A DNA stretch of 51,886 bases from the IMG/VR virus record IMGVR_UViG_3300030380_004241, positions 1-51,886 of that record, one strand, 5' to 3'. This stretch comes from a virus. Shown in pieces: positions 1-51,886 of the stretch. The stretch's first letter is position 1. The number at the start of each line of letters is the position of its first letter. The position numbers and the translations under genes are program-made. The notes under the pieces are model-generated. The model was not told the DNA's origin. It made no database searches and was given only the letters and a program-made list of their open reading frames with translations.

Positions 1-489
1 GGGAAGTCTGGTGTAACTCGCACGAACATAGTGAATAACTACGACGACATTTTTGTTAAAAATAAAGCAATCACAGGGATGTTATTTGGTCCTGATGAGA
101 TTGCAAGAATTTCACAGTTTCGTGATAATGTGATGCCCACACTTTGGGCTGAGATAAAGCTGAACCCATCAAATTCAGGTTACACTGTTTTGTCAGGTTT
201 GGCTCGCAATGGCTTGCTTAATTATGCAAGGCTTGTCCCGATTGTTGGTCGGGATTCTGTTGATGTTATTGAGGGGATGCGTGCTACGGGAGCTGCAAGG
301 GATGCAACCAGACAATATCTGAGTAGAGTCAATATGCCTTTATTCACGTCTGGCTTTTCAGCATCAGTCAGACCGACTGTTGTTGAAGAAGTTGGTGAAG
401 AGACAACGTCTCCTTCGCTTCAATCCATCGTAGATTCCGCACCTGCTTCCGTTGTTGAAAAACTGAATCAGGCTGCGAACATACCCTAG
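1..489 (+). CDS. Large putative ejection (internal virion) protein, C-terminal part
   Basis: This is the 3' end of the gene that starts at 50019 and leaves the right edge. Joining through the 98-bp overlap keeps the frame and gives about 751 residues in total. The GTG at 31 is internal and not a start. The C-terminal part has mixed helical character, no clear enzyme motif, and ends in a low-complexity stretch rich in Val, Glu and Ser. As the last and largest of three consecutive proteins at the end of the late block, it sits where T7- and P22-like phages keep proteins ejected with the DNA. The function is inferred from position and size only. Confidence 0.75.
   Translation, partial: GKSGVTRTNIVNNYDDIFVKNKAITGMLFGPDEIARISQFRDNVMPTLWAEIKLNPSNSGYTVLSGLARNGLLNYARLVPIVGRDSVDVIEGMRATGAARDATRQYLSRVNMPLFTSGFSASVRPTVVEEVGEETTSPSLQSIVDSAPASVVEKLNQAANIP
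4..101. repeat. Terminal direct repeat (left copy), contig overlap
   Basis: These 98 bases recur exactly at 51789-51886. Bases 1-2 also match 51786-51787, while base 3 (G) differs from 51788 (C), which is likely an assembly-edge error. The coding frame continues through the repeat, so it reads as the overlap of a circular assembly and not as a biological terminal repeat. It implies a circular or circularly permuted genome of about 51,785 bp. Confidence 0.93.
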
Positions 490-498
490 AGGTAGCAC

Positions 499-942
499 AT
501 GTTAGCAGAACTCGCAGCAGCCAATGCCGCATTCTCAGTAATCAAAACAGCCTTAGTAAATGGAAGAGAACTCACTGCCGTCGGGAAGCAGATCGGCGAT
601 TTTGTTACTGCCAAGGAAGAACTTCAACGCAAAGGCAACAAAAAGAGAAGCAAAGGTGTAGGTGGCTCTGATCTTGAAGAGTTTATGGCTCTTGAAAAAA
701 TCAGAGAACAAGAAGAACAGTTGAAGCAGATAATGATTTACGCAGGTCGTCCTGGACTTTGGAACGACTGGCAAAAGTTTCAAGCTGAAGCCAGGAAGTC
801 TCGCAGGGTTCAAGAAGAACTTGCTCGCAGACGAAGAGCTGAGTTTATGGAAAATCTCGGATATGGTCTTGCTGCCCTGATAATAATTATTGCTGTTTGT
901 GGGATGTTTTACTTTGTTTGGTTATTGAAGCAGAAGTCATGA
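499..942 (+). CDS. Conserved phage protein with C-terminal membrane helix
   Basis: The protein has 147 residues. The N-terminus is Ala-rich and helical (MLAELAAANAAFSVIK), followed by a Lys-rich segment, a charged coiled-coil-like middle (residues about 60-118, many Glu/Arg/Gln) and one strong hydrophobic helix at about 121-143 (LAALIIIIAVCGMFYFVWLL). It starts 9 bp after the ejection-type gene, with GAGGTAG ahead of the ATG, and is the last gene of the late block. Its 3' end overlaps the convergent nuclease gene by 56 bp. I recall similar small proteins at the same place in other marine phages, without an assigned role. A membrane-anchored role in DNA entry or lysis is possible but unproven. 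Confidence 0.85.
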   Translation: MLAELAAANAAFSVIKTALVNGRELTAVGKQIGDFVTAKEELQRKGNKKRSKGVGGSDLEEFMALEKIREQEEQLKQIMIYAGRPGLWNDWQKFQAEARKSRRVQEELARRRRAEFMENLGYGLAALIIIIAVCGMFYFVWLLKQKS

Positions 943-1339
943 CGTCTTGAAGATCGTCCCAATCAGCCTTGTTCATGTTGCCCATCTTTTTGTAGCTCAG
1001 CATTTCAAAAAAGTCTTTTCTTGATGGTCTGTCAAAAAGTCTTTTGGCATCTCGTCCATGAATCAAACCAATGAAGTCTCTCCCGACTCTTATCAACACC
1101 CAGCATTGACCTTTGTGCTCGTTGTACTCCTTTAGCCAGAGAGATTGATTTAATTTTAAACCTGTTGACATGCGTGTCTTTGGCCATGACTTCATATATT
1201 TGAGCTCAACCCAACCCGACTCACCATCCCGTATATAGTGAACATCGGGCATGCCTTTCATGACCCTGTTCTCAACTCTGTACATTTTAAGATTTCTCAT
1301 TGAGGTGCGCAACAACACCCAAAAGTTTTTCTCGCTCAT
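887..1339 (-). CDS. VRR-NUC-like PD-(D/E)XK nuclease
   Basis: This 150-residue protein shows the core of a VRR-NUC-type restriction-endonuclease fold. GMPDVHYI supplies the metal-binding Asp, and GWVELKY gives the E-x-K pair, with a helix-rich C-terminus. VRR-NUC nucleases in phages often stand beside a SNF2-type helicase, as here: the start codon follows the helicase stop directly (TAA then ATG), which implies coupled translation. Expected work is junction or flap cleavage during replication and recombination. The last 18 or so residues are low-complexity Ser/Thr/Lys and lie in the overlap with the convergent late gene. Confidence 0.75.
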   Translation of the reverse strand: MSEKNFWVLLRTSMRNLKMYRVENRVMKGMPDVHYIRDGESGWVELKYMKSWPKTRMSTGLKLNQSLWLKEYNEHKGQCWVLIRVGRDFIGLIHGRDAKRLFDRPSRKDFFEMLSYKKMGNMNKADWDDLQDVMTSASITKQSKTSHKQQ

Positions 1340-3031
1340 TTAATCCTCTTCTGTTAAAAATAATGATATGGGATCTTTGGTCACGACATCAGCTAGGCTC
1401 TTTTTGTTTTGAAGAGCTTTGATGATCTTTGTGTCTATTGTTTTGGGTGCCTCAATGTCAATATAGGTGATATTGTTCTTTGTACCGATGCGGTGGCACC
1501 TGTCCTCAGATTGAAGCCTTGTTTCTAGGTCAAAGCTGTTTGAGTAGTAGATCGCACAGTCTGCCGCAGTCAACGTCAAGCCTATCCCACCCGACTGAGG
1601 TTGACCGATAAAGTAGCGAATCTTCGGGTCATTCTGAAAACGCTCTACGGCGATCGCTCGCTGGTCGTTTGATACTTCGCCGTGGTAAGCCACTGCCAGC
1701 TCCCCAAGAGCACGCTCTATGGCTCTTAAATCGGCTTTAAATCGTGCCCAGATGATAACCTTGCTATCAATGTCGCTTAGGACGTCCAAAAGAGCCTGCA
1801 AACGTACATTCTTGTCGTCAATCTGCTTGACTTCGTCCTCAGTTGGGAACCAACCGCAAACAATCTGTTGAAGCCTCAAAAGCCTAGTGATTGTCTCTGG
1901 CGCATCAAGCTTCTCTCCCTCAAGCTCTGCTATGAAGTCTTTGCGGAGTTGATTGTACAGTTTGCGTTGCTTTGGGGACAGGTCAACAGGATGACGCTGA
2001 TATATTTTCTCAGGCAAGTCTAGACAGTCTTTTTTCAAAACTCTAAAAGAATGACCCTCAATGTTCTGTGTCAGCTCATCAATGTTTTGATATGAGACGA
2101 TCTGCTTGTTCTCAAAACCACCCATGACACAATACCTAGCTCTGAATGAATAGAAGCTGTCATAGCCAAGGATGTGAGGGTCAAGGAACTTGAACTGGCT
2201 GTAAACGTCTTCTGGTCCTTTTGTCACTGGGGTGCCTGTCATTATGCGACGATACTTAGCCATGTTTGAAAAACGAGTTATGATCTTTGTTCGTTTGGCT
2301 CCTGGACGTTTGATGCGGGAACTTTCGTCAACAACCAGCATTACATCATTACTCAGCAAAACTCTTTTCATCAGAGCCACAGCCTTGTCGCTCACAAAAG
2401 CCTCAACATTGAAGCTGAACACCTTTAGCTTTTCCGTTTCAGCCAATACCTCATCAAAAGCCTCAAGCTCTTTTTTGCGCATGCCAGAATGATAGTAAAC
2501 TGTTCTGCTCGGGCACCACTCAGGCATATGATCAGGAATCTCTTTACTCAGCCAGTTGCGGTGAACACCATTAGGAGCAATCACGACTAGGGCTGTGATC
2601 TTGCCTTGACCATACAAATATGCGGCATTGTCAATGACGACTTTTGTTTTGCCTGTGCCTTGCTCCATGAGCAGAGCAAAAGACTCTTTGTCTCGGGAAA
2701 GATAAAAGGCTTTACGTTGGTGATCAAAAGGACGTGTCTTAAATATGAAGTCGCCGAGATCCTCAACAGGCTTGTCTTTTTGTTCTCGGTTGACTTCAGC
2801 TTCACGCAATGTCTCAATGTATTCTTCAAGGATCGGTGCAGCATCAGCAGACCAATGTGCGTCTGGCCAAAACTTGCTGATGTGTGCAATGTTGGCACCA
2901 GTCGGTGCAAAAAGCAAATCCCTCCCAACCCACTTTTTGAATCCTGGGAGGGAGGAAAGTTTTTGTATTGAGTTTCCGTCTAGCTTAACTCTTGCTACAC
3001 AATATTTGCCTTTGGCTTTTTGTATTATCAT
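1340..3031 (-). CDS. SNF2-like SF2 helicase/ATPase
   Basis: The protein has 563 residues with two RecA-like lobes. Lobe 1 has the Walker A motif MEQGTGKTK (about residue 122), a DEAD-like box VVDESSRIK (about 232) and motif III MTGTPVTKG (about 264). Lobe 2 has GGIGLTLTAAD and the arginine-finger motif SEDRCHRIGTKN near the C-terminus. The order and wording of motifs fit SNF2 family translocases and match phage helicases that pair with VRR-NUC nucleases. The start overlaps the upstream gene's stop (ATGA). It probably remodels or unwinds DNA in replication or repair. No DnaB-type helicase is seen, so it could also contribute to fork unwinding. Confidence 0.88.
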   Translation of the reverse strand: MIIQKAKGKYCVARVKLDGNSIQKLSSLPGFKKWVGRDLLFAPTGANIAHISKFWPDAHWSADAAPILEEYIETLREAEVNREQKDKPVEDLGDFIFKTRPFDHQRKAFYLSRDKESFALLMEQGTGKTKVVIDNAAYLYGQGKITALVVIAPNGVHRNWLSKEIPDHMPEWCPSRTVYYHSGMRKKELEAFDEVLAETEKLKVFSFNVEAFVSDKAVALMKRVLLSNDVMLVVDESSRIKRPGAKRTKIITRFSNMAKYRRIMTGTPVTKGPEDVYSQFKFLDPHILGYDSFYSFRARYCVMGGFENKQIVSYQNIDELTQNIEGHSFRVLKKDCLDLPEKIYQRHPVDLSPKQRKLYNQLRKDFIAELEGEKLDAPETITRLLRLQQIVCGWFPTEDEVKQIDDKNVRLQALLDVLSDIDSKVIIWARFKADLRAIERALGELAVAYHGEVSNDQRAIAVERFQNDPKIRYFIGQPQSGGIGLTLTAADCAIYYSNSFDLETRLQSEDRCHRIGTKNNITYIDIEAPKTIDTKIIKALQNKKSLADVVTKDPISLFLTEED

Positions 3032-3255
3032 CCCCAGTCTTTCTTGTGACCCATCTCTTCATTTTCATCATACCCAGCATTGTAGGCTTCAACTTCTTCA
3101 GGAGTCAGGTCATTGATCTCCTCAAAAAACTGGCGACCTGTCACCTCTTCAGTTGAGGCGATGATCTTGTGAGGACTCCGAGGGCGATGATAGTAAGAGT
3201 CAGCTCCCCCTCTGTCAAAAGGAGAGCCATGACCTTTGTCGTAATCCTTGCTCAT
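3028..3255 (-). CDS. Small hypothetical acidic protein
   Basis: This 75-residue protein was not recognised. The N-terminus is Gly/Asp/Arg/His-rich and looks disordered, and the C-terminal half is acidic and helical (EEINDLTPEEVEAYNAGYDE). A GGAG sits 8 bases before the ATG. Both ends overlap neighbours by 4 bp, so it is translationally coupled between the OB-fold-like protein and the SNF2-like helicase. A role as helicase accessory factor would be a guess. Confidence 0.6.
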   Translation of the reverse strand: MSKDYDKGHGSPFDRGGADSYYHRPRSPHKIIASTEEVTGRQFFEEINDLTPEEVEAYNAGYDENEEMGHKKDWG

Positions 3256-4022
3256 GCTACCATCTCCGCAACTTCAACCTTGGGACGATTCACCACAGTC
3301 TGCTTTTGACCGTTGTACTCGTCGTGCTTCTTGACGGTGAACTTTGCCTTCAGAGAAAAGGTCTGCTTGTCACCTGTGTAAGCCTCACGAGGATGGATGC
3401 CTGTGCCGATGAACTTGTAGGCATTGCCGTCTGCACCGTCAATCAGGTACATGTAGCTCGTGCCATATGCGTTATCAAAAACGCTGACCAGACGAGCAAC
3501 ACCCTCAACAACGATACGCTCGCCAACCTCACCAACATGAGTTGAGGCTGCACGCTTCTCGCCAAGAATCTTGGCTTTTGCGGCACGCTCCTCTGCCCAA
3601 GTCTGAGCCAGCTCCTGAGCACGACCATCGTCAGCACGAACCCAGTCGCGAACAGTCTTCTCACCATTCGGAGCAGAGCCATCGCTGAAGTGCTTGCAGC
3701 GACCGATGAACATAGCCACAACACCAGCATCGTCCATCAGGAAGATCCAAGCCTTGCGACGAGCATGACGACCCCAGTTGTTGACATAGTTGACATCGCC
3801 AGCACCGACAGTGCCTTCACAAATCAGAGCATACTGACCCTCAGCAACCTCAACAGAGTTGTCCCAGCAAGTCACTGGACCAATGTGGCTTGAACCCTCG
3901 CGAACACGCTTAGCAAAAAATGCAGCCTGACCAGCTGACTTGAAGAAGCCATCATTCTTGATGATGCCCTTGAGGCTGACAAACAACTCGCGATTCTCTT
4001 CACTGTCCCACTTGAAATTCAT
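3252..4022 (-). CDS. Putative OB-fold-type DNA-binding protein
   Basis: The protein has 256 residues. The N-terminal two thirds hold mixed Trp/Arg/Asp-rich sequence with a helical Ala/Glu-rich linker (about 130-165). The C-terminal third alternates hydrophobic and polar residues like a five-strand barrel, from VGERIVVEGVARLV through YMYLIDG to FTVKKHDEYNGQKQTVV. This layout resembles OB-fold proteins of phage replication modules, but I cannot name the family. It is the first gene behind promoter copy A and has the TGAGAAAGGA leader just upstream, so it should be expressed early and strongly. The OB-fold call is inference. Confidence 0.6.
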   Translation of the reverse strand: MNFKWDSEENRELFVSLKGIIKNDGFFKSAGQAAFFAKRVREGSSHIGPVTCWDNSVEVAEGQYALICEGTVGAGDVNYVNNWGRHARRKAWIFLMDDAGVVAMFIGRCKHFSDGSAPNGEKTVRDWVRADDGRAQELAQTWAEERAAKAKILGEKRAASTHVGEVGERIVVEGVARLVSVFDNAYGTSYMYLIDGADGNAYKFIGTGIHPREAYTGDKQTFSLKAKFTVKKHDEYNGQKQTVVNRPKVEVAEMVA

Positions 4023-4056
4023 GATATTTTCCTTTCTCAGTAACTCTCTACTTTGT

Positions 4057-4139
4057 TAGTATCGGCTTTTTTGGCACAAAAGGCAACAAAAAAATTGAAA
4101 GAAAGTGATATTTGTTTCCTTTGTTTTCAAGGACTTATG
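4057..4139 (-). promoter_or_regulatory. Leftward early promoter region, copy A
   Basis: Read on the minus strand it has TTGCCT (4086-4081), an 18-base spacer and ATACTA (4062-4057). Upstream of the -35 is a stretch shared with copies B, C and D (CACTTTCTTTC, then AAGTCCTTG near 4139). The spacer holds an imperfect GGCTTTT/AAAAGGC inverted repeat. It lies ahead of the OB-fold-like gene. The 4140-4182 gap shows nothing else. Confidence 0.6.
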
Positions 4140-4182
4140 TTTTTCTTCCTCAACGAGTGGTTGCATTGGGCAATGCAGTGTG

Positions 4183-4602
4183 TTAGTCCCAAGCATAAAA
4201 TATGTGGTCGTTGATGCGGACTGTCATGTGTTTTGATTGAGCCCAAGAGGGATTGACATAGTAGGCATGATAGTGGGTGGCACCTTCTGTTGGGTCATAT
4301 GTCCTGCCTGTTATTGCACCAAACGATATCATCTTTGCCATTGTGTAGGCGTCTCGGTCTGTAGGCTTGTCAGACTTCCCATCGCAGTAAAAGCTGAATT
4401 GACATTTGTGGCGGATTGGGTAGTTGGTTTTCCATTTGTAGGTTGGTCCCTGCTTCACGACTTGACAAATTGTGTTTGGGTAGCGGTGATCTTCAACCCT
4501 GTTCAATATAACATGAGCCACAGCTGACTGACCGACAAGAGGCTCACCCCTCGCCTCAAAGTAAACTGCCATCGCCATGCATGTGAGTGCTGCTTCAATC
4601 AT
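4183..4602 (-). CDS. SleB-like cell-wall hydrolase (Hydrolase_2)
   Basis: The 139-residue protein has the hallmark AVYFEARGEP with the catalytic Glu, then VAHVILNRV, conserved Tyr-Pro (RYPNTICQVVKQ) and CQFSFYCDGKSD, as in the SleB/CwlJ lytic transglycosylase-like family. No signal peptide is visible. It cuts peptidoglycan in known relatives. It is unusual that it lies in the early leftward block and not beside the GH108 endolysin and holins of the late block. It carries the TGAGAAAGG leader (4610-4620 on the plus strand). Alternatives to a lysis role are an accessory wall hydrolase used late in infection or one loaded into virions. Confidence 0.85.
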   Translation of the reverse strand: MIEAALTCMAMAVYFEARGEPLVGQSAVAHVILNRVEDHRYPNTICQVVKQGPTYKWKTNYPIRHKCQFSFYCDGKSDKPTDRDAYTMAKMISFGAITGRTYDPTEGATHYHAYYVNPSWAQSKHMTVRINDHIFYAWD

Positions 4603-4788
4603 ATTTTTACCTTTCTCAGTTGGTGGGGTGCTTTTTCTTCAACATATGCCGTCGCACCCCTAAACAGCATATGCCTACACCTATGTCACTGCATGTCTTA
4701 CAACGCATATCGCTTCGCATAGGCACTCCACGAATCAGAATCTGGCGAGCAGTTTTGCCACATGCTCAGGTGGGTTCCCTTTCAGTGG

Positions 4789-5304
4789 TTAGTTGCTGGC
4801 TGCAGCCAGTGGTTCAATCAGCCAAGTGTCTTCGCTCTTGGGATCGAACTTCGGGTTCTCAACCACAAAGTAGTTGTGGACGAGCTTGTTCTTGTGCTTG
4901 GTCGCTTCCATCGCGATCCATGCGTCAGGGTTCTGGTTGTCAATGGTCGTGAAGTCACGAGTGTCAACAACGATGAAATGCTTGGTGATCTGAATCACAT
5001 ACACCTTGCCAGGAAGAAGAAGCTTGAGGAAGTTCTCGAGCTTCATCTTTGACTTGTTTCCAGCACCGACGCTTGAGATCGGGTACCACTTGCCTTTAAC
5101 GCCAAACTTTGCGCAAGACTTCTGCAGGTCAGAGTTGCTTATGCCTTTGGCATGACGCTTGCCACGAACACGCTTGGCAACCTGATAGGCTGGCTCATAT
5201 CCAGTTCCGCAAACAGTGGCAATGGCGTATGGACCACACCAAGTTTTGCGTTGGTTACCGATCCAATCAGTAACAGGGCGACGGGTTGGAGTATGTTTTT
5301 CCAT
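4789..5304 (-). CDS. C39-like papain-fold cysteine peptidase
   Basis: The 171-residue protein has a candidate catalytic Cys in TWCGPYAIATV (residue about 23), a His in KHFIVVD (about 109) and an Asp/Asn in TIDNQ shortly after. This is the Cys-His-Asp order of C39-like and transglutaminase-like papain folds. No signal peptide or membrane helix is visible. It is the first gene behind promoter copy B and carries the TGAGAAAGGA leader. A host- or phage-protein-processing peptidase or a peptidoglycan amidase are both possible, and the neighbouring SleB-like hydrolase makes a wall-related role attractive. The 4603-4788 gap downstream holds no convincing gene. Confidence 0.65.
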   Translation of the reverse strand: MEKHTPTRRPVTDWIGNQRKTWCGPYAIATVCGTGYEPAYQVAKRVRGKRHAKGISNSDLQKSCAKFGVKGKWYPISSVGAGNKSKMKLENFLKLLLPGKVYVIQITKHFIVVDTRDFTTIDNQNPDAWIAMEATKHKNKLVHNYFVVENPKFDPKSEDTWLIEPLAAASN

Positions 5305-5339
5305 GATGATTTCCTTTCTCAGTAATTCCTAACTCTTGT

Positions 5340-5421
5340 TAGTATCGCCTTTTCTGGGATAAAAGGCAACAAAAAAATAACAAGAAAGTGATTTTTCTTT
5401 TCAGCGAAAACAAAGACTTAT
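5340..5421 (-). promoter_or_regulatory. Leftward early promoter region, copy B
   Basis: On the minus strand TTGCCT (5369-5364) is followed by an 18-base spacer and ATACTA (5345-5340). The spacer and flanks form a perfect GCCTTTT-N7-AAAAGGC inverted repeat. Upstream is CTGAAAAGAAAAATCACTTT, nearly the same as in copies C and D. It overlaps the last bases of the polymerase gene and drives the C39-like peptidase and SleB-like hydrolase. Confidence 0.65.
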
Positions 5422-8231
5422 GTCAACTTACGAACTTTCTCTACATATATTTTTCTGAATCCTTGTCTGATCTGACCTTTTACCAAGTACCAATCACCAA
5501 GCCTTCCGTCCTCAACGATTGGCTTACCCATGCGTGAATATTTGAAGCGATCAATGGTTGCAATGATTGGGCCAGTGTCATCCTCAAAAGTTAAGTTGAG
5601 CCACAGATTATTCTTATCAACCCTGCGACCACCACGCTTGGCAAGGTTGACAGTCTCGTTCATGTCTCTCAAGTTTTTCTCTTTGAGCTTGCCGAAAAAC
5701 ACAAATGTTCCTGGAGTGTCAGCATCAAGCTCTTGAATGTCAGTTATGGCAGAAACTATGTTGTGCGAGGCAGGATCAGCCTTGATATGCCCGAACCTCC
5801 TCTCACACTCAAAAATATCGTCGTAGGGTGTTGTACCGTTGTCCAGGAGCGACTCTTGCCGAGGAGTCAGAGGTTGTGCCATCTCACGTCTGTTAACGAT
5901 GTCCTCAGCCATTTTTGGACCGATACCTTTGATGCCCATCAATCCACCTATCAGAGCACCATCCTGCACAGACCAGTTCTGGGTTGACTTGAATTTGTCA
6001 AATGGCTTGTAGCTGAGACCTTCCTTGACGACCTCACGCAAAAGCCTGACTGCTTGTTCGTCATCTTTGACGTTGCGCAAACATGCTGCGGCAAACTCCA
6101 GGGGGAACTTGCTCTTGAGTACGCAACACCAGTAGCTGACCATGCCATATGCGATGGCGTGTGATCTGTTGAATGCCCATGAGCCCATTGTGTTGATGTT
6201 GTCCCAGATGCGTTGGGCTTGATCTTCTTCAATATCATTCTCAGCTGCACCAACTTTGAACCTTTCCCAAAAGGTATCAAAATATTCTTTTCCGTATGAC
6301 TTGGACATTGCTTTGCGGAGGGTTGATACATCTTCCCATGAGAGCTTACCCACATCTCTGGCTATTGTCATGACTTGTTCCTGATACACAACAACACCAT
6401 TGGTGACCTTTGTGATTGTCTCAGTCATTGGGTGAAGATACTCAACAGGCGATGAGCCGACATGCCTTTTGATAAACTGAGTTGTGCCACCTGAGTTGAG
6501 TGGTCCAGGACGAGCCAAAGCAGTAATCGCTGCAATGTCTTCAAACTTGTGCACTTTCATCTGCCTTGTCACTGACTGAAGAGCATAGCCTTCAAACTGA
6601 AAAATACCTGCGTACTTTTCATCATTCAAAACTTTGAATGCCTCCTCATCCTCAAGAGGATAGTTGATCAGCTGATCACGAGTCCAACCGACTTGATCAA
6701 GCACATCTTGCAAAACTGAAAGAGTCCTCAGCCCCAAGGCATCAATCTTCAGCAGATTAAGATCCTCAGCATCCTTTTTGTCAATCTGGGTTGCACCTGT
6801 CTGACCTGATACAGAACAATACTGACTAACAGGCTTTTCAGTGACAATGATCCCTGCGGCATGAACACCATTGTGACGTGCATGGTTCTCCATGTCTGCG
6901 GCAACTTTGATCTGTGGGTACTTTTCCAAGACCTGCCGACCAATGTCAAGTTCGTTGAATGTATCAAGTATGCAAAATGCAGCACGAGAGTCGCCAGAGC
7001 TTCTTTCAATGATTGCACCTTTGAGATCATTTACCTCCCAAGCAGGTATGCCTAGCTCTTTGGCAACTTCTGCGATTGTGCTTTTGGCTTTGTAGCGTGA
7101 CACAGTTCCGAGGTGAGCAACCTTTTCCGCTCCATACTTTTGCCTCAGATACTCAAACACCATCTCTCTGCGGTCGTCTTGAAAGTCAATATCAATGTCG
7201 GGTAAGTCCTCACGAGTGATGTCAATGAATCGTTCAAACAACAAGTCATGCTCAATCGGGTCAATGTCAGTGATGCCAGTGAGGTAGCAAACCAATGAGC
7301 CAGACGATGAGCCTCGTGCTGGCCCAACGAGCATGTGTTGCTTGGCGTAGTTGATCATGTCAGCGATAACATAAAAGTAGTCCTCAAACTCTTTGTCAGC
7401 GATGAGGTTCAACTCTCGGTCAAGACGAGCTTTGTAAACTGGGTCGCTGAGATCAATGTTGCGAGGTGGTGCACCTTCCTCACACATTTGGCGTAAAGTC
7501 TTTTCAGCAACAAATGAAACCATCTGCGCAGTTGGCAACTCTGCGTTGCACATCTCGGCAATCTTGTAGGTGTTCTCAATGGCTGACTCTGGTGCCCATG
7601 GCACTGCGTCTCGCCACTCCCATTCATTCATTATGTGCATGGGTGCTGTGCGGTCTGTTCGGTTGCGACCAACCAGAACTTCATATGCCTTGCGGTCTTG
7701 CACTGTTGGGTAAAAGTTGTCTGAGGTTGCTACGACTTGAAAGCCTTTTTTCTCTGCAAAGTCCAAAGCCTTGCGAGTGCTCATTGGATTCAACTCAATA
7801 TAAAGAGTTTCTTTTTTGGCCAAAGGGAGCAGTCCCCAATCTGGGTTGGTTCCGCTCAAAATGATGACATTGTCGCTGATGTCAAACAAGTCCTCATAGC
7901 TCAGGCGAGGGTGATAATAAAAATGATCTTTGTCGGTGCTCTTTGTCACCAACTGATATATCTCTGTCAAGCCATCATTGTTCTTGGCAATGAAAGCCAT
8001 ATCGTTTGCGGGTTGCTTTGTCCGCTCAGTTGCATCTTCAACTATCGGTATCTCAACCCCAAGCAAAGGCTTCTTGTCAGCCTTTTTGCAGGCATGCTCA
8101 AAATTCACATGACCCCAAGTGCCAGAGTCGCATATACCGATAGCCGAACCACCGACAGAGTCAATGACTTTCTGCAGTGGTCCGTATGCTTTGCGGAAGC
8201 AGTATTCTGTTCTGGTGCGTATGTTCAACAT
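5418..8231 (-). CDS. dnaE: DNA polymerase III alpha-like (family C) replicative polymerase
   Basis: The protein has 937 residues, shorter than the 1160 of E. coli DnaE. Catalytic aspartates are in LPDIDIDF (about residue 343) and KIDALGLRTL (about 493), with GPARGSSSGSLVCYL ahead of them and helix-hairpin-helix GIKGIGPKMAEDI and an OB-like C-terminus behind. The N-terminal PHP domain is degenerate: the usual His-x-His is missing (IRTRTEY) and the DHG motif reads DSG, so it is probably not a nuclease. Proofreading would come from the DnaQ-like gene just upstream. The start chosen at 8231 overlaps the preceding stop as TAATG and begins MLNIRTRTEY. A longer reading from 8333 adds residues unlike the family. 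Confidence 0.92.
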   Translation of the reverse strand: MLNIRTRTEYCFRKAYGPLQKVIDSVGGSAIGICDSGTWGHVNFEHACKKADKKPLLGVEIPIVEDATERTKQPANDMAFIAKNNDGLTEIYQLVTKSTDKDHFYYHPRLSYEDLFDISDNVIILSGTNPDWGLLPLAKKETLYIELNPMSTRKALDFAEKKGFQVVATSDNFYPTVQDRKAYEVLVGRNRTDRTAPMHIMNEWEWRDAVPWAPESAIENTYKIAEMCNAELPTAQMVSFVAEKTLRQMCEEGAPPRNIDLSDPVYKARLDRELNLIADKEFEDYFYVIADMINYAKQHMLVGPARGSSSGSLVCYLTGITDIDPIEHDLLFERFIDITREDLPDIDIDFQDDRREMVFEYLRQKYGAEKVAHLGTVSRYKAKSTIAEVAKELGIPAWEVNDLKGAIIERSSGDSRAAFCILDTFNELDIGRQVLEKYPQIKVAADMENHARHNGVHAAGIIVTEKPVSQYCSVSGQTGATQIDKKDAEDLNLLKIDALGLRTLSVLQDVLDQVGWTRDQLINYPLEDEEAFKVLNDEKYAGIFQFEGYALQSVTRQMKVHKFEDIAAITALARPGPLNSGGTTQFIKRHVGSSPVEYLHPMTETITKVTNGVVVYQEQVMTIARDVGKLSWEDVSTLRKAMSKSYGKEYFDTFWERFKVGAAENDIEEDQAQRIWDNINTMGSWAFNRSHAIAYGMVSYWCCVLKSKFPLEFAAACLRNVKDDEQAVRLLREVVKEGLSYKPFDKFKSTQNWSVQDGALIGGLMGIKGIGPKMAEDIVNRREMAQPLTPRQESLLDNGTTPYDDIFECERRFGHIKADPASHNIVSAITDIQELDADTPGTFVFFGKLKEKNLRDMNETVNLAKRGGRRVDKNNLWLNLTFEDDTGPIIATIDRFKYSRMGKPIVEDGRLGDWYLVKGQIRQGFRKIYVEKVRKLT

Positions 8232-8302
8232 TATTGAAGTGCTGCTTTGATCAGAATGAAAACCAATGCCCCGACGATTGAGCCTATTGTTGCTGGATCC
8301 AT
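8231..8302 (-). CDS. 23-residue putative membrane peptide between exonuclease and polymerase
   Basis: This tiny frame begins MDPATIGSIVGALVFIL and ends KAALQ, a single hydrophobic helix with polar ends. Its ATG overlaps the exonuclease stop as TAATG (8300-8304), and its own stop overlaps the polymerase ATG in the same way (8229-8233). It fills the 68-bp gap exactly and lies in a frame different from the polymerase. The tiling at both ends argues for real translation, either as a product or as a coupling device for polymerase synthesis. There is no recognised family. Confidence 0.6.
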   Translation of the reverse strand: MDPATIGSIVGALVFILIKAALQ

Positions 8303-8835
8303 TAGATGTGTCCCTCCTTTTTGTACCATTCAATTATGCGCACAGTTGCTTCAACGTCATTGATTGACCTGTGCGCTCCGTCAATCTTAGTTCCAAAAAG
8401 CTCCTCATGTATATCCCCGAGCTTTTTCTTTTTGCCCCAAACAGACTCACCAACCTCAACTGTGCAGATGTGATCATATGGCCATGGGAACTTTGTCAGC
8501 TTGTCAAGTCGTTCCAATTCAAACTTTAATATCTTGCGATCAAAAGGCAAGTTATGAGCGACGATTGTTTTCTCACCCAAAAAGAAATCACAAAGCCTGT
8601 AGTAACTAGCTATGAATGGCTTTTCATCTTTCAACATCTCGTCTGTGATGTTTGTGATCTTGATAATCTGCGGATCAAGCTGGTGCCCAGGATTGCAGAA
8701 GAACTCCAACCTATCAACTTCTTTCAAATCATCGTCGAGCTTGATAGCACCAAACTCAATGATGCGAGGTTGAATGTCTAGGTCAGAACCTTCGGCTTTG
8801 GGCAAACCTGTGGTCTCTAGGTCAAACACTATCAT
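8302..8835 (-). CDS. DnaQ-like 3'-5' exonuclease (DEDDh)
   Basis: The 177-residue protein opens with FDLETTG (Asp5, Glu7), then IIEFGAI, the second motif AHNLPFDRK and the third motif AHRSINDVEAT with the His and final Asp. These are the four acidic residues and general-base His of DEDDh exonucleases. It stands upstream of the family C polymerase and a membrane peptide, all tightly coupled, so it most likely proofreads for that polymerase, replacing the lost PHP activity. Its start lies inside the upstream gene's 3' end (14-bp overlap). Confidence 0.9.
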   Translation of the reverse strand: MIVFDLETTGLPKAEGSDLDIQPRIIEFGAIKLDDDLKEVDRLEFFCNPGHQLDPQIIKITNITDEMLKDEKPFIASYYRLCDFFLGEKTIVAHNLPFDRKILKFELERLDKLTKFPWPYDHICTVEVGESVWGKKKKLGDIHEELFGTKIDGAHRSINDVEATVRIIEWYKKEGHI

Positions 8836-9190
8836 CTTGTTCCCCTAGCTTGTTTGAGTCCAGAGCTTCAAGCATGAATGAATACACACCTGTGTCATGA
8901 ACCGAGTCAATAGTGCTCTCGCTGACGTTTGGCCAGTTCTGAGCATATCGGGTCAACTTGGCAACGATCATATTGACGATCCCGAATCTGTTCCAATCCT
9001 CAACTGTTTTAAGCTGAATGCCTTTGGGGAACAGAGCAGTCATGACCTGACCATGGGTCAGGTAGTTGTCGCCATATTGCTTGTTGCGTTGTTTGAATGT
9101 GCGAAGAGCTTCCTCGATGCAATCAATCGGGTGTTTGTTCTTCAGACTCTCTTTGCTCGTATCCTTCTTGACGACCTTTTTCCGTGCCAT
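8822..9190 (-). CDS. MazG/DUF6378-like putative nucleotide pyrophosphohydrolase
   Basis: Starting at the ATG preceded by AAGGAG at 6 bases gives 122 residues; an upstream frame to 9229 is less likely. The N-terminus is Lys-rich. The body reads ALRTFKQRNKQYGDN, then VNMIVAKLTRYA and DSVHDTGVYSFMLEAL, which is the helical pattern with spaced acidic residues seen in small phage proteins related to MazG. Relatives hydrolyse nucleoside triphosphates, which would fit its place among nucleotide and repair genes. The catalytic set is not fully clear, so the enzyme call is tentative. It overlaps the next upstream gene by 68 bp. Confidence 0.6.
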   Translation of the reverse strand: MARKKVVKKDTSKESLKNKHPIDCIEEALRTFKQRNKQYGDNYLTHGQVMTALFPKGIQLKTVEDWNRFGIVNMIVAKLTRYAQNWPNVSESTIDSVHDTGVYSFMLEALDSNKLGEQDDSV

Positions 9191-9380
9191 GTTCTTCTCC
9201 TTCCTCATATCCTTTTTCATAAGCCTCATCTATCTTGGCTTGTATTTCTTCTTCAGGTATGCTTGCTCTGTCTATCGCATCTTTCAACTGGTCAAGCAAT
9301 GTTGGTCTGATGTCAAATATGCGAGCAACCTTTTCCCTGTTAACTTCTATGTCGTTCCCGATTATCCTAATATCAACCAT
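9123..9380 (-). CDS. Small hypothetical charged helical protein
   Basis: This 85-residue protein was not recognised. The first 30 residues look like a compact alpha/beta start (MVDIRIIGNDIEVNREKVA). The rest is a strongly charged helix rich in Glu, Lys and Gly (EAYEKGYEEGEEHGTEKG). The start at 9380 overlaps the stop of the HAD gene as TGATG and has CAGGAGA upstream; a start at 9410 would run deep into the HAD gene. The 3' part overlaps the MazG-like gene by 68 bp, an unusually long same-strand overlap. Confidence 0.55.
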   Translation of the reverse strand: MVDIRIIGNDIEVNREKVARIFDIRPTLLDQLKDAIDRASIPEEEIQAKIDEAYEKGYEEGEEHGTEKGRQEGYEQRESEEQTPD

Positions 9381-9814
9381 CAGAAATCTCCTGGAGCTAC
9401 TTGCAGACAAGTGAGACCTTCACCTCTCCACATATCAACGACTGACTGTCTGTCCTCAAGCACGAACCAAATGTCTGACTCTTCAATGTGCTTTTGCATC
9501 AACTTCAGTTTACAAAAGTCATCAGACGATTGATCGTCAGCAGGTCTCATGATTAGCCTGTCACAAGGCACATCGTTCAGCCTCAGCCACTTGGCTGTGT
9601 CTTTGCGATGGCTCTCATCACGAGCAGTCATGATAACGATCTCAACCTCCCCACTGTGAAGTGCACGCAAAATGTTGCAGACATTTTCAATCGGCTTGTC
9701 GTTGATGCCTGCGGCATTGAATGCTTCATAATCACGCTCTTTGTAAAACTTCAAGCGATGCCCATAGTCGGAAAGTGTGCCATCAAGATCACATATGATT
9801 ATACGCTTGCCCAT
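9380..9814 (-). CDS. HAD-superfamily phosphatase
   Basis: The 144-residue protein has HAD motif I CDLDGTLSD with nucleophile Asp9 and acid/base Asp11, motif II IVIMTARDES, and a late acidic motif FVLEDRQSVVDMWR. Length and motifs match the phosphatase half of T4-type polynucleotide kinase and small phage 5'-nucleotidase-like HADs. The substrate could be a 3'-phosphate DNA end or a nucleotide. GGAGG stands before the ATG. It lies in a run of overlapping nucleotide and repair genes. Confidence 0.85.
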   Translation of the reverse strand: MGKRIIICDLDGTLSDYGHRLKFYKERDYEAFNAAGINDKPIENVCNILRALHSGEVEIVIMTARDESHRKDTAKWLRLNDVPCDRLIMRPADDQSSDDFCKLKLMQKHIEESDIWFVLEDRQSVVDMWRGEGLTCLQVAPGDF

Positions 9815-10308
9815 GCTGGTGCCTCCGTATATTTGTATGTCCCGTTTTGAATGTGACCGATCTTCTCACCGACATAATAGTTGCGGTAAGACTGAACAGG
9901 GTCATCGACCTTGTATTGATCTGGCATGCCCAAATGAGGAGCAGTCAGGTCAGCAAAAGGTATGTTGTTGGGCAACTTGTTAAGGGCAGGGATCAGCGAT
10001 GCATGCTTGTGGTTGACTGGCTCTTTTTTCTTTGAGCCATAACGCTGATAATATTCCTTGGCGAGTTGCGTGACCATAACCAGAAGCCAGTTGTAGTTGG
10101 CTGCTGACTTCCTCACCCACTTTGAGCAAGGGTGGTTCTCGTAACCCATCGGGAACATGCCGACCTCGTCAGCATACTCATCGCCATCCAAGAACCTATG
10201 CGCACAACAAAGCATGAGCACAGACTCTGATATCATCTTATAAGAGTGCACGTCGCAGTGCATCTTTGCAGCGACAACAGGGTCGTCATCTAAGTAAAAT
10301 ATGTTCAT
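9799..10308 (-). CDS. Pyrimidine-dimer DNA glycosylase-like protein
   Basis: The 169-residue protein begins MNIFYLDDDPVVAAKMHCDV, then SYKMISESVLMLCCAHR, HPCSKWVRKSAANYNWLL and EYYQRYG. This pattern (YLDxDP, HC(D)xH/Y, HPxxxW, NYxWL) is shared by a broad phage family often annotated as pyrimidine dimer DNA glycosylase. The C-terminal GMPDQYKVDDPVQSYRNYY is also typical. Repair of UV damage would be useful to a phage in sunlit water, but activity has not been shown for most of this family. The TGAGAAAGGAAA leader precedes it. Confidence 0.7.
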   Translation of the reverse strand: MNIFYLDDDPVVAAKMHCDVHSYKMISESVLMLCCAHRFLDGDEYADEVGMFPMGYENHPCSKWVRKSAANYNWLLVMVTQLAKEYYQRYGSKKKEPVNHKHASLIPALNKLPNNIPFADLTAPHLGMPDQYKVDDPVQSYRNYYVGEKIGHIQNGTYKYTEAPAWASV

Positions 10309-10358
10309 CTCATTTTCCTTTCTCAGTATGTTTACTTTACTCTTTTTGAGTTGTCAGA

Positions 10359-10658
10359 TCAAGCCTTCATCCCGAGAATCTTCTTTACACGACGAATCAC
10401 TTTATTGGCGAATGACACAGCTTCTTGAGTTTGCTGATACATCGCTTCAAGCTCTTTTTCTCTCTTTGGAGCTGGTGCTCTGGCGACGATGTTCTCTTTG
10501 GGCGATGGCTCTTTTTGATACAAGATGTATGAAAGCTGATTCTTAGTCAGCCCGAGCTTTTTCCCTATTGTGCTGTGGCTCTCACCAAGCTGTTTCATGT
10601 AATGAGCTTTATTGATTGTCTCTTGCTTGTATGAAGCTGAAAAACTTTTTTTAGGCAT
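10359..10658 (-). CDS. Helix-turn-helix DNA-binding protein
   Basis: The 99-residue basic protein has a homeodomain-like helix-turn-helix (QETINKAHYMKQLGESHSTI then KKLGLTKNQLSYIL) at about 10-45, a Pro-rich linker and a coiled-coil-like C-terminus. The domain order resembles transposase-type or phage regulator HTH proteins. TAGGAGGT gives a strong ribosome site. It is one of few candidate regulators in the genome and could read the conserved promoter repeats, but that is a guess. Confidence 0.7.
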   Translation of the reverse strand: MPKKSFSASYKQETINKAHYMKQLGESHSTIGKKLGLTKNQLSYILYQKEPSPKENIVARAPAPKREKELEAMYQQTQEAVSFANKVIRRVKKILGMKA

Positions 10659-10667
10659 TGATACCTC

Positions 10668-11312
10668 CTATTTGTTGAGTGCTTTGTACATTGATGGTGC
10701 TGCCCACTCAGTTGGGGTCAGGAAAGGCAAAGCCCAAGGGTGGACTTTTGTTACCTCTGCGACCATGAGTTTGAACACCTCTTGGTATTCACCTTGCGCT
10801 CTGGGCGACAGGCGAGACTTAGCCATCTCACTCAGTGTGCGCAGGTTGAATTTGGCAACGATGTTGGTATGAATGTTTGTTGGCAAAACGCCACGCGCAT
10901 CTTCAGCAGGAACAATGTCACGCAGTGCTTGGTAGGCTTCATTGATCTGCTTCATCGCATCATCATACAAAGCCTTGGCAACCTCATTCTCAGAGATGCG
11001 AGGTGGCGTGTAATATCCGAAGCCATGCATGTCGACTGTGCGTTGGGACTGCTGGGCATATGATGCTTGACGTGTTCGCACGAACTGATGGGTGAATCCT
11101 CTGCTGACATCACGGATGTTGAATGTGTAGTCAATGAACTCCCAAGATGAGCGGATTGTCTTGAGCATGTAGTCAAGCTCCTCCTGCTTTTTCTCCTCAG
11201 TCCATTCAGAGACCTTTGCGTAGGCATCTTCATCATTCATGAGGCGAGTGTTCTTCGTGAAGATGAGCAGGTTCACTGCATCATCGGTGTAATTTATAAG
11301 TTGGACTTTCAT
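10668..11312 (-). CDS. thyX: Flavin-dependent thymidylate synthase ThyX
   Basis: The 214-residue protein has the ThyX signature around residues 79-91: RTRQASYAQQSQR, which is RHR-x7-S with His replaced by Thr, then HGFGYYTPP. The FTHQFVRTRQAS context is as in other phage ThyX proteins. The enzyme makes dTMP from dUMP using FAD, NADPH and methylene-tetrahydrofolate. It sits next to a FAD-binding oxidoreductase and near a MazG-like and a HAD gene, forming a nucleotide supply group. A variant of the leader (CTCAGAAAGG) precedes the start. Confidence 0.93.
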   Translation of the reverse strand: MKVQLINYTDDAVNLLIFTKNTRLMNDEDAYAKVSEWTEEKKQEELDYMLKTIRSSWEFIDYTFNIRDVSRGFTHQFVRTRQASYAQQSQRTVDMHGFGYYTPPRISENEVAKALYDDAMKQINEAYQALRDIVPAEDARGVLPTNIHTNIVAKFNLRTLSEMAKSRLSPRAQGEYQEVFKLMVAEVTKVHPWALPFLTPTEWAAPSMYKALNK

Positions 11313-11313
11313 G

Positions 11314-12258
11314 TTATTCTCCTTTCTGAGAGTGCATCAAACGAGCATAGTCCGAACTTGCTCGTATGAATTTTTCAACGTGCTGGATGTCTTCAACAAC
11401 ATCGTCCAGCAACAGTTGTCGCCAAGTCGCAAAGCGACCGACTGAATAAATATTATACTTGGTTGTCATCTCAAAGATGAATTGCTTTCTCAGCTCTTCA
11501 TTGATGGGTTCAATCTTGCCATACTTTTGGCTTGACTGTTTCATTTCAACAAGCTGATCAGGCTTGATTCCAAAGTCCTCAATCAAAGTAGTCATGATGT
11601 GTGGACCAATGCTTGTGTCAGGCTTGCGTATGAATTCAGAGATGACAATATCACCGATGACCGATATCCTGTAAAAAGGAACAGTTGGGTCGGGATAGTA
11701 GATAGTTTGATAAACATCACAATTTGGCGATTCAATGCGAGCCTTCTGAGTCCATATCTCTTTGTGTGGCCACTCAGGCACATCTTTCCAATTCATTATC
11801 TTCATGAGTGCTGGCATGGGTATGGTCGAGATGATGGGTCTGTGAGATTCCCACTCTCTCAACTCCTCAATCTCCTCAAGACTCAGCTTGCGCAAGTAAT
11901 CAATATTGCAGTTGCGAGCCATTTGATTTATCAAGTCCCATGGTGCGATGTATCGCTCAACAGGGTCAAGATTGTTGATTGACCTACTCAAGATCGAGCC
12001 TGTCACCTTTTGAGAATAAAGATTGCTCAAAAACAAATTTGGTTCAGTCAAAGTCTTGCCATCGTATTTTATAGCCTTTTGAACTTTGACCTTTTTGAAA
12101 GGGATGGCACACGCAGTGCCAACCCTGTCAGTTCTGAATCGGAGCAAAGCACCATGATTGTTTGGCAAGTCTTTTTGTGCTTCACATATGGTTGGCTTAA
12201 AGCTCCTCAGCATATTGCCTGCTAGCAATCCAGCCAGCCCTGCTCCGTATATCAGCAT
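11314..12258 (-). CDS. FAD-dependent oxidoreductase of unknown substrate
   Basis: The 314-residue protein begins MLIYGAGLAGLLAGNML, a Rossmann GxGxxG dinucleotide-binding loop, followed by the acidic end of strand two (TICEAQ). No membrane anchor or covalent-flavin motif is seen. The rest has conserved-looking Arg/Trp/Tyr positions but no family I can name. It overlaps the upstream gene and lies directly before thyX. It might reduce or oxidise a nucleotide, base or flavin linked to ThyX, or modify DNA or tRNA. The flavin-binding call is firm and the substrate is unknown. Confidence 0.8.
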   Translation of the reverse strand: MLIYGAGLAGLLAGNMLRSFKPTICEAQKDLPNNHGALLRFRTDRVGTACAIPFKKVKVQKAIKYDGKTLTEPNLFLSNLYSQKVTGSILSRSINNLDPVERYIAPWDLINQMARNCNIDYLRKLSLEEIEELREWESHRPIISTIPMPALMKIMNWKDVPEWPHKEIWTQKARIESPNCDVYQTIYYPDPTVPFYRISVIGDIVISEFIRKPDTSIGPHIMTTLIEDFGIKPDQLVEMKQSSQKYGKIEPINEELRKQFIFEMTTKYNIYSVGRFATWRQLLLDDVVEDIQHVEKFIRASSDYARLMHSQKGE

Positions 12259-12554
12259 ATGTTTAGCTCCTCACGCTTTTTGTTCTTCACTGCATAGAAG
12301 CCTTTTTTAGTCAGACCTTTGTCCATGTAGCTTTCTCGGTTGTCCATCCAGTGACCATACAAAACCTCATCAGTCTTTTCAATCAACTCTGGGTTTGCGT
12401 TGCCACCATGCTTCATAAGTTGGTCTCGGAGAATGCGGAGCAACTCATGCTGCTCCTTTTCTGCATTCATGAACCAAGTTTGATTGAGTCCTTCCCACAG
12501 CATGAAAACCTGCTTGGGGGTCAGATTAAGTTTGCAGATCCAACCCGAACTCAT
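12252..12554 (-). CDS. Hypothetical helical protein
   Basis: This 100-residue protein was not recognised. It reads MSSGWICKLNLTPKQVFMLW, then a run of helices with many Glu/Lys and a basic tail. The start at 12554 overlaps the upstream stop as ATGA; extension to 12590 would overlap 40 bp and lacks a ribosome site. The stop overlaps the FAD gene start. Its close coupling to the FAD enzyme suggests a shared pathway. Confidence 0.65.
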   Translation of the reverse strand: MSSGWICKLNLTPKQVFMLWEGLNQTWFMNAEKEQHELLRILRDQLMKHGGNANPELIEKTDEVLYGHWMDNRESYMDKGLTKKGFYAVKNKKREELNIC

Positions 12555-13123
12555 CCTGAGACCTCTGCGTAGCCTTTGTTGATGTCCCAAGCAAGATCCT
12601 GACGACGACCACCTTGAGCGATGTAGGCTTCATAGCTCACAGGCTCACCAGCATTGATCAGGATGCCCATGGAATGGAAGCCATGAGTGTTCTGACGACG
12701 AGGGTTCTTGTCAACAAGACACTTGATCATCTTGCCTTCAAAGCCAGAGTTGCGACCACGCTTCTTGGGTGCGTCTGCAGTTTTGACGTGAACCTCAACA
12801 TCATTCCGCTGCTCAGTATTCATTTGTTTCTCTCCATTGAGTTTTTCAAAAGGTGTCTCTTCAATTGGCAGAGACTCAGCCAACTTCATTATGCGCTTTG
12901 AACCTGCGCGAATGTCCGAAAACCTTTTAACCACACCACTCCCAATCAAACGAGCATTGTCGTTGAAAACTGCGACGAGGCGTTGGTGGGTGGTGTTGCG
13001 GTTTTGGGCAAGCTCCTCAGGTGAGGAAAAGACTACCAACCCATTGCCCATCTGACGAGCTACACGCTCAGAGCTGAACGCACGGATGGTATTTTTCTTG
13101 TAGTCAATAGCGAATGCTTTCAT
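12551..13123 (-). CDS. Hypothetical protein, first gene behind promoter copy C
   Basis: The 190-residue protein was not recognised. Residues 1-90 look folded (MKAFAIDYKKNTIRAFSS, QRLVAVFNDNARLIGSGVVK). A Lys/Arg-rich linker (KKRGRNSGFEGK) at about 118-130 is followed by a short domain with HGFHSMGILINAG and GGRRQDLAWDINKGYA. The leader TTGAGAAAGGAAA lies 10 bases before ATG, so early strong expression is likely. The Lys-rich linker could bind nucleic acid. Confidence 0.65.
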   Translation of the reverse strand: MKAFAIDYKKNTIRAFSSERVARQMGNGLVVFSSPEELAQNRNTTHQRLVAVFNDNARLIGSGVVKRFSDIRAGSKRIMKLAESLPIEETPFEKLNGEKQMNTEQRNDVEVHVKTADAPKKRGRNSGFEGKMIKCLVDKNPRRQNTHGFHSMGILINAGEPVSYEAYIAQGGRRQDLAWDINKGYAEVSG

Positions 13124-13172
13124 TGTTTCGTTTCCTTTCTCAAATCAGCCAGAACTTTCCTGACTGTCCCAT

Positions 13173-13245
13173 TACTATGCGCCAATTTGTCACAAAAGGC
13201 AACAAAGAAAGTGATTTTTCTTTTCAGTATTTTCAAAGACTTATA
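13173..13245 (-). promoter_or_regulatory. Leftward early promoter region, copy C
   Basis: On the minus strand TTGCCT (13202-13197), an 18-base spacer and ATAGTA (13178-13173) match copies A and B in spacing. The upstream part CTGAAAAGAAAAATCACTTT is identical to copy B over 20 bases. The spacer keeps the outer GCC/GGC pairs of the palindrome. It precedes the 12551-13123 gene and fills most of the gap to the UvrD-like gene. Confidence 0.62.
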
Positions 13246-13258
13246 AATTTTTACGAAA

Positions 13259-14719
13259 TTAAATTGCATAGTGCCTCAAACTTTTTGGCCTTACGATGAA
13301 CAAGTTTTCTTTCGCTCTGGTCAATGCAACATACCAGACTCTGTTCTCTTCATCTGTGTGAGAGTTCTCCCAACTTAGCCGACCCATGTCCGTAGCCAAA
13401 ACAACATTGTCAGCTTCACCACCTTTGGACTGGTGGATGGTTGAGATGCTTATGCGAGGCTTGTCAGAAAACTTTTCGCCATTGCGCAAGCATGACCTTA
13501 AATATTCTCTTTCGTCTGGGGCAATGCCTTTGAGCATGCTCATCCAATCAAAGTTCTTGGCATCCTCAGGCAGACCCAAGTCTGTCATTTTGTAAGACTC
13601 TTGGCGAACTAGGTTGACAGTAAACCCGAAAAACTGTTTCACATTTTTGGCTTCATGAAGTGAGACTGATTGACCTTTGCGCAACCTTTCCCAAGTCATG
13701 ATCGCACGAGTCTCATCTGACTCAAGAGAGTGCTTGCCGTTGTAGGTGTATGCGAAGCCTTGTTGCCGAACTGCTTGCTGAAACCTGTTCATGAGATATT
13801 TACTTCGGCTCAAACACATCCAACTTCCATTGCCTGAAAAGTCTATCTGCTGTTCATCAGCCACATAGTCAACTGTGCCTTCATCAGTTCTTGGTCGCCA
13901 TGGCTTTGGGTAACGATGCCTGATGCGACTCACAACTTCTGCAGCCAACTTGTGGACTGATCTTGGGATGCGATAGCTTTGAGGCAGAACCATGCGGTCG
14001 CCTTTCAAAGTCAAAAATTTATTAACGTCTGCACCTGCCCAGCCAAAGATGGCTTGGTCGTCATCGCCAGCAATATAAACTTCCTCAGCACCCTCAGCTG
14101 CAATAATAGCCATTTTGTATTGAAGAGAGCTCAAGTCTTGAGCCTCGTCAAAAATGCAAATGTCAACAGGTAAAGGTGATGCGTACTTTTCCAACATGTC
14201 AGTGAAGTCCAACAGCCCATTTTCACGCTTGTAAGTTCTGAGGGCAGTGTCGTACTGTTTCACTGCATGCAAGGTCAGGTCATTAATGTTTGTTAGGTTG
14301 TGTTGTGTTTCAAGATCTCTCAGCCCAACCCTCGCCAAAGATTCAATCCTTGAACATTTGTCACCAAGCCCATCGCCAGTGTGAATTCCTAAGTCCTCAT
14401 CGTAGATGCCTTTGAACTCAACACCCAAAGCTCTGCCTAACTTGCGATAGTGTGCATTGGTCATAACCTCGTCTCTTTGCATGCCCAGCTCTCTGAATGC
14501 TAAAGAGTGTAGTGTTCTGAAGTAAGGAAACCTTCCCTCATCAAAACCAAACTGAGCCATCGCCCTTTCTTGGGCTTCGTATGCAGCTTTGCGGGTGAAA
14601 GCCAGATACGCTATTCTCTCAGGAGGAATCCCACGAGCTAGTGCGTCTTCGACTATGCGAAGCAGAGTTGTGGTTTTGCCTGTTCCTGGAGGTCCAAGAA
14701 TTATTTGTACTCTTCTCAC
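13259..14719 (-). CDS. UvrD/PcrA-like SF1 helicase
   Basis: From a GTG start at 14719 (preceded by GAGAAAGGAAACGAAA) the protein has 486 residues. Motifs in order: Walker A LGPPGTGKTTT, Ia YLAFTRKAAYEAQ, II IFDEAQDLS, III IAGDDDQAIFGWAGAD, IV-like LPQSYRIP, V ISTIHQSKGGEADNVVL and VI VWYVALTRAKENL. This is a full SF1A 3'-5' helicase, shorter than UvrD (about 720). It is probably the main unwinding enzyme or a repair helicase, as no DnaB-like gene is present. The longer reading to 14761 lies within the zinc-ribbon gene and lacks a ribosome site. Confidence 0.92.
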   Translation of the reverse strand: MRRVQIILGPPGTGKTTTLLRIVEDALARGIPPERIAYLAFTRKAAYEAQERAMAQFGFDEGRFPYFRTLHSLAFRELGMQRDEVMTNAHYRKLGRALGVEFKGIYDEDLGIHTGDGLGDKCSRIESLARVGLRDLETQHNLTNINDLTLHAVKQYDTALRTYKRENGLLDFTDMLEKYASPLPVDICIFDEAQDLSSLQYKMAIIAAEGAEEVYIAGDDDQAIFGWAGADVNKFLTLKGDRMVLPQSYRIPRSVHKLAAEVVSRIRHRYPKPWRPRTDEGTVDYVADEQQIDFSGNGSWMCLSRSKYLMNRFQQAVRQQGFAYTYNGKHSLESDETRAIMTWERLRKGQSVSLHEAKNVKQFFGFTVNLVRQESYKMTDLGLPEDAKNFDWMSMLKGIAPDEREYLRSCLRNGEKFSDKPRISISTIHQSKGGEADNVVLATDMGRLSWENSHTDEENRVWYVALTRAKENLFIVRPKSLRHYAI

Positions 14720-14867
14720 TTTCGTTTCCTTTCTCAGAAAGCACATGGTGACATGCGCCACATTTTATTTTGGTCGGCTCTTTTTTCCAGATCCTTCCAC
14801 GAGTCATTGCACCGCAGAAGTCGCAGCTTATGAATGAGCTGTAATATCTTTCATACTCATCGCTCAA
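14619..14867 (-). CDS. Small zinc-ribbon protein with TTG start
   Basis: The 82-residue frame has two Cys pairs, SCDFCGAM and IKCGACHHVL, forming a zinc ribbon in the first 45 residues, then a Ser/Arg-rich tail. The TTG start overlaps the primase stop (TTGA) and has GGAGG 7 bases upstream, so translation is well supported. The last 101 bases overlap the helicase gene, so the tail is probably an unstructured by-product of that overlap. Zinc ribbons next to primases often help bind DNA; here that is inference. Confidence 0.6.
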   Translation of the reverse strand: MSDEYERYYSSFISCDFCGAMTRGRIWKKEPTKIKCGACHHVLSEKGNESEKSTNNSWTSRNRQNHNSASHSRRRTSSWDSS

Positions 14868-16402
14868 AAATTTTCCTCCACTGTTGTCGGTATGTCAAGT
14901 TGATCTTCCTCGTCATAAAAATCAGGCGCAGGCACTGACCATACCTTAACTGGTTTTGACTTGATGCGAAATGTTTTTCTGTCACCACCCAAGCTTCTGA
15001 GCCATGACCAAACTTGGTGTTGGGAGGGATATCTGAATCTGCGTGCATCAAGATATATAAAAAGGTCTTCAGAGCGGAAATAAACTTTGCCCTCATCAGA
15101 GTCGTGCCAAGGCTTAGCATTCATGATCTCATCACGATGACGAGCTTGGACTTTGCCAGTCAGGAATGAGTCAAGCATCTTTTCAAACTGACCTTGTGGG
15201 CTGGCGTCGTCTGGGTCAATGACAACCTCAACAGACCCCAACAGTTCATTGATACGTTGCTCCCATCTTTGAGCAGGCATTGTGCTTGGGCACTTGTTCA
15301 GCTTCTCAACACAAAGCCTTTGGAGCTGACGTTGATCGAGAAGCTGTTGTGTAGTTACTTCTATCCGCTCACCTTGAATTTCAATGTACCATCTGACTGA
15401 TTGTCTGTTTTCAGTTTCATACTTCGTGATAGCGTCAATCTCTATGGCTTGGCCACCACCAATACCGCCGACCCCAAACTCACGCTTCATGCATTTGCTT
15501 TTTTCGCAGTAGTTGCATATGGGTGCTTGTTTGCAGGTGTAGGCATAATCTTTTTTGGAGACTGACTTGATCAAGCCATTGACCTCGCCACTGGGCAGTG
15601 GCTCAGGCAAATGCTCATAGTTGAAGCGCATCAAATCTTCTTGCCAGTCGTCAGGATTCTTTTTTCGGTAATAAACACCCACATTGAACAAAGAGATGTT
15701 TCTTCCACCTTCAGGAAAGCCCATTGTCATGATGTGTTGAAGGCATGGTGGACCATCCTCAAACATGTTGATCAAATCAGGCTTAAAATTTTCCAAAGCA
15801 TCAAAGTCTGTCCGCTTTGATTCAGCATGAGCTATGAATTGTTTTAGGTTGAGTGGTTTGCCTTTGTGTATGGCATAGCGTTCAGTTTCATCGCCATCCC
15901 AATAGCAAAGGTTGATCCAGTTGCCTCTGTCACGTTCATTGGCACGTGAGATCTGCTTTGGAAAAATCTCAGCACCACCATAACCCAAAGTTGCGGCAAA
16001 CTCATTCAGCTTGGCAACCATGTCAATCGCTGCAATTGCAGGCTCACAGAATAAATAAAGATGCGCACCGCCAGACTTACTACGGCACAAAACTAGTGGG
16101 GTGGCTTCAATCTTCTTTTCAAGATCTTCGAGCGACTCATTCAACTTAACATCACCTCTGATGTCTATGTCTATGACACCAAAGTTACATGAATTGTTTT
16201 CACGCAACATAATGATGCCGAGTATGTAGTCGCCACCTTTGAGATGAGCTTCAAAATGTTCAGATGTTGCAGGTTCAGCTACAGTTACTGCCCGACCAGA
16301 CATCTTTCCGTCAGCTTCTTTTTTTTGAACCCGATATTCACCATGAGCTTTTTCATAGCCACGAAACAGGTTCATAAATTTTTTAATTGTTTGGGAGTCC
16401 AT
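14864..16402 (-). CDS. TOTE-type archaeo-eukaryotic primase
   Basis: The 512-residue protein's primase core near the N-terminus has the metal-binding FGVIDIDIRG (two Asp at about 78 and 80), then SKSGGAHLYLF with the catalytic His (about 114), as in AEP primases of the TOTE group. A Cys cluster at CKQAPICNYCEKSKC forms a likely zinc or Fe-S site in the middle, and the C-terminal third is a helical domain typical of phage primase proteins. The start at 16402 follows TCAGAAAGGAACTCAC; the upstream frame to 16435 enters a hairpin. It makes RNA or DNA primers for the DnaE-like polymerase. Confidence 0.85.
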   Translation of the reverse strand: MDSQTIKKFMNLFRGYEKAHGEYRVQKKEADGKMSGRAVTVAEPATSEHFEAHLKGGDYILGIIMLRENNSCNFGVIDIDIRGDVKLNESLEDLEKKIEATPLVLCRSKSGGAHLYLFCEPAIAAIDMVAKLNEFAATLGYGGAEIFPKQISRANERDRGNWINLCYWDGDETERYAIHKGKPLNLKQFIAHAESKRTDFDALENFKPDLINMFEDGPPCLQHIMTMGFPEGGRNISLFNVGVYYRKKNPDDWQEDLMRFNYEHLPEPLPSGEVNGLIKSVSKKDYAYTCKQAPICNYCEKSKCMKREFGVGGIGGGQAIEIDAITKYETENRQSVRWYIEIQGERIEVTTQQLLDQRQLQRLCVEKLNKCPSTMPAQRWEQRINELLGSVEVVIDPDDASPQGQFEKMLDSFLTGKVQARHRDEIMNAKPWHDSDEGKVYFRSEDLFIYLDARRFRYPSQHQVWSWLRSLGGDRKTFRIKSKPVKVWSVPAPDFYDEEDQLDIPTTVEENF

Positions 16403-16424
16403 GTGAGTTCCTTTCTGAGTCGTC

Positions 16425-16466
16425 GGGAGGGGCAAGAGGTGATCCCCAAAAGGGAATGCCCCTCCC
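16425..16466 (-). other. Strong G-rich mRNA hairpin before the primase gene
   Basis: GGGAGGGGCA (16425-16434) pairs perfectly with TGCCCCTCCC (16457-16466), and the loop holds a smaller TCCC/GGGA stem. There is no T-run after it, so it is not a classic terminator. It lies between the SSB-like and primase genes and could stabilise the upstream message, attenuate transcription or limit primase expression. Confidence 0.7.
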
Positions 16467-16468
16467 TA

Positions 16469-16503
16469 GATGATGTAATGCGTCCGTGCTACATTACATC
16501 ATC
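16469..16503 (-). repeat. 12-bp perfect inverted repeat built from the SSB-like C-terminus
   Basis: GATGATGTAATG (16469-16480) is the exact reverse complement of 16492-16503, with an 11-base loop. The right arm codes the last four residues (acidic DDVM) of the SSB-like gene, and the stop lies in the loop. Together with the neighbouring G-rich stem it forms a two-hairpin structure right after that gene. Confidence 0.75.
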
Positions 16504-17277
16504 GTCTACAGACTCAGGAGAAACTTTCACATCACCAGCTGCAATTTCAGTTTTGAATTTGCGTGCGGCAAGATAAATTTCTTGACCTTGTGGGTGGTTC
16601 TGAATGATGCCCCCAGACTGTGCGTCATGGTTCATCTTAATAGACCAACCAAACCACGAGCCTTGATCATTCTCCTCAGGCACAGTTGTTAGCTGATATG
16701 AAGTCCAGAATGATGCTGGGTTGACCTTTTGATCACCAACTTTGATCATGAGGCGATTCATCATTGAGTTCCACTGACGAGCTTTTTTCAACTGCGACTT
16801 TGCCATTGAAAGTAGGGCTGGTGTGTAACCATTCTCATCAATCAAGAACACGAAGTATTCACCAGTGGGCACAATCTCATTGCCCTCATCAGTCAGATAC
16901 TCACCCCGACCACCACGAGTGCAGTTTTCAAGGCAAGCAGAGTCAGCACCGTGATCAGCGACCAAGCCACCTCTGTCTGCTTTCCATTCAATGTGTGCAC
17001 GTCTGTAGCTGATCGGCACGACTGTGATACCTTTTTCACCATCAATCGCTAGGTTGGCTACATTGTCCATGATCATTCCTGGCTCAGCACCATCAATGTA
17101 TGAACCATGACGCTTGTTAACTTGATCAGACATTTGTTGCAGAATCGTCAGGCGAGGAATAAGCATGTCCTCTTTGGTCATGCCTTCAGTTCCTGCTCCT
17201 GCATCCTGGAGCAAAATGCTCTCATCAAAAGCCACTACGTTTGATTCTTCTTTCTTTGCTACTTTATTTTCAGCCAT
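16489..17277 (-). CDS. Putative single-stranded-DNA-binding protein analogue
   Basis: The 262-residue protein has no recognised SSB family. The N-terminus is charged and flexible. The core is rich in beta-like and aromatic stretches (GITVVPISYRRAHIEW, GEYFVFLIDENGYTPALLSM, SFWTSYQLTTV), and the end is acidic (SPESVDDDVM), as in proteins that recruit partners through a tail. A four-Cys/His-like patch (ACLENCTRGG) is visible. It lies directly upstream of the primase, has an AAGGAG ribosome site and is followed by two hairpins. I recall similar proteins in podophage replication modules. SSB function is inferred from context and tail. Confidence 0.55.
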   Translation of the reverse strand: MAENKVAKKEESNVVAFDESILLQDAGAGTEGMTKEDMLIPRLTILQQMSDQVNKRHGSYIDGAEPGMIMDNVANLAIDGEKGITVVPISYRRAHIEWKADRGGLVADHGADSACLENCTRGGRGEYLTDEGNEIVPTGEYFVFLIDENGYTPALLSMAKSQLKKARQWNSMMNRLMIKVGDQKVNPASFWTSYQLTTVPEENDQGSWFGWSIKMNHDAQSGGIIQNHPQGQEIYLAARKFKTEIAAGDVKVSPESVDDDVM

Positions 17278-17281
17278 GTTA

Positions 17282-17872
17282 CTATCTCCTTATGTTGGCT
17301 CTGCGTCCCATGTAAACACGGAACATTTCTATTGGAACATCCTTGCCTTCACTCAACCTCTCCCTAAGAGTGGCATTCAGCGATGAAGGATGGACTCCGA
17401 CTGCACGTTTGTAATAAAGTTTTTTCTCACGCAACTCTTCAGTGAAGGCATTGCATTTGTCATCTTCATTACGACCAAACTGAACCTCAACATTGCTTTT
17501 GATTAAATCACCAAGACCATTGTCCCGCAACCAATCAAAGCACTGCTGTTGGAGTATCCTCATTGCCTCTTTTTCATCCTCATCCTTGATACGATCAATC
17601 GCACCTTGTGATGGGACAGAGCCTTGGATAACATCTTTGACTTCAATCTTTGCACCATTGTTCAAAGTAAAGTCTTTGATGTTCAGTTCTTGCATCAAGT
17701 CAGGCAAGTCCTGTTCCGCCAACATCTTGAGATCCTGCTTCTTTTGCTTCAATGACTCGTCAAGTTTGTTAATCTCATTTTCAAGATCATACATTCTTTG
17801 AGCCATATCAGCGATCGCACCAAGTTCATTGGATGCTGGTGCCACATCCTCAAGCAGATCTATATCTGTCAT
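17282..17872 (-). CDS. Coiled-coil phage protein of replication module
   Basis: The 196-residue protein has a long heptad-like coiled coil at about 20-65 (MYDLENEINKLDESLKQKKQ) followed by an alpha/beta part (FTLNNGAKIEVKDVIQGSV, FDWLRDNGLGDLIKSNVEV) and a basic C-terminus (GRRANIRR). Similar proteins occur beside single-strand-binding or recombination genes of other phages, with no assigned activity. The TGAGAAAGGA leader precedes it. A recombination or replication accessory role is likely but unproven. Confidence 0.65.
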   Translation of the reverse strand: MTDIDLLEDVAPASNELGAIADMAQRMYDLENEINKLDESLKQKKQDLKMLAEQDLPDLMQELNIKDFTLNNGAKIEVKDVIQGSVPSQGAIDRIKDEDEKEAMRILQQQCFDWLRDNGLGDLIKSNVEVQFGRNEDDKCNAFTEELREKKLYYKRAVGVHPSSLNATLRERLSEGKDVPIEMFRVYMGRRANIRR

Positions 17873-18236
17873 AGTCTTCCTTTCTCAGTTCGAGAGCTAC
17901 AGGCATGTACCAACCTTTTCGGCGATCCCTTTCACCCTCATCATTGTTACGCTCCCAGCGGAGCACTCTTACAGTGTTAGCCTTTTCACTGGCGATCATA
18001 CACGTGATCATCACAGCGATCGGGTCACCACCTCCTGGCCAGAGAAGATAATCCTCTGACGAGAAGTCCCTCATGATTCGACGAGCTTTTTGGACGCTTG
18101 GTCCTGGCAAAAACTGTGGTTTGTCATTGGGCTCAAAAACAATCTCAAGCGAGCCATATCTGCTGGCATCACTCAAGTCTGGCACCCAACCAAACTTATT
18201 TTTCACAGGTCGATTCACTACATAAACTTTTGGCAT
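17850..18236 (-). CDS. Hypothetical protein
   Basis: This 128-residue protein was not recognised. It is rich in Arg and Asp with segments PKVYVVNRPVKNKFGW, GSLEIVFEPNDKPQFLPGP and DYLLWPGGGDPIAVMI, suggesting a compact alpha/beta fold. The 3' end overlaps the next gene by 23 bp. The TGAGAAAGGAAA leader stands before ATG. The position near the promoter end suggests early expression. Confidence 0.65.
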   Translation of the reverse strand: MPKVYVVNRPVKNKFGWVPDLSDASRYGSLEIVFEPNDKPQFLPGPSVQKARRIMRDFSSEDYLLWPGGGDPIAVMITCMIASEKANTVRVLRWERNNDEGERDRRKGWYMPVALELRKEDYDRYRSA

Positions 18237-18249
18237 CGTTTTTCCTTTC

Positions 18250-18582
18250 TCAGTGTATCCCTAGGTCTTTTAAGTCTTGCCCAGAAAACATTGCCTCTTC
18301 AAGTTCTTCATCAGACATCATATCAATTTGATTTATGGCTTGTCTGCGTTTCATCCTAGCAAGCCTTTTGTTCATTTGAGCTTTCTTTGCTCGCTTGATG
18401 TCAACTTTTGGCTTTGGCTTCACAGCCTTTTGTTTGACAGGCTTGTTATAAAAAATCTCAACTGTATGAAAAACAAAATTGCAACCTTGGCACCTACGTT
18501 TACGCACTGTAGAAAAGTCGTCATCACGAGGTCGTGAATCACAGACTAAACTTTTTGTACAATCGCACTTTGGGCATTTCAT
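18250..18582 (-). CDS. NrdR-like zinc-ribbon protein without ATP-cone
   Basis: The first 45 residues closely follow the N-terminal zinc ribbon of NrdR: MKCPKC, then VCDSRPRDDD, VRKRRCQGCNFVFHTVE, with four Cys in two CxxC pairs. NrdR represses ribonucleotide reductase genes, and its ATP-cone senses nucleotides. Here the ATP-cone is replaced by a Lys/Arg-rich linker and a short acidic helix (SDEELEEAMFSGQDL). The total is 110 residues against about 150 for NrdR. It is the first gene of the leftward block and has the TGAGAAAGGA leader. It may act as a DNA-binding regulator of phage or host genes. Confidence 0.75.
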   Translation of the reverse strand: MKCPKCDCTKSLVCDSRPRDDDFSTVRKRRCQGCNFVFHTVEIFYNKPVKQKAVKPKPKVDIKRAKKAQMNKRLARMKRRQAINQIDMMSDEELEEAMFSGQDLKDLGIH

Positions 18583-18591
18583 AGGTTGCTT

Positions 18592-18601
18592 CCTTTCTCA
18601 G
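18592..18601 (-). promoter_or_regulatory. TGAGAAAGGA leader motif (representative of 13 copies)
   Basis: The ten bases CTGAGAAAGG lie 9 or so bases before the ATG at 18582. The same motif (allowing one or two changes) occurs before the minus genes starting at 4022, 4602, 5304, 10308, 11312, 13123, 14719, 16402, 17872, 18236 and 18582, and before the plus genes at 19030 (19013-19022) and 19613 (19596-19605). AAAGGA is a Shine-Dalgarno core, but the TGAG part is outside the usual pairing. No late gene carries it. Confidence 0.75.
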
Positions 18602-18653
18602 TTAAAATTACTATGCCTGAAAACAAAACAAATGAAAAGAAGTTTTTTTCAAA

Positions 18654-18797
18654 GAAACCAATCGCGAAACCAAAGAACCCAAAAAAACTGGTTTCGGCAT
18701 TTTTGGACCCCGTATTGCATGACCTTTTATATAAGGGGAAAATCCATGTGTGTGTTGTGTTGTGAAAAATTTCAGGATTTGTGGTTTCGTTGGTTTC
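18654..18797. repeat. Five GAAACCA motifs in two orientations
   Basis: GAAACCA occurs at 18654-18660 and 18666-18672. Its reverse complement TGGTTTC occurs at 18689-18695, 18782-18788 and 18791-18797. Three of the inner copies extend to CCGAAACCA-like sequence. A sixth copy lies before the terminase gene (20747-20753). The spacing (12 and 9 bp within pairs) is near one helical turn, as for a protein-binding array or origin iterons. Confidence 0.5.
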
Positions 18798-18902
18798 GGC
18801 TTTGTCTAAGTTCTTGGAATAAAAAATGAAAATGGGCGTTCCCAAACTCAAAAACCATCGGAAACGCAACCCAGTCTTTGGGAACTTTTTTCGTAAAAGT
18901 TT

Positions 18903-18984
18903 GTAAGTCCTTGATATGCCTGAAAAGAAAAATCAGTTTCTTGGAACTTTTTTGTTGCTTTTTGTGACAGAAAGAGAGAGAATA
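18903..18984 (+). promoter_or_regulatory. Rightward early promoter region, copy D
   Basis: On the plus strand it repeats the order of copies A-C: AAGTCCTTG, CTGAAAAGAAAAATCAGTTTC, TTTTTTGTTGC, TTTTGTGACA. TTGCTT (18955-18960) is followed by 18 bases and AGAATA (18979-18984), a weaker -10, and the spacer palindrome is lost. It lies 45 bp before the first rightward gene. It is the only copy on the plus strand. Confidence 0.55.
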
Positions 18985-19029
18985 AAAAAGTAAGGGAAGC
19001 ATCCCAAACATTTGAGAAAGGAAAATATC

Positions 19030-19554
19030 ATGCTTACAGTTTACAAAATCCGTGCTAACTACATCATCTTCGCCAAGGGCACAAACGCTCACTCCGACAT
19101 GCAAACTGAGTTTGTTCGTCAGATGGGTGGTGTTGACCTTGTGTTTTCAACTCGCGAAGAAGCTGAAGAGCACATGGCTACTTTGCCAACTTTCAAAGAG
19201 ATGGGCAACTACTCTCGTGAATATCAGTATGAGATTGAAGCGATTGAGTACAAGTATGCAAACATGCATGGTTGGTCTGATGTTTACCCATTTGAAATCA
19301 TCCGTGTTGTTTCGCCAAAGACCATTGAAGTCAGGGCAATGAGTGCTGAGCTGGACGAAGAGTTCAAGCCTGAGATCATTCCTGGTGGGTTCTCTGGTCA
19401 TTGTGTCAACCAGAACAAACAAACTTATGGCTACAAGTCTTGCCCCGATGGTCAGGTGTTGCGTGTTCGTCTCGGCAAGAGAGGTTGGAAGTCAACCATG
19501 GGCAAGCATGTTCTGTCCGAACAGCCAAGAAAGTTTTACGACTACAACTTTTAA
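19030..19554 (+). CDS. Hypothetical first rightward early protein
   Basis: The 174-residue protein was not recognised. It begins MLTVYKIRANYIIFAKGTNA, has a charged helical middle (FSTREEAEEHMATLPTFKEM) and a Gly/Lys/Arg-rich C-terminus. The start at 19030 follows TGAGAAAGGAAAATATC; a frame from 19012 would remove the ribosome site. Directly behind promoter copy D and followed by a strong G-rich hairpin, it is likely abundant early in infection, perhaps a host-takeover factor. Confidence 0.7.
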   Translation: MLTVYKIRANYIIFAKGTNAHSDMQTEFVRQMGGVDLVFSTREEAEEHMATLPTFKEMGNYSREYQYEIEAIEYKYANMHGWSDVYPFEIIRVVSPKTIEVRAMSAELDEEFKPEIIPGGFSGHCVNQNKQTYGYKSCPDGQVLRVRLGKRGWKSTMGKHVLSEQPRKFYDYNF

Positions 19555-19562
19555 GCTAACAT

Positions 19563-19587
19563 TGGGGAGGGGATAAGCCTCTCCCCA
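19563..19587 (+). other. G-rich mRNA hairpin after the first rightward gene
   Basis: TGGGGAGGGG (19563-19572) pairs with 19578-19587 over 10 bp, including one G-U pair, with a 5-base loop (ATAAG). There is no T-run behind it. The stem closely resembles those at 16425-16466 and 35245-35266. It may protect the message's 3' side or reduce read-through to the next genes. Confidence 0.65.
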
Positions 19588-19612
19588 GCAACCTTTGAGA
19601 AAGGAAATCATC

Positions 19613-19801
19613 ATGATTTATAAGTTGCGTCTTGTTAACATCCCGCACTCCTCAGTTGAGGATAAAGTTTTCCATGAACTCAGCGAAGCAAAAAAGGCTG
19701 CTGAGGAAACTGGCTTTGACACTTGTGTTGAGGGATATTCAGCGAATGGTCGCCTGAGCTACATGCTCGGTTATTCAGTTATCAGTGGGTGGACGAAATG
19801 A
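19613..19801 (+). CDS. Small hypothetical early protein
   Basis: This 62-residue protein was not recognised. It starts MIYKLRLVNIPHSSVED and has a compact look (about 20% charged, FHELSEAKKAAEETGF, SANGRLSYMLGYS). The start at 19613 is chosen because TGAGAAAGGA lies 7 bases before it. The stop overlaps the next start as ATGA. Confidence 0.65.
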   Translation: MIYKLRLVNIPHSSVEDKVFHELSEAKKAAEETGFDTCVEGYSANGRLSYMLGYSVISGWTK

Positions 19802-20001
19802 GCATAGCTGATCATTACAAAAACGCTCAAACAAGTTTGGGCAAGGCAATCTGTTCTGTGCAGGAACTTTATCTGCTTGAGGGCATAACAGAAGATGAAA
19901 GAAAGTTTTTGGATTACGTTGTTTCTGATTTGCAACAAAGTCAGTCGCACCTAGTCAAGTCTTTCAGAATCATGGAGGCAATCAATGATGAAGCTGATTG
20001 A
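19798..20001 (+). CDS. Small hypothetical helical early protein
   Basis: The 67-residue protein is almost fully helical by composition (MSIADHYKNAQTSLGKAI, DERKFLDYVVSDLQQSQ) and was not recognised. The start at 19798 overlaps the previous stop as ATGA; the ATG at 19789 is possible too. The 3' end overlaps the membrane-protein gene by 17 bp. Confidence 0.6.
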   Translation: MSIADHYKNAQTSLGKAICSVQELYLLEGITEDERKFLDYVVSDLQQSQSHLVKSFRIMEAINDEAD

Positions 20002-20155
20002 GTTTATTGTTGGGTTGGGGATGACTGTTGTCATCTCTTTCTTCATTGTGTTCATCGTGATCAACTTCATGCTGAATTGTCAAACATGGGATCAAGAGCT
20101 TTGGACTGCTACGAGCTCTTGTGTAACTCTTGGTCAGTTCTTGGGAGTTGATTGA
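19985..20155 (+). CDS. Small single-pass membrane protein
   Basis: The 56-residue frame starts with two Met codons. It has one long hydrophobic helix at about 4-31 (IEFIVGLGMTVVISFFIVFI) and a polar C-terminus with two Cys (LNCQTW, SSCVTL). It overlaps the upstream gene by 17 bp, and its stop overlaps the next ATG (TGATG). A place among early genes suggests action on the host membrane (superinfection exclusion or anti-host factor), not lysis. This role is inference. Confidence 0.65.
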   Translation: MMKLIEFIVGLGMTVVISFFIVFIVINFMLNCQTWDQELWTATSSCVTLGQFLGVD

Positions 20156-20526
20156 TGAGATATCATTCTTGGTCAGGCAAAAAGAAAACTTGCGACTGTT
20201 GTGGGTTGACACTGCGTCAGATTCAAAAGCAGAATGATGAGGCTCGTGAAAAGTTATTGCAAAAAGAAAAGGATTGGAACTTTTGGATTGCAATGCTTGA
20301 AACATTTGAACAGGATATTGATGACAATGGCATCTGGCATGGTCCACAATGCAGGCGATGTTCAGGTGCACCTCAATCAGTTGGGGAAATGTTCTTGGCT
20401 AAGTTTTCTGAAGGTCAATGGTTGTGTAACAAATGCTATGCACGCTCACCAGAAGATACAAAAGGCAGGTGGGTGTTCATGCCAGCTGAGGAGGAGGAAA
20501 ATGAAGAGCTGTCCAGTTTGTCATAG
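20155..20526 (+). CDS. Cys-rich putative zinc-binding protein
   Basis: The 123-residue protein has three Cys clusters: TCDCCGLTL near the N-terminus, QCRRCSGA at about 65 and LCNKCYAR at about 92. This matches two zinc-binding knuckles split by a coiled-coil-like helix (RQIQKQNDEAREKLLQKEKD). The tail is acidic (EEEENEELSS). The start overlaps the previous stop. No family was recognised. The zinc-knuckle layout suggests binding of nucleic acid or protein. Confidence 0.65.
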   Translation: MRYHSWSGKKKTCDCCGLTLRQIQKQNDEAREKLLQKEKDWNFWIAMLETFEQDIDDNGIWHGPQCRRCSGAPQSVGEMFLAKFSEGQWLCNKCYARSPEDTKGRWVFMPAEEEENEELSSLS

Positions 20527-20713
20527 TGCTTTGCCTGAGGACAATGCTTGTTGTGGTTGGGTTTGGAAATATGAAAATTCAAGAAAAATAAAACTTGATT
20601 TTTTGGCCAAAGAAAGCGATCGTAAGAATGCAAGCAGCAACCTTTTGCAATATTTCCTCCCTAAACTAAGCCCAGTTTCACACTGGGCTTTTCTTTTTGG
20701 CAAAAATAAGTAA
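20501..20713 (+). CDS. Small zinc-ribbon-like protein whose 3' end contains a terminator
   Basis: The 70-residue frame starts MKSCPVCHSALPEDNACCGW, a short Cys-x2-Cys with a second Cys pair, like a rubredoxin-type zinc site. GAGGAGGAAA directly before the ATG is an excellent ribosome site, so the start is well supported. The C-terminal 16 residues are encoded by the intrinsic terminator, and the stop lies about 15 bases past its T-run, so many transcripts would lack a stop codon. The real functional part is probably the first 50 residues. Confidence 0.55.
   Translation: MKSCPVCHSALPEDNACCGWVWKYENSRKIKLDFLAKESDRKNASSNLLQYFLPKLSPVSHWAFLFGKNK
20668..20698 (+). terminator. Intrinsic terminator ending the rightward early genes
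   Basis: AAGCCCAGT (20668-20676) pairs perfectly with ACTGGGCTT (20682-20690) across a 5-base loop, followed by TTCTTTTT. This is a textbook rho-independent terminator. It separates the six small early genes from the terminase and late block. Confidence 0.9.
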
Positions 20714-20722
20714 TAATCATGA

Positions 20723-20737
20723 CAGTTAGTTTAACTG
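20723..20737. promoter_or_regulatory. Perfect 6-3-6 palindrome before the terminase genes
   Basis: CAGTTA-GTT-TAACTG lies between the terminator and the small terminase gene, 36 bp before its ATG, with a GAAACCA motif at 20747-20753. It could be an operator for late transcription or part of a packaging site. No clear sigma-70 -35/-10 pair is seen here. Confidence 0.4.
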
Positions 20738-20772
20738 CTGACCACAGAAACCAAGGTTGAAAGGCTAATATC

Positions 20773-21336
20773 ATGGGAGAAGAGACTAAGAAAAGAGGAC
20801 GACCTGCAAAGCCCAAAGATCCGGAAATGATCGTGCAGCGTCCTGTCAAAGATGGACCACCAGTCCAGCCTGACAAGTGGGATGGGCGATTCAAATCAGT
20901 TGAGCCAATGAAGAATCAAAAGAAGGCTCGGCAACGTCCATATAAATGGAATCATCACGCAACAATCAATTGGATCATGGGTCAAGCTGACCCTGTTGGC
21001 TTTCTTGCCGCAGTTATGGCAGGCAAGGAGATGTTCCCTGTTTATGTCAAAGACTCTGAGGGTCTGGCCACAGAAGCAGGAAAGATTTCTGCTGACCCAG
21101 AGTTGCGTGTTATGGCTGCCAAGACACTTCTGGGCAAGTGCGTCCCAGACCTAAAGGCAGTAGAAGTGAAAGCACAAATAGAAGAAAGGAAGGTTCTGGA
21201 TATTTCCAGATTAAGCGATAATGACCTCACCACAATTGAACGAGTTCTTGAACACGCTGTCATTGAAGGAAGTGAGAGCGGAGAAGATGAGGAGATCTCT
21301 GAAGGAGTTTACCAAGAGCTCTTGGCCAACGATTGA
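20773..21336 (+). CDS. terS: Terminase small subunit-like protein
   Basis: The 187-residue protein has a basic N-terminus (KKRGRPAKPK), a middle helical region with WNHHATINWIMGQ and MAGKEMFPVYVKD, then DPELRVMAAKTLLGKCVPDLKAVEV and a C-terminal helix with an acidic tail. Size, place directly before terL and overlap with it fit a small terminase that recognises phage DNA for packaging. The DNA-binding HTH is not obvious, so the call leans on context. Confidence 0.75.
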   Translation: MGEETKKRGRPAKPKDPEMIVQRPVKDGPPVQPDKWDGRFKSVEPMKNQKKARQRPYKWNHHATINWIMGQADPVGFLAAVMAGKEMFPVYVKDSEGLATEAGKISADPELRVMAAKTLLGKCVPDLKAVEVKAQIEERKVLDISRLSDNDLTTIERVLEHAVIEGSESGEDEEISEGVYQELLAND

Positions 21337-22726
21337 ACCAGGACGAGAGTTCTTTGACAACTGGCATATTGATGCTATCAGCGAGCATTTGCAGGCTGTT
21401 GTTGAAGGTGACATCCGTAGGTTGATCATCAACATACCACCGAGGCACATGAAGTCCATCTCGGTTGCTGTCGCTTTGCCTGCTTGGACTTGGACCATCC
21501 AGCCGCAAAAGAGATTTTTGTTTGCGTCATACGCATCATCACTCTCCGTCAGAGACTCGGTGAAATGCAGACGCTTGATTGATAGCCCATGGTACAAAGA
21601 TCATTTTGGCGAAACATTCAGTTTGACTGGCGACCAAAACCAAAAGCAAAGATTTGAGAATGACAAGACTGGCCAAAGGATAGCCACATCTGTTGATGGT
21701 GCTTTGACTGGTGAGGGTGGTGACATCATTGTCATTGACGATCCGCACAATGTTCGTGAGGCTGAATCCTCCGCAGTGCGGGAAGGTGTTCTTGAGTGGT
21801 GGGACCAAGCAATGCAGTCCCGACTCAATGACCCAAAGACTGGTGCATTCATTATTATTATGCAGCGAGTGCACGAGAATGATTTAACTGGACACATATT
21901 GGCGAATGAGTATGACGATTGGGATCATTTATGCTTACCTGCTCGATATGAGATCGGGCATCCAACACCGACACAAACATCGCTCGGCTTCACAGACCCG
22001 AGAACAAAAGAGGGAGACCTCCTCTGGCCAGAAAGGATTGACGACACAACCCTATCCAAACTTGAAAGGTCATTGGGTTCATATGCCTCAGCTGGGCAAC
22101 TGCAGCAACGTCCAATGCCGAAAGGTGGGGGAATCTTGCGAGCTGAATGGTGGGTTCCATGGGAGAGTGATGATCTGCCCGATATCGAATATGTGATTCA
22201 ATCTTGGGACACTGCTTTCAGCACAAAAGAGAAAACATCATATTCAGCCCGAACAACTTGGGGTGTGTTCCGCAGGCATGGTCAAATGAATGCCATTGTC
22301 CTTGACATGTGGTATGACAGAGTAACTTACCCAGAGCTGAGAAGGATCGCCCAAGAAGCATATTATGATTATGAGCCAGATGCAGTGTTGATTGAGAAGA
22401 AGGCTTCTGGCCAAAGTTTGTTGCAAGATTTGCGCATTGCAGGCATACCTGTAATTGAGTATATGCCTGACAGAGACAAAGAAGCTCGTGCCCATGCAAG
22501 TTCTGCTTTATTAGAAGATGGCAGAATTTACTTTCCATCTGACAAAAAATGGGCTAAAAATTTAATAGACATTTGTGCAGCCTTTCCAGCTGGTGATAAT
22601 GACGATATAGTTGATACATGCACACAAGCTTGGTTGAGGCTTAGAAAAGGATGGTTCGTTTCGCATTCTGAAGATTATGAAGATGAAGATGAATCACCAA
22701 AACAGAGGGTGACATTATATGGCTAA
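21287..22726 (+). CDS. terL: Terminase large subunit
   Basis: From the ATG at 21287 the protein has 479 residues. The ATPase part has Walker A-like NIPPRHMKS (about 55) and Walker B IIVIDDPH (about 150). The nuclease part has QSWDTAF with the first Asp, AVLIEKKASG with the Glu and DNDDIVDTCTQAW with the last Asp. Upstream in-frame codons to 21221 lie inside terS and do not match the usual N-terminus. It drives headful-type packaging with the small subunit and portal. The stop overlaps the portal start. Confidence 0.93.
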   Translation: MRRSLKEFTKSSWPTIEPGREFFDNWHIDAISEHLQAVVEGDIRRLIINIPPRHMKSISVAVALPAWTWTIQPQKRFLFASYASSLSVRDSVKCRRLIDSPWYKDHFGETFSLTGDQNQKQRFENDKTGQRIATSVDGALTGEGGDIIVIDDPHNVREAESSAVREGVLEWWDQAMQSRLNDPKTGAFIIIMQRVHENDLTGHILANEYDDWDHLCLPARYEIGHPTPTQTSLGFTDPRTKEGDLLWPERIDDTTLSKLERSLGSYASAGQLQQRPMPKGGGILRAEWWVPWESDDLPDIEYVIQSWDTAFSTKEKTSYSARTTWGVFRRHGQMNAIVLDMWYDRVTYPELRRIAQEAYYDYEPDAVLIEKKASGQSLLQDLRIAGIPVIEYMPDRDKEARAHASSALLEDGRIYFPSDKKWAKNLIDICAAFPAGDNDDIVDTCTQAWLRLRKGWFVSHSEDYEDEDESPKQRVTLYG

Positions 22727-25169
22727 GCAACCTATCCCACTCAAACCTGAGATCCCTTTTGCGGAGGGTGCGCCTGCAGACGAGCTGCAGGTTGAATCAT
22801 TTGGAGAGGATGAGGTTCTTATAGGAGATCCAGAGCTTGATGCGATCCCAGAGATTGATACTGAATTTGACGCGAACATCGCAGAGCTTATTGGCCAAGA
22901 CACACTTGACCGCAAAGCATCAACCCTAATCAAAGCATTTGAGTCAGACAAGGCAGCTCGCTCTGAGTGGGAAGAGCGATACAAGAATGGCTTGCGCACA
23001 CTTGACCCAGATGGTGGTCTTGAAGAGTCTGAAGAGGAGCGAGCCACCCGTGGCTTGAGCACAGTTGTTCACCCACTCATCGCTGAAGCAGCAACCCAGT
23101 TCAATGCAAGAGCTATTGCTGAAATGTATCCTGCTGGTGGTCCTGTCAAGACAGTCATAGTTGGCGAGCCGAATGAAGACACTGAAGAGCAAGCTCGTCG
23201 TGTCAAAGATTTCATGAACTACCAAATCACTGAGCAGATGCCAGAGTACTTTCCTGATCTTGATCAGATGCTCTTCCAGCTGCCATTGGTTGGCCAAACA
23301 TTTAAAAAAGTCTGGTGGGATGCCAACCTTGAGCGTCAGTGCGCTAAGTTTGTTAAGGCTGAGGACTTTGTCGTTGCGCCTGAAAGCACCGACCTGTTCA
23401 CCTCACCCCGATACACTCAAGTTATCCGCATCCCGAAAAACGATTACAACCGCTATGTTGAGTCTGGCTGGTACTTGCCTGTTAAATATTCAGGCGATGG
23501 CATTGACCCGTCTGGCGATATCACCTCCGACATTGAAGGCATAAACCAATATTCGGATGACGAGCAAGACGATGTTATGACACTTCTGGAGATGCATGTC
23601 TATTCTGCTTTTGAAGGATTGGATGGCATCAACGACACAGACGAAGAAAACTTGGTCATGTTGCCGTATGTGATCACGATTGAGTATGATTCTGAAAAGA
23701 TCGTCTCAGTCCGTCGTAACTGGCGCCAAGAAGACAACCGCAAAGAGCGCAGAAGCTGGTTTGTGAGCTACAAGTTCCTTCCTGGGGTTGGGTTCTATGG
23801 CTTTGGTCTTTATCACATGATCGGTGGTCTAGGCAAGGCAGCAACTGGCGCACTCAGAGCTTTGCTTGACTCAGCTGCATTTGCAAACATGCAAGGTGGC
23901 TTCAAGCTAAAAGGCAGAGTCAGCGGTGGAGAGATCGATGTCAATCCTGGAGAGTTCGTTGACCTAGACGCAACAGTTGATGATGTTAACAAGGCTGTCA
24001 TGCCGTTGCCTTTCAAAGAGCCATCAGGCACGCTGTTTCAGCTCATGGGCTTCATTGTTGAGTCTGGCCAAAGGTTTGCAAGTACAGCAGACATGAATGT
24101 TGGCGACGTCAACCCGAATGCACCTGTTGGCTCAACTGTGGCTTTGATTGAGCAAGGCTCAAAAGCATTCTCAGCAATTCACAAAAGGCTTCACAACTCA
24201 CAAGGTCAAGAGTTCAGATTACTTTCTCAGCTCAATGCTGAATACTTACCTGAATCGTTTGAGTTTGCTATATCAGGCACGACCCAAACGATCTTTGCTG
24301 CTGACTTTAATGAGCGGATTGATATCATCCCTGTATCAGACCCGAACATTTTCAGCACAGCACAGCGGATCGCCCAAGCTCAAGCCATCCTTGAGATGGC
24401 CAGATCAGCTCCCCAGCTGCACGACTTGTACACAGCATACAAGCGCATGTATGAGGCGATCCGCATCCCAAACATTGATGAAGTTTTAAAAGAGCCAGAC
24501 AAGGCACCCCGCACAGACCCAATTGACGAAAACATGTCAGTGATGTATGGCAAGCCTATAAGAGCTTTCCCTGAGCAAGATCATGAAGCCCACATAGCAG
24601 TTCATGTTCAGTTTATGCAAGACCCTTCGCTTGCGGGTAATCCTGGGGCAAAAGCGATGCAGCCAATACTTATTGCTCATATAGCTGAGCATGTTGCTCT
24701 GTTGTATCGCCAGCGAATGGAAGCGAGCATTGGTGTGCCGATGCCGAACTTGCCAGATCTCCGAGATCCTAAATTTAAGTTTGAGGACATCAGCCCAGAG
24801 CTTGATATGCTCATATCACAACGTGCTGCTCAAGTCGTTCAGCAAGCACCTCAGATGTCAGCCATACGTGCACTTCAAGGAATGCAAGCAGGCAAGCAGA
24901 ATCCTCTACAATACGCTCAACAACTCGCGCAACTTGAAGCACAATCACTCATGCAGCGCACACAAGCAGAAATCGAAGCTGACAAAGCTAAAGCACAATC
25001 CGACATAGCCATTGACCAAGCCAAGGCTCAACAGGATCTTGAAATTGAAAGGGCAAAAGTTCAAGCTGATCTGGAGGCGAAAGTCGCAAAGCTAGAAGCA
25101 GAGTTGCAACTTGAGCGAGAAAAAACAGCAGCAAAAATGATGATGGAGAGAAACGATGGCAATGTCTGA
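22719..25169 (+). CDS. Portal protein
   Basis: The 816-residue protein is large for a portal (P22: 725). The N-terminus is acidic. Segments such as ERATRGLSTVVHPLIAEAA, PLVGQTFKKVWWD and AEDFVVAPE follow the pattern of podovirus-type portals, and the region LGKAATGALRALLDSAAFAN marks the wing/stem area. The last 120 residues are a long Ala/Glu/Lys coiled coil (AQQDLEIERAKVQADLEAKV), fitting a barrel above the ring. The place right after terL supports it. It forms the DNA gate at the capsid vertex. Confidence 0.88.
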   Translation: MAKQPIPLKPEIPFAEGAPADELQVESFGEDEVLIGDPELDAIPEIDTEFDANIAELIGQDTLDRKASTLIKAFESDKAARSEWEERYKNGLRTLDPDGGLEESEEERATRGLSTVVHPLIAEAATQFNARAIAEMYPAGGPVKTVIVGEPNEDTEEQARRVKDFMNYQITEQMPEYFPDLDQMLFQLPLVGQTFKKVWWDANLERQCAKFVKAEDFVVAPESTDLFTSPRYTQVIRIPKNDYNRYVESGWYLPVKYSGDGIDPSGDITSDIEGINQYSDDEQDDVMTLLEMHVYSAFEGLDGINDTDEENLVMLPYVITIEYDSEKIVSVRRNWRQEDNRKERRSWFVSYKFLPGVGFYGFGLYHMIGGLGKAATGALRALLDSAAFANMQGGFKLKGRVSGGEIDVNPGEFVDLDATVDDVNKAVMPLPFKEPSGTLFQLMGFIVESGQRFASTADMNVGDVNPNAPVGSTVALIEQGSKAFSAIHKRLHNSQGQEFRLLSQLNAEYLPESFEFAISGTTQTIFAADFNERIDIIPVSDPNIFSTAQRIAQAQAILEMARSAPQLHDLYTAYKRMYEAIRIPNIDEVLKEPDKAPRTDPIDENMSVMYGKPIRAFPEQDHEAHIAVHVQFMQDPSLAGNPGAKAMQPILIAHIAEHVALLYRQRMEASIGVPMPNLPDLRDPKFKFEDISPELDMLISQRAAQVVQQAPQMSAIRALQGMQAGKQNPLQYAQQLAQLEAQSLMQRTQAEIEADKAKAQSDIAIDQAKAQQDLEIERAKVQADLEAKVAKLEAELQLEREKTAAKMMMERNDGNV

Positions 25170-25605
25170 TACAGAAATGGCTCTTATGATGGGAGCCAAC
25201 CAACTTGCGGCAATGAGACCAATCAATCCTGGAGCATTCAGCGGAGTTGAAGCAGGGATGATGCCTCCTGCGGCAACACCAGCGATGCCACCAGCAACTC
25301 AAATGGCTCGCCCAGCGATGCCGATGCCACCGACAGCACCTCCTGGACAAATGCCAATGCCAAGTGGGATGCCGATGCCACCAGAAGGCAATGCACCATC
25401 ACCGATGGACCAAGAAGGCATGATGCGTTACATTCAAGAAAAAGCTCGCCAGATCCGTGAGCGTATGGGTCAAGGTTCAATGAGTGATGCGGACATGGGT
25501 GCTTTGGAAGCTGTAATGAGAGCGATGCCTCAAAATCAACAAGCTCCTGCGCCAGCAGGTGCCATGAGCAATGCTGATATGATGATGCAACAAGGAGCTA
25601 GATGA
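25156..25605 (+). CDS. Met/Pro/Ala-rich low-complexity protein
   Basis: The 149-residue protein has a low-complexity core of MP, PP and AMP repeats (MPMPPTAPPGQMPMPSGMPM) between two short helical parts (ALMMGANQLAAM, MMRYIQEKARQIRERMGQG). It is encoded in a frame overlapping the portal end by 14 bp. No family was recognised; similar Met-rich proteins occur after portals of marine phages. A head-associated role is likely. Confidence 0.7.
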   Translation: MAMSDTEMALMMGANQLAAMRPINPGAFSGVEAGMMPPAATPAMPPATQMARPAMPMPPTAPPGQMPMPSGMPMPPEGNAPSPMDQEGMMRYIQEKARQIRERMGQGSMSDADMGALEAVMRAMPQNQQAPAPAGAMSNADMMMQQGAR

Positions 25606-27467
25606 TGGCAATCCCAGGAGTCACCCCAACAAGCCAACTTTTGAGCCTGACAGACCAAAGTGAAGATGGCTCAATCGGAGCTGTTTTGGGCAGAGGCTCC
25701 GCAGCAGAAGCAGCATACAGAGCATCTCTTTCTGGCCAAGCAGCACCAATATTCGGCAAAGGTGGAGTTCAATATGCTAGTTTCGCACCTTTCAATACCA
25801 TATTCAGTTTAACTGATGAAGACACCCCAACAGACGATGTAACGTTGCCTGTTACCAATCCTGTCAATTTGCCTGTTGTAAACGACGACGATGATGGTGG
25901 CTCGTCATTAACAAATCTTAGCGGACAAATATCTGACACTGCCTCAAACACAATCAACACAGCTCAAAGCCTTGTTAAGCAGCCAGTCCCAGGAGATGTC
26001 AATTATGGTGCATTAACAAATTTAGTTCAGGAAAATATTGGCAATGCGAATATTGATGTTCCTGGAGTCGGGAATGTAAATGTTCCAAATGTAGCTGTTA
26101 ATACACTTTTGGATTCGACAATTGATGTCATTCCTGGACTTGGTTTGGTTTCAAGCCTTATTAATCCAACGATGGTCGAGACATCTTGGGGGACGCCATT
26201 CAACACAGGTGGCGGTGGCTTAATCGGCGTTGCTGGTCAGCTCTCACTCAACAATCTTGAAAATATATATGGCGAGACTCAAGCAGGAACAGAGGGCTAT
26301 GATTTCTTCAAGCCAGGAGATCTTCCAGGAACCTCAACACCAATCGGCTTGAGTCCTGGAATCTTTGGCTTTGGCACTGTTGTTTCAGGCAACACTGATA
26401 TGATGCCAGAACAAGCAGACCTAAACAACGATGGCATCATATCAGCTGACGAAGTAAAGGCTTTCGCCGATCCTGAATCTGCAGGAGCAAAAGCCTACCA
26501 AGATATCCAAGACAACAAAGCAGCAGCCAATCAGCAGATGCTTGATTATATAGCTTCGCAAAAAGCATCAGGAGGCTCAGCATATGTCGGCGGTTCGGTC
26601 GTAACAGACGGAAAAGGAAATGCTGTCATGTCAATCGATCCAGCGACAGGCGAAAAAGTTCCTGTAACTTCTGGTGGGACATTCACGAACTTTGGTGCAC
26701 TGCCGAGCGACAAAGGAACTTCAACAACGACTGAAGGAACAGGCAATATTTTTTCTGATGTCGGAGATTTCTTCAGCGGTATTTTCGGTTCGGAGCCAGA
26801 AACAACAGAAACAACAGAAACAACAGGTGGAATAACTAGCGAAGGCATCATGGATGCAATCACAGGTGGAATGGAAAGTGCTGCAGCCAATCCGAGGCCA
26901 GAAGGAACATTTGAAGTCGCTAGCTCAAACAACATTACTAGCGATGCTGTGACATCTTCTGATTCTGGCTCTGGTGGGTTTATCTCTGGCGGTGGCTCAG
27001 ATGGTGTTGGTAACTTTGGTGCTGTTGGCGACTTCTTTGGAGGCATCGGTGACGCACTCGGAATTACTAACTATTCAGATCCTGAGCCAGAACCAGAACC
27101 CTCTTCATCAAATGATGACAATGACAATGACTCTGGCGGTGGTGGCGGAGGAGGAGGAAGCATTTGCTTCTTGACTACAGCTGTTGTCGGCATGAGGGGA
27201 GAGGCTGACGATTGCCCAACCCTAACCAAGTTGCGCTCTTTCAGAGACAACTACATGAAGGGGATGCAAGATGAAGTTGAAGAATATTATGCCATTGCCC
27301 CTAAGATTGTTGAGGCTATCCCGAAGTCTCATGATGACTGGCATTGGATTGGTGACCAGATTGATCTCTCGGTCATGTTCATTGATTCGGGAGATGATGA
27401 TTCGGCTTACGAAACATACAAAGATATGGTTCAAACGCTGAAACAAAACTGGCTAAAGGAGGCTTAA
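25602..27467 (+). CDS. Large virion-type protein with EF-hand and CFI-box-like C-terminus
   Basis: The 621-residue protein is Gly/Ser/Asn-rich with low-complexity parts. A canonical calcium-binding EF-hand loop DLNNDGIISADE lies at about 273. After a poly-Gly run the C-terminal 100 residues start CFLTTAVVGMRGE and continue LTKLRSFRDNYM, matching the CFI-box-CTERM domain found at the ends of many phage and bacterial proteins. A related end is seen in the 45064-46365 protein (ICNELCRQG). Its place between portal and capsid genes points to a structural or head-associated role. Calcium may stabilise it. Confidence 0.7.
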   Translation: MMAIPGVTPTSQLLSLTDQSEDGSIGAVLGRGSAAEAAYRASLSGQAAPIFGKGGVQYASFAPFNTIFSLTDEDTPTDDVTLPVTNPVNLPVVNDDDDGGSSLTNLSGQISDTASNTINTAQSLVKQPVPGDVNYGALTNLVQENIGNANIDVPGVGNVNVPNVAVNTLLDSTIDVIPGLGLVSSLINPTMVETSWGTPFNTGGGGLIGVAGQLSLNNLENIYGETQAGTEGYDFFKPGDLPGTSTPIGLSPGIFGFGTVVSGNTDMMPEQADLNNDGIISADEVKAFADPESAGAKAYQDIQDNKAAANQQMLDYIASQKASGGSAYVGGSVVTDGKGNAVMSIDPATGEKVPVTSGGTFTNFGALPSDKGTSTTTEGTGNIFSDVGDFFSGIFGSEPETTETTETTGGITSEGIMDAITGGMESAAANPRPEGTFEVASSNNITSDAVTSSDSGSGGFISGGGSDGVGNFGAVGDFFGGIGDALGITNYSDPEPEPEPSSSNDDNDNDSGGGGGGGGSICFLTTAVVGMRGEADDCPTLTKLRSFRDNYMKGMQDEVEEYYAIAPKIVEAIPKSHDDWHWIGDQIDLSVMFIDSGDDDSAYETYKDMVQTLKQNWLKEA

Positions 27468-27758
27468 ATGGCAGAAGTAGAAGTAGACAACATGGAAAAC
27501 AATGCAGAGCTCTTCATGGAGAAGATGGGCTTTGCGCATGACTCAGAAGGCTTGGAGCTCTCGGACGATCAGCTCGTAAACTTTTTGTTGCTTTGTCAGC
27601 AGATGGAATATGGCGTTGGTGCAGAGTCCGAAGACGAAGAGATGGAAGAGATGCATGACGACGGCATGAAAGTCAAAGTCATTAAAGTAAAAGGTGGCGA
27701 CATGAGCAGCATTATGGATGAGATGCTTGGTCATGGTGGTCCAAAGATTATGGGTTAA
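27468..27758 (+). CDS. Small acidic phage protein
   Basis: This 96-residue protein has very acidic segments (GAESEDEEMEEMHDDGMK) followed by a small basic patch (VKVIKVKGGD) and was not recognised. It starts directly after the preceding stop, with AAGGAGG ahead. It opens the island of small proteins between portal and capsid genes. Confidence 0.7.
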   Translation: MAEVEVDNMENNAELFMEKMGFAHDSEGLELSDDQLVNFLLLCQQMEYGVGAESEDEEMEEMHDDGMKVKVIKVKGGDMSSIMDEMLGHGGPKIMG

Positions 27759-27762
27759 GATC

Positions 27763-28134
27763 ATGCCAGCTGCTTCAAAAGTTTTCGGTGCACTTACTGA
27801 TAGCATGATGAATGCACTCAAAAGGCTGAATGAAGGAATGAAAGCTGGTGACGATGTCGTCAGCACTCAGGAACTTATCGATGCACCTTTCGGTGAGCCA
27901 CTTAAAATAACAGGCACATCATCTGACGGGACAGTTGCTCAAGTTTATAGCCCAAGGCTCGGCACAGAGATGAATGTTTTCCTCAGCGACCTAGCCCCAG
28001 TTACTGGCGACATGAATGTTGATGAGACTATTCAGCGGTTGCTGAGAGACGAAGATAGAAACCCAGGAGCATTGGCTGATCTGCTTGGCGAGTTCAATGT
28101 AAGCAGAAGCCTTGCTGAGAAGAGAAGTGAATAA
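27763..28134 (+). CDS. Hypothetical phage protein
   Basis: The 123-residue protein begins MPAASKVFGALTDSMMNALK, with a helical N-terminus and a beta-like middle (LKITGTSSDGTVAQVYSPRL), and was not recognised. The start at 27763 is preferred; a longer frame to 27718 lies inside the previous gene. The stop overlaps the next ATG (TAATG). Confidence 0.65.
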   Translation: MPAASKVFGALTDSMMNALKRLNEGMKAGDDVVSTQELIDAPFGEPLKITGTSSDGTVAQVYSPRLGTEMNVFLSDLAPVTGDMNVDETIQRLLRDEDRNPGALADLLGEFNVSRSLAEKRSE

Positions 28135-28286
28135 TGCCAGTCCGCAAAGTCAAAGGTGGCTACAGATGGGGATCATCTGGCAAAGTCTACAAGACAAAGG
28201 CAGAAGCCGAGCGTCAAGGACGAGCCATCTATGCGGCAGGATACAAAGGAGACAAACGTGGCAAAAAGAAGCGTAGAAGCACCTAA
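28134..28286 (+). CDS. Small basic phage protein (MPVRKVKGGYRW family)
   Basis: The 50-residue, strongly basic protein starts MPVRKVKGGYRWGSSGKVY, continues TKAEAERQGRAIYAAGYKG and ends in Lys/Arg. I know this short family from many phages, always near head genes, with no fixed function. The start overlaps the previous stop as TAATG. It probably binds DNA or another capsid protein. Confidence 0.75.
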   Translation: MPVRKVKGGYRWGSSGKVYKTKAEAERQGRAIYAAGYKGDKRGKKKRRST

Positions 28287-28413
28287 AGGCTTTCACTGGA
28301 TGAAAGCAGGCAAAGGCTACAAGCTGATGAAAGATCCAGCTGGTGGCTACAAGCCTCACAAGGGTGCAAGTAAAAAGGCATCATTTGAGGTGCAGAAAGT
28401 GCACAAAAAATGA
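28258..28413 (+). CDS. Small basic phage protein, GTG start
   Basis: The 51-residue protein (AKRSVEAPKGFHWMKAGKGY, then LMKDPAGGYKPHKGASKK) is Lys/Gly-rich. GTG at 28258 is chosen because AAAGGAG lies 6 bases upstream; the longer frame to 28156 lies within the previous gene. It overlaps that gene by 29 bp. It resembles other short head-region proteins of phages; the role is unknown. Confidence 0.7.
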   Translation: MAKRSVEAPKGFHWMKAGKGYKLMKDPAGGYKPHKGASKKASFEVQKVHKK

Positions 28414-28641
28414 ATGGTACATGTGTTCTTGCTTTTGGTTTACCTTGGGACAGGCGAAGACAGAGCTTTGATAAGTGGGGACATGTATTTTTATGATATC
28501 AATGAGTGCAACTGGTATGCGAGTCAAGTTTCAAAAAGATATGGCAACTATAAATATAGTAGCTATCTTGACCCCAAAGATCGTGTCACAGCATACTGCG
28601 TTCCCAAGCATATCAAAGAAGATTCGGTGAGGATATATTAA
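28414..28641 (+). CDS. Small protein with hydrophobic N-terminus
   Basis: The 75-residue protein begins MVHVFLLLVYLGTGEDRAL, a short hydrophobic start that could be a signal peptide or weak anchor. The rest is rich in Tyr and Asp (DMYFYDINECNWYASQ, AYCVPKHIKEDSV) with two Cys that might pair outside the cytoplasm. It starts directly after the previous stop and overlaps the next start. It was not recognised. Confidence 0.6.
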   Translation: MVHVFLLLVYLGTGEDRALISGDMYFYDINECNWYASQVSKRYGNYKYSSYLDPKDRVTAYCVPKHIKEDSVRIY

Positions 28642-28898
28642 TGGCCAAATACAAAGGACGCACAGTAACTCTAAACAAGCCTCGTCGCATCGGCAAAGGT
28701 GAGCCAGGATATGGCAAGAAGAAGTCAGTCGTCTATGTCAAAGATGGCGACCGAGTCAAGCGTCTTACATTTGGCGACCCAAACATGAGGATCAAAAAGA
28801 ATCAGCCAGGACGCAGGAGCAACTTCCGCTCAAGACACAACTGCGATAATCCTGGACCAAAAACAAAGGCACGATACTGGTCGTGCAAGGCATGGTAA
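28641..28898 (+). CDS. Conserved small basic phage protein (RHNCDNPGPKTKARYWSC motif)
   Basis: The 85-residue basic protein contains VVYVKDGDRVKRLTFGDPNM, then RRSNFRSRHNCDN and PGPKTKARYWSCKAW. The Cys and His near the end could bind metal. I recognise this ending as common to many phage proteins near capsid genes, annotated only as conserved. The start overlaps the previous stop (TAATG). Confidence 0.75.
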   Translation: MAKYKGRTVTLNKPRRIGKGEPGYGKKKSVVYVKDGDRVKRLTFGDPNMRIKKNQPGRRSNFRSRHNCDNPGPKTKARYWSCKAW

Positions 28899-28899
28899 G

Positions 28900-29091
28900 A
28901 TGGCAAGAGCAGCAGTCAAAAAAGTAGCAGCAGCAGAGATCCGAGCAGCAAAAAGTTTCTTGGATCGCAGAGGCATCAAGACCAACGAGGTCAGCCCCAA
29001 GAAGTTCGCAATGGCTGCAAAAGAGCTTGATAAAGGCTTTCAAGATACGCTGAAGATTCTTGCGAGAGAGCTATCAGGAGGGCAAGTTTGA
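28900..29091 (+). CDS. Small basic helical protein
   Basis: The 63-residue protein is Lys/Ala-rich at the start (MARAAVKKVAAAEIRAAKSF) and helical to the end (LARELSGGQV). It begins 1 bp after the upstream stop and overlaps the next start (TGATG). It was not recognised; it probably belongs with the small head-associated proteins. Confidence 0.65.
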   Translation: MARAAVKKVAAAEIRAAKSFLDRRGIKTNEVSPKKFAMAAKELDKGFQDTLKILARELSGGQV

Positions 29092-30356
29092 TGGCTGAGG
29101 CTTTTCGTCCAGATGGTAGGTTGAATATCCCGACTCAGGCAGCAGCTGACTACATAGCTGAGCAAGGTCAGTTGATTCCGTACGAACCAACCATGCGTGA
29201 AAAGACAGAGCAAGTCATTACAGACTTTCTGGCCAACACAATGGGCATGAGCAGGTTCGCTGCTCGTGACACTGCACAAGGAATCACAGGAACCACCGAC
29301 CCAAGTCAGAACATTGCCGAAAGTATTGGTGTTCTTGACTTTACTCCTGCAGGGCTAGTCTTCGGCGGTCAAGAGGCAGCCAGAGATTTTGGCAAAGCGC
29401 AAACAGCAACTGATTATATCGCACCAACTATTGGCTTGGGGCTGAGTGCTGTTGAGGCTTTCCCTCTGACAAAAGTAGCAACAAAGCCAGCAAGAGCATT
29501 CTTGAGTAGTTTGGGACAAAAAACTTCCTCAGACATTGTTCCAGCTGCAGAGCCATTGATCGCTTCAGCTGGTTCAAATATCCCTCGCAGAACATTTGTT
29601 CAAGGCATGGCAGCAACACCAGTCGCAGGTGCACTTAGCAAGTTGCCTTTGGGCAAAGTTGATGATGCCGCAGCTGTCGCCAAAGCAGCAAAATTATCAT
29701 TGCCTGAGAACTTCAGTGTTTTTTATGACCTTCCTGAATTCAAGCAAAAGGTAGACGGCATCCTCATGGATGACATAGAGGAGACTGGGTTTGATTTAGA
29801 TGACGACATTCAAGATCTTGTTGATCAAGTCAGTTCAGCTGACAGATTTGAAGTTGCTGAAGCATATGATATGAGAGATGACATCGCAGGTGAATTAAGA
29901 AGCACCTATGATCTTACCGACTCTGAAATAGATGAAATTCTCGAAAAAGAAGGCTTTAATATTTCTATAAGCAAACCAGCAGAAATAGAAAGGATGAAAT
30001 CATTTAAAGGCAGCTATGATCAATACATGAGTAAATACCCTAATTCAGAAATAGAACTTGATGAATGGGAAAATACAACAGGAAAGTATGGCAGTCGGAC
30101 AGAAGTGGCACCACCGCATCCCAGAGACTATGGGTTCAAACATGATCAACTTGTAGATCACCCAAAGCATGGCCTCAGTTCTGTTTACGGAGTTGCAGAT
30201 GAGAAAGGGAAGCTGATTATCGACACTTATCCTCTTGATGACGACGCCGACTCTATACGACTTGTCGTCGATCCGAGCGATCTGACCGCAGTTCCACGGA
30301 AAGAATTTGAAACTCCAATGGAGATGTTAGATCGGTTGAGGATAGAGAGGCAATAA
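29091..30356 (+). CDS. Virion-type protein with internal Tat-like motif
   Basis: The 421-residue protein has an Ala/Gly-rich N-terminal half and an acidic C-terminal half (DIEETGFDLDDDIQDL, EPAEIERMK-type helices). Around residue 165 it carries NIPRRTFVQGMAATPVAGAL, which looks like a twin-arginine signal (RR-x-F-x-x-G then small hydrophobic residues) but lies in the middle. The start at 29091 overlaps the previous stop and has AGGAGGG upstream. No family was recognised. Its size and place suggest a packaged or head-associated protein. Confidence 0.65.
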   Translation: MAEAFRPDGRLNIPTQAAADYIAEQGQLIPYEPTMREKTEQVITDFLANTMGMSRFAARDTAQGITGTTDPSQNIAESIGVLDFTPAGLVFGGQEAARDFGKAQTATDYIAPTIGLGLSAVEAFPLTKVATKPARAFLSSLGQKTSSDIVPAAEPLIASAGSNIPRRTFVQGMAATPVAGALSKLPLGKVDDAAAVAKAAKLSLPENFSVFYDLPEFKQKVDGILMDDIEETGFDLDDDIQDLVDQVSSADRFEVAEAYDMRDDIAGELRSTYDLTDSEIDEILEKEGFNISISKPAEIERMKSFKGSYDQYMSKYPNSEIELDEWENTTGKYGSRTEVAPPHPRDYGFKHDQLVDHPKHGLSSVYGVADEKGKLIIDTYPLDDDADSIRLVVDPSDLTAVPRKEFETPMEMLDRLRIERQ

Positions 30357-31036
30357 TGGGTGCAGCATCAAAAATAGTCAGCGAGTTTTTGGAGAGCCTG
30401 AGCAAAAAGGTGTTCATGGATCCCAGAGATGCAGCATCAACATATAGCGCAAAAGCCGAAAAGATAGCAGCAGAGGATCCAAGGTTTTTTAAGATTTATG
30501 ACGAAGAAGACATTGGCAGTGCGATATATAACACAAGAACAGGAGACAGCAGTCTTGGCGTGACAACTCCTGAAAAGTTCCTCGACATGGCTGCACAGAT
30601 GCCTCTTGATCAAGAGGGTTTCGATTTCATCAGGAAAACAGTTGACCAAAAGAAAGCAGACATAGCAGCAGGAGTTCCTAGGGAGCAGTTCACTTTCCCG
30701 CAACTCGGTCTCAGGCTGCAGGATGATGGATCTTTGAAAGTCAATCTTCATGACGGCAGGCACTTAAACACAGCCATGAAGGAGTTGGGCTATCCCAAGT
30801 CGCTTGTTGAAGTTGTGCCTCAGTATAGAACACCGAATATTAAAACAATGTCACCAGACACCCCAGTATTCAGCGAAGAGTCATTTATCAACGATGTTGA
30901 GATCCCCAGCAGGAAGGTTGGGACTCTTGGCGACTTAATTAAATTTTTAAGTGTTGCAGGCATTGCAGCTCCTGGAGCACTATCAACAATAGGAGGGCAA
31001 AATGGCACGCAAGTTCAAACCCCAGCCCAAAACTAA
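30356..31036 (+). CDS. Hypothetical head-region protein
   Basis: The 226-residue protein was not recognised. The start overlaps the previous stop as TAATG. The N-terminus is helical (IVSEFLESLSKKVFMDPRDA), the middle alpha/beta, and the C-terminal 40 residues hydrophobic, with GTLGDLIKFLSVAGIAAPGA. The last part overlaps the next gene by 35 bp. It appears to form a pair with the preceding 421-residue protein. Confidence 0.65.
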   Translation: MGAASKIVSEFLESLSKKVFMDPRDAASTYSAKAEKIAAEDPRFFKIYDEEDIGSAIYNTRTGDSSLGVTTPEKFLDMAAQMPLDQEGFDFIRKTVDQKKADIAAGVPREQFTFPQLGLRLQDDGSLKVNLHDGRHLNTAMKELGYPKSLVEVVPQYRTPNIKTMSPDTPVFSEESFINDVEIPSRKVGTLGDLIKFLSVAGIAAPGALSTIGGQNGTQVQTPAQN

Positions 31037-31226
31037 AAAAGGTGTTAACGTAAAATATGTTCGTGGCGCAAAAAACAAAAAAGCCCAAGAAGCTGAGATC
31101 AAAAGCACTGCCAAAAAATATCGTGAAGGCAAGCTGACCAAAGCTGAGATGGAGCGCATAGCAAAAAGGAGGTCAAAAAATGTCACCAAAAGCTACAAAA
31201 AAGCCAGCCAAAAAAAGCGCAAGTAA
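31002..31226 (+). CDS. Lysine-rich basic protein
   Basis: The 74-residue protein has about a third Lys/Arg (MARKFKPQPKTKKGVNVKY ... SKNVTKSYKKASQKKRK). GGAGGGCAAA before ATG is a strong ribosome site. It overlaps neighbours at both ends. Its composition suggests binding to DNA, like a histone-like or DNA-condensing virion protein. No family was identified. Confidence 0.7.
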   Translation: MARKFKPQPKTKKGVNVKYVRGAKNKKAQEAEIKSTAKKYREGKLTKAEMERIAKRRSKNVTKSYKKASQKKRK

Positions 31227-31485
31227 AAAGAAAAAAGGTGGCGGTCTTGAGGCAGCCATTGAAAAGTACAGCAAGTCCTCTGGCTTTTCAAAAGAGAAGC
31301 TCCGCAAAGTTGCCAAGCGTGGCATGGGCGCATATTATTCATCAGGATCCCGTCCTGGCCAAACACCCACATCTTGGGCTATTGGTCGGGTAAGATCGTT
31401 CGCCACTGGTAAAGGTGGCGCACGTAAAGCAGACGCAGATTTAATTCGAGGTGGCAAGAAGAAAACTGCCAAGAAGAAAAAATGA
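31180..31485 (+). CDS. DUF5824-like basic protein
   Basis: The 101-residue protein has a Lys-rich N-terminus, then FSKEKLRKVAKRGMGAYYSS, SRPGQTPTSWAIGRVRSFAT and GKGGARKADADLIRGGKKK. The core (KLRKVxxRGxGAYxxSGSRPGxTxxxWAxxRVxSF) is a pattern I recall from phage proteins of the DUF5824 kind near head or protease genes. The start has AAGGAGG upstream and overlaps the previous gene by 47 bp. A DNA-associated head role is plausible. Confidence 0.72.
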   Translation: MSPKATKKPAKKSASKKKKGGGLEAAIEKYSKSSGFSKEKLRKVAKRGMGAYYSSGSRPGQTPTSWAIGRVRSFATGKGGARKADADLIRGGKKKTAKKKK

Positions 31486-31529
31486 ATCGTGCGTCTTTTT
31501 CATCACTGATATCCAAAGGAGGTAGAACA

Positions 31530-31634
31530 ATGGATCACGGTAAAGGAAAAAAGAAGGCAATGAAGAAAAAGCCTGTGAAGAAAATGGCTGGTAAGAAAAA
31601 GATGATGAAGAAAAAGAAGTCATCTTATGCCTAA
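31530..31634 (+). CDS. Extremely lysine-rich 34-residue peptide
   Basis: The peptide begins MDHGKGKKKAMKKKPVKKMA and ends KKKKSSYA, with roughly half Lys. AAAGGAGG lies 7 bases before the ATG, which supports translation; an in-frame ATG at 31482 has no such site. Such a strongly cationic peptide should bind DNA or RNA and could help condense packaged DNA. Confidence 0.65.
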   Translation: MDHGKGKKKAMKKKPVKKMAGKKKMMKKKKSSYA

Positions 31635-31779
31635 TGAGAAAGGTGAAGAAGGACAGCTTGTTGAAGTTTTCGTCAGTGGCACCTCTGGTGCTGCAAAAGT
31701 GGAGTTGAATAATGACAGTGATAGATCTGCTGAAAAAGATCCAAAAAACTCTGAAGGACGAAAGGTCGACGATAGCTGA
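31627..31779 (+). CDS. Small acidic/polar hypothetical protein
   Basis: The 50-residue frame begins MPNEKGEEGQLVEVFVSGTS and ends in a charged tail (DRSAEKDPKNSEGRKVDDS). It overlaps the Lys-rich peptide gene by 8 bp and the next gene by 68 bp. The ribosome site is weak, so it is less certain than its neighbours. Confidence 0.45.
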   Translation: MPNEKGEEGQLVEVFVSGTSGAAKVELNNDSDRSAEKDPKNSEGRKVDDS

Positions 31780-31912
31780 AAATATGATTCTTGGTCGTAT
31801 GCAAGATCAAGAAGCATATAAAAAGAGCGTCGGTGTTGCTGAAGGTCTCGACAGAGCTCATCAGATTATCGGCGATATGATGAAAAAACTAGACGACGAG
31901 GAGGATGTATAA
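31712..31912 (+). CDS. Small helical phage protein
   Basis: The 66-residue protein MTVIDLLKKIQKTLKDERST continues as charged helix (GVAEGLDRAHQIIGDMMKKL) and ends acidic. GGAG lies 8 bases upstream of ATG. Short coiled-coil proteins of this type are common directly before head-assembly genes. No defined function is known. Confidence 0.7.
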   Translation: MTVIDLLKKIQKTLKDERSTIAENMILGRMQDQEAYKKSVGVAEGLDRAHQIIGDMMKKLDDEEDV

Positions 31913-31914
31913 AC

Positions 31915-32319
31915 ATGGCTCATCCACATGTAAAAGATCTCATCACAGATGAGGAAAGCAATGCGACAGTTACGTCGCATCAACTGCCCAAACCCATGGG
32001 GTGGAAAGTTCTTGTCCAACCTAATCAGGCTAAGAAACAAACCAAAGGTGGGATATACCTGCCATCCCAAAGCGTAGAGAATGAGGAATACCTCACTGCT
32101 CACGGAACTATTCTGGCACAAGGGGAGTTGGCTTATCGTGAGCGTGACAGCGGTCAAAGATGGAAAGGCGATTGGCCAGAAATCGGAGACACAGTCACAT
32201 ACGGCAAGTATGCTGGCCAGAAACTAACAGTAAACGGAGTGAAGATGCTTCTTCTGAATGATGATGAGATAACATCAATAATCCCAGAAGGCGCAAAACT
32301 AACTTCATATTTAGACTAA
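31915..32319 (+). CDS. GroES-like co-chaperonin
   Basis: The 134-residue protein has GWKVLVQPNQAKKQTKGGIY and LPSQSVENEEYL as the mobile-loop region, then AHGTILAQGELAYRERDSG, GDTVTYGKYAGQKLTVNG and DDEITSII, the pattern of GroES-fold phage co-chaperonins. It is longer than GroES (about 97) through an N-terminal extension and insertion. It would partner host GroEL to fold the capsid protein, like T4 gp31. The gene stands just before scaffold and capsid genes, which fits that role. Confidence 0.82.
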   Translation: MAHPHVKDLITDEESNATVTSHQLPKPMGWKVLVQPNQAKKQTKGGIYLPSQSVENEEYLTAHGTILAQGELAYRERDSGQRWKGDWPEIGDTVTYGKYAGQKLTVNGVKMLLLNDDEITSIIPEGAKLTSYLD

Positions 32320-32343
32320 GCGAAAACCATGGAGGACGCTACC

Positions 32344-33246
32344 ATGTCAAAAGAAGAAGTATTGGCAGAGATCGAAAAAGAAATCGAAAAAACGAAGGCT
32401 CAAAATGACGATGATCTTGAGATCGAGATTGCCGACGATGACTCTGATAAAGTTCAGGCAGCTGAGAAAAAGGCTGAAGAGCAAGTACAAGAGTCCGATA
32501 GTGATGCAGAATACGGTCAAAAGGTTCAAACGCGAATCAAAAAACTCGTAGACCAGCGTCGCGATGCCGAGCTACAAACAGCTCAAGCTCAAGAACAGGT
32601 CGCGCAACTTGAAGCAAGACTTGCCAGACTTGAGCAAGGCAACACTCATAGGGCTGAAAATGAGTTTCATCAGCGTTATGAGCAAACCAAAGCAGCATTG
32701 GCCAAATCAGTTGAGGAAGGAGACACTCAGTCTCAACTTGCTTTTACTGAGCAGTTGGCTGATATGCGTGCAGCTATGCGCATCGCTGAGATGCGAAAGC
32801 AAGAAGCAGCAACCCAGCAAGTCTCACCGACTGTTGGTCGTGCTCAACAAATGGCCCAGCAACCTGCACCAGAAAGAGCTATGGACTGGTGGCAGAAAAA
32901 TCGCTGGTTCAACTCTCCTGGTTTTGAGCGGGAAACTGCGGCAGCGAGGGCGATTGATGTGCAGTTAGACCTTGAAGGTCATGACAAAAATTCTGACGAA
33001 TATTACGAACTGCTTAATAATCGTTTACTTAATGTCTTTCCCGAGTTAAACTCAGGGAGCGAGCAGAGTAAACCTCGAACAAAAAGCAGATCACCAGTCG
33101 CCCCAACTGCAGGCGGTTCGGGAACTTACAAAGGAAACAGGGTTCGCATGACACAGGATCAGTTACGAATGGCTAGAGAACTCGGTATTAATGATGAAAA
33201 ATCTCTGAAGCGTTACGCTAACGAGATCAAACAGCAGAGGAGCTAG
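32344..33246 (+). CDS. Putative capsid scaffolding protein
   Basis: From the ATG at 32344 (GGAGG 8 bases upstream) the protein has 300 residues. The N-terminal half is highly acidic and coiled-coil (EKEIEKTKAQNDDDLEIEIA, then AQEQVAQLEARLARLEQ), the middle has a WWQKNRWFN patch, and the C-terminus is basic with helices (LRMARELGINDEKSLKRYAN). An acidic coiled-coil with a basic C-terminal end, two to three genes before the capsid gene, is the usual scaffold design. It directs procapsid assembly. Confidence 0.75.
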   Translation: MSKEEVLAEIEKEIEKTKAQNDDDLEIEIADDDSDKVQAAEKKAEEQVQESDSDAEYGQKVQTRIKKLVDQRRDAELQTAQAQEQVAQLEARLARLEQGNTHRAENEFHQRYEQTKAALAKSVEEGDTQSQLAFTEQLADMRAAMRIAEMRKQEAATQQVSPTVGRAQQMAQQPAPERAMDWWQKNRWFNSPGFERETAAARAIDVQLDLEGHDKNSDEYYELLNNRLLNVFPELNSGSEQSKPRTKSRSPVAPTAGGSGTYKGNRVRMTQDQLRMARELGINDEKSLKRYANEIKQQRS

Positions 33247-33248
33247 TT

Positions 33249-33734
33249 ATGGCTAACAACAGAAATGTGCGTGCACAAGAATCCCGTTCCAACAGCCGTG
33301 TAGAGGATGCTCGTCCTGATACTGCATGGAAACCACCATCATTGTTGGACGCACCCGATCCCCGTCCTGGGATGGTTCAACGATGGATTGCTACCTCGAT
33401 TCAGGGTAGAGAGACTCCAGACAACGTGTACAAGCGTATGCGTGCGGGCTGGAATCCTCGTCCTGCTGATACAGTGAAAGATCAGAGATATCCAACTATC
33501 AATCACGGGCAGTGGGCAGGTTCAATCGGAATTGAAGGCATGATCTTGTGTGAAATGCCTGAAGACAAATTCAAGTCTATGAAAGCCTATTACAATGAAA
33601 AGGCTGAAGAGCAGAATGAGTCTATTCCAGGAGAGCTTGATGCGATGGCAAGGACTGGGGGCATTCCGATTCACCAAGATCGGAAATCTTCGAGTAGTCA
33701 AGGTCGAGACATCTCGGTCATGGCTGATGATTAA
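33249..33734 (+). CDS. Conserved phage head-region protein
   Basis: The 161-residue protein is rich in Pro, Arg and Trp (ARPDTAWKPPSLLDAPDPRP, then GMVQRWIATSIQGRETPDNV), with a flexible C-terminus. It lies 2 bp after the scaffold gene and before the decoration-like gene. I recall similar proteins between scaffold and capsid genes in marine phages, with no known function. Confidence 0.7.
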   Translation: MANNRNVRAQESRSNSRVEDARPDTAWKPPSLLDAPDPRPGMVQRWIATSIQGRETPDNVYKRMRAGWNPRPADTVKDQRYPTINHGQWAGSIGIEGMILCEMPEDKFKSMKAYYNEKAEEQNESIPGELDAMARTGGIPIHQDRKSSSSQGRDISVMADD

Positions 33735-33758
33735 CTGCTATAATAAGGAGTAGCGAAA

Positions 33759-34310
33759 ATGGCAAATGCAGATGCAGCCTTTGGGTTCGTCCCAGTTCGC
33801 CACATGAGCGGTTATGCACCTCGTGCTAATAAATACACTGTTGGTTCTGGTTATGCTACCGATATTTTCAATGGAGACATGGTTGTTCTTGCAGCCGATG
33901 GCGAAATTGAACAGGCAGCAGCAACAAACACCAATAACCTAGGTGTGTTCGCAGGATGTTCATACACTGCAAGTGATGGCTCATATGTTTACAGCGAGCG
34001 CTGGCCAGCCAGCACAGTTGCTACGGACATTATCGCGTATGTTTACGACGATCCGTATACTGTGTTCAAGGTTCAGTCCGCTGGAACACCCGCTCAGACC
34101 AACGTTGGCAATTGTGCTGACATCGTAGTTGGTACTGGCTCAACAATCACCAACCAATCAGCTATGGAAATTTCAGGAACCATGGCAGCAGGAAGTGCTC
34201 AATGTAAGATTCTGGCGTTGTATGACGCACCAGAAAATGCATTCGGTGCTAATGCTGTGATGGAAGTGCTCATCAATGAGCATCTCCTGAAAGGCACAGC
34301 TGGTATTTAA
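33759..34310 (+). CDS. Putative head decoration protein
   Basis: The 183-residue protein is Ala/Gly/Thr/Ser-rich with beta-type alternation (FNGDMVVLAADGEIEQAAAT, YVYSERWPASTVATDIIAYV) and no long helix. It lies directly before the capsid gene, as decoration (cement) proteins often do, and begins MANADAAFGFVPVRHMSGY, a start I recall from such phage proteins. It probably trims or stabilises the capsid surface. Confidence 0.72.
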   Translation: MANADAAFGFVPVRHMSGYAPRANKYTVGSGYATDIFNGDMVVLAADGEIEQAAATNTNNLGVFAGCSYTASDGSYVYSERWPASTVATDIIAYVYDDPYTVFKVQSAGTPAQTNVGNCADIVVGTGSTITNQSAMEISGTMAAGSAQCKILALYDAPENAFGANAVMEVLINEHLLKGTAGI

Positions 34311-34325
34311 AGGAGGGCAAAAACT

Positions 34326-35234
34326 ATGGCAATGAATAGAGCACAATTTGCAAAAATGCTCGAGCCAGGACTTAACACCCTCTTTGGCTTGGAGTACGAT
34401 TCCTATCCACCTGAGTGGCAGACAGTCTTTGAAACCAACACCTCCCAGAAGGCATTTGAAGAAGATGTTCTGCTGGAAGGCTTCGGCAATGCTCCTGTGA
34501 AAAATGAAGGTGCAGCGATCTCTTATGATGCAGCAAGCCAGCAATGGACTGCTCGCTATCAGCATGAGACAATCGCTCTTGCTTTCAGCATCACTGAAGA
34601 AGCTGAAGAAGATGGTCTTTATGGCTCGATCGCTGCTCGTTACACAAAAGCACTCGCACGCTCAATGGCTTCCACAAAGGAAATCAAAGGTGCAAATGTT
34701 CTGAACAATGCTTTCAGCGGTTCAGGTGTAACTGGTGGCGACGGAAAGACTTTGTGTGCAACTGATCACCCGACTCGTTCAGGCAATCAGTCAAACACTT
34801 TGGCAACTGCCGCAGACCTTTCAGAGACTTCTCTGGAGCAGATGCTGATTCAAATTGCAGACATGAAGGATGACCGAGGTCTCCGGATTGCTGCACAAGG
34901 CACGATGCTTGTCATCCCGACAGCATACAGCTTTGTTGCAGAGCGTTTGCTTGAATCTCAACTGCGCACAGGCACAGCAGACAATGACATCAATGCTATT
35001 CGCAATGGTGGCTATCTGCCTCAAGGATATCACGTGATGCGTCGTCTGACTGATTCAGATGCATTCTTCATCATGACTGATGTTCCGGATGGCCTGAAGC
35101 ACTTCCAGCGTTCGCCTCTGAAAAAAGGCATGGAAGGTGACTTTGAAACTGGCAATGTCCGCTACAAGGTGCGTGAGCGTTATTCGTTCGGCTTCACCGA
35201 CTGGCGTGGCATCTTCGGTTCTGAAGGAGCTTAA
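34326..35234 (+). CDS. Major capsid protein (Mu gpT-like)
   Basis: The 302-residue protein begins MAMNRAQFAKMLEPGLNTLF, then has ALAFSITEEAEEDGLYGSIA, CATDHPTRSGN, MLVIPTAYSFVAERLLESQL and a C-terminal SFGFTDWRGIFG. This is the pattern of the Mu-like major head protein family with an HK97 fold. A strong ribosome site (AAAGGAGGG) and the G-rich hairpin after the stop fit very high expression. It forms the icosahedral shell. Confidence 0.88.
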   Translation: MAMNRAQFAKMLEPGLNTLFGLEYDSYPPEWQTVFETNTSQKAFEEDVLLEGFGNAPVKNEGAAISYDAASQQWTARYQHETIALAFSITEEAEEDGLYGSIAARYTKALARSMASTKEIKGANVLNNAFSGSGVTGGDGKTLCATDHPTRSGNQSNTLATAADLSETSLEQMLIQIADMKDDRGLRIAAQGTMLVIPTAYSFVAERLLESQLRTGTADNDINAIRNGGYLPQGYHVMRRLTDSDAFFIMTDVPDGLKHFQRSPLKKGMEGDFETGNVRYKVRERYSFGFTDWRGIFGSEGA

Positions 35235-35244
35235 AACAAATGTG

Positions 35245-35266
35245 GGGAGGGGCAGAAGCTCCTCCC
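35245..35266 (+). other. G-rich mRNA hairpin after the capsid gene
   Basis: GGGAGGGGC (35245-35253) pairs with GCTCCTCCC (35258-35266) over 9 bp (one G-U) across a tetraloop AGAA. No T-run follows. It lies 10 bp after the capsid stop, so it likely protects the capsid message from 3' decay or slows transcription before minor genes. The remaining 50 bp up to the next ribosome site shows nothing else. Confidence 0.7.
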
Positions 35267-35318
35267 TCAACTCAACCCTGACTGCTTCGGCAGACAATAG
35301 CCAAGACAGGAGATTGAT

Positions 35319-35843
35319 ATGGCTAGAACAACTTTCTCGGGTCCAGTCCGTGTAGGAAAGGCTCAAAAAACAAGCGATGCAGAATTTGCTGGCGCAGTAA
35401 GCCTCGTCGCAACTGCCTATATGGCAGACCCAACAGCAGCAACCACAACAGAACTTCGTAGAGGATCCAGTGCAACTGGCAACTCTGCCAAGGCAGTTAT
35501 CTTGCCTGCTGGCGCAATCATTACAAGGATTGAAGCAGAAGCAGATGCAACTGGCGGTACAAACCCGACTTTTGATCTAGGCTTCATTGAAGTAAAAAGC
35601 TCTGGTGCTGCTTCAGACACTGACGGCATCATTGATGATGGTGACGCAGACGCAGGTCACACAGTCTTTGATTTTTCAACAGCAACTGTTGGAGATGACT
35701 TTGGCTTTGTGATGAGCTCAGACTATCCTGTTAAAATTACAGGTGGTGTAGGTGCTTCTGCTGCAACTGGTGGCAACATCAACTTGAGGATTCACTATCA
35801 CGTTTACGACACTTCGTTCGGAACTGATGGTAGTGCATCATAA
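35319..35843 (+). CDS. Putative beta-rich structural protein
   Basis: The 174-residue protein begins MARTTFSGPVRVGKAQKTSD and has beta-rich Gly/Ala/Thr/Asp segments (VILPAGAIITRIEAEADATG, INLRIHYHVYDTSFGTDG). It follows the capsid hairpin. It looks like a head surface or joining protein of tailed phages. No family name was assigned. Confidence 0.68.
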   Translation: MARTTFSGPVRVGKAQKTSDAEFAGAVSLVATAYMADPTAATTTELRRGSSATGNSAKAVILPAGAIITRIEAEADATGGTNPTFDLGFIEVKSSGAASDTDGIIDDGDADAGHTVFDFSTATVGDDFGFVMSSDYPVKITGGVGASAATGGNINLRIHYHVYDTSFGTDGSAS

Positions 35844-35853
35844 GGAGGGATAG

Positions 35854-36267
35854 ATGGCTGATATCGTAAGCACAACTACGATAGCCGACAACCCTCGTGA
35901 GGCTGTGTTCGCTTTTCAATACCAGTATGTTGATACTGGGGATGAAAGTGCAGTCACTAAGATTGATGTTTCTTCTCTTGCTGTAAGTTCCGCAGGTGAC
36001 ACTTGTACAGGAATAAGAATCCTTGAGTGTTGGTGGGTCATGAAAAGCATGACTGTTCAAATATTGGCAGCTGCATCGACTAATGTTATGATGTTGCACT
36101 TGTCTGAAGATCAGTCTGGCTATCAAGACTTCACATCGTTTGGTGGTCTTCCATCAAGCAAAAGCTTCGGGACAAGCCCAACTGGTGACGTTAAGTTTAC
36201 GACAACTGGTGCAGGTGCTGTAGGAGATACTTATCAAATAGTCATGAGGGTGGCTAAAGAATATTAA
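35854..36267 (+). CDS. Putative structural protein
   Basis: The 137-residue protein is beta-like with many Thr/Ser/Ala (VFAFQYQYVDTGDESAVTKI, IRILECWWVMKSMTVQILA). AAGGAGGG precedes the ATG. It appears paired with the previous gene. A head-completion or surface role is inferred from location only. Confidence 0.65.
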   Translation: MADIVSTTTIADNPREAVFAFQYQYVDTGDESAVTKIDVSSLAVSSAGDTCTGIRILECWWVMKSMTVQILAAASTNVMMLHLSEDQSGYQDFTSFGGLPSSKSFGTSPTGDVKFTTTGAGAVGDTYQIVMRVAKEY

Positions 36268-36273
36268 AAGGCT

Positions 36274-36308
36274 GGGTGGCTTTGGCCACCCTCCTAACTT
36301 TTAGGAGG
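36274..36308 (+). promoter_or_regulatory. Two overlapping hairpins, second masking a ribosome site
   Basis: GGGTGGC (36274-36280) pairs with GCCACCC (36285-36291) across TTTG. CCTCCT (36290-36295) pairs with AGGAGG (36303-36308) across 7 bases. The AGGAGG is the Shine-Dalgarno sequence for the ATG at 36313. The two stems share bases 36290-36291, so they compete at their junction. The element could tune translation of the adaptor gene relative to capsid genes. Confidence 0.6.
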
Positions 36309-36312
36309 CAAA

Positions 36313-36993
36313 ATGACAACTTCAGGAACAGTCGCATTCAGACCAAACATTGAAGAGATCATTGCCGAGTCTTTTGAGCGAATCGGCATGGACTCTCAAG
36401 CCTTGACAGGCTATCAAGCTCGTGCAGCTCGCAGGAGCCTTAATCTTCTTTTCAGTGAGTGGGCTAACAGAGGAATAAACTATTGGGCGGTTCAGAATAA
36501 TACGCTGAATCTGACACAAGGGACAATATCTTATACACTTCCAGTTGGAACAATAGATCTTATTGATGTTGTTGTCAGAGAAACTGTTGGCGGCACTACC
36601 AATGATACAGTTCTTCAGCGAATCAGCATCTCTGAATACAACCAACTCCCGAACAAAACTTCTTCAGGACGCCCAAGCCAATACATGCTCGACAAGCAAT
36701 ATACACCTGTCCTTTATACTTGGCAGGTTGCTGACAGCAATGACTACAGTCTTGTTTATTGGTCAATCAATCAACTTGAAGATATCACAGCATCAAACCA
36801 AGATGCAGATGTCCCTTATCGCTGGACTGATTGCATTTGTGCTGGGTTGGCTAGCAAGCTGTCACTTAAATATATGCCTGATAAATTTAACTTGATGAGT
36901 CAAGTTTATGAAAGGGCATTTGAGTTCGCAGCAGCAAGTGATAATGATGGCGTAACAATGAGGATTCGCCCGACTGGTCTTAATTTAGGATAA
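36313..36993 (+). CDS. P22 gp4-like head-tail adaptor
   Basis: The 226-residue protein has an N-terminal helical part (EEIIAESFERIGMDSQALTG, RRSLNLLFSEWANRGINYWA) and a C-terminal helical end (CAGLASKLSLKYMPDKFNLM). This resembles the P22 gp4 adaptor family, which docks under the portal and seals packaged DNA. The place after the capsid genes fits. Strong AGGAGG before ATG, partly masked in a hairpin. Confidence 0.78.
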   Translation: MTTSGTVAFRPNIEEIIAESFERIGMDSQALTGYQARAARRSLNLLFSEWANRGINYWAVQNNTLNLTQGTISYTLPVGTIDLIDVVVRETVGGTTNDTVLQRISISEYNQLPNKTSSGRPSQYMLDKQYTPVLYTWQVADSNDYSLVYWSINQLEDITASNQDADVPYRWTDCICAGLASKLSLKYMPDKFNLMSQVYERAFEFAAASDNDGVTMRIRPTGLNLG

Positions 36994-36997
36994 CAAT

Positions 36998-37951
36998 ATG
37001 GCATCTGTCAAACGAGCAAGGGGAAAAAGATCTGTAGCGATAAGCGACCGCTCTGGTTTCAAAGTCCCATACACCTCGTTAAAAACGACATGGGAAGGCT
37101 TACGTGTCGAGCCAGAAGAATATGAATCAAAACACCCACAGCTGACACCGCCAAGAAATGTTGTAGATGCCACTGCTCTTTTCAACCCGAGACCTGACAA
37201 TGACCCTGAAGATGTGCACTTCTTTGTCGGGTATAATTATAATATATTCCTTGATCCTATAGACAGACCGCCAGTTGGCATTGCAGGATTCGGTGCCGTA
37301 GCTTCACAGTCTTCGTTAGTAATCGAGCAAGAAAAAGTAATAGCGACAGGCTTAGCAGGCACTGGTGCAATCGGAACTGTTTCCATAGACATATTTATTG
37401 ATGTCAGACCAAGTGGTGCAGCTGGCACAGGCGCAGTCGGAACAGAAATCCCAAGAGCTTCTGTGATTGAAACAGGAGTCGCTGGCACTGGTGCAATCGG
37501 CGTTGAGATTCCTGAGTCAATTATAAATGAAACAGGCGTCGCAGGAACAGGTACGACAGGCACAGAAGTTATCAGCTTGCGCGTTGAGCAACAAGGAATC
37601 GCAGGAACAGGTGCCATAGGGACACCAACCCTAAAGGCTTCCATAAATGAAACAGGAGTCGCAGGAACAGGCGCAGTCGGGACAGAAAGTCTTGAGTCAG
37701 AACTTAATGCAACAGGGGTAGCTGGCACAGGCGCAGTCCACATCCTCGGAGAGTCAGATGGCAGCAGCGTTACAGTTCTTGTCACAGGAATCTCAGGAAT
37801 CGGAAGGGCAGGAAGCGTCGGAAATGAGTTGCTTGTTTCTGAGATCATTGAGTCTGGCGTAGCAGGCACAGGCGCAGTAGGCACTGCAGAAGCCACAACA
37901 GCAGTCGCTTGGGGTCAAGGTGCTTGGGGCGTAGGAACATGGGGAATATAA
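36998..37951 (+). CDS. Repeat-rich structural protein with GVAGTGAVGT units
   Basis: The 317-residue protein has a short folded N-terminus (about 85 residues), then about nine to ten copies of a 20-residue unit (TGVAGTGAVGTE followed by 8 variable residues, often INE at the end). The C-terminus is WGQGAWGVGTWGI, a Trp-Gly motif also seen in the 42912-44819 protein. The repeats resemble the short Gly/Ala/Val units of phage structural proteins that form beta-solenoids. DNA repeats of 60 bp make the gene prone to copy change. It is probably a neck or tail-side protein. Confidence 0.75.
   Translation: MASVKRARGKRSVAISDRSGFKVPYTSLKTTWEGLRVEPEEYESKHPQLTPPRNVVDATALFNPRPDNDPEDVHFFVGYNYNIFLDPIDRPPVGIAGFGAVASQSSLVIEQEKVIATGLAGTGAIGTVSIDIFIDVRPSGAAGTGAVGTEIPRASVIETGVAGTGAIGVEIPESIINETGVAGTGTTGTEVISLRVEQQGIAGTGAIGTPTLKASINETGVAGTGAVGTESLESELNATGVAGTGAVHILGESDGSSVTVLVTGISGIGRAGSVGNELLVSEIIESGVAGTGAVGTAEATTAVAWGQGAWGVGTWGI
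37290..37890 (+). repeat. Tandem 60-bp coding repeats
   Basis: Degenerate 60-bp units inside the 36998-37951 gene, with core GTCGCAGGAACAGGCGCAGT-like sequence. Several share over a dozen identical bases, including those at about 37468, 37528, 37648 and 37708. Unit length equals 20 codons, so copy-number change keeps the frame. Confidence 0.75.
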
Positions 37952-37952
37952 T

Positions 37953-38576
37953 ATGAATTACACATCACTCGTTCAAAACATAAAAGATTTTATGGAAGAC
38001 GACTCAACAGAGTTCTCTAACTCTATAAACACAATAATCAGTCAAGCTGAGGAAATGGTCTTTCAGCGTTTGCCAAGCTTGCCTTGTTTTAGGAAAACAA
38101 CTACAGGCTCTCTGGTCATTGGCACTGCTGATTATGATGTAGCCAGTGCACGTATGATTCGTCAAGTTTCAATTACAAATTCAAGCAATGTTGAGTTTCT
38201 TGATCACCGCATTGATTCTTATCTGCGAGACTTTTCCCCGAACTCAGCAACAACTGGCAAGCCAACAATTTACAGCACCAAAGATGCTGATACTAGCGGA
38301 ATCACAATAACTTTGGCACCAACGCCAGATGCAACCTATTCTTTTCAAGTTGACTTCATAGCACCAGAAACTGGACTTTCTTCAAGTAATGCAAACAGTT
38401 GGATAGGTGATAATGCGGAAAATGTTTTACTTTCTGCGGCACTTTATGAAAGTTCTGCTTTTCTTAAAGCACCAGAGACGTTAAACTTATATAAGGGACA
38501 GTTTGATGAAGCTGTGCAACTGTTCCAGCAAGAAATGGCACGGAATTACACAGCTGAATATAACGGAGGCATATAA
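37953..38576 (+). CDS. Putative adaptor/neck protein
   Basis: The 207-residue protein has an N-terminal helical segment (LVQNIKDFMEDDSTEFSNSI, NTIISQAEEMVFQRLP), beta-like middle (GTADYDVASARMIRQVSIT, GITITLAPTPDATYSFQVDF) and a C-terminal helical end (LYKGQFDEAVQLFQQEMARN). This is a common phage neck-type protein layout (DUF6682-like). It follows the repeat protein. It probably forms part of the connector. Confidence 0.7.
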   Translation: MNYTSLVQNIKDFMEDDSTEFSNSINTIISQAEEMVFQRLPSLPCFRKTTTGSLVIGTADYDVASARMIRQVSITNSSNVEFLDHRIDSYLRDFSPNSATTGKPTIYSTKDADTSGITITLAPTPDATYSFQVDFIAPETGLSSSNANSWIGDNAENVLLSAALYESSAFLKAPETLNLYKGQFDEAVQLFQQEMARNYTAEYNGGI

Positions 38577-38992
38577 TGGCTATAACTCAAGCAATGTGCA
38601 CCAGCTTTAAACAAGAGCTCTTTAATAAAGAGCATGATCTTGATACAGACACTATTAAGATTGCGCTCTATACCTCTTCTGCGAGCCTTGGTGCTGGAAC
38701 AACTGCATACTCAACAGCAAATGAAATCAGTGGAGCTGGATATTCTGCTGGTGGCATAACAATGACAGGAGCAACCCTAGGAACTAGTGGTGTTGTGGCT
38801 TTTGTTGATTTTAACGATCCAGAATGGACTTCAGCGACTTTCACAACAGCTGGTGCATTAATATACAACGATGATGTAAGTGACAAAGCTATCGCAGTTC
38901 TTAGTTTTGGTGGTGATTTCACTGTTACTGCGGGAACTTTCAGAATTGTTCTTCCTGCTCCAGGAACATCAGCGATTCTGAGAATAGATTGA
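38576..38992 (+). CDS. Conserved phage structural protein
   Basis: The 138-residue protein begins MAITQAMCTSFKQELFNKEH, then has IKIALYTSSASLGAGTTAYS, GGITMTGATLGTSGVVAFVD and RIVLPAPGTSAILRID. I recognise this as a frequent small protein of marine and soil phages, near tail fibre genes, without assigned function. The start overlaps the previous stop (TAATG). Confidence 0.75.
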   Translation: MAITQAMCTSFKQELFNKEHDLDTDTIKIALYTSSASLGAGTTAYSTANEISGAGYSAGGITMTGATLGTSGVVAFVDFNDPEWTSATFTTAGALIYNDDVSDKAIAVLSFGGDFTVTAGTFRIVLPAPGTSAILRID

Positions 38993-39003
38993 GGAGATAA
39001 CCC

Positions 39004-41148
39004 ATGCCCAGTACTTACTCAACCAATCTTCGCTTTGAACTCATGGCGACTGGCGAGAAGTCAGGAACATGGGGGACAATCTCAAACACAAACATTGGCA
39101 CTCTTATTGAACAAGCTATTTCAGGAGTTGCGAATGTTGCCCATGACGATTCTGCGAACTACAGCTTAACAACAGGCAATGGCACGACTGACGAGGCTCG
39201 TAATGCTGTTGTCAGGATCACAGGCACCTTAACAGCTGCAAGGAATGTTGTTGTTCCGGCTGTTGATAAAGTCTATCTCATCAAAAATAATACTAGTGGT
39301 GGGTATGCGATTACTGTCAAGACCTCTTCAGGGACAGGCATAACAGTGCCCAATGGCGAAACAAAGTTGCTTTACTCTGATGCAACGAATGTTGTTGAGG
39401 CTGTTGACAGCTTAACAAACTTGACGATGGCTGGAGATCTTACTGTCAATGGATCAACGACCAATCTTGACAGTGCAGTTGTCATTAACGAGTCTGGTGC
39501 GAGTGTTGATTTCCGCGTTGAAGGGGATACAGCTACTCATATGCTGTTCGTTGACGGGAGTGCCGACAGAGTTGGCATAAATCAGAGCAGCCCATCACAC
39601 ACTCTTGATGTTGATGGCTCAGCAAGAATCCTCAGTGACAATAACGCCACACAGCTTACTCTTGAGAGCAGCGATGCTGATGCAACTGAAGGTCCAAGGC
39701 TTGATCTGCGTCGGAACAGCGCAAGTCCTGCTGATGATGATCAGGCAGGAATTATAAGATTCTTGGCTGAAAACGATGCTGGGGAAAACATAACTTACTC
39801 CACAATCAAATCGACCTTGAGAGATGTCACTGATGGCACGGAAGATGCCGAAGTAATTTTCCAAAATAGGATTGCTGGAACCCTGCAAGCTCCTATAAGG
39901 ATCAAGCCAAGCGAAGTCGCAATCAACGACGATCAAATCGACGTTGATTTCCGTGTTGAGAGCGACACCGATACTCATGCACTTTTTGTTGACGCTGGGA
40001 ATGATCGTGTCGGCATCGGCTCTGCTTCTAATGTCGGCAAGTTGCTGGTTTCTGGGGACTCCGGAACAGGTTCAAACCTTGGCGATGGAGACACTTTAAT
40101 TAGTCAGCAGAACAAAGGTTTCGTCTCAATTGAAAACCTTAATGACACAGCTGGTGTTGAAAGTGGTATCACTCTCAGAGCAAAGTTAAATTTAGCTGGT
40201 GCTGCCGCAATTTATGTTAGGCAAACTGGGGATTATCAAGGCGACTTGATCTTCCGTCACAGGACGGCTGGTTCAGCTTCAAACGAAACATTCAGGATCA
40301 AACACGACGCAACAGCACAGTTTCACGGCAACCTTAATGTTCTCGATCCTGGCGGGACTACAGATGTGACATTGGTTGCAGATGGTGGCAACCTCTTCCT
40401 TGGACCTTCGGCTCAAGCCCACAGTGGCATTTCAGGTGTTAAATTGATGGCCTCTGCGGGGGACAGTGGGGTAACTCCTTCGGGCGAAGTTTTCATCGAA
40501 GATAATGCGGGTGTCTCTTTGACACTTGCAAGTCCAAATACAAATGCTTCTAGGATTAATTTCGCCGACCCAGAAGATTTTGATGTCGGTGAAATTGAAT
40601 ATGATCACTCGTCGAATGTGATGACATTCAGAGCCGCAGGTGCCAACAAGATGTACATAGCCAGTGATGGGGTTCGCATCGGGGCAAATGCGGCTGCTAA
40701 TGCTCTGGATGATATTGAGGACGGAACTTTCTCTGTGACAGCGGAGAGAGGTGGGGTCTCTGGAACAGGCACCAGAGAAACGCTGGACATGCGTTATTTC
40801 AAAGTCGGCAGGTTAGTTTTCATTGACTTCACTGCTCCAGAAAGCAGCACAGCACCTTATTTCAATGTAGGTTCTTCTGGCTATTCTTCTGGTCAAAGTT
40901 TCAAATTTGCAAGCTCGGGCAGCAACTTGCCGTTCACGCCAAAGAACAGTGCATCTTGCCGTTTAGGAAAAGCCAGATCCCTGAGTGGGATTAATGAATT
41001 AGGTGTCGGCTGGAGGGCAGGTTCAGGGCGAATATATTTAGGTGAAGCTAATGACAATGAATATGTCATGCATAACACCGCCACAACGAGCCTCGCACAG
41101 TCAAATGTTACAGTGCAGTGCACTTTCTGCTATTACACAAATTCTTAG
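39004..41148 (+). CDS. Tail fibre / host-recognition protein
   Basis: The 714-residue protein's N-terminal part (MPSTYSTNLRFELMATGEKS, GTWGTISNTNIGTLIEQAIS) is a typical phage fibre start that anchors to the tail. The middle has repeated units: DFRVEGDTATHMLFVDGS at about 169 and DFRVESDTDTHALFVDAG at about 314, with beta-solenoid-like content. The C-terminal 150 residues differ (ESSTAPYFNVGSSGYSSGQS) and likely form the receptor-binding tip. No chaperone autoproteolysis motif was recognised. Confidence 0.82.
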   Translation: MPSTYSTNLRFELMATGEKSGTWGTISNTNIGTLIEQAISGVANVAHDDSANYSLTTGNGTTDEARNAVVRITGTLTAARNVVVPAVDKVYLIKNNTSGGYAITVKTSSGTGITVPNGETKLLYSDATNVVEAVDSLTNLTMAGDLTVNGSTTNLDSAVVINESGASVDFRVEGDTATHMLFVDGSADRVGINQSSPSHTLDVDGSARILSDNNATQLTLESSDADATEGPRLDLRRNSASPADDDQAGIIRFLAENDAGENITYSTIKSTLRDVTDGTEDAEVIFQNRIAGTLQAPIRIKPSEVAINDDQIDVDFRVESDTDTHALFVDAGNDRVGIGSASNVGKLLVSGDSGTGSNLGDGDTLISQQNKGFVSIENLNDTAGVESGITLRAKLNLAGAAAIYVRQTGDYQGDLIFRHRTAGSASNETFRIKHDATAQFHGNLNVLDPGGTTDVTLVADGGNLFLGPSAQAHSGISGVKLMASAGDSGVTPSGEVFIEDNAGVSLTLASPNTNASRINFADPEDFDVGEIEYDHSSNVMTFRAAGANKMYIASDGVRIGANAAANALDDIEDGTFSVTAERGGVSGTGTRETLDMRYFKVGRLVFIDFTAPESSTAPYFNVGSSGYSSGQSFKFASSGSNLPFTPKNSASCRLGKARSLSGINELGVGWRAGSGRIYLGEANDNEYVMHNTATTSLAQSNVTVQCTFCYYTNS

Positions 41149-41157
41149 GAGGACAAA

Positions 41158-41427
41158 ATGAGCTTAACAAAAAACATAATCACAGACAAAATTGAGTCTG
41201 TTGATACCGAACTTGGCTGGCACAATGTGCAAGTCAGGGAGGCGCACATAATCATTGAAAATGGGAAAGAGATCTCGCGAAGCAATCATCGTTATCTTAT
41301 TCACCCCACAGATGATTGGTCAAGCTATCCCTCGGAAGTCCAAGCAATATGCAATGTTGTTCATACAACCGAGCGTCAAAATGCTTATACAAATTACATG
41401 AACAGCAGCCCTGAGGATGATTCGTGA
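41158..41427 (+). CDS. Small protein after tail fibre
   Basis: The 89-residue protein was not recognised (MSLTKNIITDKIESVDTELG, SRSNHRYLIHPTDDWSSYPS). It starts 9 bp after the fibre gene with AGGAGG upstream, overlaps the next gene by 4 bp, and may be a fibre accessory or assembly factor. Such small genes are common after phage fibre genes. Confidence 0.68.
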   Translation: MSLTKNIITDKIESVDTELGWHNVQVREAHIIIENGKEISRSNHRYLIHPTDDWSSYPSEVQAICNVVHTTERQNAYTNYMNSSPEDDS

Positions 41428-41666
41428 TGAGTGAAGGAAATGTTATCAGCATAATGGGCAAAGACTATGATGAGTCTAGCCTTGATGAAAATCAGATCTA
41501 CCTAGTCAATCAGCTTAGGCAGATACAACCTGAATATAATAATCTTAAAATGAAGCTTGATCGTTTGGAGGTTGCTAGAGAGCGTTTTCTGGCAGAGCTA
41601 ATTCACTCGGTCAGAGAACAAAGAGAAGAAGATGACAAAGCCGACAGTGCAGTCAATCAAAGCTGA
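41424..41666 (+). CDS. Small coiled-coil protein
   Basis: The 80-residue protein has a long amphipathic helix (ENQIYLVNQLRQIQPEYNNL, KLDRLEVARERFLAELIHS). No membrane segment. It overlaps the previous gene by 4 bp and the following membrane-protein gene by 35 bp. It could be a regulator of the lysis genes that follow or a tail-fibre partner; neither is shown. Confidence 0.65.
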   Translation: MMSEGNVISIMGKDYDESSLDENQIYLVNQLRQIQPEYNNLKMKLDRLEVARERFLAELIHSVREQREEDDKADSAVNQS

Positions 41667-41805
41667 ATTGGACACCCATGAGGCAGTTTGCGCGGAGCGT
41701 TGGAAAGAAACCATCCTGCGGATCAAGCGCATTGAGCACATAATGATTGGGACTGCAGGGACTACCATTTTGCTGTTGGTGGGAATCTTATCAAGGAGCT
41801 TGTAA
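41632..41805 (+). CDS. Small single-pass membrane protein, putative lysis accessory
   Basis: The 57-residue frame has a charged helical N-terminus (IKAELDTHEAVCAERWKETI) and a C-terminal hydrophobic helix at about 37-55 (IMIGTAGTTILLLVGILS). It overlaps the upstream gene by 35 bp, and its stop overlaps the next ATG (TAATG). Topology resembles a signal-arrest or antiholin-type protein. It belongs to the lysis cassette by position. Confidence 0.65.
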   Translation: MTKPTVQSIKAELDTHEAVCAERWKETILRIKRIEHIMIGTAGTTILLLVGILSRSL

Positions 41806-42008
41806 TGGACATCACAATGGAAAGATTCCTAGCTTGGAAAATTTTACCGAGGCTGATGATGTTCATAATGACATTCATGTATATAAGAGTCATTGAGTGG
41901 GGCATGTCGCTTGAAGATTTAACAACTCAACAAAGCGCAATGATCAGTGTTGTTTCAGGAGCTATGACAGGTGCTTTTGCAGTTTGGCTTGGGAGTGAGA
42001 AAAAATGA
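41805..42008 (+). CDS. Small holin-like membrane protein
   Basis: The 67-residue protein has two hydrophobic helices, about 13-33 (ILPRLMMFIMTFMYIRVI) and 44-62 (MISVVSGAMTGAFAVWLG), and a charged end (SEKK). Two-helix, small size and place right before another holin-like gene and the endolysin indicate a holin or antiholin. The start overlaps the previous stop. Confidence 0.7.
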   Translation: MDITMERFLAWKILPRLMMFIMTFMYIRVIEWGMSLEDLTTQQSAMISVVSGAMTGAFAVWLGSEKK

Positions 42009-42400
42009 TACAAGCATTGATCGGACCAGTCGCAGGACTTCTGGACAAATTCATTGAAGACAAAGATCAAAAAGCTAAGTTGGCGCATGAGATTGCTACT
42101 ATGGCAGAAAAGCACGCTCATGAAGCAGCAATGGCGCAGGTGGATGTCAACAAGGCTGAAGCACAGCACAGATCGATATTTGTTGCTGGGTGGCGTCCTT
42201 TCATTGGCTGGACATGCGGTGTTGCTTTGGCTTATCATTTCGTAGCTGCACCACTTATCATCTTTGGCGCAGGTTGGGCAGGAGCAGAGCTCCCCGACTT
42301 GCCGACATTTGATATGGATGCGCTCATGACTGTGTTGCTCGGCATGCTTGGACTTGGCGGTCTGCGCACATACGAGAAAACAAAAGGACTTGCAAAATAA
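42005..42400 (+). CDS. Holin of the 3TM family
   Basis: The 131-residue protein has a helical soluble N-terminus (LLDKFIEDKDQKAKLAHEIA, EAQHRSIFVAGWRPFIGWT) followed by hydrophobic segments (GVALAYHFVAAPLIIFGAGW and LMTVLLGMLGLGGLRTYEKT). The motif RSIFVAGWRPFIGW and final GLGGLRTYEKTKG are typical of the Holin_3TM family, known from gene-transfer-agent and phage lysis genes. It makes membrane holes that let the GH108 enzyme reach the wall. Confidence 0.85.
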   Translation: MIQALIGPVAGLLDKFIEDKDQKAKLAHEIATMAEKHAHEAAMAQVDVNKAEAQHRSIFVAGWRPFIGWTCGVALAYHFVAAPLIIFGAGWAGAELPDLPTFDMDALMTVLLGMLGLGGLRTYEKTKGLAK

Positions 42401-42915
42401 TGGAAGCGAATTTTTTCAAAAGCCTTGAGATGGTCTTAAAGCATGAAGGTGGCTTTGTAGATCATCCCGAGGATCCTGGTGGTGCCACAAACAAAGGCAT
42501 CACGCACAAAACCTACGCAGACTTTCTTGAGCGTCCTCTGGAAGACGTCAATGAATTAAAAAACATTCCCGATGATCATGTTGAGATGATCTACAAAAAA
42601 CTTTACTGGGACAAAGTCAAAGGCGACGAGCTTCCAAGTGGAGTTGACTTCTGTGTTTTTGATTGGGCTGTAAACAGCGGTCCAGGACGCTCCGCTAAGG
42701 CTCTTCAGTCAATCGTGGGGGCAACTACCGATGGAGCCATTGGACCCATGACGCTGGCTGCAGTGGCTAATAAAGACCCAAAGCAAATTGTTGAAGAAAT
42801 GCACGATGTCAGGCAAGACTTTTATAAGAGCCTAAAGACTTTTGACACATTTGGCAAAGGTTGGACTCGTCGCAATGGAGAAACAAAAGACTCATCACTG
42901 GAGATGATTACATGA
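42400..42915 (+). CDS. Endolysin, GH108 N-acetylmuramidase
   Basis: The 171-residue protein begins with the GH108 core LKHEGGFVDHPEDPGGATNK, with catalytic Glu16, then GITHKTYADFLERP. The C-terminal half resembles the companion peptidoglycan-binding fold (VNSGPGRSAKALQSIVGATT, DGAIGPMTLAAVANKDP). It has no signal peptide, so it needs the adjacent holin for export. It hydrolyses wall glycan strands at the end of infection. The stop overlaps the next start (ATGA). Confidence 0.92.
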   Translation: MEANFFKSLEMVLKHEGGFVDHPEDPGGATNKGITHKTYADFLERPLEDVNELKNIPDDHVEMIYKKLYWDKVKGDELPSGVDFCVFDWAVNSGPGRSAKALQSIVGATTDGAIGPMTLAAVANKDPKQIVEEMHDVRQDFYKSLKTFDTFGKGWTRRNGETKDSSLEMIT

Positions 42916-44819
42916 CATTGCAGCTCCTTCAATTCAGTCCAGGAATCGTTAAAGACATCACTGAATACAGTGCTGGCAAAAATGGTCCGTACTGGGTTGA
43001 TGGGAACAATGTTCGTTTTAAAAATGGCTACGCGACAAAAATCGGTGGCTGGGTCAAAGATGAGATCTACGGATTAACTGCTGCTGATGAAGTTGATTAC
43101 TCTGAAGGGTCTGAAGTAACTTTGATTGGTGTCGCTAGGAACATGAATTTTTGGCGATCACTTTCTGATGGTGAAGATTATCTTGCTATAGGAACCCACA
43201 ATCACCTTTTTATTTTAGAGAATGAAGCTCTGTTTGATATCACGCCACTGCGTGCAACAGCCACAAACATAAACAACAACCCATTTGCCACTGTTGATGG
43301 CAGCACAACTGTCACAGTTACAGACACTGCTCATGGGGCAAGTGATGGCGATTATGTTCGTTTCAAACAAGCCACAACCACAAACGGCATAACAGCCGAC
43401 ACATTGAATAGATATTACGGATATCAGTTGACGCTTGTTGATGCTAACACATATACAATCGTTGTTCCTTCAGCAGCAACAGGCACAGGCTCAGGCGGTG
43501 GCTCTGGGGTTGATGCTGAGTACCTTATTGGTAATGCTGGCGGACTTGGGACTCAAACTGCTGTTGCTGCCCTTGGTTGGGGTGCTGGCGGATGGGGAGA
43601 ATCAACTTGGGGAACTCCTCGTTCAGGAACATCATCTTCAGTTGTTCTGGAAAACTCGCAGTGGTCTTTGACTTTGTGGGGTGAGGATCTTATAGCTCTG
43701 GTCAGGAATGGTGCTCTTTATTATTGGGACACCTCAACAGGCACAGGCTCTCGGGCTGTTCTGGTTTCAAGCTTGGGTGGGGCTAGCAATGTTCCTGATG
43801 AAAGCAGGGTGGCGATCGTTTCATTCCCCGACAGGCATCTTGTTTGCGGGGGGACAACTCCTCTGGGTGGCTCGGACATTGACCCGATGCTTGTGCGTTG
43901 GTCTGATCAAGAGGACTTTAAAAATTGGACTCCATCTGCAACAAACACCGCAGGTGATCAAAGGCTTGAGGTTGGCACAAAGATTGTTGGCATGATTTCA
44001 ACTCGCGATGAAACATTCATCTCCACAGATGAGGCTGTTTACGGGATGAACTTCGTTGGACCACCATTCACTTTTGCATTCAGGCTCGTAGGAACAAACT
44101 GTGGTGCCATCGGCAAAAATACACTCATGAATGTTGATGGTAATGTTTACTGGATGGGCAAGAATAATTTCTTCATGTATAATGGCTCTGTTAATGAGAT
44201 GGCATGCCCACTGAGACACTTTGTTTTTGACAGGATGCAAAAAGACTTCGCTGATAAAAATTTTGCAGCTCACAACAAAGAGTTTAATGAGGTCAGCTGG
44301 TTTTATGTTTCAAACGCTAACACAAACACAGACGGCAACCCAGAGCCTGACTCTTTTGTTACATACAACTACGAAATTAATGCTTGGTCCATAGGCACTC
44401 TTGATAGGACTTGTTGGTTTGACTCTTTCGGTTTCAGAAAAAGACCTTTCGCTTTCAGCCCAGATGGCGAACTTTATAACCATGAAGAGGGGACAGACGC
44501 TGACGGAGCAGCATTGTCAGCATACATTGAAACCTCACCTTTGGAAGTTTCTGGTGCTGGGGACAGCCTAATGTTGGTCGATAAAATCGTGCCTGACTTA
44601 ACAATGTCGGGAACTTTGAATGTTACAGTTGAATCAAAAAAATACCCAAATGCATCAGCTGTCACAAAAGGACCATTTACTATTTCTCCAAATTCAACTA
44701 AAGTAAGCATGCGAGCACGTGGTCGCCAGATGAGCTTCAAGCTAGAAAGTAATGCGGTTGGTGACGATTGGTCTCTTGGGGACTTCCGTGTAAACGCAAG
44801 GCAGGATGGATTAAGATGA
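42912..44819 (+). CDS. Large tail/hub structural protein
   Basis: From the ATG at 42912 the protein has 635 residues. The N-terminus MTLQLLQFSPGIVKDITEYS then GPYWVDGNNVRFKNGYATKI is a pattern I recall from many marine podophage structural proteins. The middle has WGAGGWGESTWG at about 215, like the end of the repeat protein. Repeating beta-strand blocks suggest a beta-propeller, as in P22 gp10 hub proteins. A tail-hub or stabilisation role is inferred. A longer frame to 42861 lies inside the endolysin gene. Confidence 0.72.
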   Translation: MTLQLLQFSPGIVKDITEYSAGKNGPYWVDGNNVRFKNGYATKIGGWVKDEIYGLTAADEVDYSEGSEVTLIGVARNMNFWRSLSDGEDYLAIGTHNHLFILENEALFDITPLRATATNINNNPFATVDGSTTVTVTDTAHGASDGDYVRFKQATTTNGITADTLNRYYGYQLTLVDANTYTIVVPSAATGTGSGGGSGVDAEYLIGNAGGLGTQTAVAALGWGAGGWGESTWGTPRSGTSSSVVLENSQWSLTLWGEDLIALVRNGALYYWDTSTGTGSRAVLVSSLGGASNVPDESRVAIVSFPDRHLVCGGTTPLGGSDIDPMLVRWSDQEDFKNWTPSATNTAGDQRLEVGTKIVGMISTRDETFISTDEAVYGMNFVGPPFTFAFRLVGTNCGAIGKNTLMNVDGNVYWMGKNNFFMYNGSVNEMACPLRHFVFDRMQKDFADKNFAAHNKEFNEVSWFYVSNANTNTDGNPEPDSFVTYNYEINAWSIGTLDRTCWFDSFGFRKRPFAFSPDGELYNHEEGTDADGAALSAYIETSPLEVSGAGDSLMLVDKIVPDLTMSGTLNVTVESKKYPNASAVTKGPFTISPNSTKVSMRARGRQMSFKLESNAVGDDWSLGDFRVNARQDGLR

Positions 44820-45064
44820 GCAGGATTAATATAAGATTACCACAACCCCCAAAAGATTACGAACAGTCATGGGCTCAAAGAACCATCTCAACTCTTGAAC
44901 TTCAGATTAGTGAAATTAACTCTCCTGCTTCAATAGATCCTTATCAAACGAGTAATGTGACCAAAGACAGAGTCTTGGACGCTGACTCAACAACTTTAGC
45001 TGAGGTGGCTGATGTCCTTGGGACATTGATTGAAGACCTCAAAGGGAAAGGAGTTATAAGCTGA
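44816..45064 (+). CDS. Small structural-region protein
   Basis: The 82-residue protein MSRINIRLPQPPKDYEQSWA begins basic, and has a helical middle (QRTISTLELQISEINSPASI) and a C-terminal helix (TTLAEVADVLGTLIEDLKGK). Both starts and stops overlap neighbours (ATGA type). I recall similar short proteins after hub-type genes. A role in tail assembly is possible. Confidence 0.7.
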   Translation: MSRINIRLPQPPKDYEQSWAQRTISTLELQISEINSPASIDPYQTSNVTKDRVLDADSTTLAEVADVLGTLIEDLKGKGVIS

Positions 45065-46365
45065 TGGCAGTTACAGATGGAGAAGGCGCACTGACAGGCT
45101 TGTCACTTGACGAAGAGGACGAGTCAAAAAAGCCTATCGTTTATGGAGTTTATCAGACTAAATCTCAAACTCCAGACATGGACTTGAGCAACCTTCAAAA
45201 TGTTTACGGAACAGCAGCGATGCCTGTTTTCGAGTGGGTTCGCACAATTCAAACAGGTCAAAGAACTTACGACCCTAATGACACTTCGGATCGTGAGAAA
45301 CTAGAAGAATATAAAAAGATGGTTGAGGAGCAGGGTAAGCCCCCAGGACTCCCTGATTGGTCAGAGATTGGCAAACAAGTCGCAGTTGGAACAGTATCTC
45401 AGCTAGGTCAGGCAGCAGCCAGCCAAGCAGGTTCAGCGTTGTTTGATCCTTATCTAGCTAGTGAAACCACTGGTTCAAAACTTTTGACAGGAGTCACCGA
45501 AACATTTGGCTCAACGCCAGCTCAACAAGTCGCATCAACAACGAATCTTGCCTTTGACAACATTGACAAGCTCGCAAACGATCAGACAATCTTCCCAGAG
45601 CTCGCCAACAGAGAAGTCGCAGAAGCAACAGGAAACTTAGATCTTTACAATGCCGTCTCTGATGGGGGCAAAGAAGTCGGGAAGGGGATCAAGTCTTACG
45701 ATGCTAATGTTGTTAATGATGCAAAAAAGACGACAGGTGGCAACTTAACAGCTGAAGCAATCACAACCAGCTCCCAAACCCCTACATATCTTTCTCAAGT
45801 TGGTGACAGACTTTACGGGACTGAAGCAGCAAAAGCCAACTGGTCAGGTGCTGCGGGTGCTGGCATTGTCAACTTTGGCGTTCAGCTCGCTATGGGCGAG
45901 GATCCCGAAAAAGCAGCCAAGTCAGCTGGTGCATCAGCGATCGGAACAGCGATAGGTAATGCTTTGCTTCCTGGGATTGGTGGCGTCGTTGGTGGGGTGC
46001 TTGGAGGAATTGTCGGGGGCAGAGTCATTTGTAACGAGCTTTGCCGTCAAGGTGTGATGACTCGTAAGCAAGTCGTTCTTGACTATAAATTTACACGCGA
46101 CTATCTGACACCACAACATGTTAATGGTTATCATGTTTGGGCTGTTTGGATGGTCAAGCAGATGCGCAAAGGCAAGTTTGTTAAATTTTGGAAACATGTT
46201 GCTGGGCATCGTGCAAACGAGATTGCTTACATTTATGGTGAGCGAGACAAGCCCGACTACTTGGGCAAAGTTTACAGAAAGATTTTGGAGCCGACTTGTT
46301 GGGCTGTTGGATATTTTTGTAAAAAAACAGACTGGTCAACTTTATACAAAGCAAAGGAGGTTTAA
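45064..46365 (+). CDS. Virion protein with hydrophobic Gly-rich segment and conserved C-terminal domain
   Basis: The 433-residue protein has a low-complexity Gly/Ala/Thr-rich N-terminal 280 residues, a hydrophobic Gly-rich stretch GIGGVVGGVLGGIVGGRVIC at about 305-322, then a C-terminal domain starting ICNELCRQGVMTRKQVVLDY with GYHVWAVWMVKQMRKG and PTCWAVGYFCKKTDW. This Cys- and Trp-rich C-domain recurs at the ends of phage virion proteins. It may insert in the membrane during DNA entry. That use is inferred. Confidence 0.7.
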   Translation: MAVTDGEGALTGLSLDEEDESKKPIVYGVYQTKSQTPDMDLSNLQNVYGTAAMPVFEWVRTIQTGQRTYDPNDTSDREKLEEYKKMVEEQGKPPGLPDWSEIGKQVAVGTVSQLGQAAASQAGSALFDPYLASETTGSKLLTGVTETFGSTPAQQVASTTNLAFDNIDKLANDQTIFPELANREVAEATGNLDLYNAVSDGGKEVGKGIKSYDANVVNDAKKTTGGNLTAEAITTSSQTPTYLSQVGDRLYGTEAAKANWSGAAGAGIVNFGVQLAMGEDPEKAAKSAGASAIGTAIGNALLPGIGGVVGGVLGGIVGGRVICNELCRQGVMTRKQVVLDYKFTRDYLTPQHVNGYHVWAVWMVKQMRKGKFVKFWKHVAGHRANEIAYIYGERDKPDYLGKVYRKILEPTCWAVGYFCKKTDWSTLYKAKEV

Positions 46366-46695
46366 ATGCCAGGACATTCAGACATGAAAGGTGCTACGAT
46401 GAATCCTTTGGCAGCTATGCCTGCTGAAGCTCGAAGCAACCTTATGAAATCATCAGACGGGATCCGAGCTGTTTTGATGTCGAGGCTCGCAAACATGGGT
46501 CCAGAAGAGCTACGCATGCTCGATTCAGCTATCACGCCTGAAGTTGCACGTGTGCTCATGAAGCTGTTGCCTGAGTTGCAGGAGCTCGTAAATGCAGTCG
46601 CTGATCAGCGTCAAGGCATGGCACGTCAGCAACCAGCGCCAAAGGGCAACGCAATGCCAAAAGGCATGGGTGCGCTCGGTAACATGATGAGATGA
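46366..46695 (+). CDS. Hypothetical helical protein
   Basis: The 109-residue protein is mostly helical and Met/Ala/Leu-rich (MNPLAAMPAEARSNLMKSSD, ALMKLLPELQELVNAVADQR-like), with a flexible C-terminus (QQPAPKGNAMPKGMGALGN). AAAGGAGG lies before ATG. It overlaps the GNAT gene (ATGA). It was not recognised. Confidence 0.65.
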   Translation: MPGHSDMKGATMNPLAAMPAEARSNLMKSSDGIRAVLMSRLANMGPEELRMLDSAITPEVARVLMKLLPELQELVNAVADQRQGMARQQPAPKGNAMPKGMGALGNMMR

Positions 46696-47135
46696 CGATA
46701 AGGAGAGCCTCGCCATTAGATATTTCAGCTGTTTTAAATATGCTTGCGGAGATGCACGAGAACACAACTCTACCAACTCCCCCGATCAACAGCGAAAAGC
46801 TAGTGGCAAAGGTAAATGAGGTCATACACAGAGGAGTTGTTTTTGTGGCTTTGGATAAGGAAAATAAAATAGTAGGATCTGTCGGAGGGATGGTAGGAAC
46901 AGACTGGTGGTCTGATCAGCCATTCTTAGCAGACTGCTGGTTTTATGTAACTCCAGACCACAGAAAAGGATCTTCAGTTTCTCTTGAACTGATTAAAAAC
47001 TTTATTAAATCTGCAAATGACGCTAAACTACCTGTGAGGCTTGGCCACATCTTTTCGGGAGACTTAGAGCGGAAAGACAAATTTTTTGAAAGGCTTGGTA
47101 TGACCAAAGCAGGTTCAGTATTCGTGGAGGCATAG
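46692..47135 (+). CDS. GNAT-like acetyltransferase
   Basis: The 147-residue protein has the GNAT order: start MTIRRASPLDISAVLNMLAE, a beta stretch with GVVFVALDKENKIVGSVGGM, then FYVTPDHRKGSSVSLELIKN with the acetyl-CoA-loop pattern R-K-G-S-S, and FFERLGMTKAGSVFVE. Phage GNATs between virion genes may modify host or virion proteins. The substrate is not known. The start overlaps the previous stop. Confidence 0.78.
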   Translation: MTIRRASPLDISAVLNMLAEMHENTTLPTPPINSEKLVAKVNEVIHRGVVFVALDKENKIVGSVGGMVGTDWWSDQPFLADCWFYVTPDHRKGSSVSLELIKNFIKSANDAKLPVRLGHIFSGDLERKDKFFERLGMTKAGSVFVEA

Positions 47136-48338
47136 ATGGGTGGTTACTGCACAACAGGGGTAGAAAACTTACCCACATATGACGAAACGCTAACAGGCAC
47201 AGACATTCCTGCTTGGGTTTCTCAAGGTGGGCGAACTCTTTTTGAGCAAGCTGCGGAACTTGCGTCTAGTGAATTTCCTGCCTATCAAGGTCAAAGAATC
47301 GCTACATATGGTGGCAGCAAATTAACTCCCGAAGAGCGAGCAGGCTTTGATCTCCTCATGAGAGGAGAAGACATCTATGATCCTTATGTAAAAGCTGCAT
47401 ACCAACAAACACAAACCCTCGGCAAAGGTTATGATGAGGCTTCTCGGAGGGATCTCTTAGGAGGAAACTACCGAGGTGCGACTCGGAGTGAGCTTATCGG
47501 CGAACCCGAAATGCAGTATCAAGGTGCCACTCGGGATGAGCTTATTGGTGGACCATTTACAATTGAACAAGCTCAACCATTCCTAGACATTTATCAAGAA
47601 GCAGCAGACCCAGCAGTCGCTGAGGCTGAAAGGCAACTTCAGCAAAACCTTATTGCACAAAGGGCAAGAGCAGGATCAGCCTTTGGAGGTTCTCGTGCAT
47701 TCCTAGGTGAAATGGAGGCTTCTGATAGGACAGCAAGAGCAGCAAGCGACATCCGTCGTCAAGCAGCAGCAGAGGGTCTCGGATTCGCAGCAGGCAGGTC
47801 AGACGCAGATCGTGCCGCAAGGTTCCAAGCTGAGAATGTTATGCGTCAACAATTTGAGCAAGATCGTGCTCAAAGAGAGCGTGATCGTGCGGCGAGGTTC
47901 GGTGCAGAAGATGTTATGCGGGATAGGTTCACATCAGACCGCGAAGCAAGGTTCGGTGCAGAAGCTGCAAGAAGAGCTGCATATGAAACTGAGGAAGCCT
48001 CTCGTTTAAGGAAAGCAGAGCAGCTGACAGGATTCGCTCCCCTTGTCCAAGGGCTTTCCGAGCAAGCAGCATCAGGTATGCTGTCCGCTGGAGAAGCACG
48101 TCGTAAACTTGATCAGATGGCTCTTGACTTGGCATTCTCAGATTATATTGAGCAGAGAGAATATCCTTTCCAGATGCTTAACTTTGCGATGGGTGCACTC
48201 AAAGGTGTTCCGTACGAAACAACTCAATATTCGCTTTCGCAAGGTCAACAGTATGTTCAGACACCATCAATCTATGGCCAGACACTTGGAGGCTTGGGAT
48301 CATTGGCATCTGCCTACTACATGAGTCGAGGAGCTTAA
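47136..48338 (+). CDS. Putative ejection (internal virion) protein 1
   Basis: The 400-residue protein begins MGGYCTTGVENLPTYDETLT. The middle is a long Arg/Ala-rich helical region (RARAGSAFGGSRAFLGEMEA) with repeated units like DRAARFQAENVMRQQFEQDR and DRAARFGAEDVMRDRFTSDR; a small repeat GATRSELIG / GATRDELIG lies before it. The end is Tyr/Gln-rich. Length, Ala-rich helices and position as first of three big late proteins fit a DNA-ejection protein like T7 gp14 or P22 gp7. Confidence 0.72.
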   Translation: MGGYCTTGVENLPTYDETLTGTDIPAWVSQGGRTLFEQAAELASSEFPAYQGQRIATYGGSKLTPEERAGFDLLMRGEDIYDPYVKAAYQQTQTLGKGYDEASRRDLLGGNYRGATRSELIGEPEMQYQGATRDELIGGPFTIEQAQPFLDIYQEAADPAVAEAERQLQQNLIAQRARAGSAFGGSRAFLGEMEASDRTARAASDIRRQAAAEGLGFAAGRSDADRAARFQAENVMRQQFEQDRAQRERDRAARFGAEDVMRDRFTSDREARFGAEAARRAAYETEEASRLRKAEQLTGFAPLVQGLSEQAASGMLSAGEARRKLDQMALDLAFSDYIEQREYPFQMLNFAMGALKGVPYETTQYSLSQGQQYVQTPSIYGQTLGGLGSLASAYYMSRGA

Positions 48339-48342
48339 ATGA

Positions 48343-50019
48343 ATGGCTGGTCATGACAAAAAAGTCCTCGGGGCATCAAACACAAACATTCAGAATCTTC
48401 CTCAAGGTGCATTGAGAGCTCTTGGTGGCCAAGAGAACTTTGAAAACGCTATGGCTCTGGCTCAGGCTTTGAATCCTCCTCCGACCCCGATGACACCCGC
48501 ACAACTTGCCTTTCAGTTCTTTACACAGATGGCAGCAGAGTCTTCCAAGCCAGGAGCAACAGCTCTCGGTGCAGCTAGTCAAGCAGCACTGACACCTGCA
48601 GCCTACTTGATGAAAGATCGCGAGGCTCAACAGAAATATCAAGCAGCTCTCCCAGCACAAGCTCTGAACATCGCACAACTTACAAAAGCACCCAAAGGCA
48701 CAGGCATGGGTGAAACTTTCAAGCGCACAGAGCCAGTGAAAAATGATGATGGCTCTGTCAAGATTGATCAAACAACAGGTGCAACAATATATAATTATAG
48801 GGTTGAGGACAATGCAGGCAACCTGATCCGCACTGTTCAGATGGCTGACGATTCAACCAAGCAGACGCCTGTTACTCTTTACAACGAGGCTGGCGACTCT
48901 GTCAGGGTTGTTCCAGGAACACAAGCCTACAGAACTGCGACTTCTGATGCTGCGCAGGGTGGTGGCTTCTTCTTGACTAGCAAGCCTACAAAGTTCTCCC
49001 CTCGTACAGTTTACAAAGATGGCCAAGAGAAAAAAGTTTACTCTCAGGCTGATTACGACACTGCCACAGGTGAGGGCGAGGCTGGCGGTTGGTCAGACAT
49101 TAAGCCTCCGTCCTCAACCAGCACAATCAAGACTGTTGGCGCAGGAACTTTGGCTACATACATGTCTGCGGAAGATGCGACAGCATTTGTTAAAGCTCAA
49201 GGCATGCCCGAAACTTCCCCGAACTTTCAAGCAATGGTTGACAGCCTAACTGCCAAAAGAGACTCTCAGATCGGCAAGCCCATCGTCACTGCTGGCGTAT
49301 ACATGGAAGTGTATCCACTCTACAAAGATGGCGAAGTCATTAATCTTCAGCTGTCGCCTTCCAAGACTGCGGCAACTCCATACTTCACGACATATGTTGA
49401 GAAGCGTCTCCCGATCATTGCGAAGTCAGCCGATACATACAACACAACTGCTCGTGAGGTGATTCCGAGGGTTGATGAAGCGATGAACCTATTGTTGTCT
49501 GGTCAAGTTGAAACAGGTCGCCTTAATCAAGCTCTGTTGCCATTTAAGCAGACATTCAATCAAGCCTTTGGTATCAATGATCCTGAAGTCATGGGTCTTG
49601 AGACTTTGCAAGCAACATCAAACTTCTTGGCTCCAAAGATGCGTCCTGTTGGATCTGGCTCAACCTCTGATATGGAATTCAAAGCCTACCAGCAAGCAGC
49701 ACTGTATCTTGGCAACACTCCTGAAGCTAACTACATCTCACTTTACGCTTTCAAAAAGATGGCTGAAAATGGCGTAAGACTTAATCAACTTGAAACAGAG
49801 CTTTTGACCTCTGGTGAATTCACAAGCATGAAAGAAATCAACCAAGCTCTTAAAACTGATGACACTGGCATCTTTGAAAAGTTTTCAGGCGACCCAACTG
49901 ATGAGGAAGCTGTTCTTGAGTTTTACAATGCCTTGCCAGATGGAGCTGTAATAATTAACAATGGCATCTTCAACTCAGACTCGCCGTATATCATCAAAGG
50001 ATGGGGAGGAGGTTCGTAA
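48343..50019 (+). CDS. Putative ejection (internal virion) protein 2
   Basis: The 558-residue protein has a Thr/Ala/Lys/Gln-rich N-terminal half and a helical C-terminal half, without enzyme motifs (segments QTPVTLYNEAGDSVRVVPGT, EVIPRVDEAMNLLLSGQVE). It lies between the other two ejection-type proteins, with 4 bp or less spacing to each. Its role is inferred from place and size. Confidence 0.7.
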   Translation: MAGHDKKVLGASNTNIQNLPQGALRALGGQENFENAMALAQALNPPPTPMTPAQLAFQFFTQMAAESSKPGATALGAASQAALTPAAYLMKDREAQQKYQAALPAQALNIAQLTKAPKGTGMGETFKRTEPVKNDDGSVKIDQTTGATIYNYRVEDNAGNLIRTVQMADDSTKQTPVTLYNEAGDSVRVVPGTQAYRTATSDAAQGGGFFLTSKPTKFSPRTVYKDGQEKKVYSQADYDTATGEGEAGGWSDIKPPSSTSTIKTVGAGTLATYMSAEDATAFVKAQGMPETSPNFQAMVDSLTAKRDSQIGKPIVTAGVYMEVYPLYKDGEVINLQLSPSKTAATPYFTTYVEKRLPIIAKSADTYNTTAREVIPRVDEAMNLLLSGQVETGRLNQALLPFKQTFNQAFGINDPEVMGLETLQATSNFLAPKMRPVGSGSTSDMEFKAYQQAALYLGNTPEANYISLYAFKKMAENGVRLNQLETELLTSGEFTSMKEINQALKTDDTGIFEKFSGDPTDEEAVLEFYNALPDGAVIINNGIFNSDSPYIIKGWGGGS

Positions 50020-51886
50020 TGGCTGTAGATTTACCAGCAGGTGCCGCAGGCATCAAACCAGGAAACAAACCAACTCCTGAGGCAGAAGAAGTTGTAAAAG
50101 CCAACGAAAAAAGTTTTTGGCAAAGTATTGCTGATCTTCCTGGAGGCATCTATGCAGCTGCCACAGGCGAAGGCATCCCGATTGAGTTCCCCAACATCCC
50201 CGAAACAACTGACATGGGTGATGCTGCTCCAGGATTCTTTGAAGCATTCATGATGAACAACAAGCTGATGTTCGCAAGAGACGACTTCGGCAAAGTTGAA
50301 ATCATGGAAGACACTTTTGGCGACGATGAACGTTGGGGTGGTGCATTTGTTGATAAGTTTGACAACCCTATGATTGTCTGGAATGACAAGCCGTATTATG
50401 TCAACAAGCCAGGATTCTCAGGGCAAGACATCGGCACTCTGACAGGCGAGATAATTAAGTTCGCACCTGCGAGCAAGTTTGTCAGCGGTGCAAAAAATTT
50501 GGGTCAGACAGTCATGCGTGGCACTGGCGCATACTCTGCAACAGAGGTCGCTGGTCAAGCTGGCGAGGCAATGCTGACTCCTGAGACAACAAAAGCCAAA
50601 GATCGTGACATGGGTGATGTTGCTGGTGATGTCGGTGTGGCTACAGGCTTGGGCGTAGCTGTTGATGTTGTGGCACCACCAGTAATCAAAGGCACAAGCA
50701 AAGTTCTGAGGGCTGGCACAGGCAAAGTCTCTGAAACTGCAGCAAGAGTGTTCCCAAGGTTTGAGCCTAAAAATATACAAACATCAAAGTACCCACTAAC
50801 AGTCGGTCAAAGAACTGCTGCACTGCCAGACAGAAAAGCAGGTCCAACTGAAAAGGTAACACCAGAGCTTGAGTCCGAAGATGTCATGCGTCGTGCTCCA
50901 GGAACTAATCCTGATGCCGCAAACATCATGCGTGGTTTTGATGAAAGGCAACTTGATGAAATCAGAGCTGATGCTACGGCATTGGGTGATGAGTTTGGTT
51001 CGGGTCGCCCAGACATTACAGGTGCCGCAGACGTGCCGACAGCCGTAGCGGAAGAGATTCAATCAGTAGGCGTATCAGCTGCAAGAGATTTGAAGGCAAG
51101 AGCAGGCAAAGCCTATGACGTTGTTCAAGGTGCTGAGTTCCAACCTGTAATGGATGGAGCAGGAGTTGTTGCAACATCGCAAGTTGCACTTGACTCAGTG
51201 CTCAGCCCTCAAGGTCTTGGCATAACAGCCCGAGAGCTTGGCACAATGCCGATCCTCAAAAGAGAGATTGATTACCTTAAAAGGATTAACAAACTCGCTC
51301 AAAATCCTAAGTTCAAAGGCTCTCCGCTGAACATACTTCATGGCTATCAAAAGACTCTTAACAGAGCAGTGCGGACAGCTGAACAAGGCTCACCAGAGCA
51401 ACTAGCCTTGGGCAAGATAAAAGAAACAATTGACAAAGCAGTTTTTGACGGCATAGAGATGGGATTCATCACTGGTGATGAAACTGTCCTTAACTCTTTG
51501 AAAGAGGCAACAGACCTCTACAGGCAGTACATCGGTCTGACAGGCAAAGCCACAGGCAAAGATGCTCAAGAGAAGTCAGCAAACAGAATCTTACAAATGA
51601 TCACAAATGAAAACTTCACACCCAAGCAAGTTGTGAATGCATTTTTTGGTCACGCAAAATTCAACCCGAACCAATCAATGGCTTTGGTCTTGAATAAACT
51701 GAAGGCAGCACTGCCTGAAGATCAATATAAAGAAGTTGTTGCACTGGCCAAAGACGCTGTTCTTGAGAAAGCATTCTCAGGGTCAGGCAAGTCTGGTGTA
51801 ACTCGCACGAACATAGTGAATAACTACGACGACATTTTTGTTAAAAATAAAGCAATCACAGGGATGTTATTTGGTCCTGATGAGAT
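50019..51886 (+). CDS. Putative ejection (internal virion) protein 3, N-terminal part
   Basis: The gene begins with ATG overlapping the previous stop (TAATG) and runs off the right edge; its end is bases 1-489, giving about 751 residues. The N-terminus MAVDLPAGAAGIKPGNKPTP is flexible. A stretch at about 180-220 is Gly/Ala/Val-rich and hydrophobic (DVAGDVGVATGLGVAVDVVA), possibly membrane-active. The rest is helical. No transglycosylase motif was seen, unlike T7 gp16. It is likely the largest ejection protein. Confidence 0.75.
   Translation, partial: MAVDLPAGAAGIKPGNKPTPEAEEVVKANEKSFWQSIADLPGGIYAAATGEGIPIEFPNIPETTDMGDAAPGFFEAFMMNNKLMFARDDFGKVEIMEDTFGDDERWGGAFVDKFDNPMIVWNDKPYYVNKPGFSGQDIGTLTGEIIKFAPASKFVSGAKNLGQTVMRGTGAYSATEVAGQAGEAMLTPETTKAKDRDMGDVAGDVGVATGLGVAVDVVAPPVIKGTSKVLRAGTGKVSETAARVFPRFEPKNIQTSKYPLTVGQRTAALPDRKAGPTEKVTPELESEDVMRRAPGTNPDAANIMRGFDERQLDEIRADATALGDEFGSGRPDITGAADVPTAVAEEIQSVGVSAARDLKARAGKAYDVVQGAEFQPVMDGAGVVATSQVALDSVLSPQGLGITARELGTMPILKREIDYLKRINKLAQNPKFKGSPLNILHGYQKTLNRAVRTAEQGSPEQLALGKIKETIDKAVFDGIEMGFITGDETVLNSLKEATDLYRQYIGLTGKATGKDAQEKSANRILQMITNENFTPKQVVNAFFGHAKFNPNQSMALVLNKLKAALPEDQYKEVVALAKDAVLEKAFSGSGKSGVTRTNIVNNYDDIFVKNKAITGMLFGPDE
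51789..51886. repeat. Terminal direct repeat (right copy), contig overlap
   Basis: This is identical to bases 4-101. It lies inside the coding sequence of the third ejection-type protein, and the frame is the same in both copies. Confidence 0.93.

Follow-up and report, generated by a model that had tools for sequence, protein, structure and literature searches.

Promoters that carry an IHF site are known from phages lambda and Mu. Lambda pL reportedly combines an upstream IHF site with a distant UP element, an arrangement that Giladi et al. are said to have described in 1998, and the early promoter Pe of Mu likewise has an IHF site. In the alphaproteobacterium Caulobacter, a gene transfer agent of phage origin has sigma-70 promoters that require IHF (PMC11150451), and in the IS5/glpFK system of E. 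coli an IHF site together with A-tracts activates the promoter with 10-bp, not 5-bp, phasing (PMC2753651). The published IHF consensus is WATCARNNNNTTR (PMC8421141, PMC9519438), and strong IHF sites have an A-tract on the WATCAR side (PMC8421141; also PMC9519438). Our literature search found no paper joining IHF and roseophages. Here, we describe a repeated composite promoter in an uncultured marine phage and its relatives, consisting of a sigma-70 core and an upstream IHF-like box.

The stretch of DNA analysed (hereafter, the window) is a virus record of 51,886 bases that probably represents one complete genome, since it has a direct terminal repeat of 101 bases (positions 1-101 and 51786-51886, 99% identical)—the repeat itself being the product of either circular assembly or terminal redundancy. 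The source is a marine tailed phage of a widespread, largely uncultivated clade, from which we collected viral-contig loci by homology, 80 via the DNA polymerase and 80 via the large terminase. Isolated roseophages CRP-901 and CRP-902 (OQ401623.1/OQ401624.1; isolation host, Roseobacter sp. FZCC0083) match the window at 73-83% identity in their terminase, portal and capsid genes, the terminase at 78%. The replication (polymerase) module of the window has no match in these two genomes, which carry another replication module, a pattern of common structural genes and unmatched replication genes that amounts to a module exchange. The TerL identity of 78% to these roseophages suggests Roseobacter as the host; a scan of provirus and host genomes with the DNA polymerase yielded nothing but polymerases from other bacteria, at ~30% identity. 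The genome holds other features of note. An Rfam RF03012 (Mu-gpT-DE RNA) match above the gathering score lies at 35276-35321 (+), just 3' of gene 34326-35234, which encodes a gpT-like major capsid protein. Within ORF 36998-37951, the stretch 37337-37884 contains repeats at intervals of mostly 60 bases, which encode GVAGTGA-type repeated segments. Additionally, three adjacent ORFs at 16489-18236 (-), which all near-complete relatives retain, match the Pfam families for gp34, gp33 and gp32 of phage Pam3.

A sequence-only reading of the window had described one long pattern shared by four regions at operon heads on both strands, and all four copies were located as claimed, aligning over ~85-95 bases. 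Scored over 73 fixed positions with copy 2 as the reference, copy 1 matched at 58 positions, copy 4 at 57 and copy 3 at 55; 30 first-order resamplings of the window gave best scores of 36-40. Moreover, a two-block model learned from the relatives and run on the window returned exactly these four full copies. The view of them as multi-copy promoters at operon heads is supported. Their parts, together with one promoter that lacks the upstream box, are as follows.

4125..4137, minus strand: copy 1 IHF-like box TAAGTCCTTGAAA, the complement of which fits WATCARNNNNTTR at 8/9 defined positions
4081..4086, minus strand: copy 1 -35, TTGCCT
4058..4063, minus strand: copy 1 -10, GATACT, after a 17-bp spacer; leads ORF 3252-4022 and the helicase 1340-3031
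5408..5420, minus strand: copy 2 IHF-like box TAAGTCTTTGTTT, fitting at 8/9 positions
5384..5402, minus strand: copy 2 A/T tract and conserved GAAAAGAAAAATCACTTTC, in the interval from box to -35
5364..5369, minus strand: copy 2 -35, TTGCCT
5341..5346, minus strand: copy 2 -10, GATACT; leads ORF 4789-5304
13231..13243, minus strand: copy 3 IHF-like box TAAGTCTTTGAAA, fitting at 8/9 and lying 10 bp nearer its -10 than the other three boxes do
13197..13202, minus strand: copy 3 -35, TTGCCT
13174..13179, minus strand: copy 3 -10, CATAGT; leads ORF 12551-13123 and the ThyX-like/HTH/DNA polymerase operon
18904..18916, plus strand: copy 4 IHF-like box TAAGTCCTTGATA, a full match (9/9)
18955..18960, plus strand: copy 4 -35, TTGCTT
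18978..18983, plus strand: copy 4 -10, GAGAAT; leads the rightward block from ATG 19030
18610..18638, minus strand: boxless core promoter of the same general type, TTTTCA-17 bp-CATAGT; leads the leftward operon from 18582

Closer alignment refined the pattern in several respects. The four copies do align, but copy 3 is shorter than the others, with exactly 10 bp—one helical turn—missing between CACTTTC and TTTGTTGCC. The conserved blocks are present, but CTGAAAAGAAAAATCACTTT and TTGTTGCCTTTTGTGACA, which had been given as parts of them, differ among the copies (AAAGGAAACAAATATCACTTT in copy 1, TTTTATCCCA in copy 2). An 18-base spacer to ATACTA or ATAGTA had also been proposed for the leftward copies; these hexamers do mark the -10 of copies 1-3 (GATACT, GATACT and CATAGT), the core being better read with a 17-bp spacer. 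Each core, TTGCCT or TTGCTT followed after 17 bp by GATACT (copies 1 and 2), CATAGT (copy 3) or GAGAAT (copy 4), has the 16-18 bp spacing near a ribosome site that characterizes sigma-70 promoters, with a Shine-Dalgarno GAGAAAGGA downstream and then an ATG (4022, 5304, 13123 and 19030). A generic promoter consensus scan did not list these cores at its threshold because their -35 and -10 hexamers are both imperfect. The box of copy 2 opens with TAA, and this triplet is at the same time the stop codon that ends ORF 5418-8333, the DNA polymerase gene.

Not every operon is headed by one of the four copies: the leftward operon starting at 18582 has the boxless core listed above, with a relative in G001. 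The description of the operons as early follows from their gene content and is to be taken as a suggestion; copy 4 heads the rightward block, which runs into structural genes. A nine-pair terminator-like stem with a T-run at 20668-20690 (+), which separates the small rightward genes from the gene for the small terminase subunit, overlaps a possible promoter, TTTTCT-17-AATAAT. The divergent intergenic region contains CCCAGTCTTTGGGAACTTTTTT at 18870-18891, with similar sequences in relatives (CCAGAGTCTGGAAACTTTTTT in G005); it could be an operator, part of an origin or a terminator. No known RNA family was found in the four copy regions. We rejected an RNA hairpin or inverted repeat in GAAAAGAAAAATCACTTTCTT, the complementary arms of which occur in the window copies only and are lost, as judged by eye, in relatives, and also an Ogr-type site, TGT-N12-ACA, in which the ACA is not conserved.

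The composite promoter recurs across the clade. With the two-block model, it was found in ~70 distinct IMG/VR relative sequences, and the same model matched nothing on reversed sequence; scoring the core only returned 152 distinct sequences, or 63 once close copies were removed. The training set of the core model was the promoters found via the upstream block, and the class of promoters with a box-to--10 distance of 54-55 lies outside that set. Near-complete relatives carry ~3-5 copies per genome, mostly with AGAAAGGA next downstream, and a composite promoter directly follows the DNA polymerase gene in all 74 of the 74 scorable relatives' loci. The scan of related phages that had been proposed as a check of the conserved blocks shows that relatives with the same genes retain them. 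No such promoter was detected above background in CRP-901 and CRP-902, and the promoter scan of more distant polymerase relatives (Cronobacter and Vibrio phages) gave nothing clearly above the null.

Conservation upstream of the -35 exceeds what a plain sigma-70 promoter needs, as the sequence-only reading had stated, and implies a protein that binds there. The upstream block consists of an asymmetric box, TAAGTCnTTGwTTT, in fixed orientation, followed by an A/T tract; upstream of it we detected no further conserved block, only A/T richness, with an enrichment at -10 to -3 relative to the box that could constitute a distant UP element. The reverse complement of the box, AAAwCAAnGACTTA, fits the IHF consensus apart from a frequent A in place of the T of ATC. 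In the 45 promoters with a good box, A1, A2, T7, T8 and G9 are invariant or nearly so, A/T-only positions coming next, and these five are among the positions that IHF defines. The IHF core YAAN4TTG lies upstream of 45 of the 63 non-redundant cores (shuffles: mean 5.7, maximum 12) and in the opposite orientation in 1 of 63 upstream regions, and the full site YAAN4YTGATW, with nine positions, occurs in 14 of 63 (shuffles: mean 0.5, maximum 2). The box does not conform to a textbook E. coli IHF site because G3 and T4 are more conserved than N4 of IHF requires and position 10 is mostly T (28/45, against 16/45 with the expected A). A4/T4 runs in the relatives' promoters begin mostly 24-26 bp from the start of the box on the promoter side, which is the side expected of a strong IHF site. 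At the H' site of lambda, the A-tract is ~3 bp nearer. We also considered AATCACTTTCTTG as the IHF site and rejected it, since it is either variable or, in the 54-55 class, falls on the -35; the constant part is the upstream box.

The distances from box to -10 fall mainly into the classes 54-55, 62-65 and 74-75, one helical turn apart, and minority distances of 67-68, 71, 77 and 79 include the off-phase classes 67-68 and 79. Among the weak assignments in the range 67-79, some boxes may be misplaced. A period of 10.1-10.2 bp fits best (R 0.66-0.75, n 35-43); p-values of 1e-8 for this phase are overstated because the sequences are related, and a strict non-redundant set of 11 promoters gave p ~0.02-0.03. 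The polymerase tree shows ~10 changes of spacing class, five of them by whole turns and ~four not. On the terminase tree, by comparison, nearly all spacing changes among the orthologues of copy 4 are of ~10 or 20 bp—as exemplified by the clean 10-bp step between the window (d=74) and L085, L087 and L088 (d=64), of which L085 and L087 have terminases 96-97% identical to that of the window. Both trees together show whole-turn steps in ~10 of 15 large changes versus 30% expected for random sizes, with a rough p of 0.004 for what is a post hoc count.

We consider it probable, at roughly 60%, that these are sigma-70 promoters stimulated by host IHF at the upstream box in the manner of lambda pL or Mu Pe. 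Under such a mechanism, host IHF would bind TAAGTCnTTGwTTT and the downstream A/T tract and bend the DNA sharply; the bend would lay the upstream A/T-rich DNA on RNA polymerase, probably on its alpha C-terminal domains, and this contact would stimulate a weak core with imperfect -35 and -10 elements. Several operons could be switched on at once by a protein already in the cell, and the distance from box to core would shift mostly by whole turns because the bend must face the polymerase. On the searches that follow, a host factor is the simplest reading of what may bind the box. No phage IHF/HU (PF00216) was found in the window or in seven relatives, in a search that was positive in control genomes, Caulobacter included, and homology and family searches of the early region returned no sigma factor, RNA polymerase or polymerase modifier. 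The proposal of a recognition element particular to the phage, with the HTH protein (10359-10658) or the NrdR-like protein (18250-18582) as its binder, was not supported: the box resembles the host IHF site, and neither protein turned up in every box-bearing genome. The NrdR-like protein of the window, which matches in the zinc-ribbon part only (33 bits, far below the NrdR equivalog cut-off of 124.65), was detected in just 4 of the 21 records that we searched, and weakly in one of these. An iterated profile search detected HTH homologs in 13 of 17 records, those of the relatives and the window, and none in G008 and G009, which are near-complete and promoter-bearing and could possibly carry a diverged homolog.

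A phage-encoded activator, made early or virion-borne, might nevertheless bind the box and recruit host RNA polymerase, as in the regulon model of the sequence-only reading. The excess conservation of G3 and T4, the confinement of the box to one phage clade, and proteins of unknown function that occur in every near-complete box-bearing genome and are absent from CRP-901 and CRP-902 (e.g., ORFs 17850-18236, which is Pam3 gp32-like, 17282-17872 and 12551-13123) all speak in its favor; yet the nearly invariant bases and the side of the A-tract are those of IHF, the two named candidates do not qualify as universal factors, and an activator expressed from such a promoter would itself need another start-up route. 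On balance, we regard such an activator as improbable, though it is the main rival explanation. The element could also act with no dedicated protein, as a long curved UP element of phased A-tracts touched by the alpha C-terminal domains, or through another host nucleoid protein. The recurrent A/T-only positions upstream of the -35 and the T-run just upstream of it in many copies would suit this reading, and phase-dependent action of bent A-tract DNA is known (PMC2753651). Nevertheless, an element of shape alone would not require invariant box bases, and we see nearly invariant bases outside any A-tract (TAAGT..TTG), in one orientation and up to ~86 bp from the start site, which makes this explanation unlikely. 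Phages commonly carry multi-copy operators at operon heads, and the conserved blocks might by that token be operators for a repressor that shuts the operons later in infection; in this case, however, the box is asymmetric rather than palindromic and keeps to preferred helical spacings, 54-79 bp ahead of the -10, and no integrase or lysogeny gene is among the proteins searched, so that we give this possibility very little credence.

If stimulation by host IHF is indeed at work, IHF-aided promoters of the lambda pL and Mu Pe style would extend to a marine phage group, as a multi-operon regulon. For the clade as a whole, we would only tentatively suggest, with the odds somewhat against it, that these phages use host IHF as a ready-made activator of several operons, with a bend site shifting mostly by whole turns, or else that an undescribed phage activator has converged on an IHF-like site. 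The natural spacing variants are a ready experiment on bend phase control of a bacterial promoter, and the motif allows operon starts to be predicted in uncultured phages.

Set against the described systems, one close parallel is with lambda pL, likewise a phage sigma-70 promoter with an IHF-type site ~80 bp upstream and A/T-rich DNA farther upstream that a bend could deliver to the alpha-CTD. Unlike in lambda, the unit is repeated ~3-5 times per genome across the clade, its distance from the core differs between promoters, for the most part in whole turns, and binding by IHF is predicted. Mu Pe, an early promoter, also has an IHF-type site upstream of a phage sigma-70 core; Mu differs in having a single such promoter tied to repressor operators, whereas no operator array is seen in this phage. 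The promoters of the Caulobacter gene transfer agent resemble those described here in their alphaproteobacterial setting (presumed for our phage), in serving phage-derived genes, in using sigma-70 and in having an IHF-type site that separates DNA far upstream from a poor -35, but they require GafY bound upstream at -123 to -113. Finally, IS5/glpFK has in common with our promoters an IHF-type site combined with A-tracts, which in E. coli acts only in the right helical phase; there, however, the arrangement is a single chromosomal insertion with its site >200 bp away and no phage regulon.
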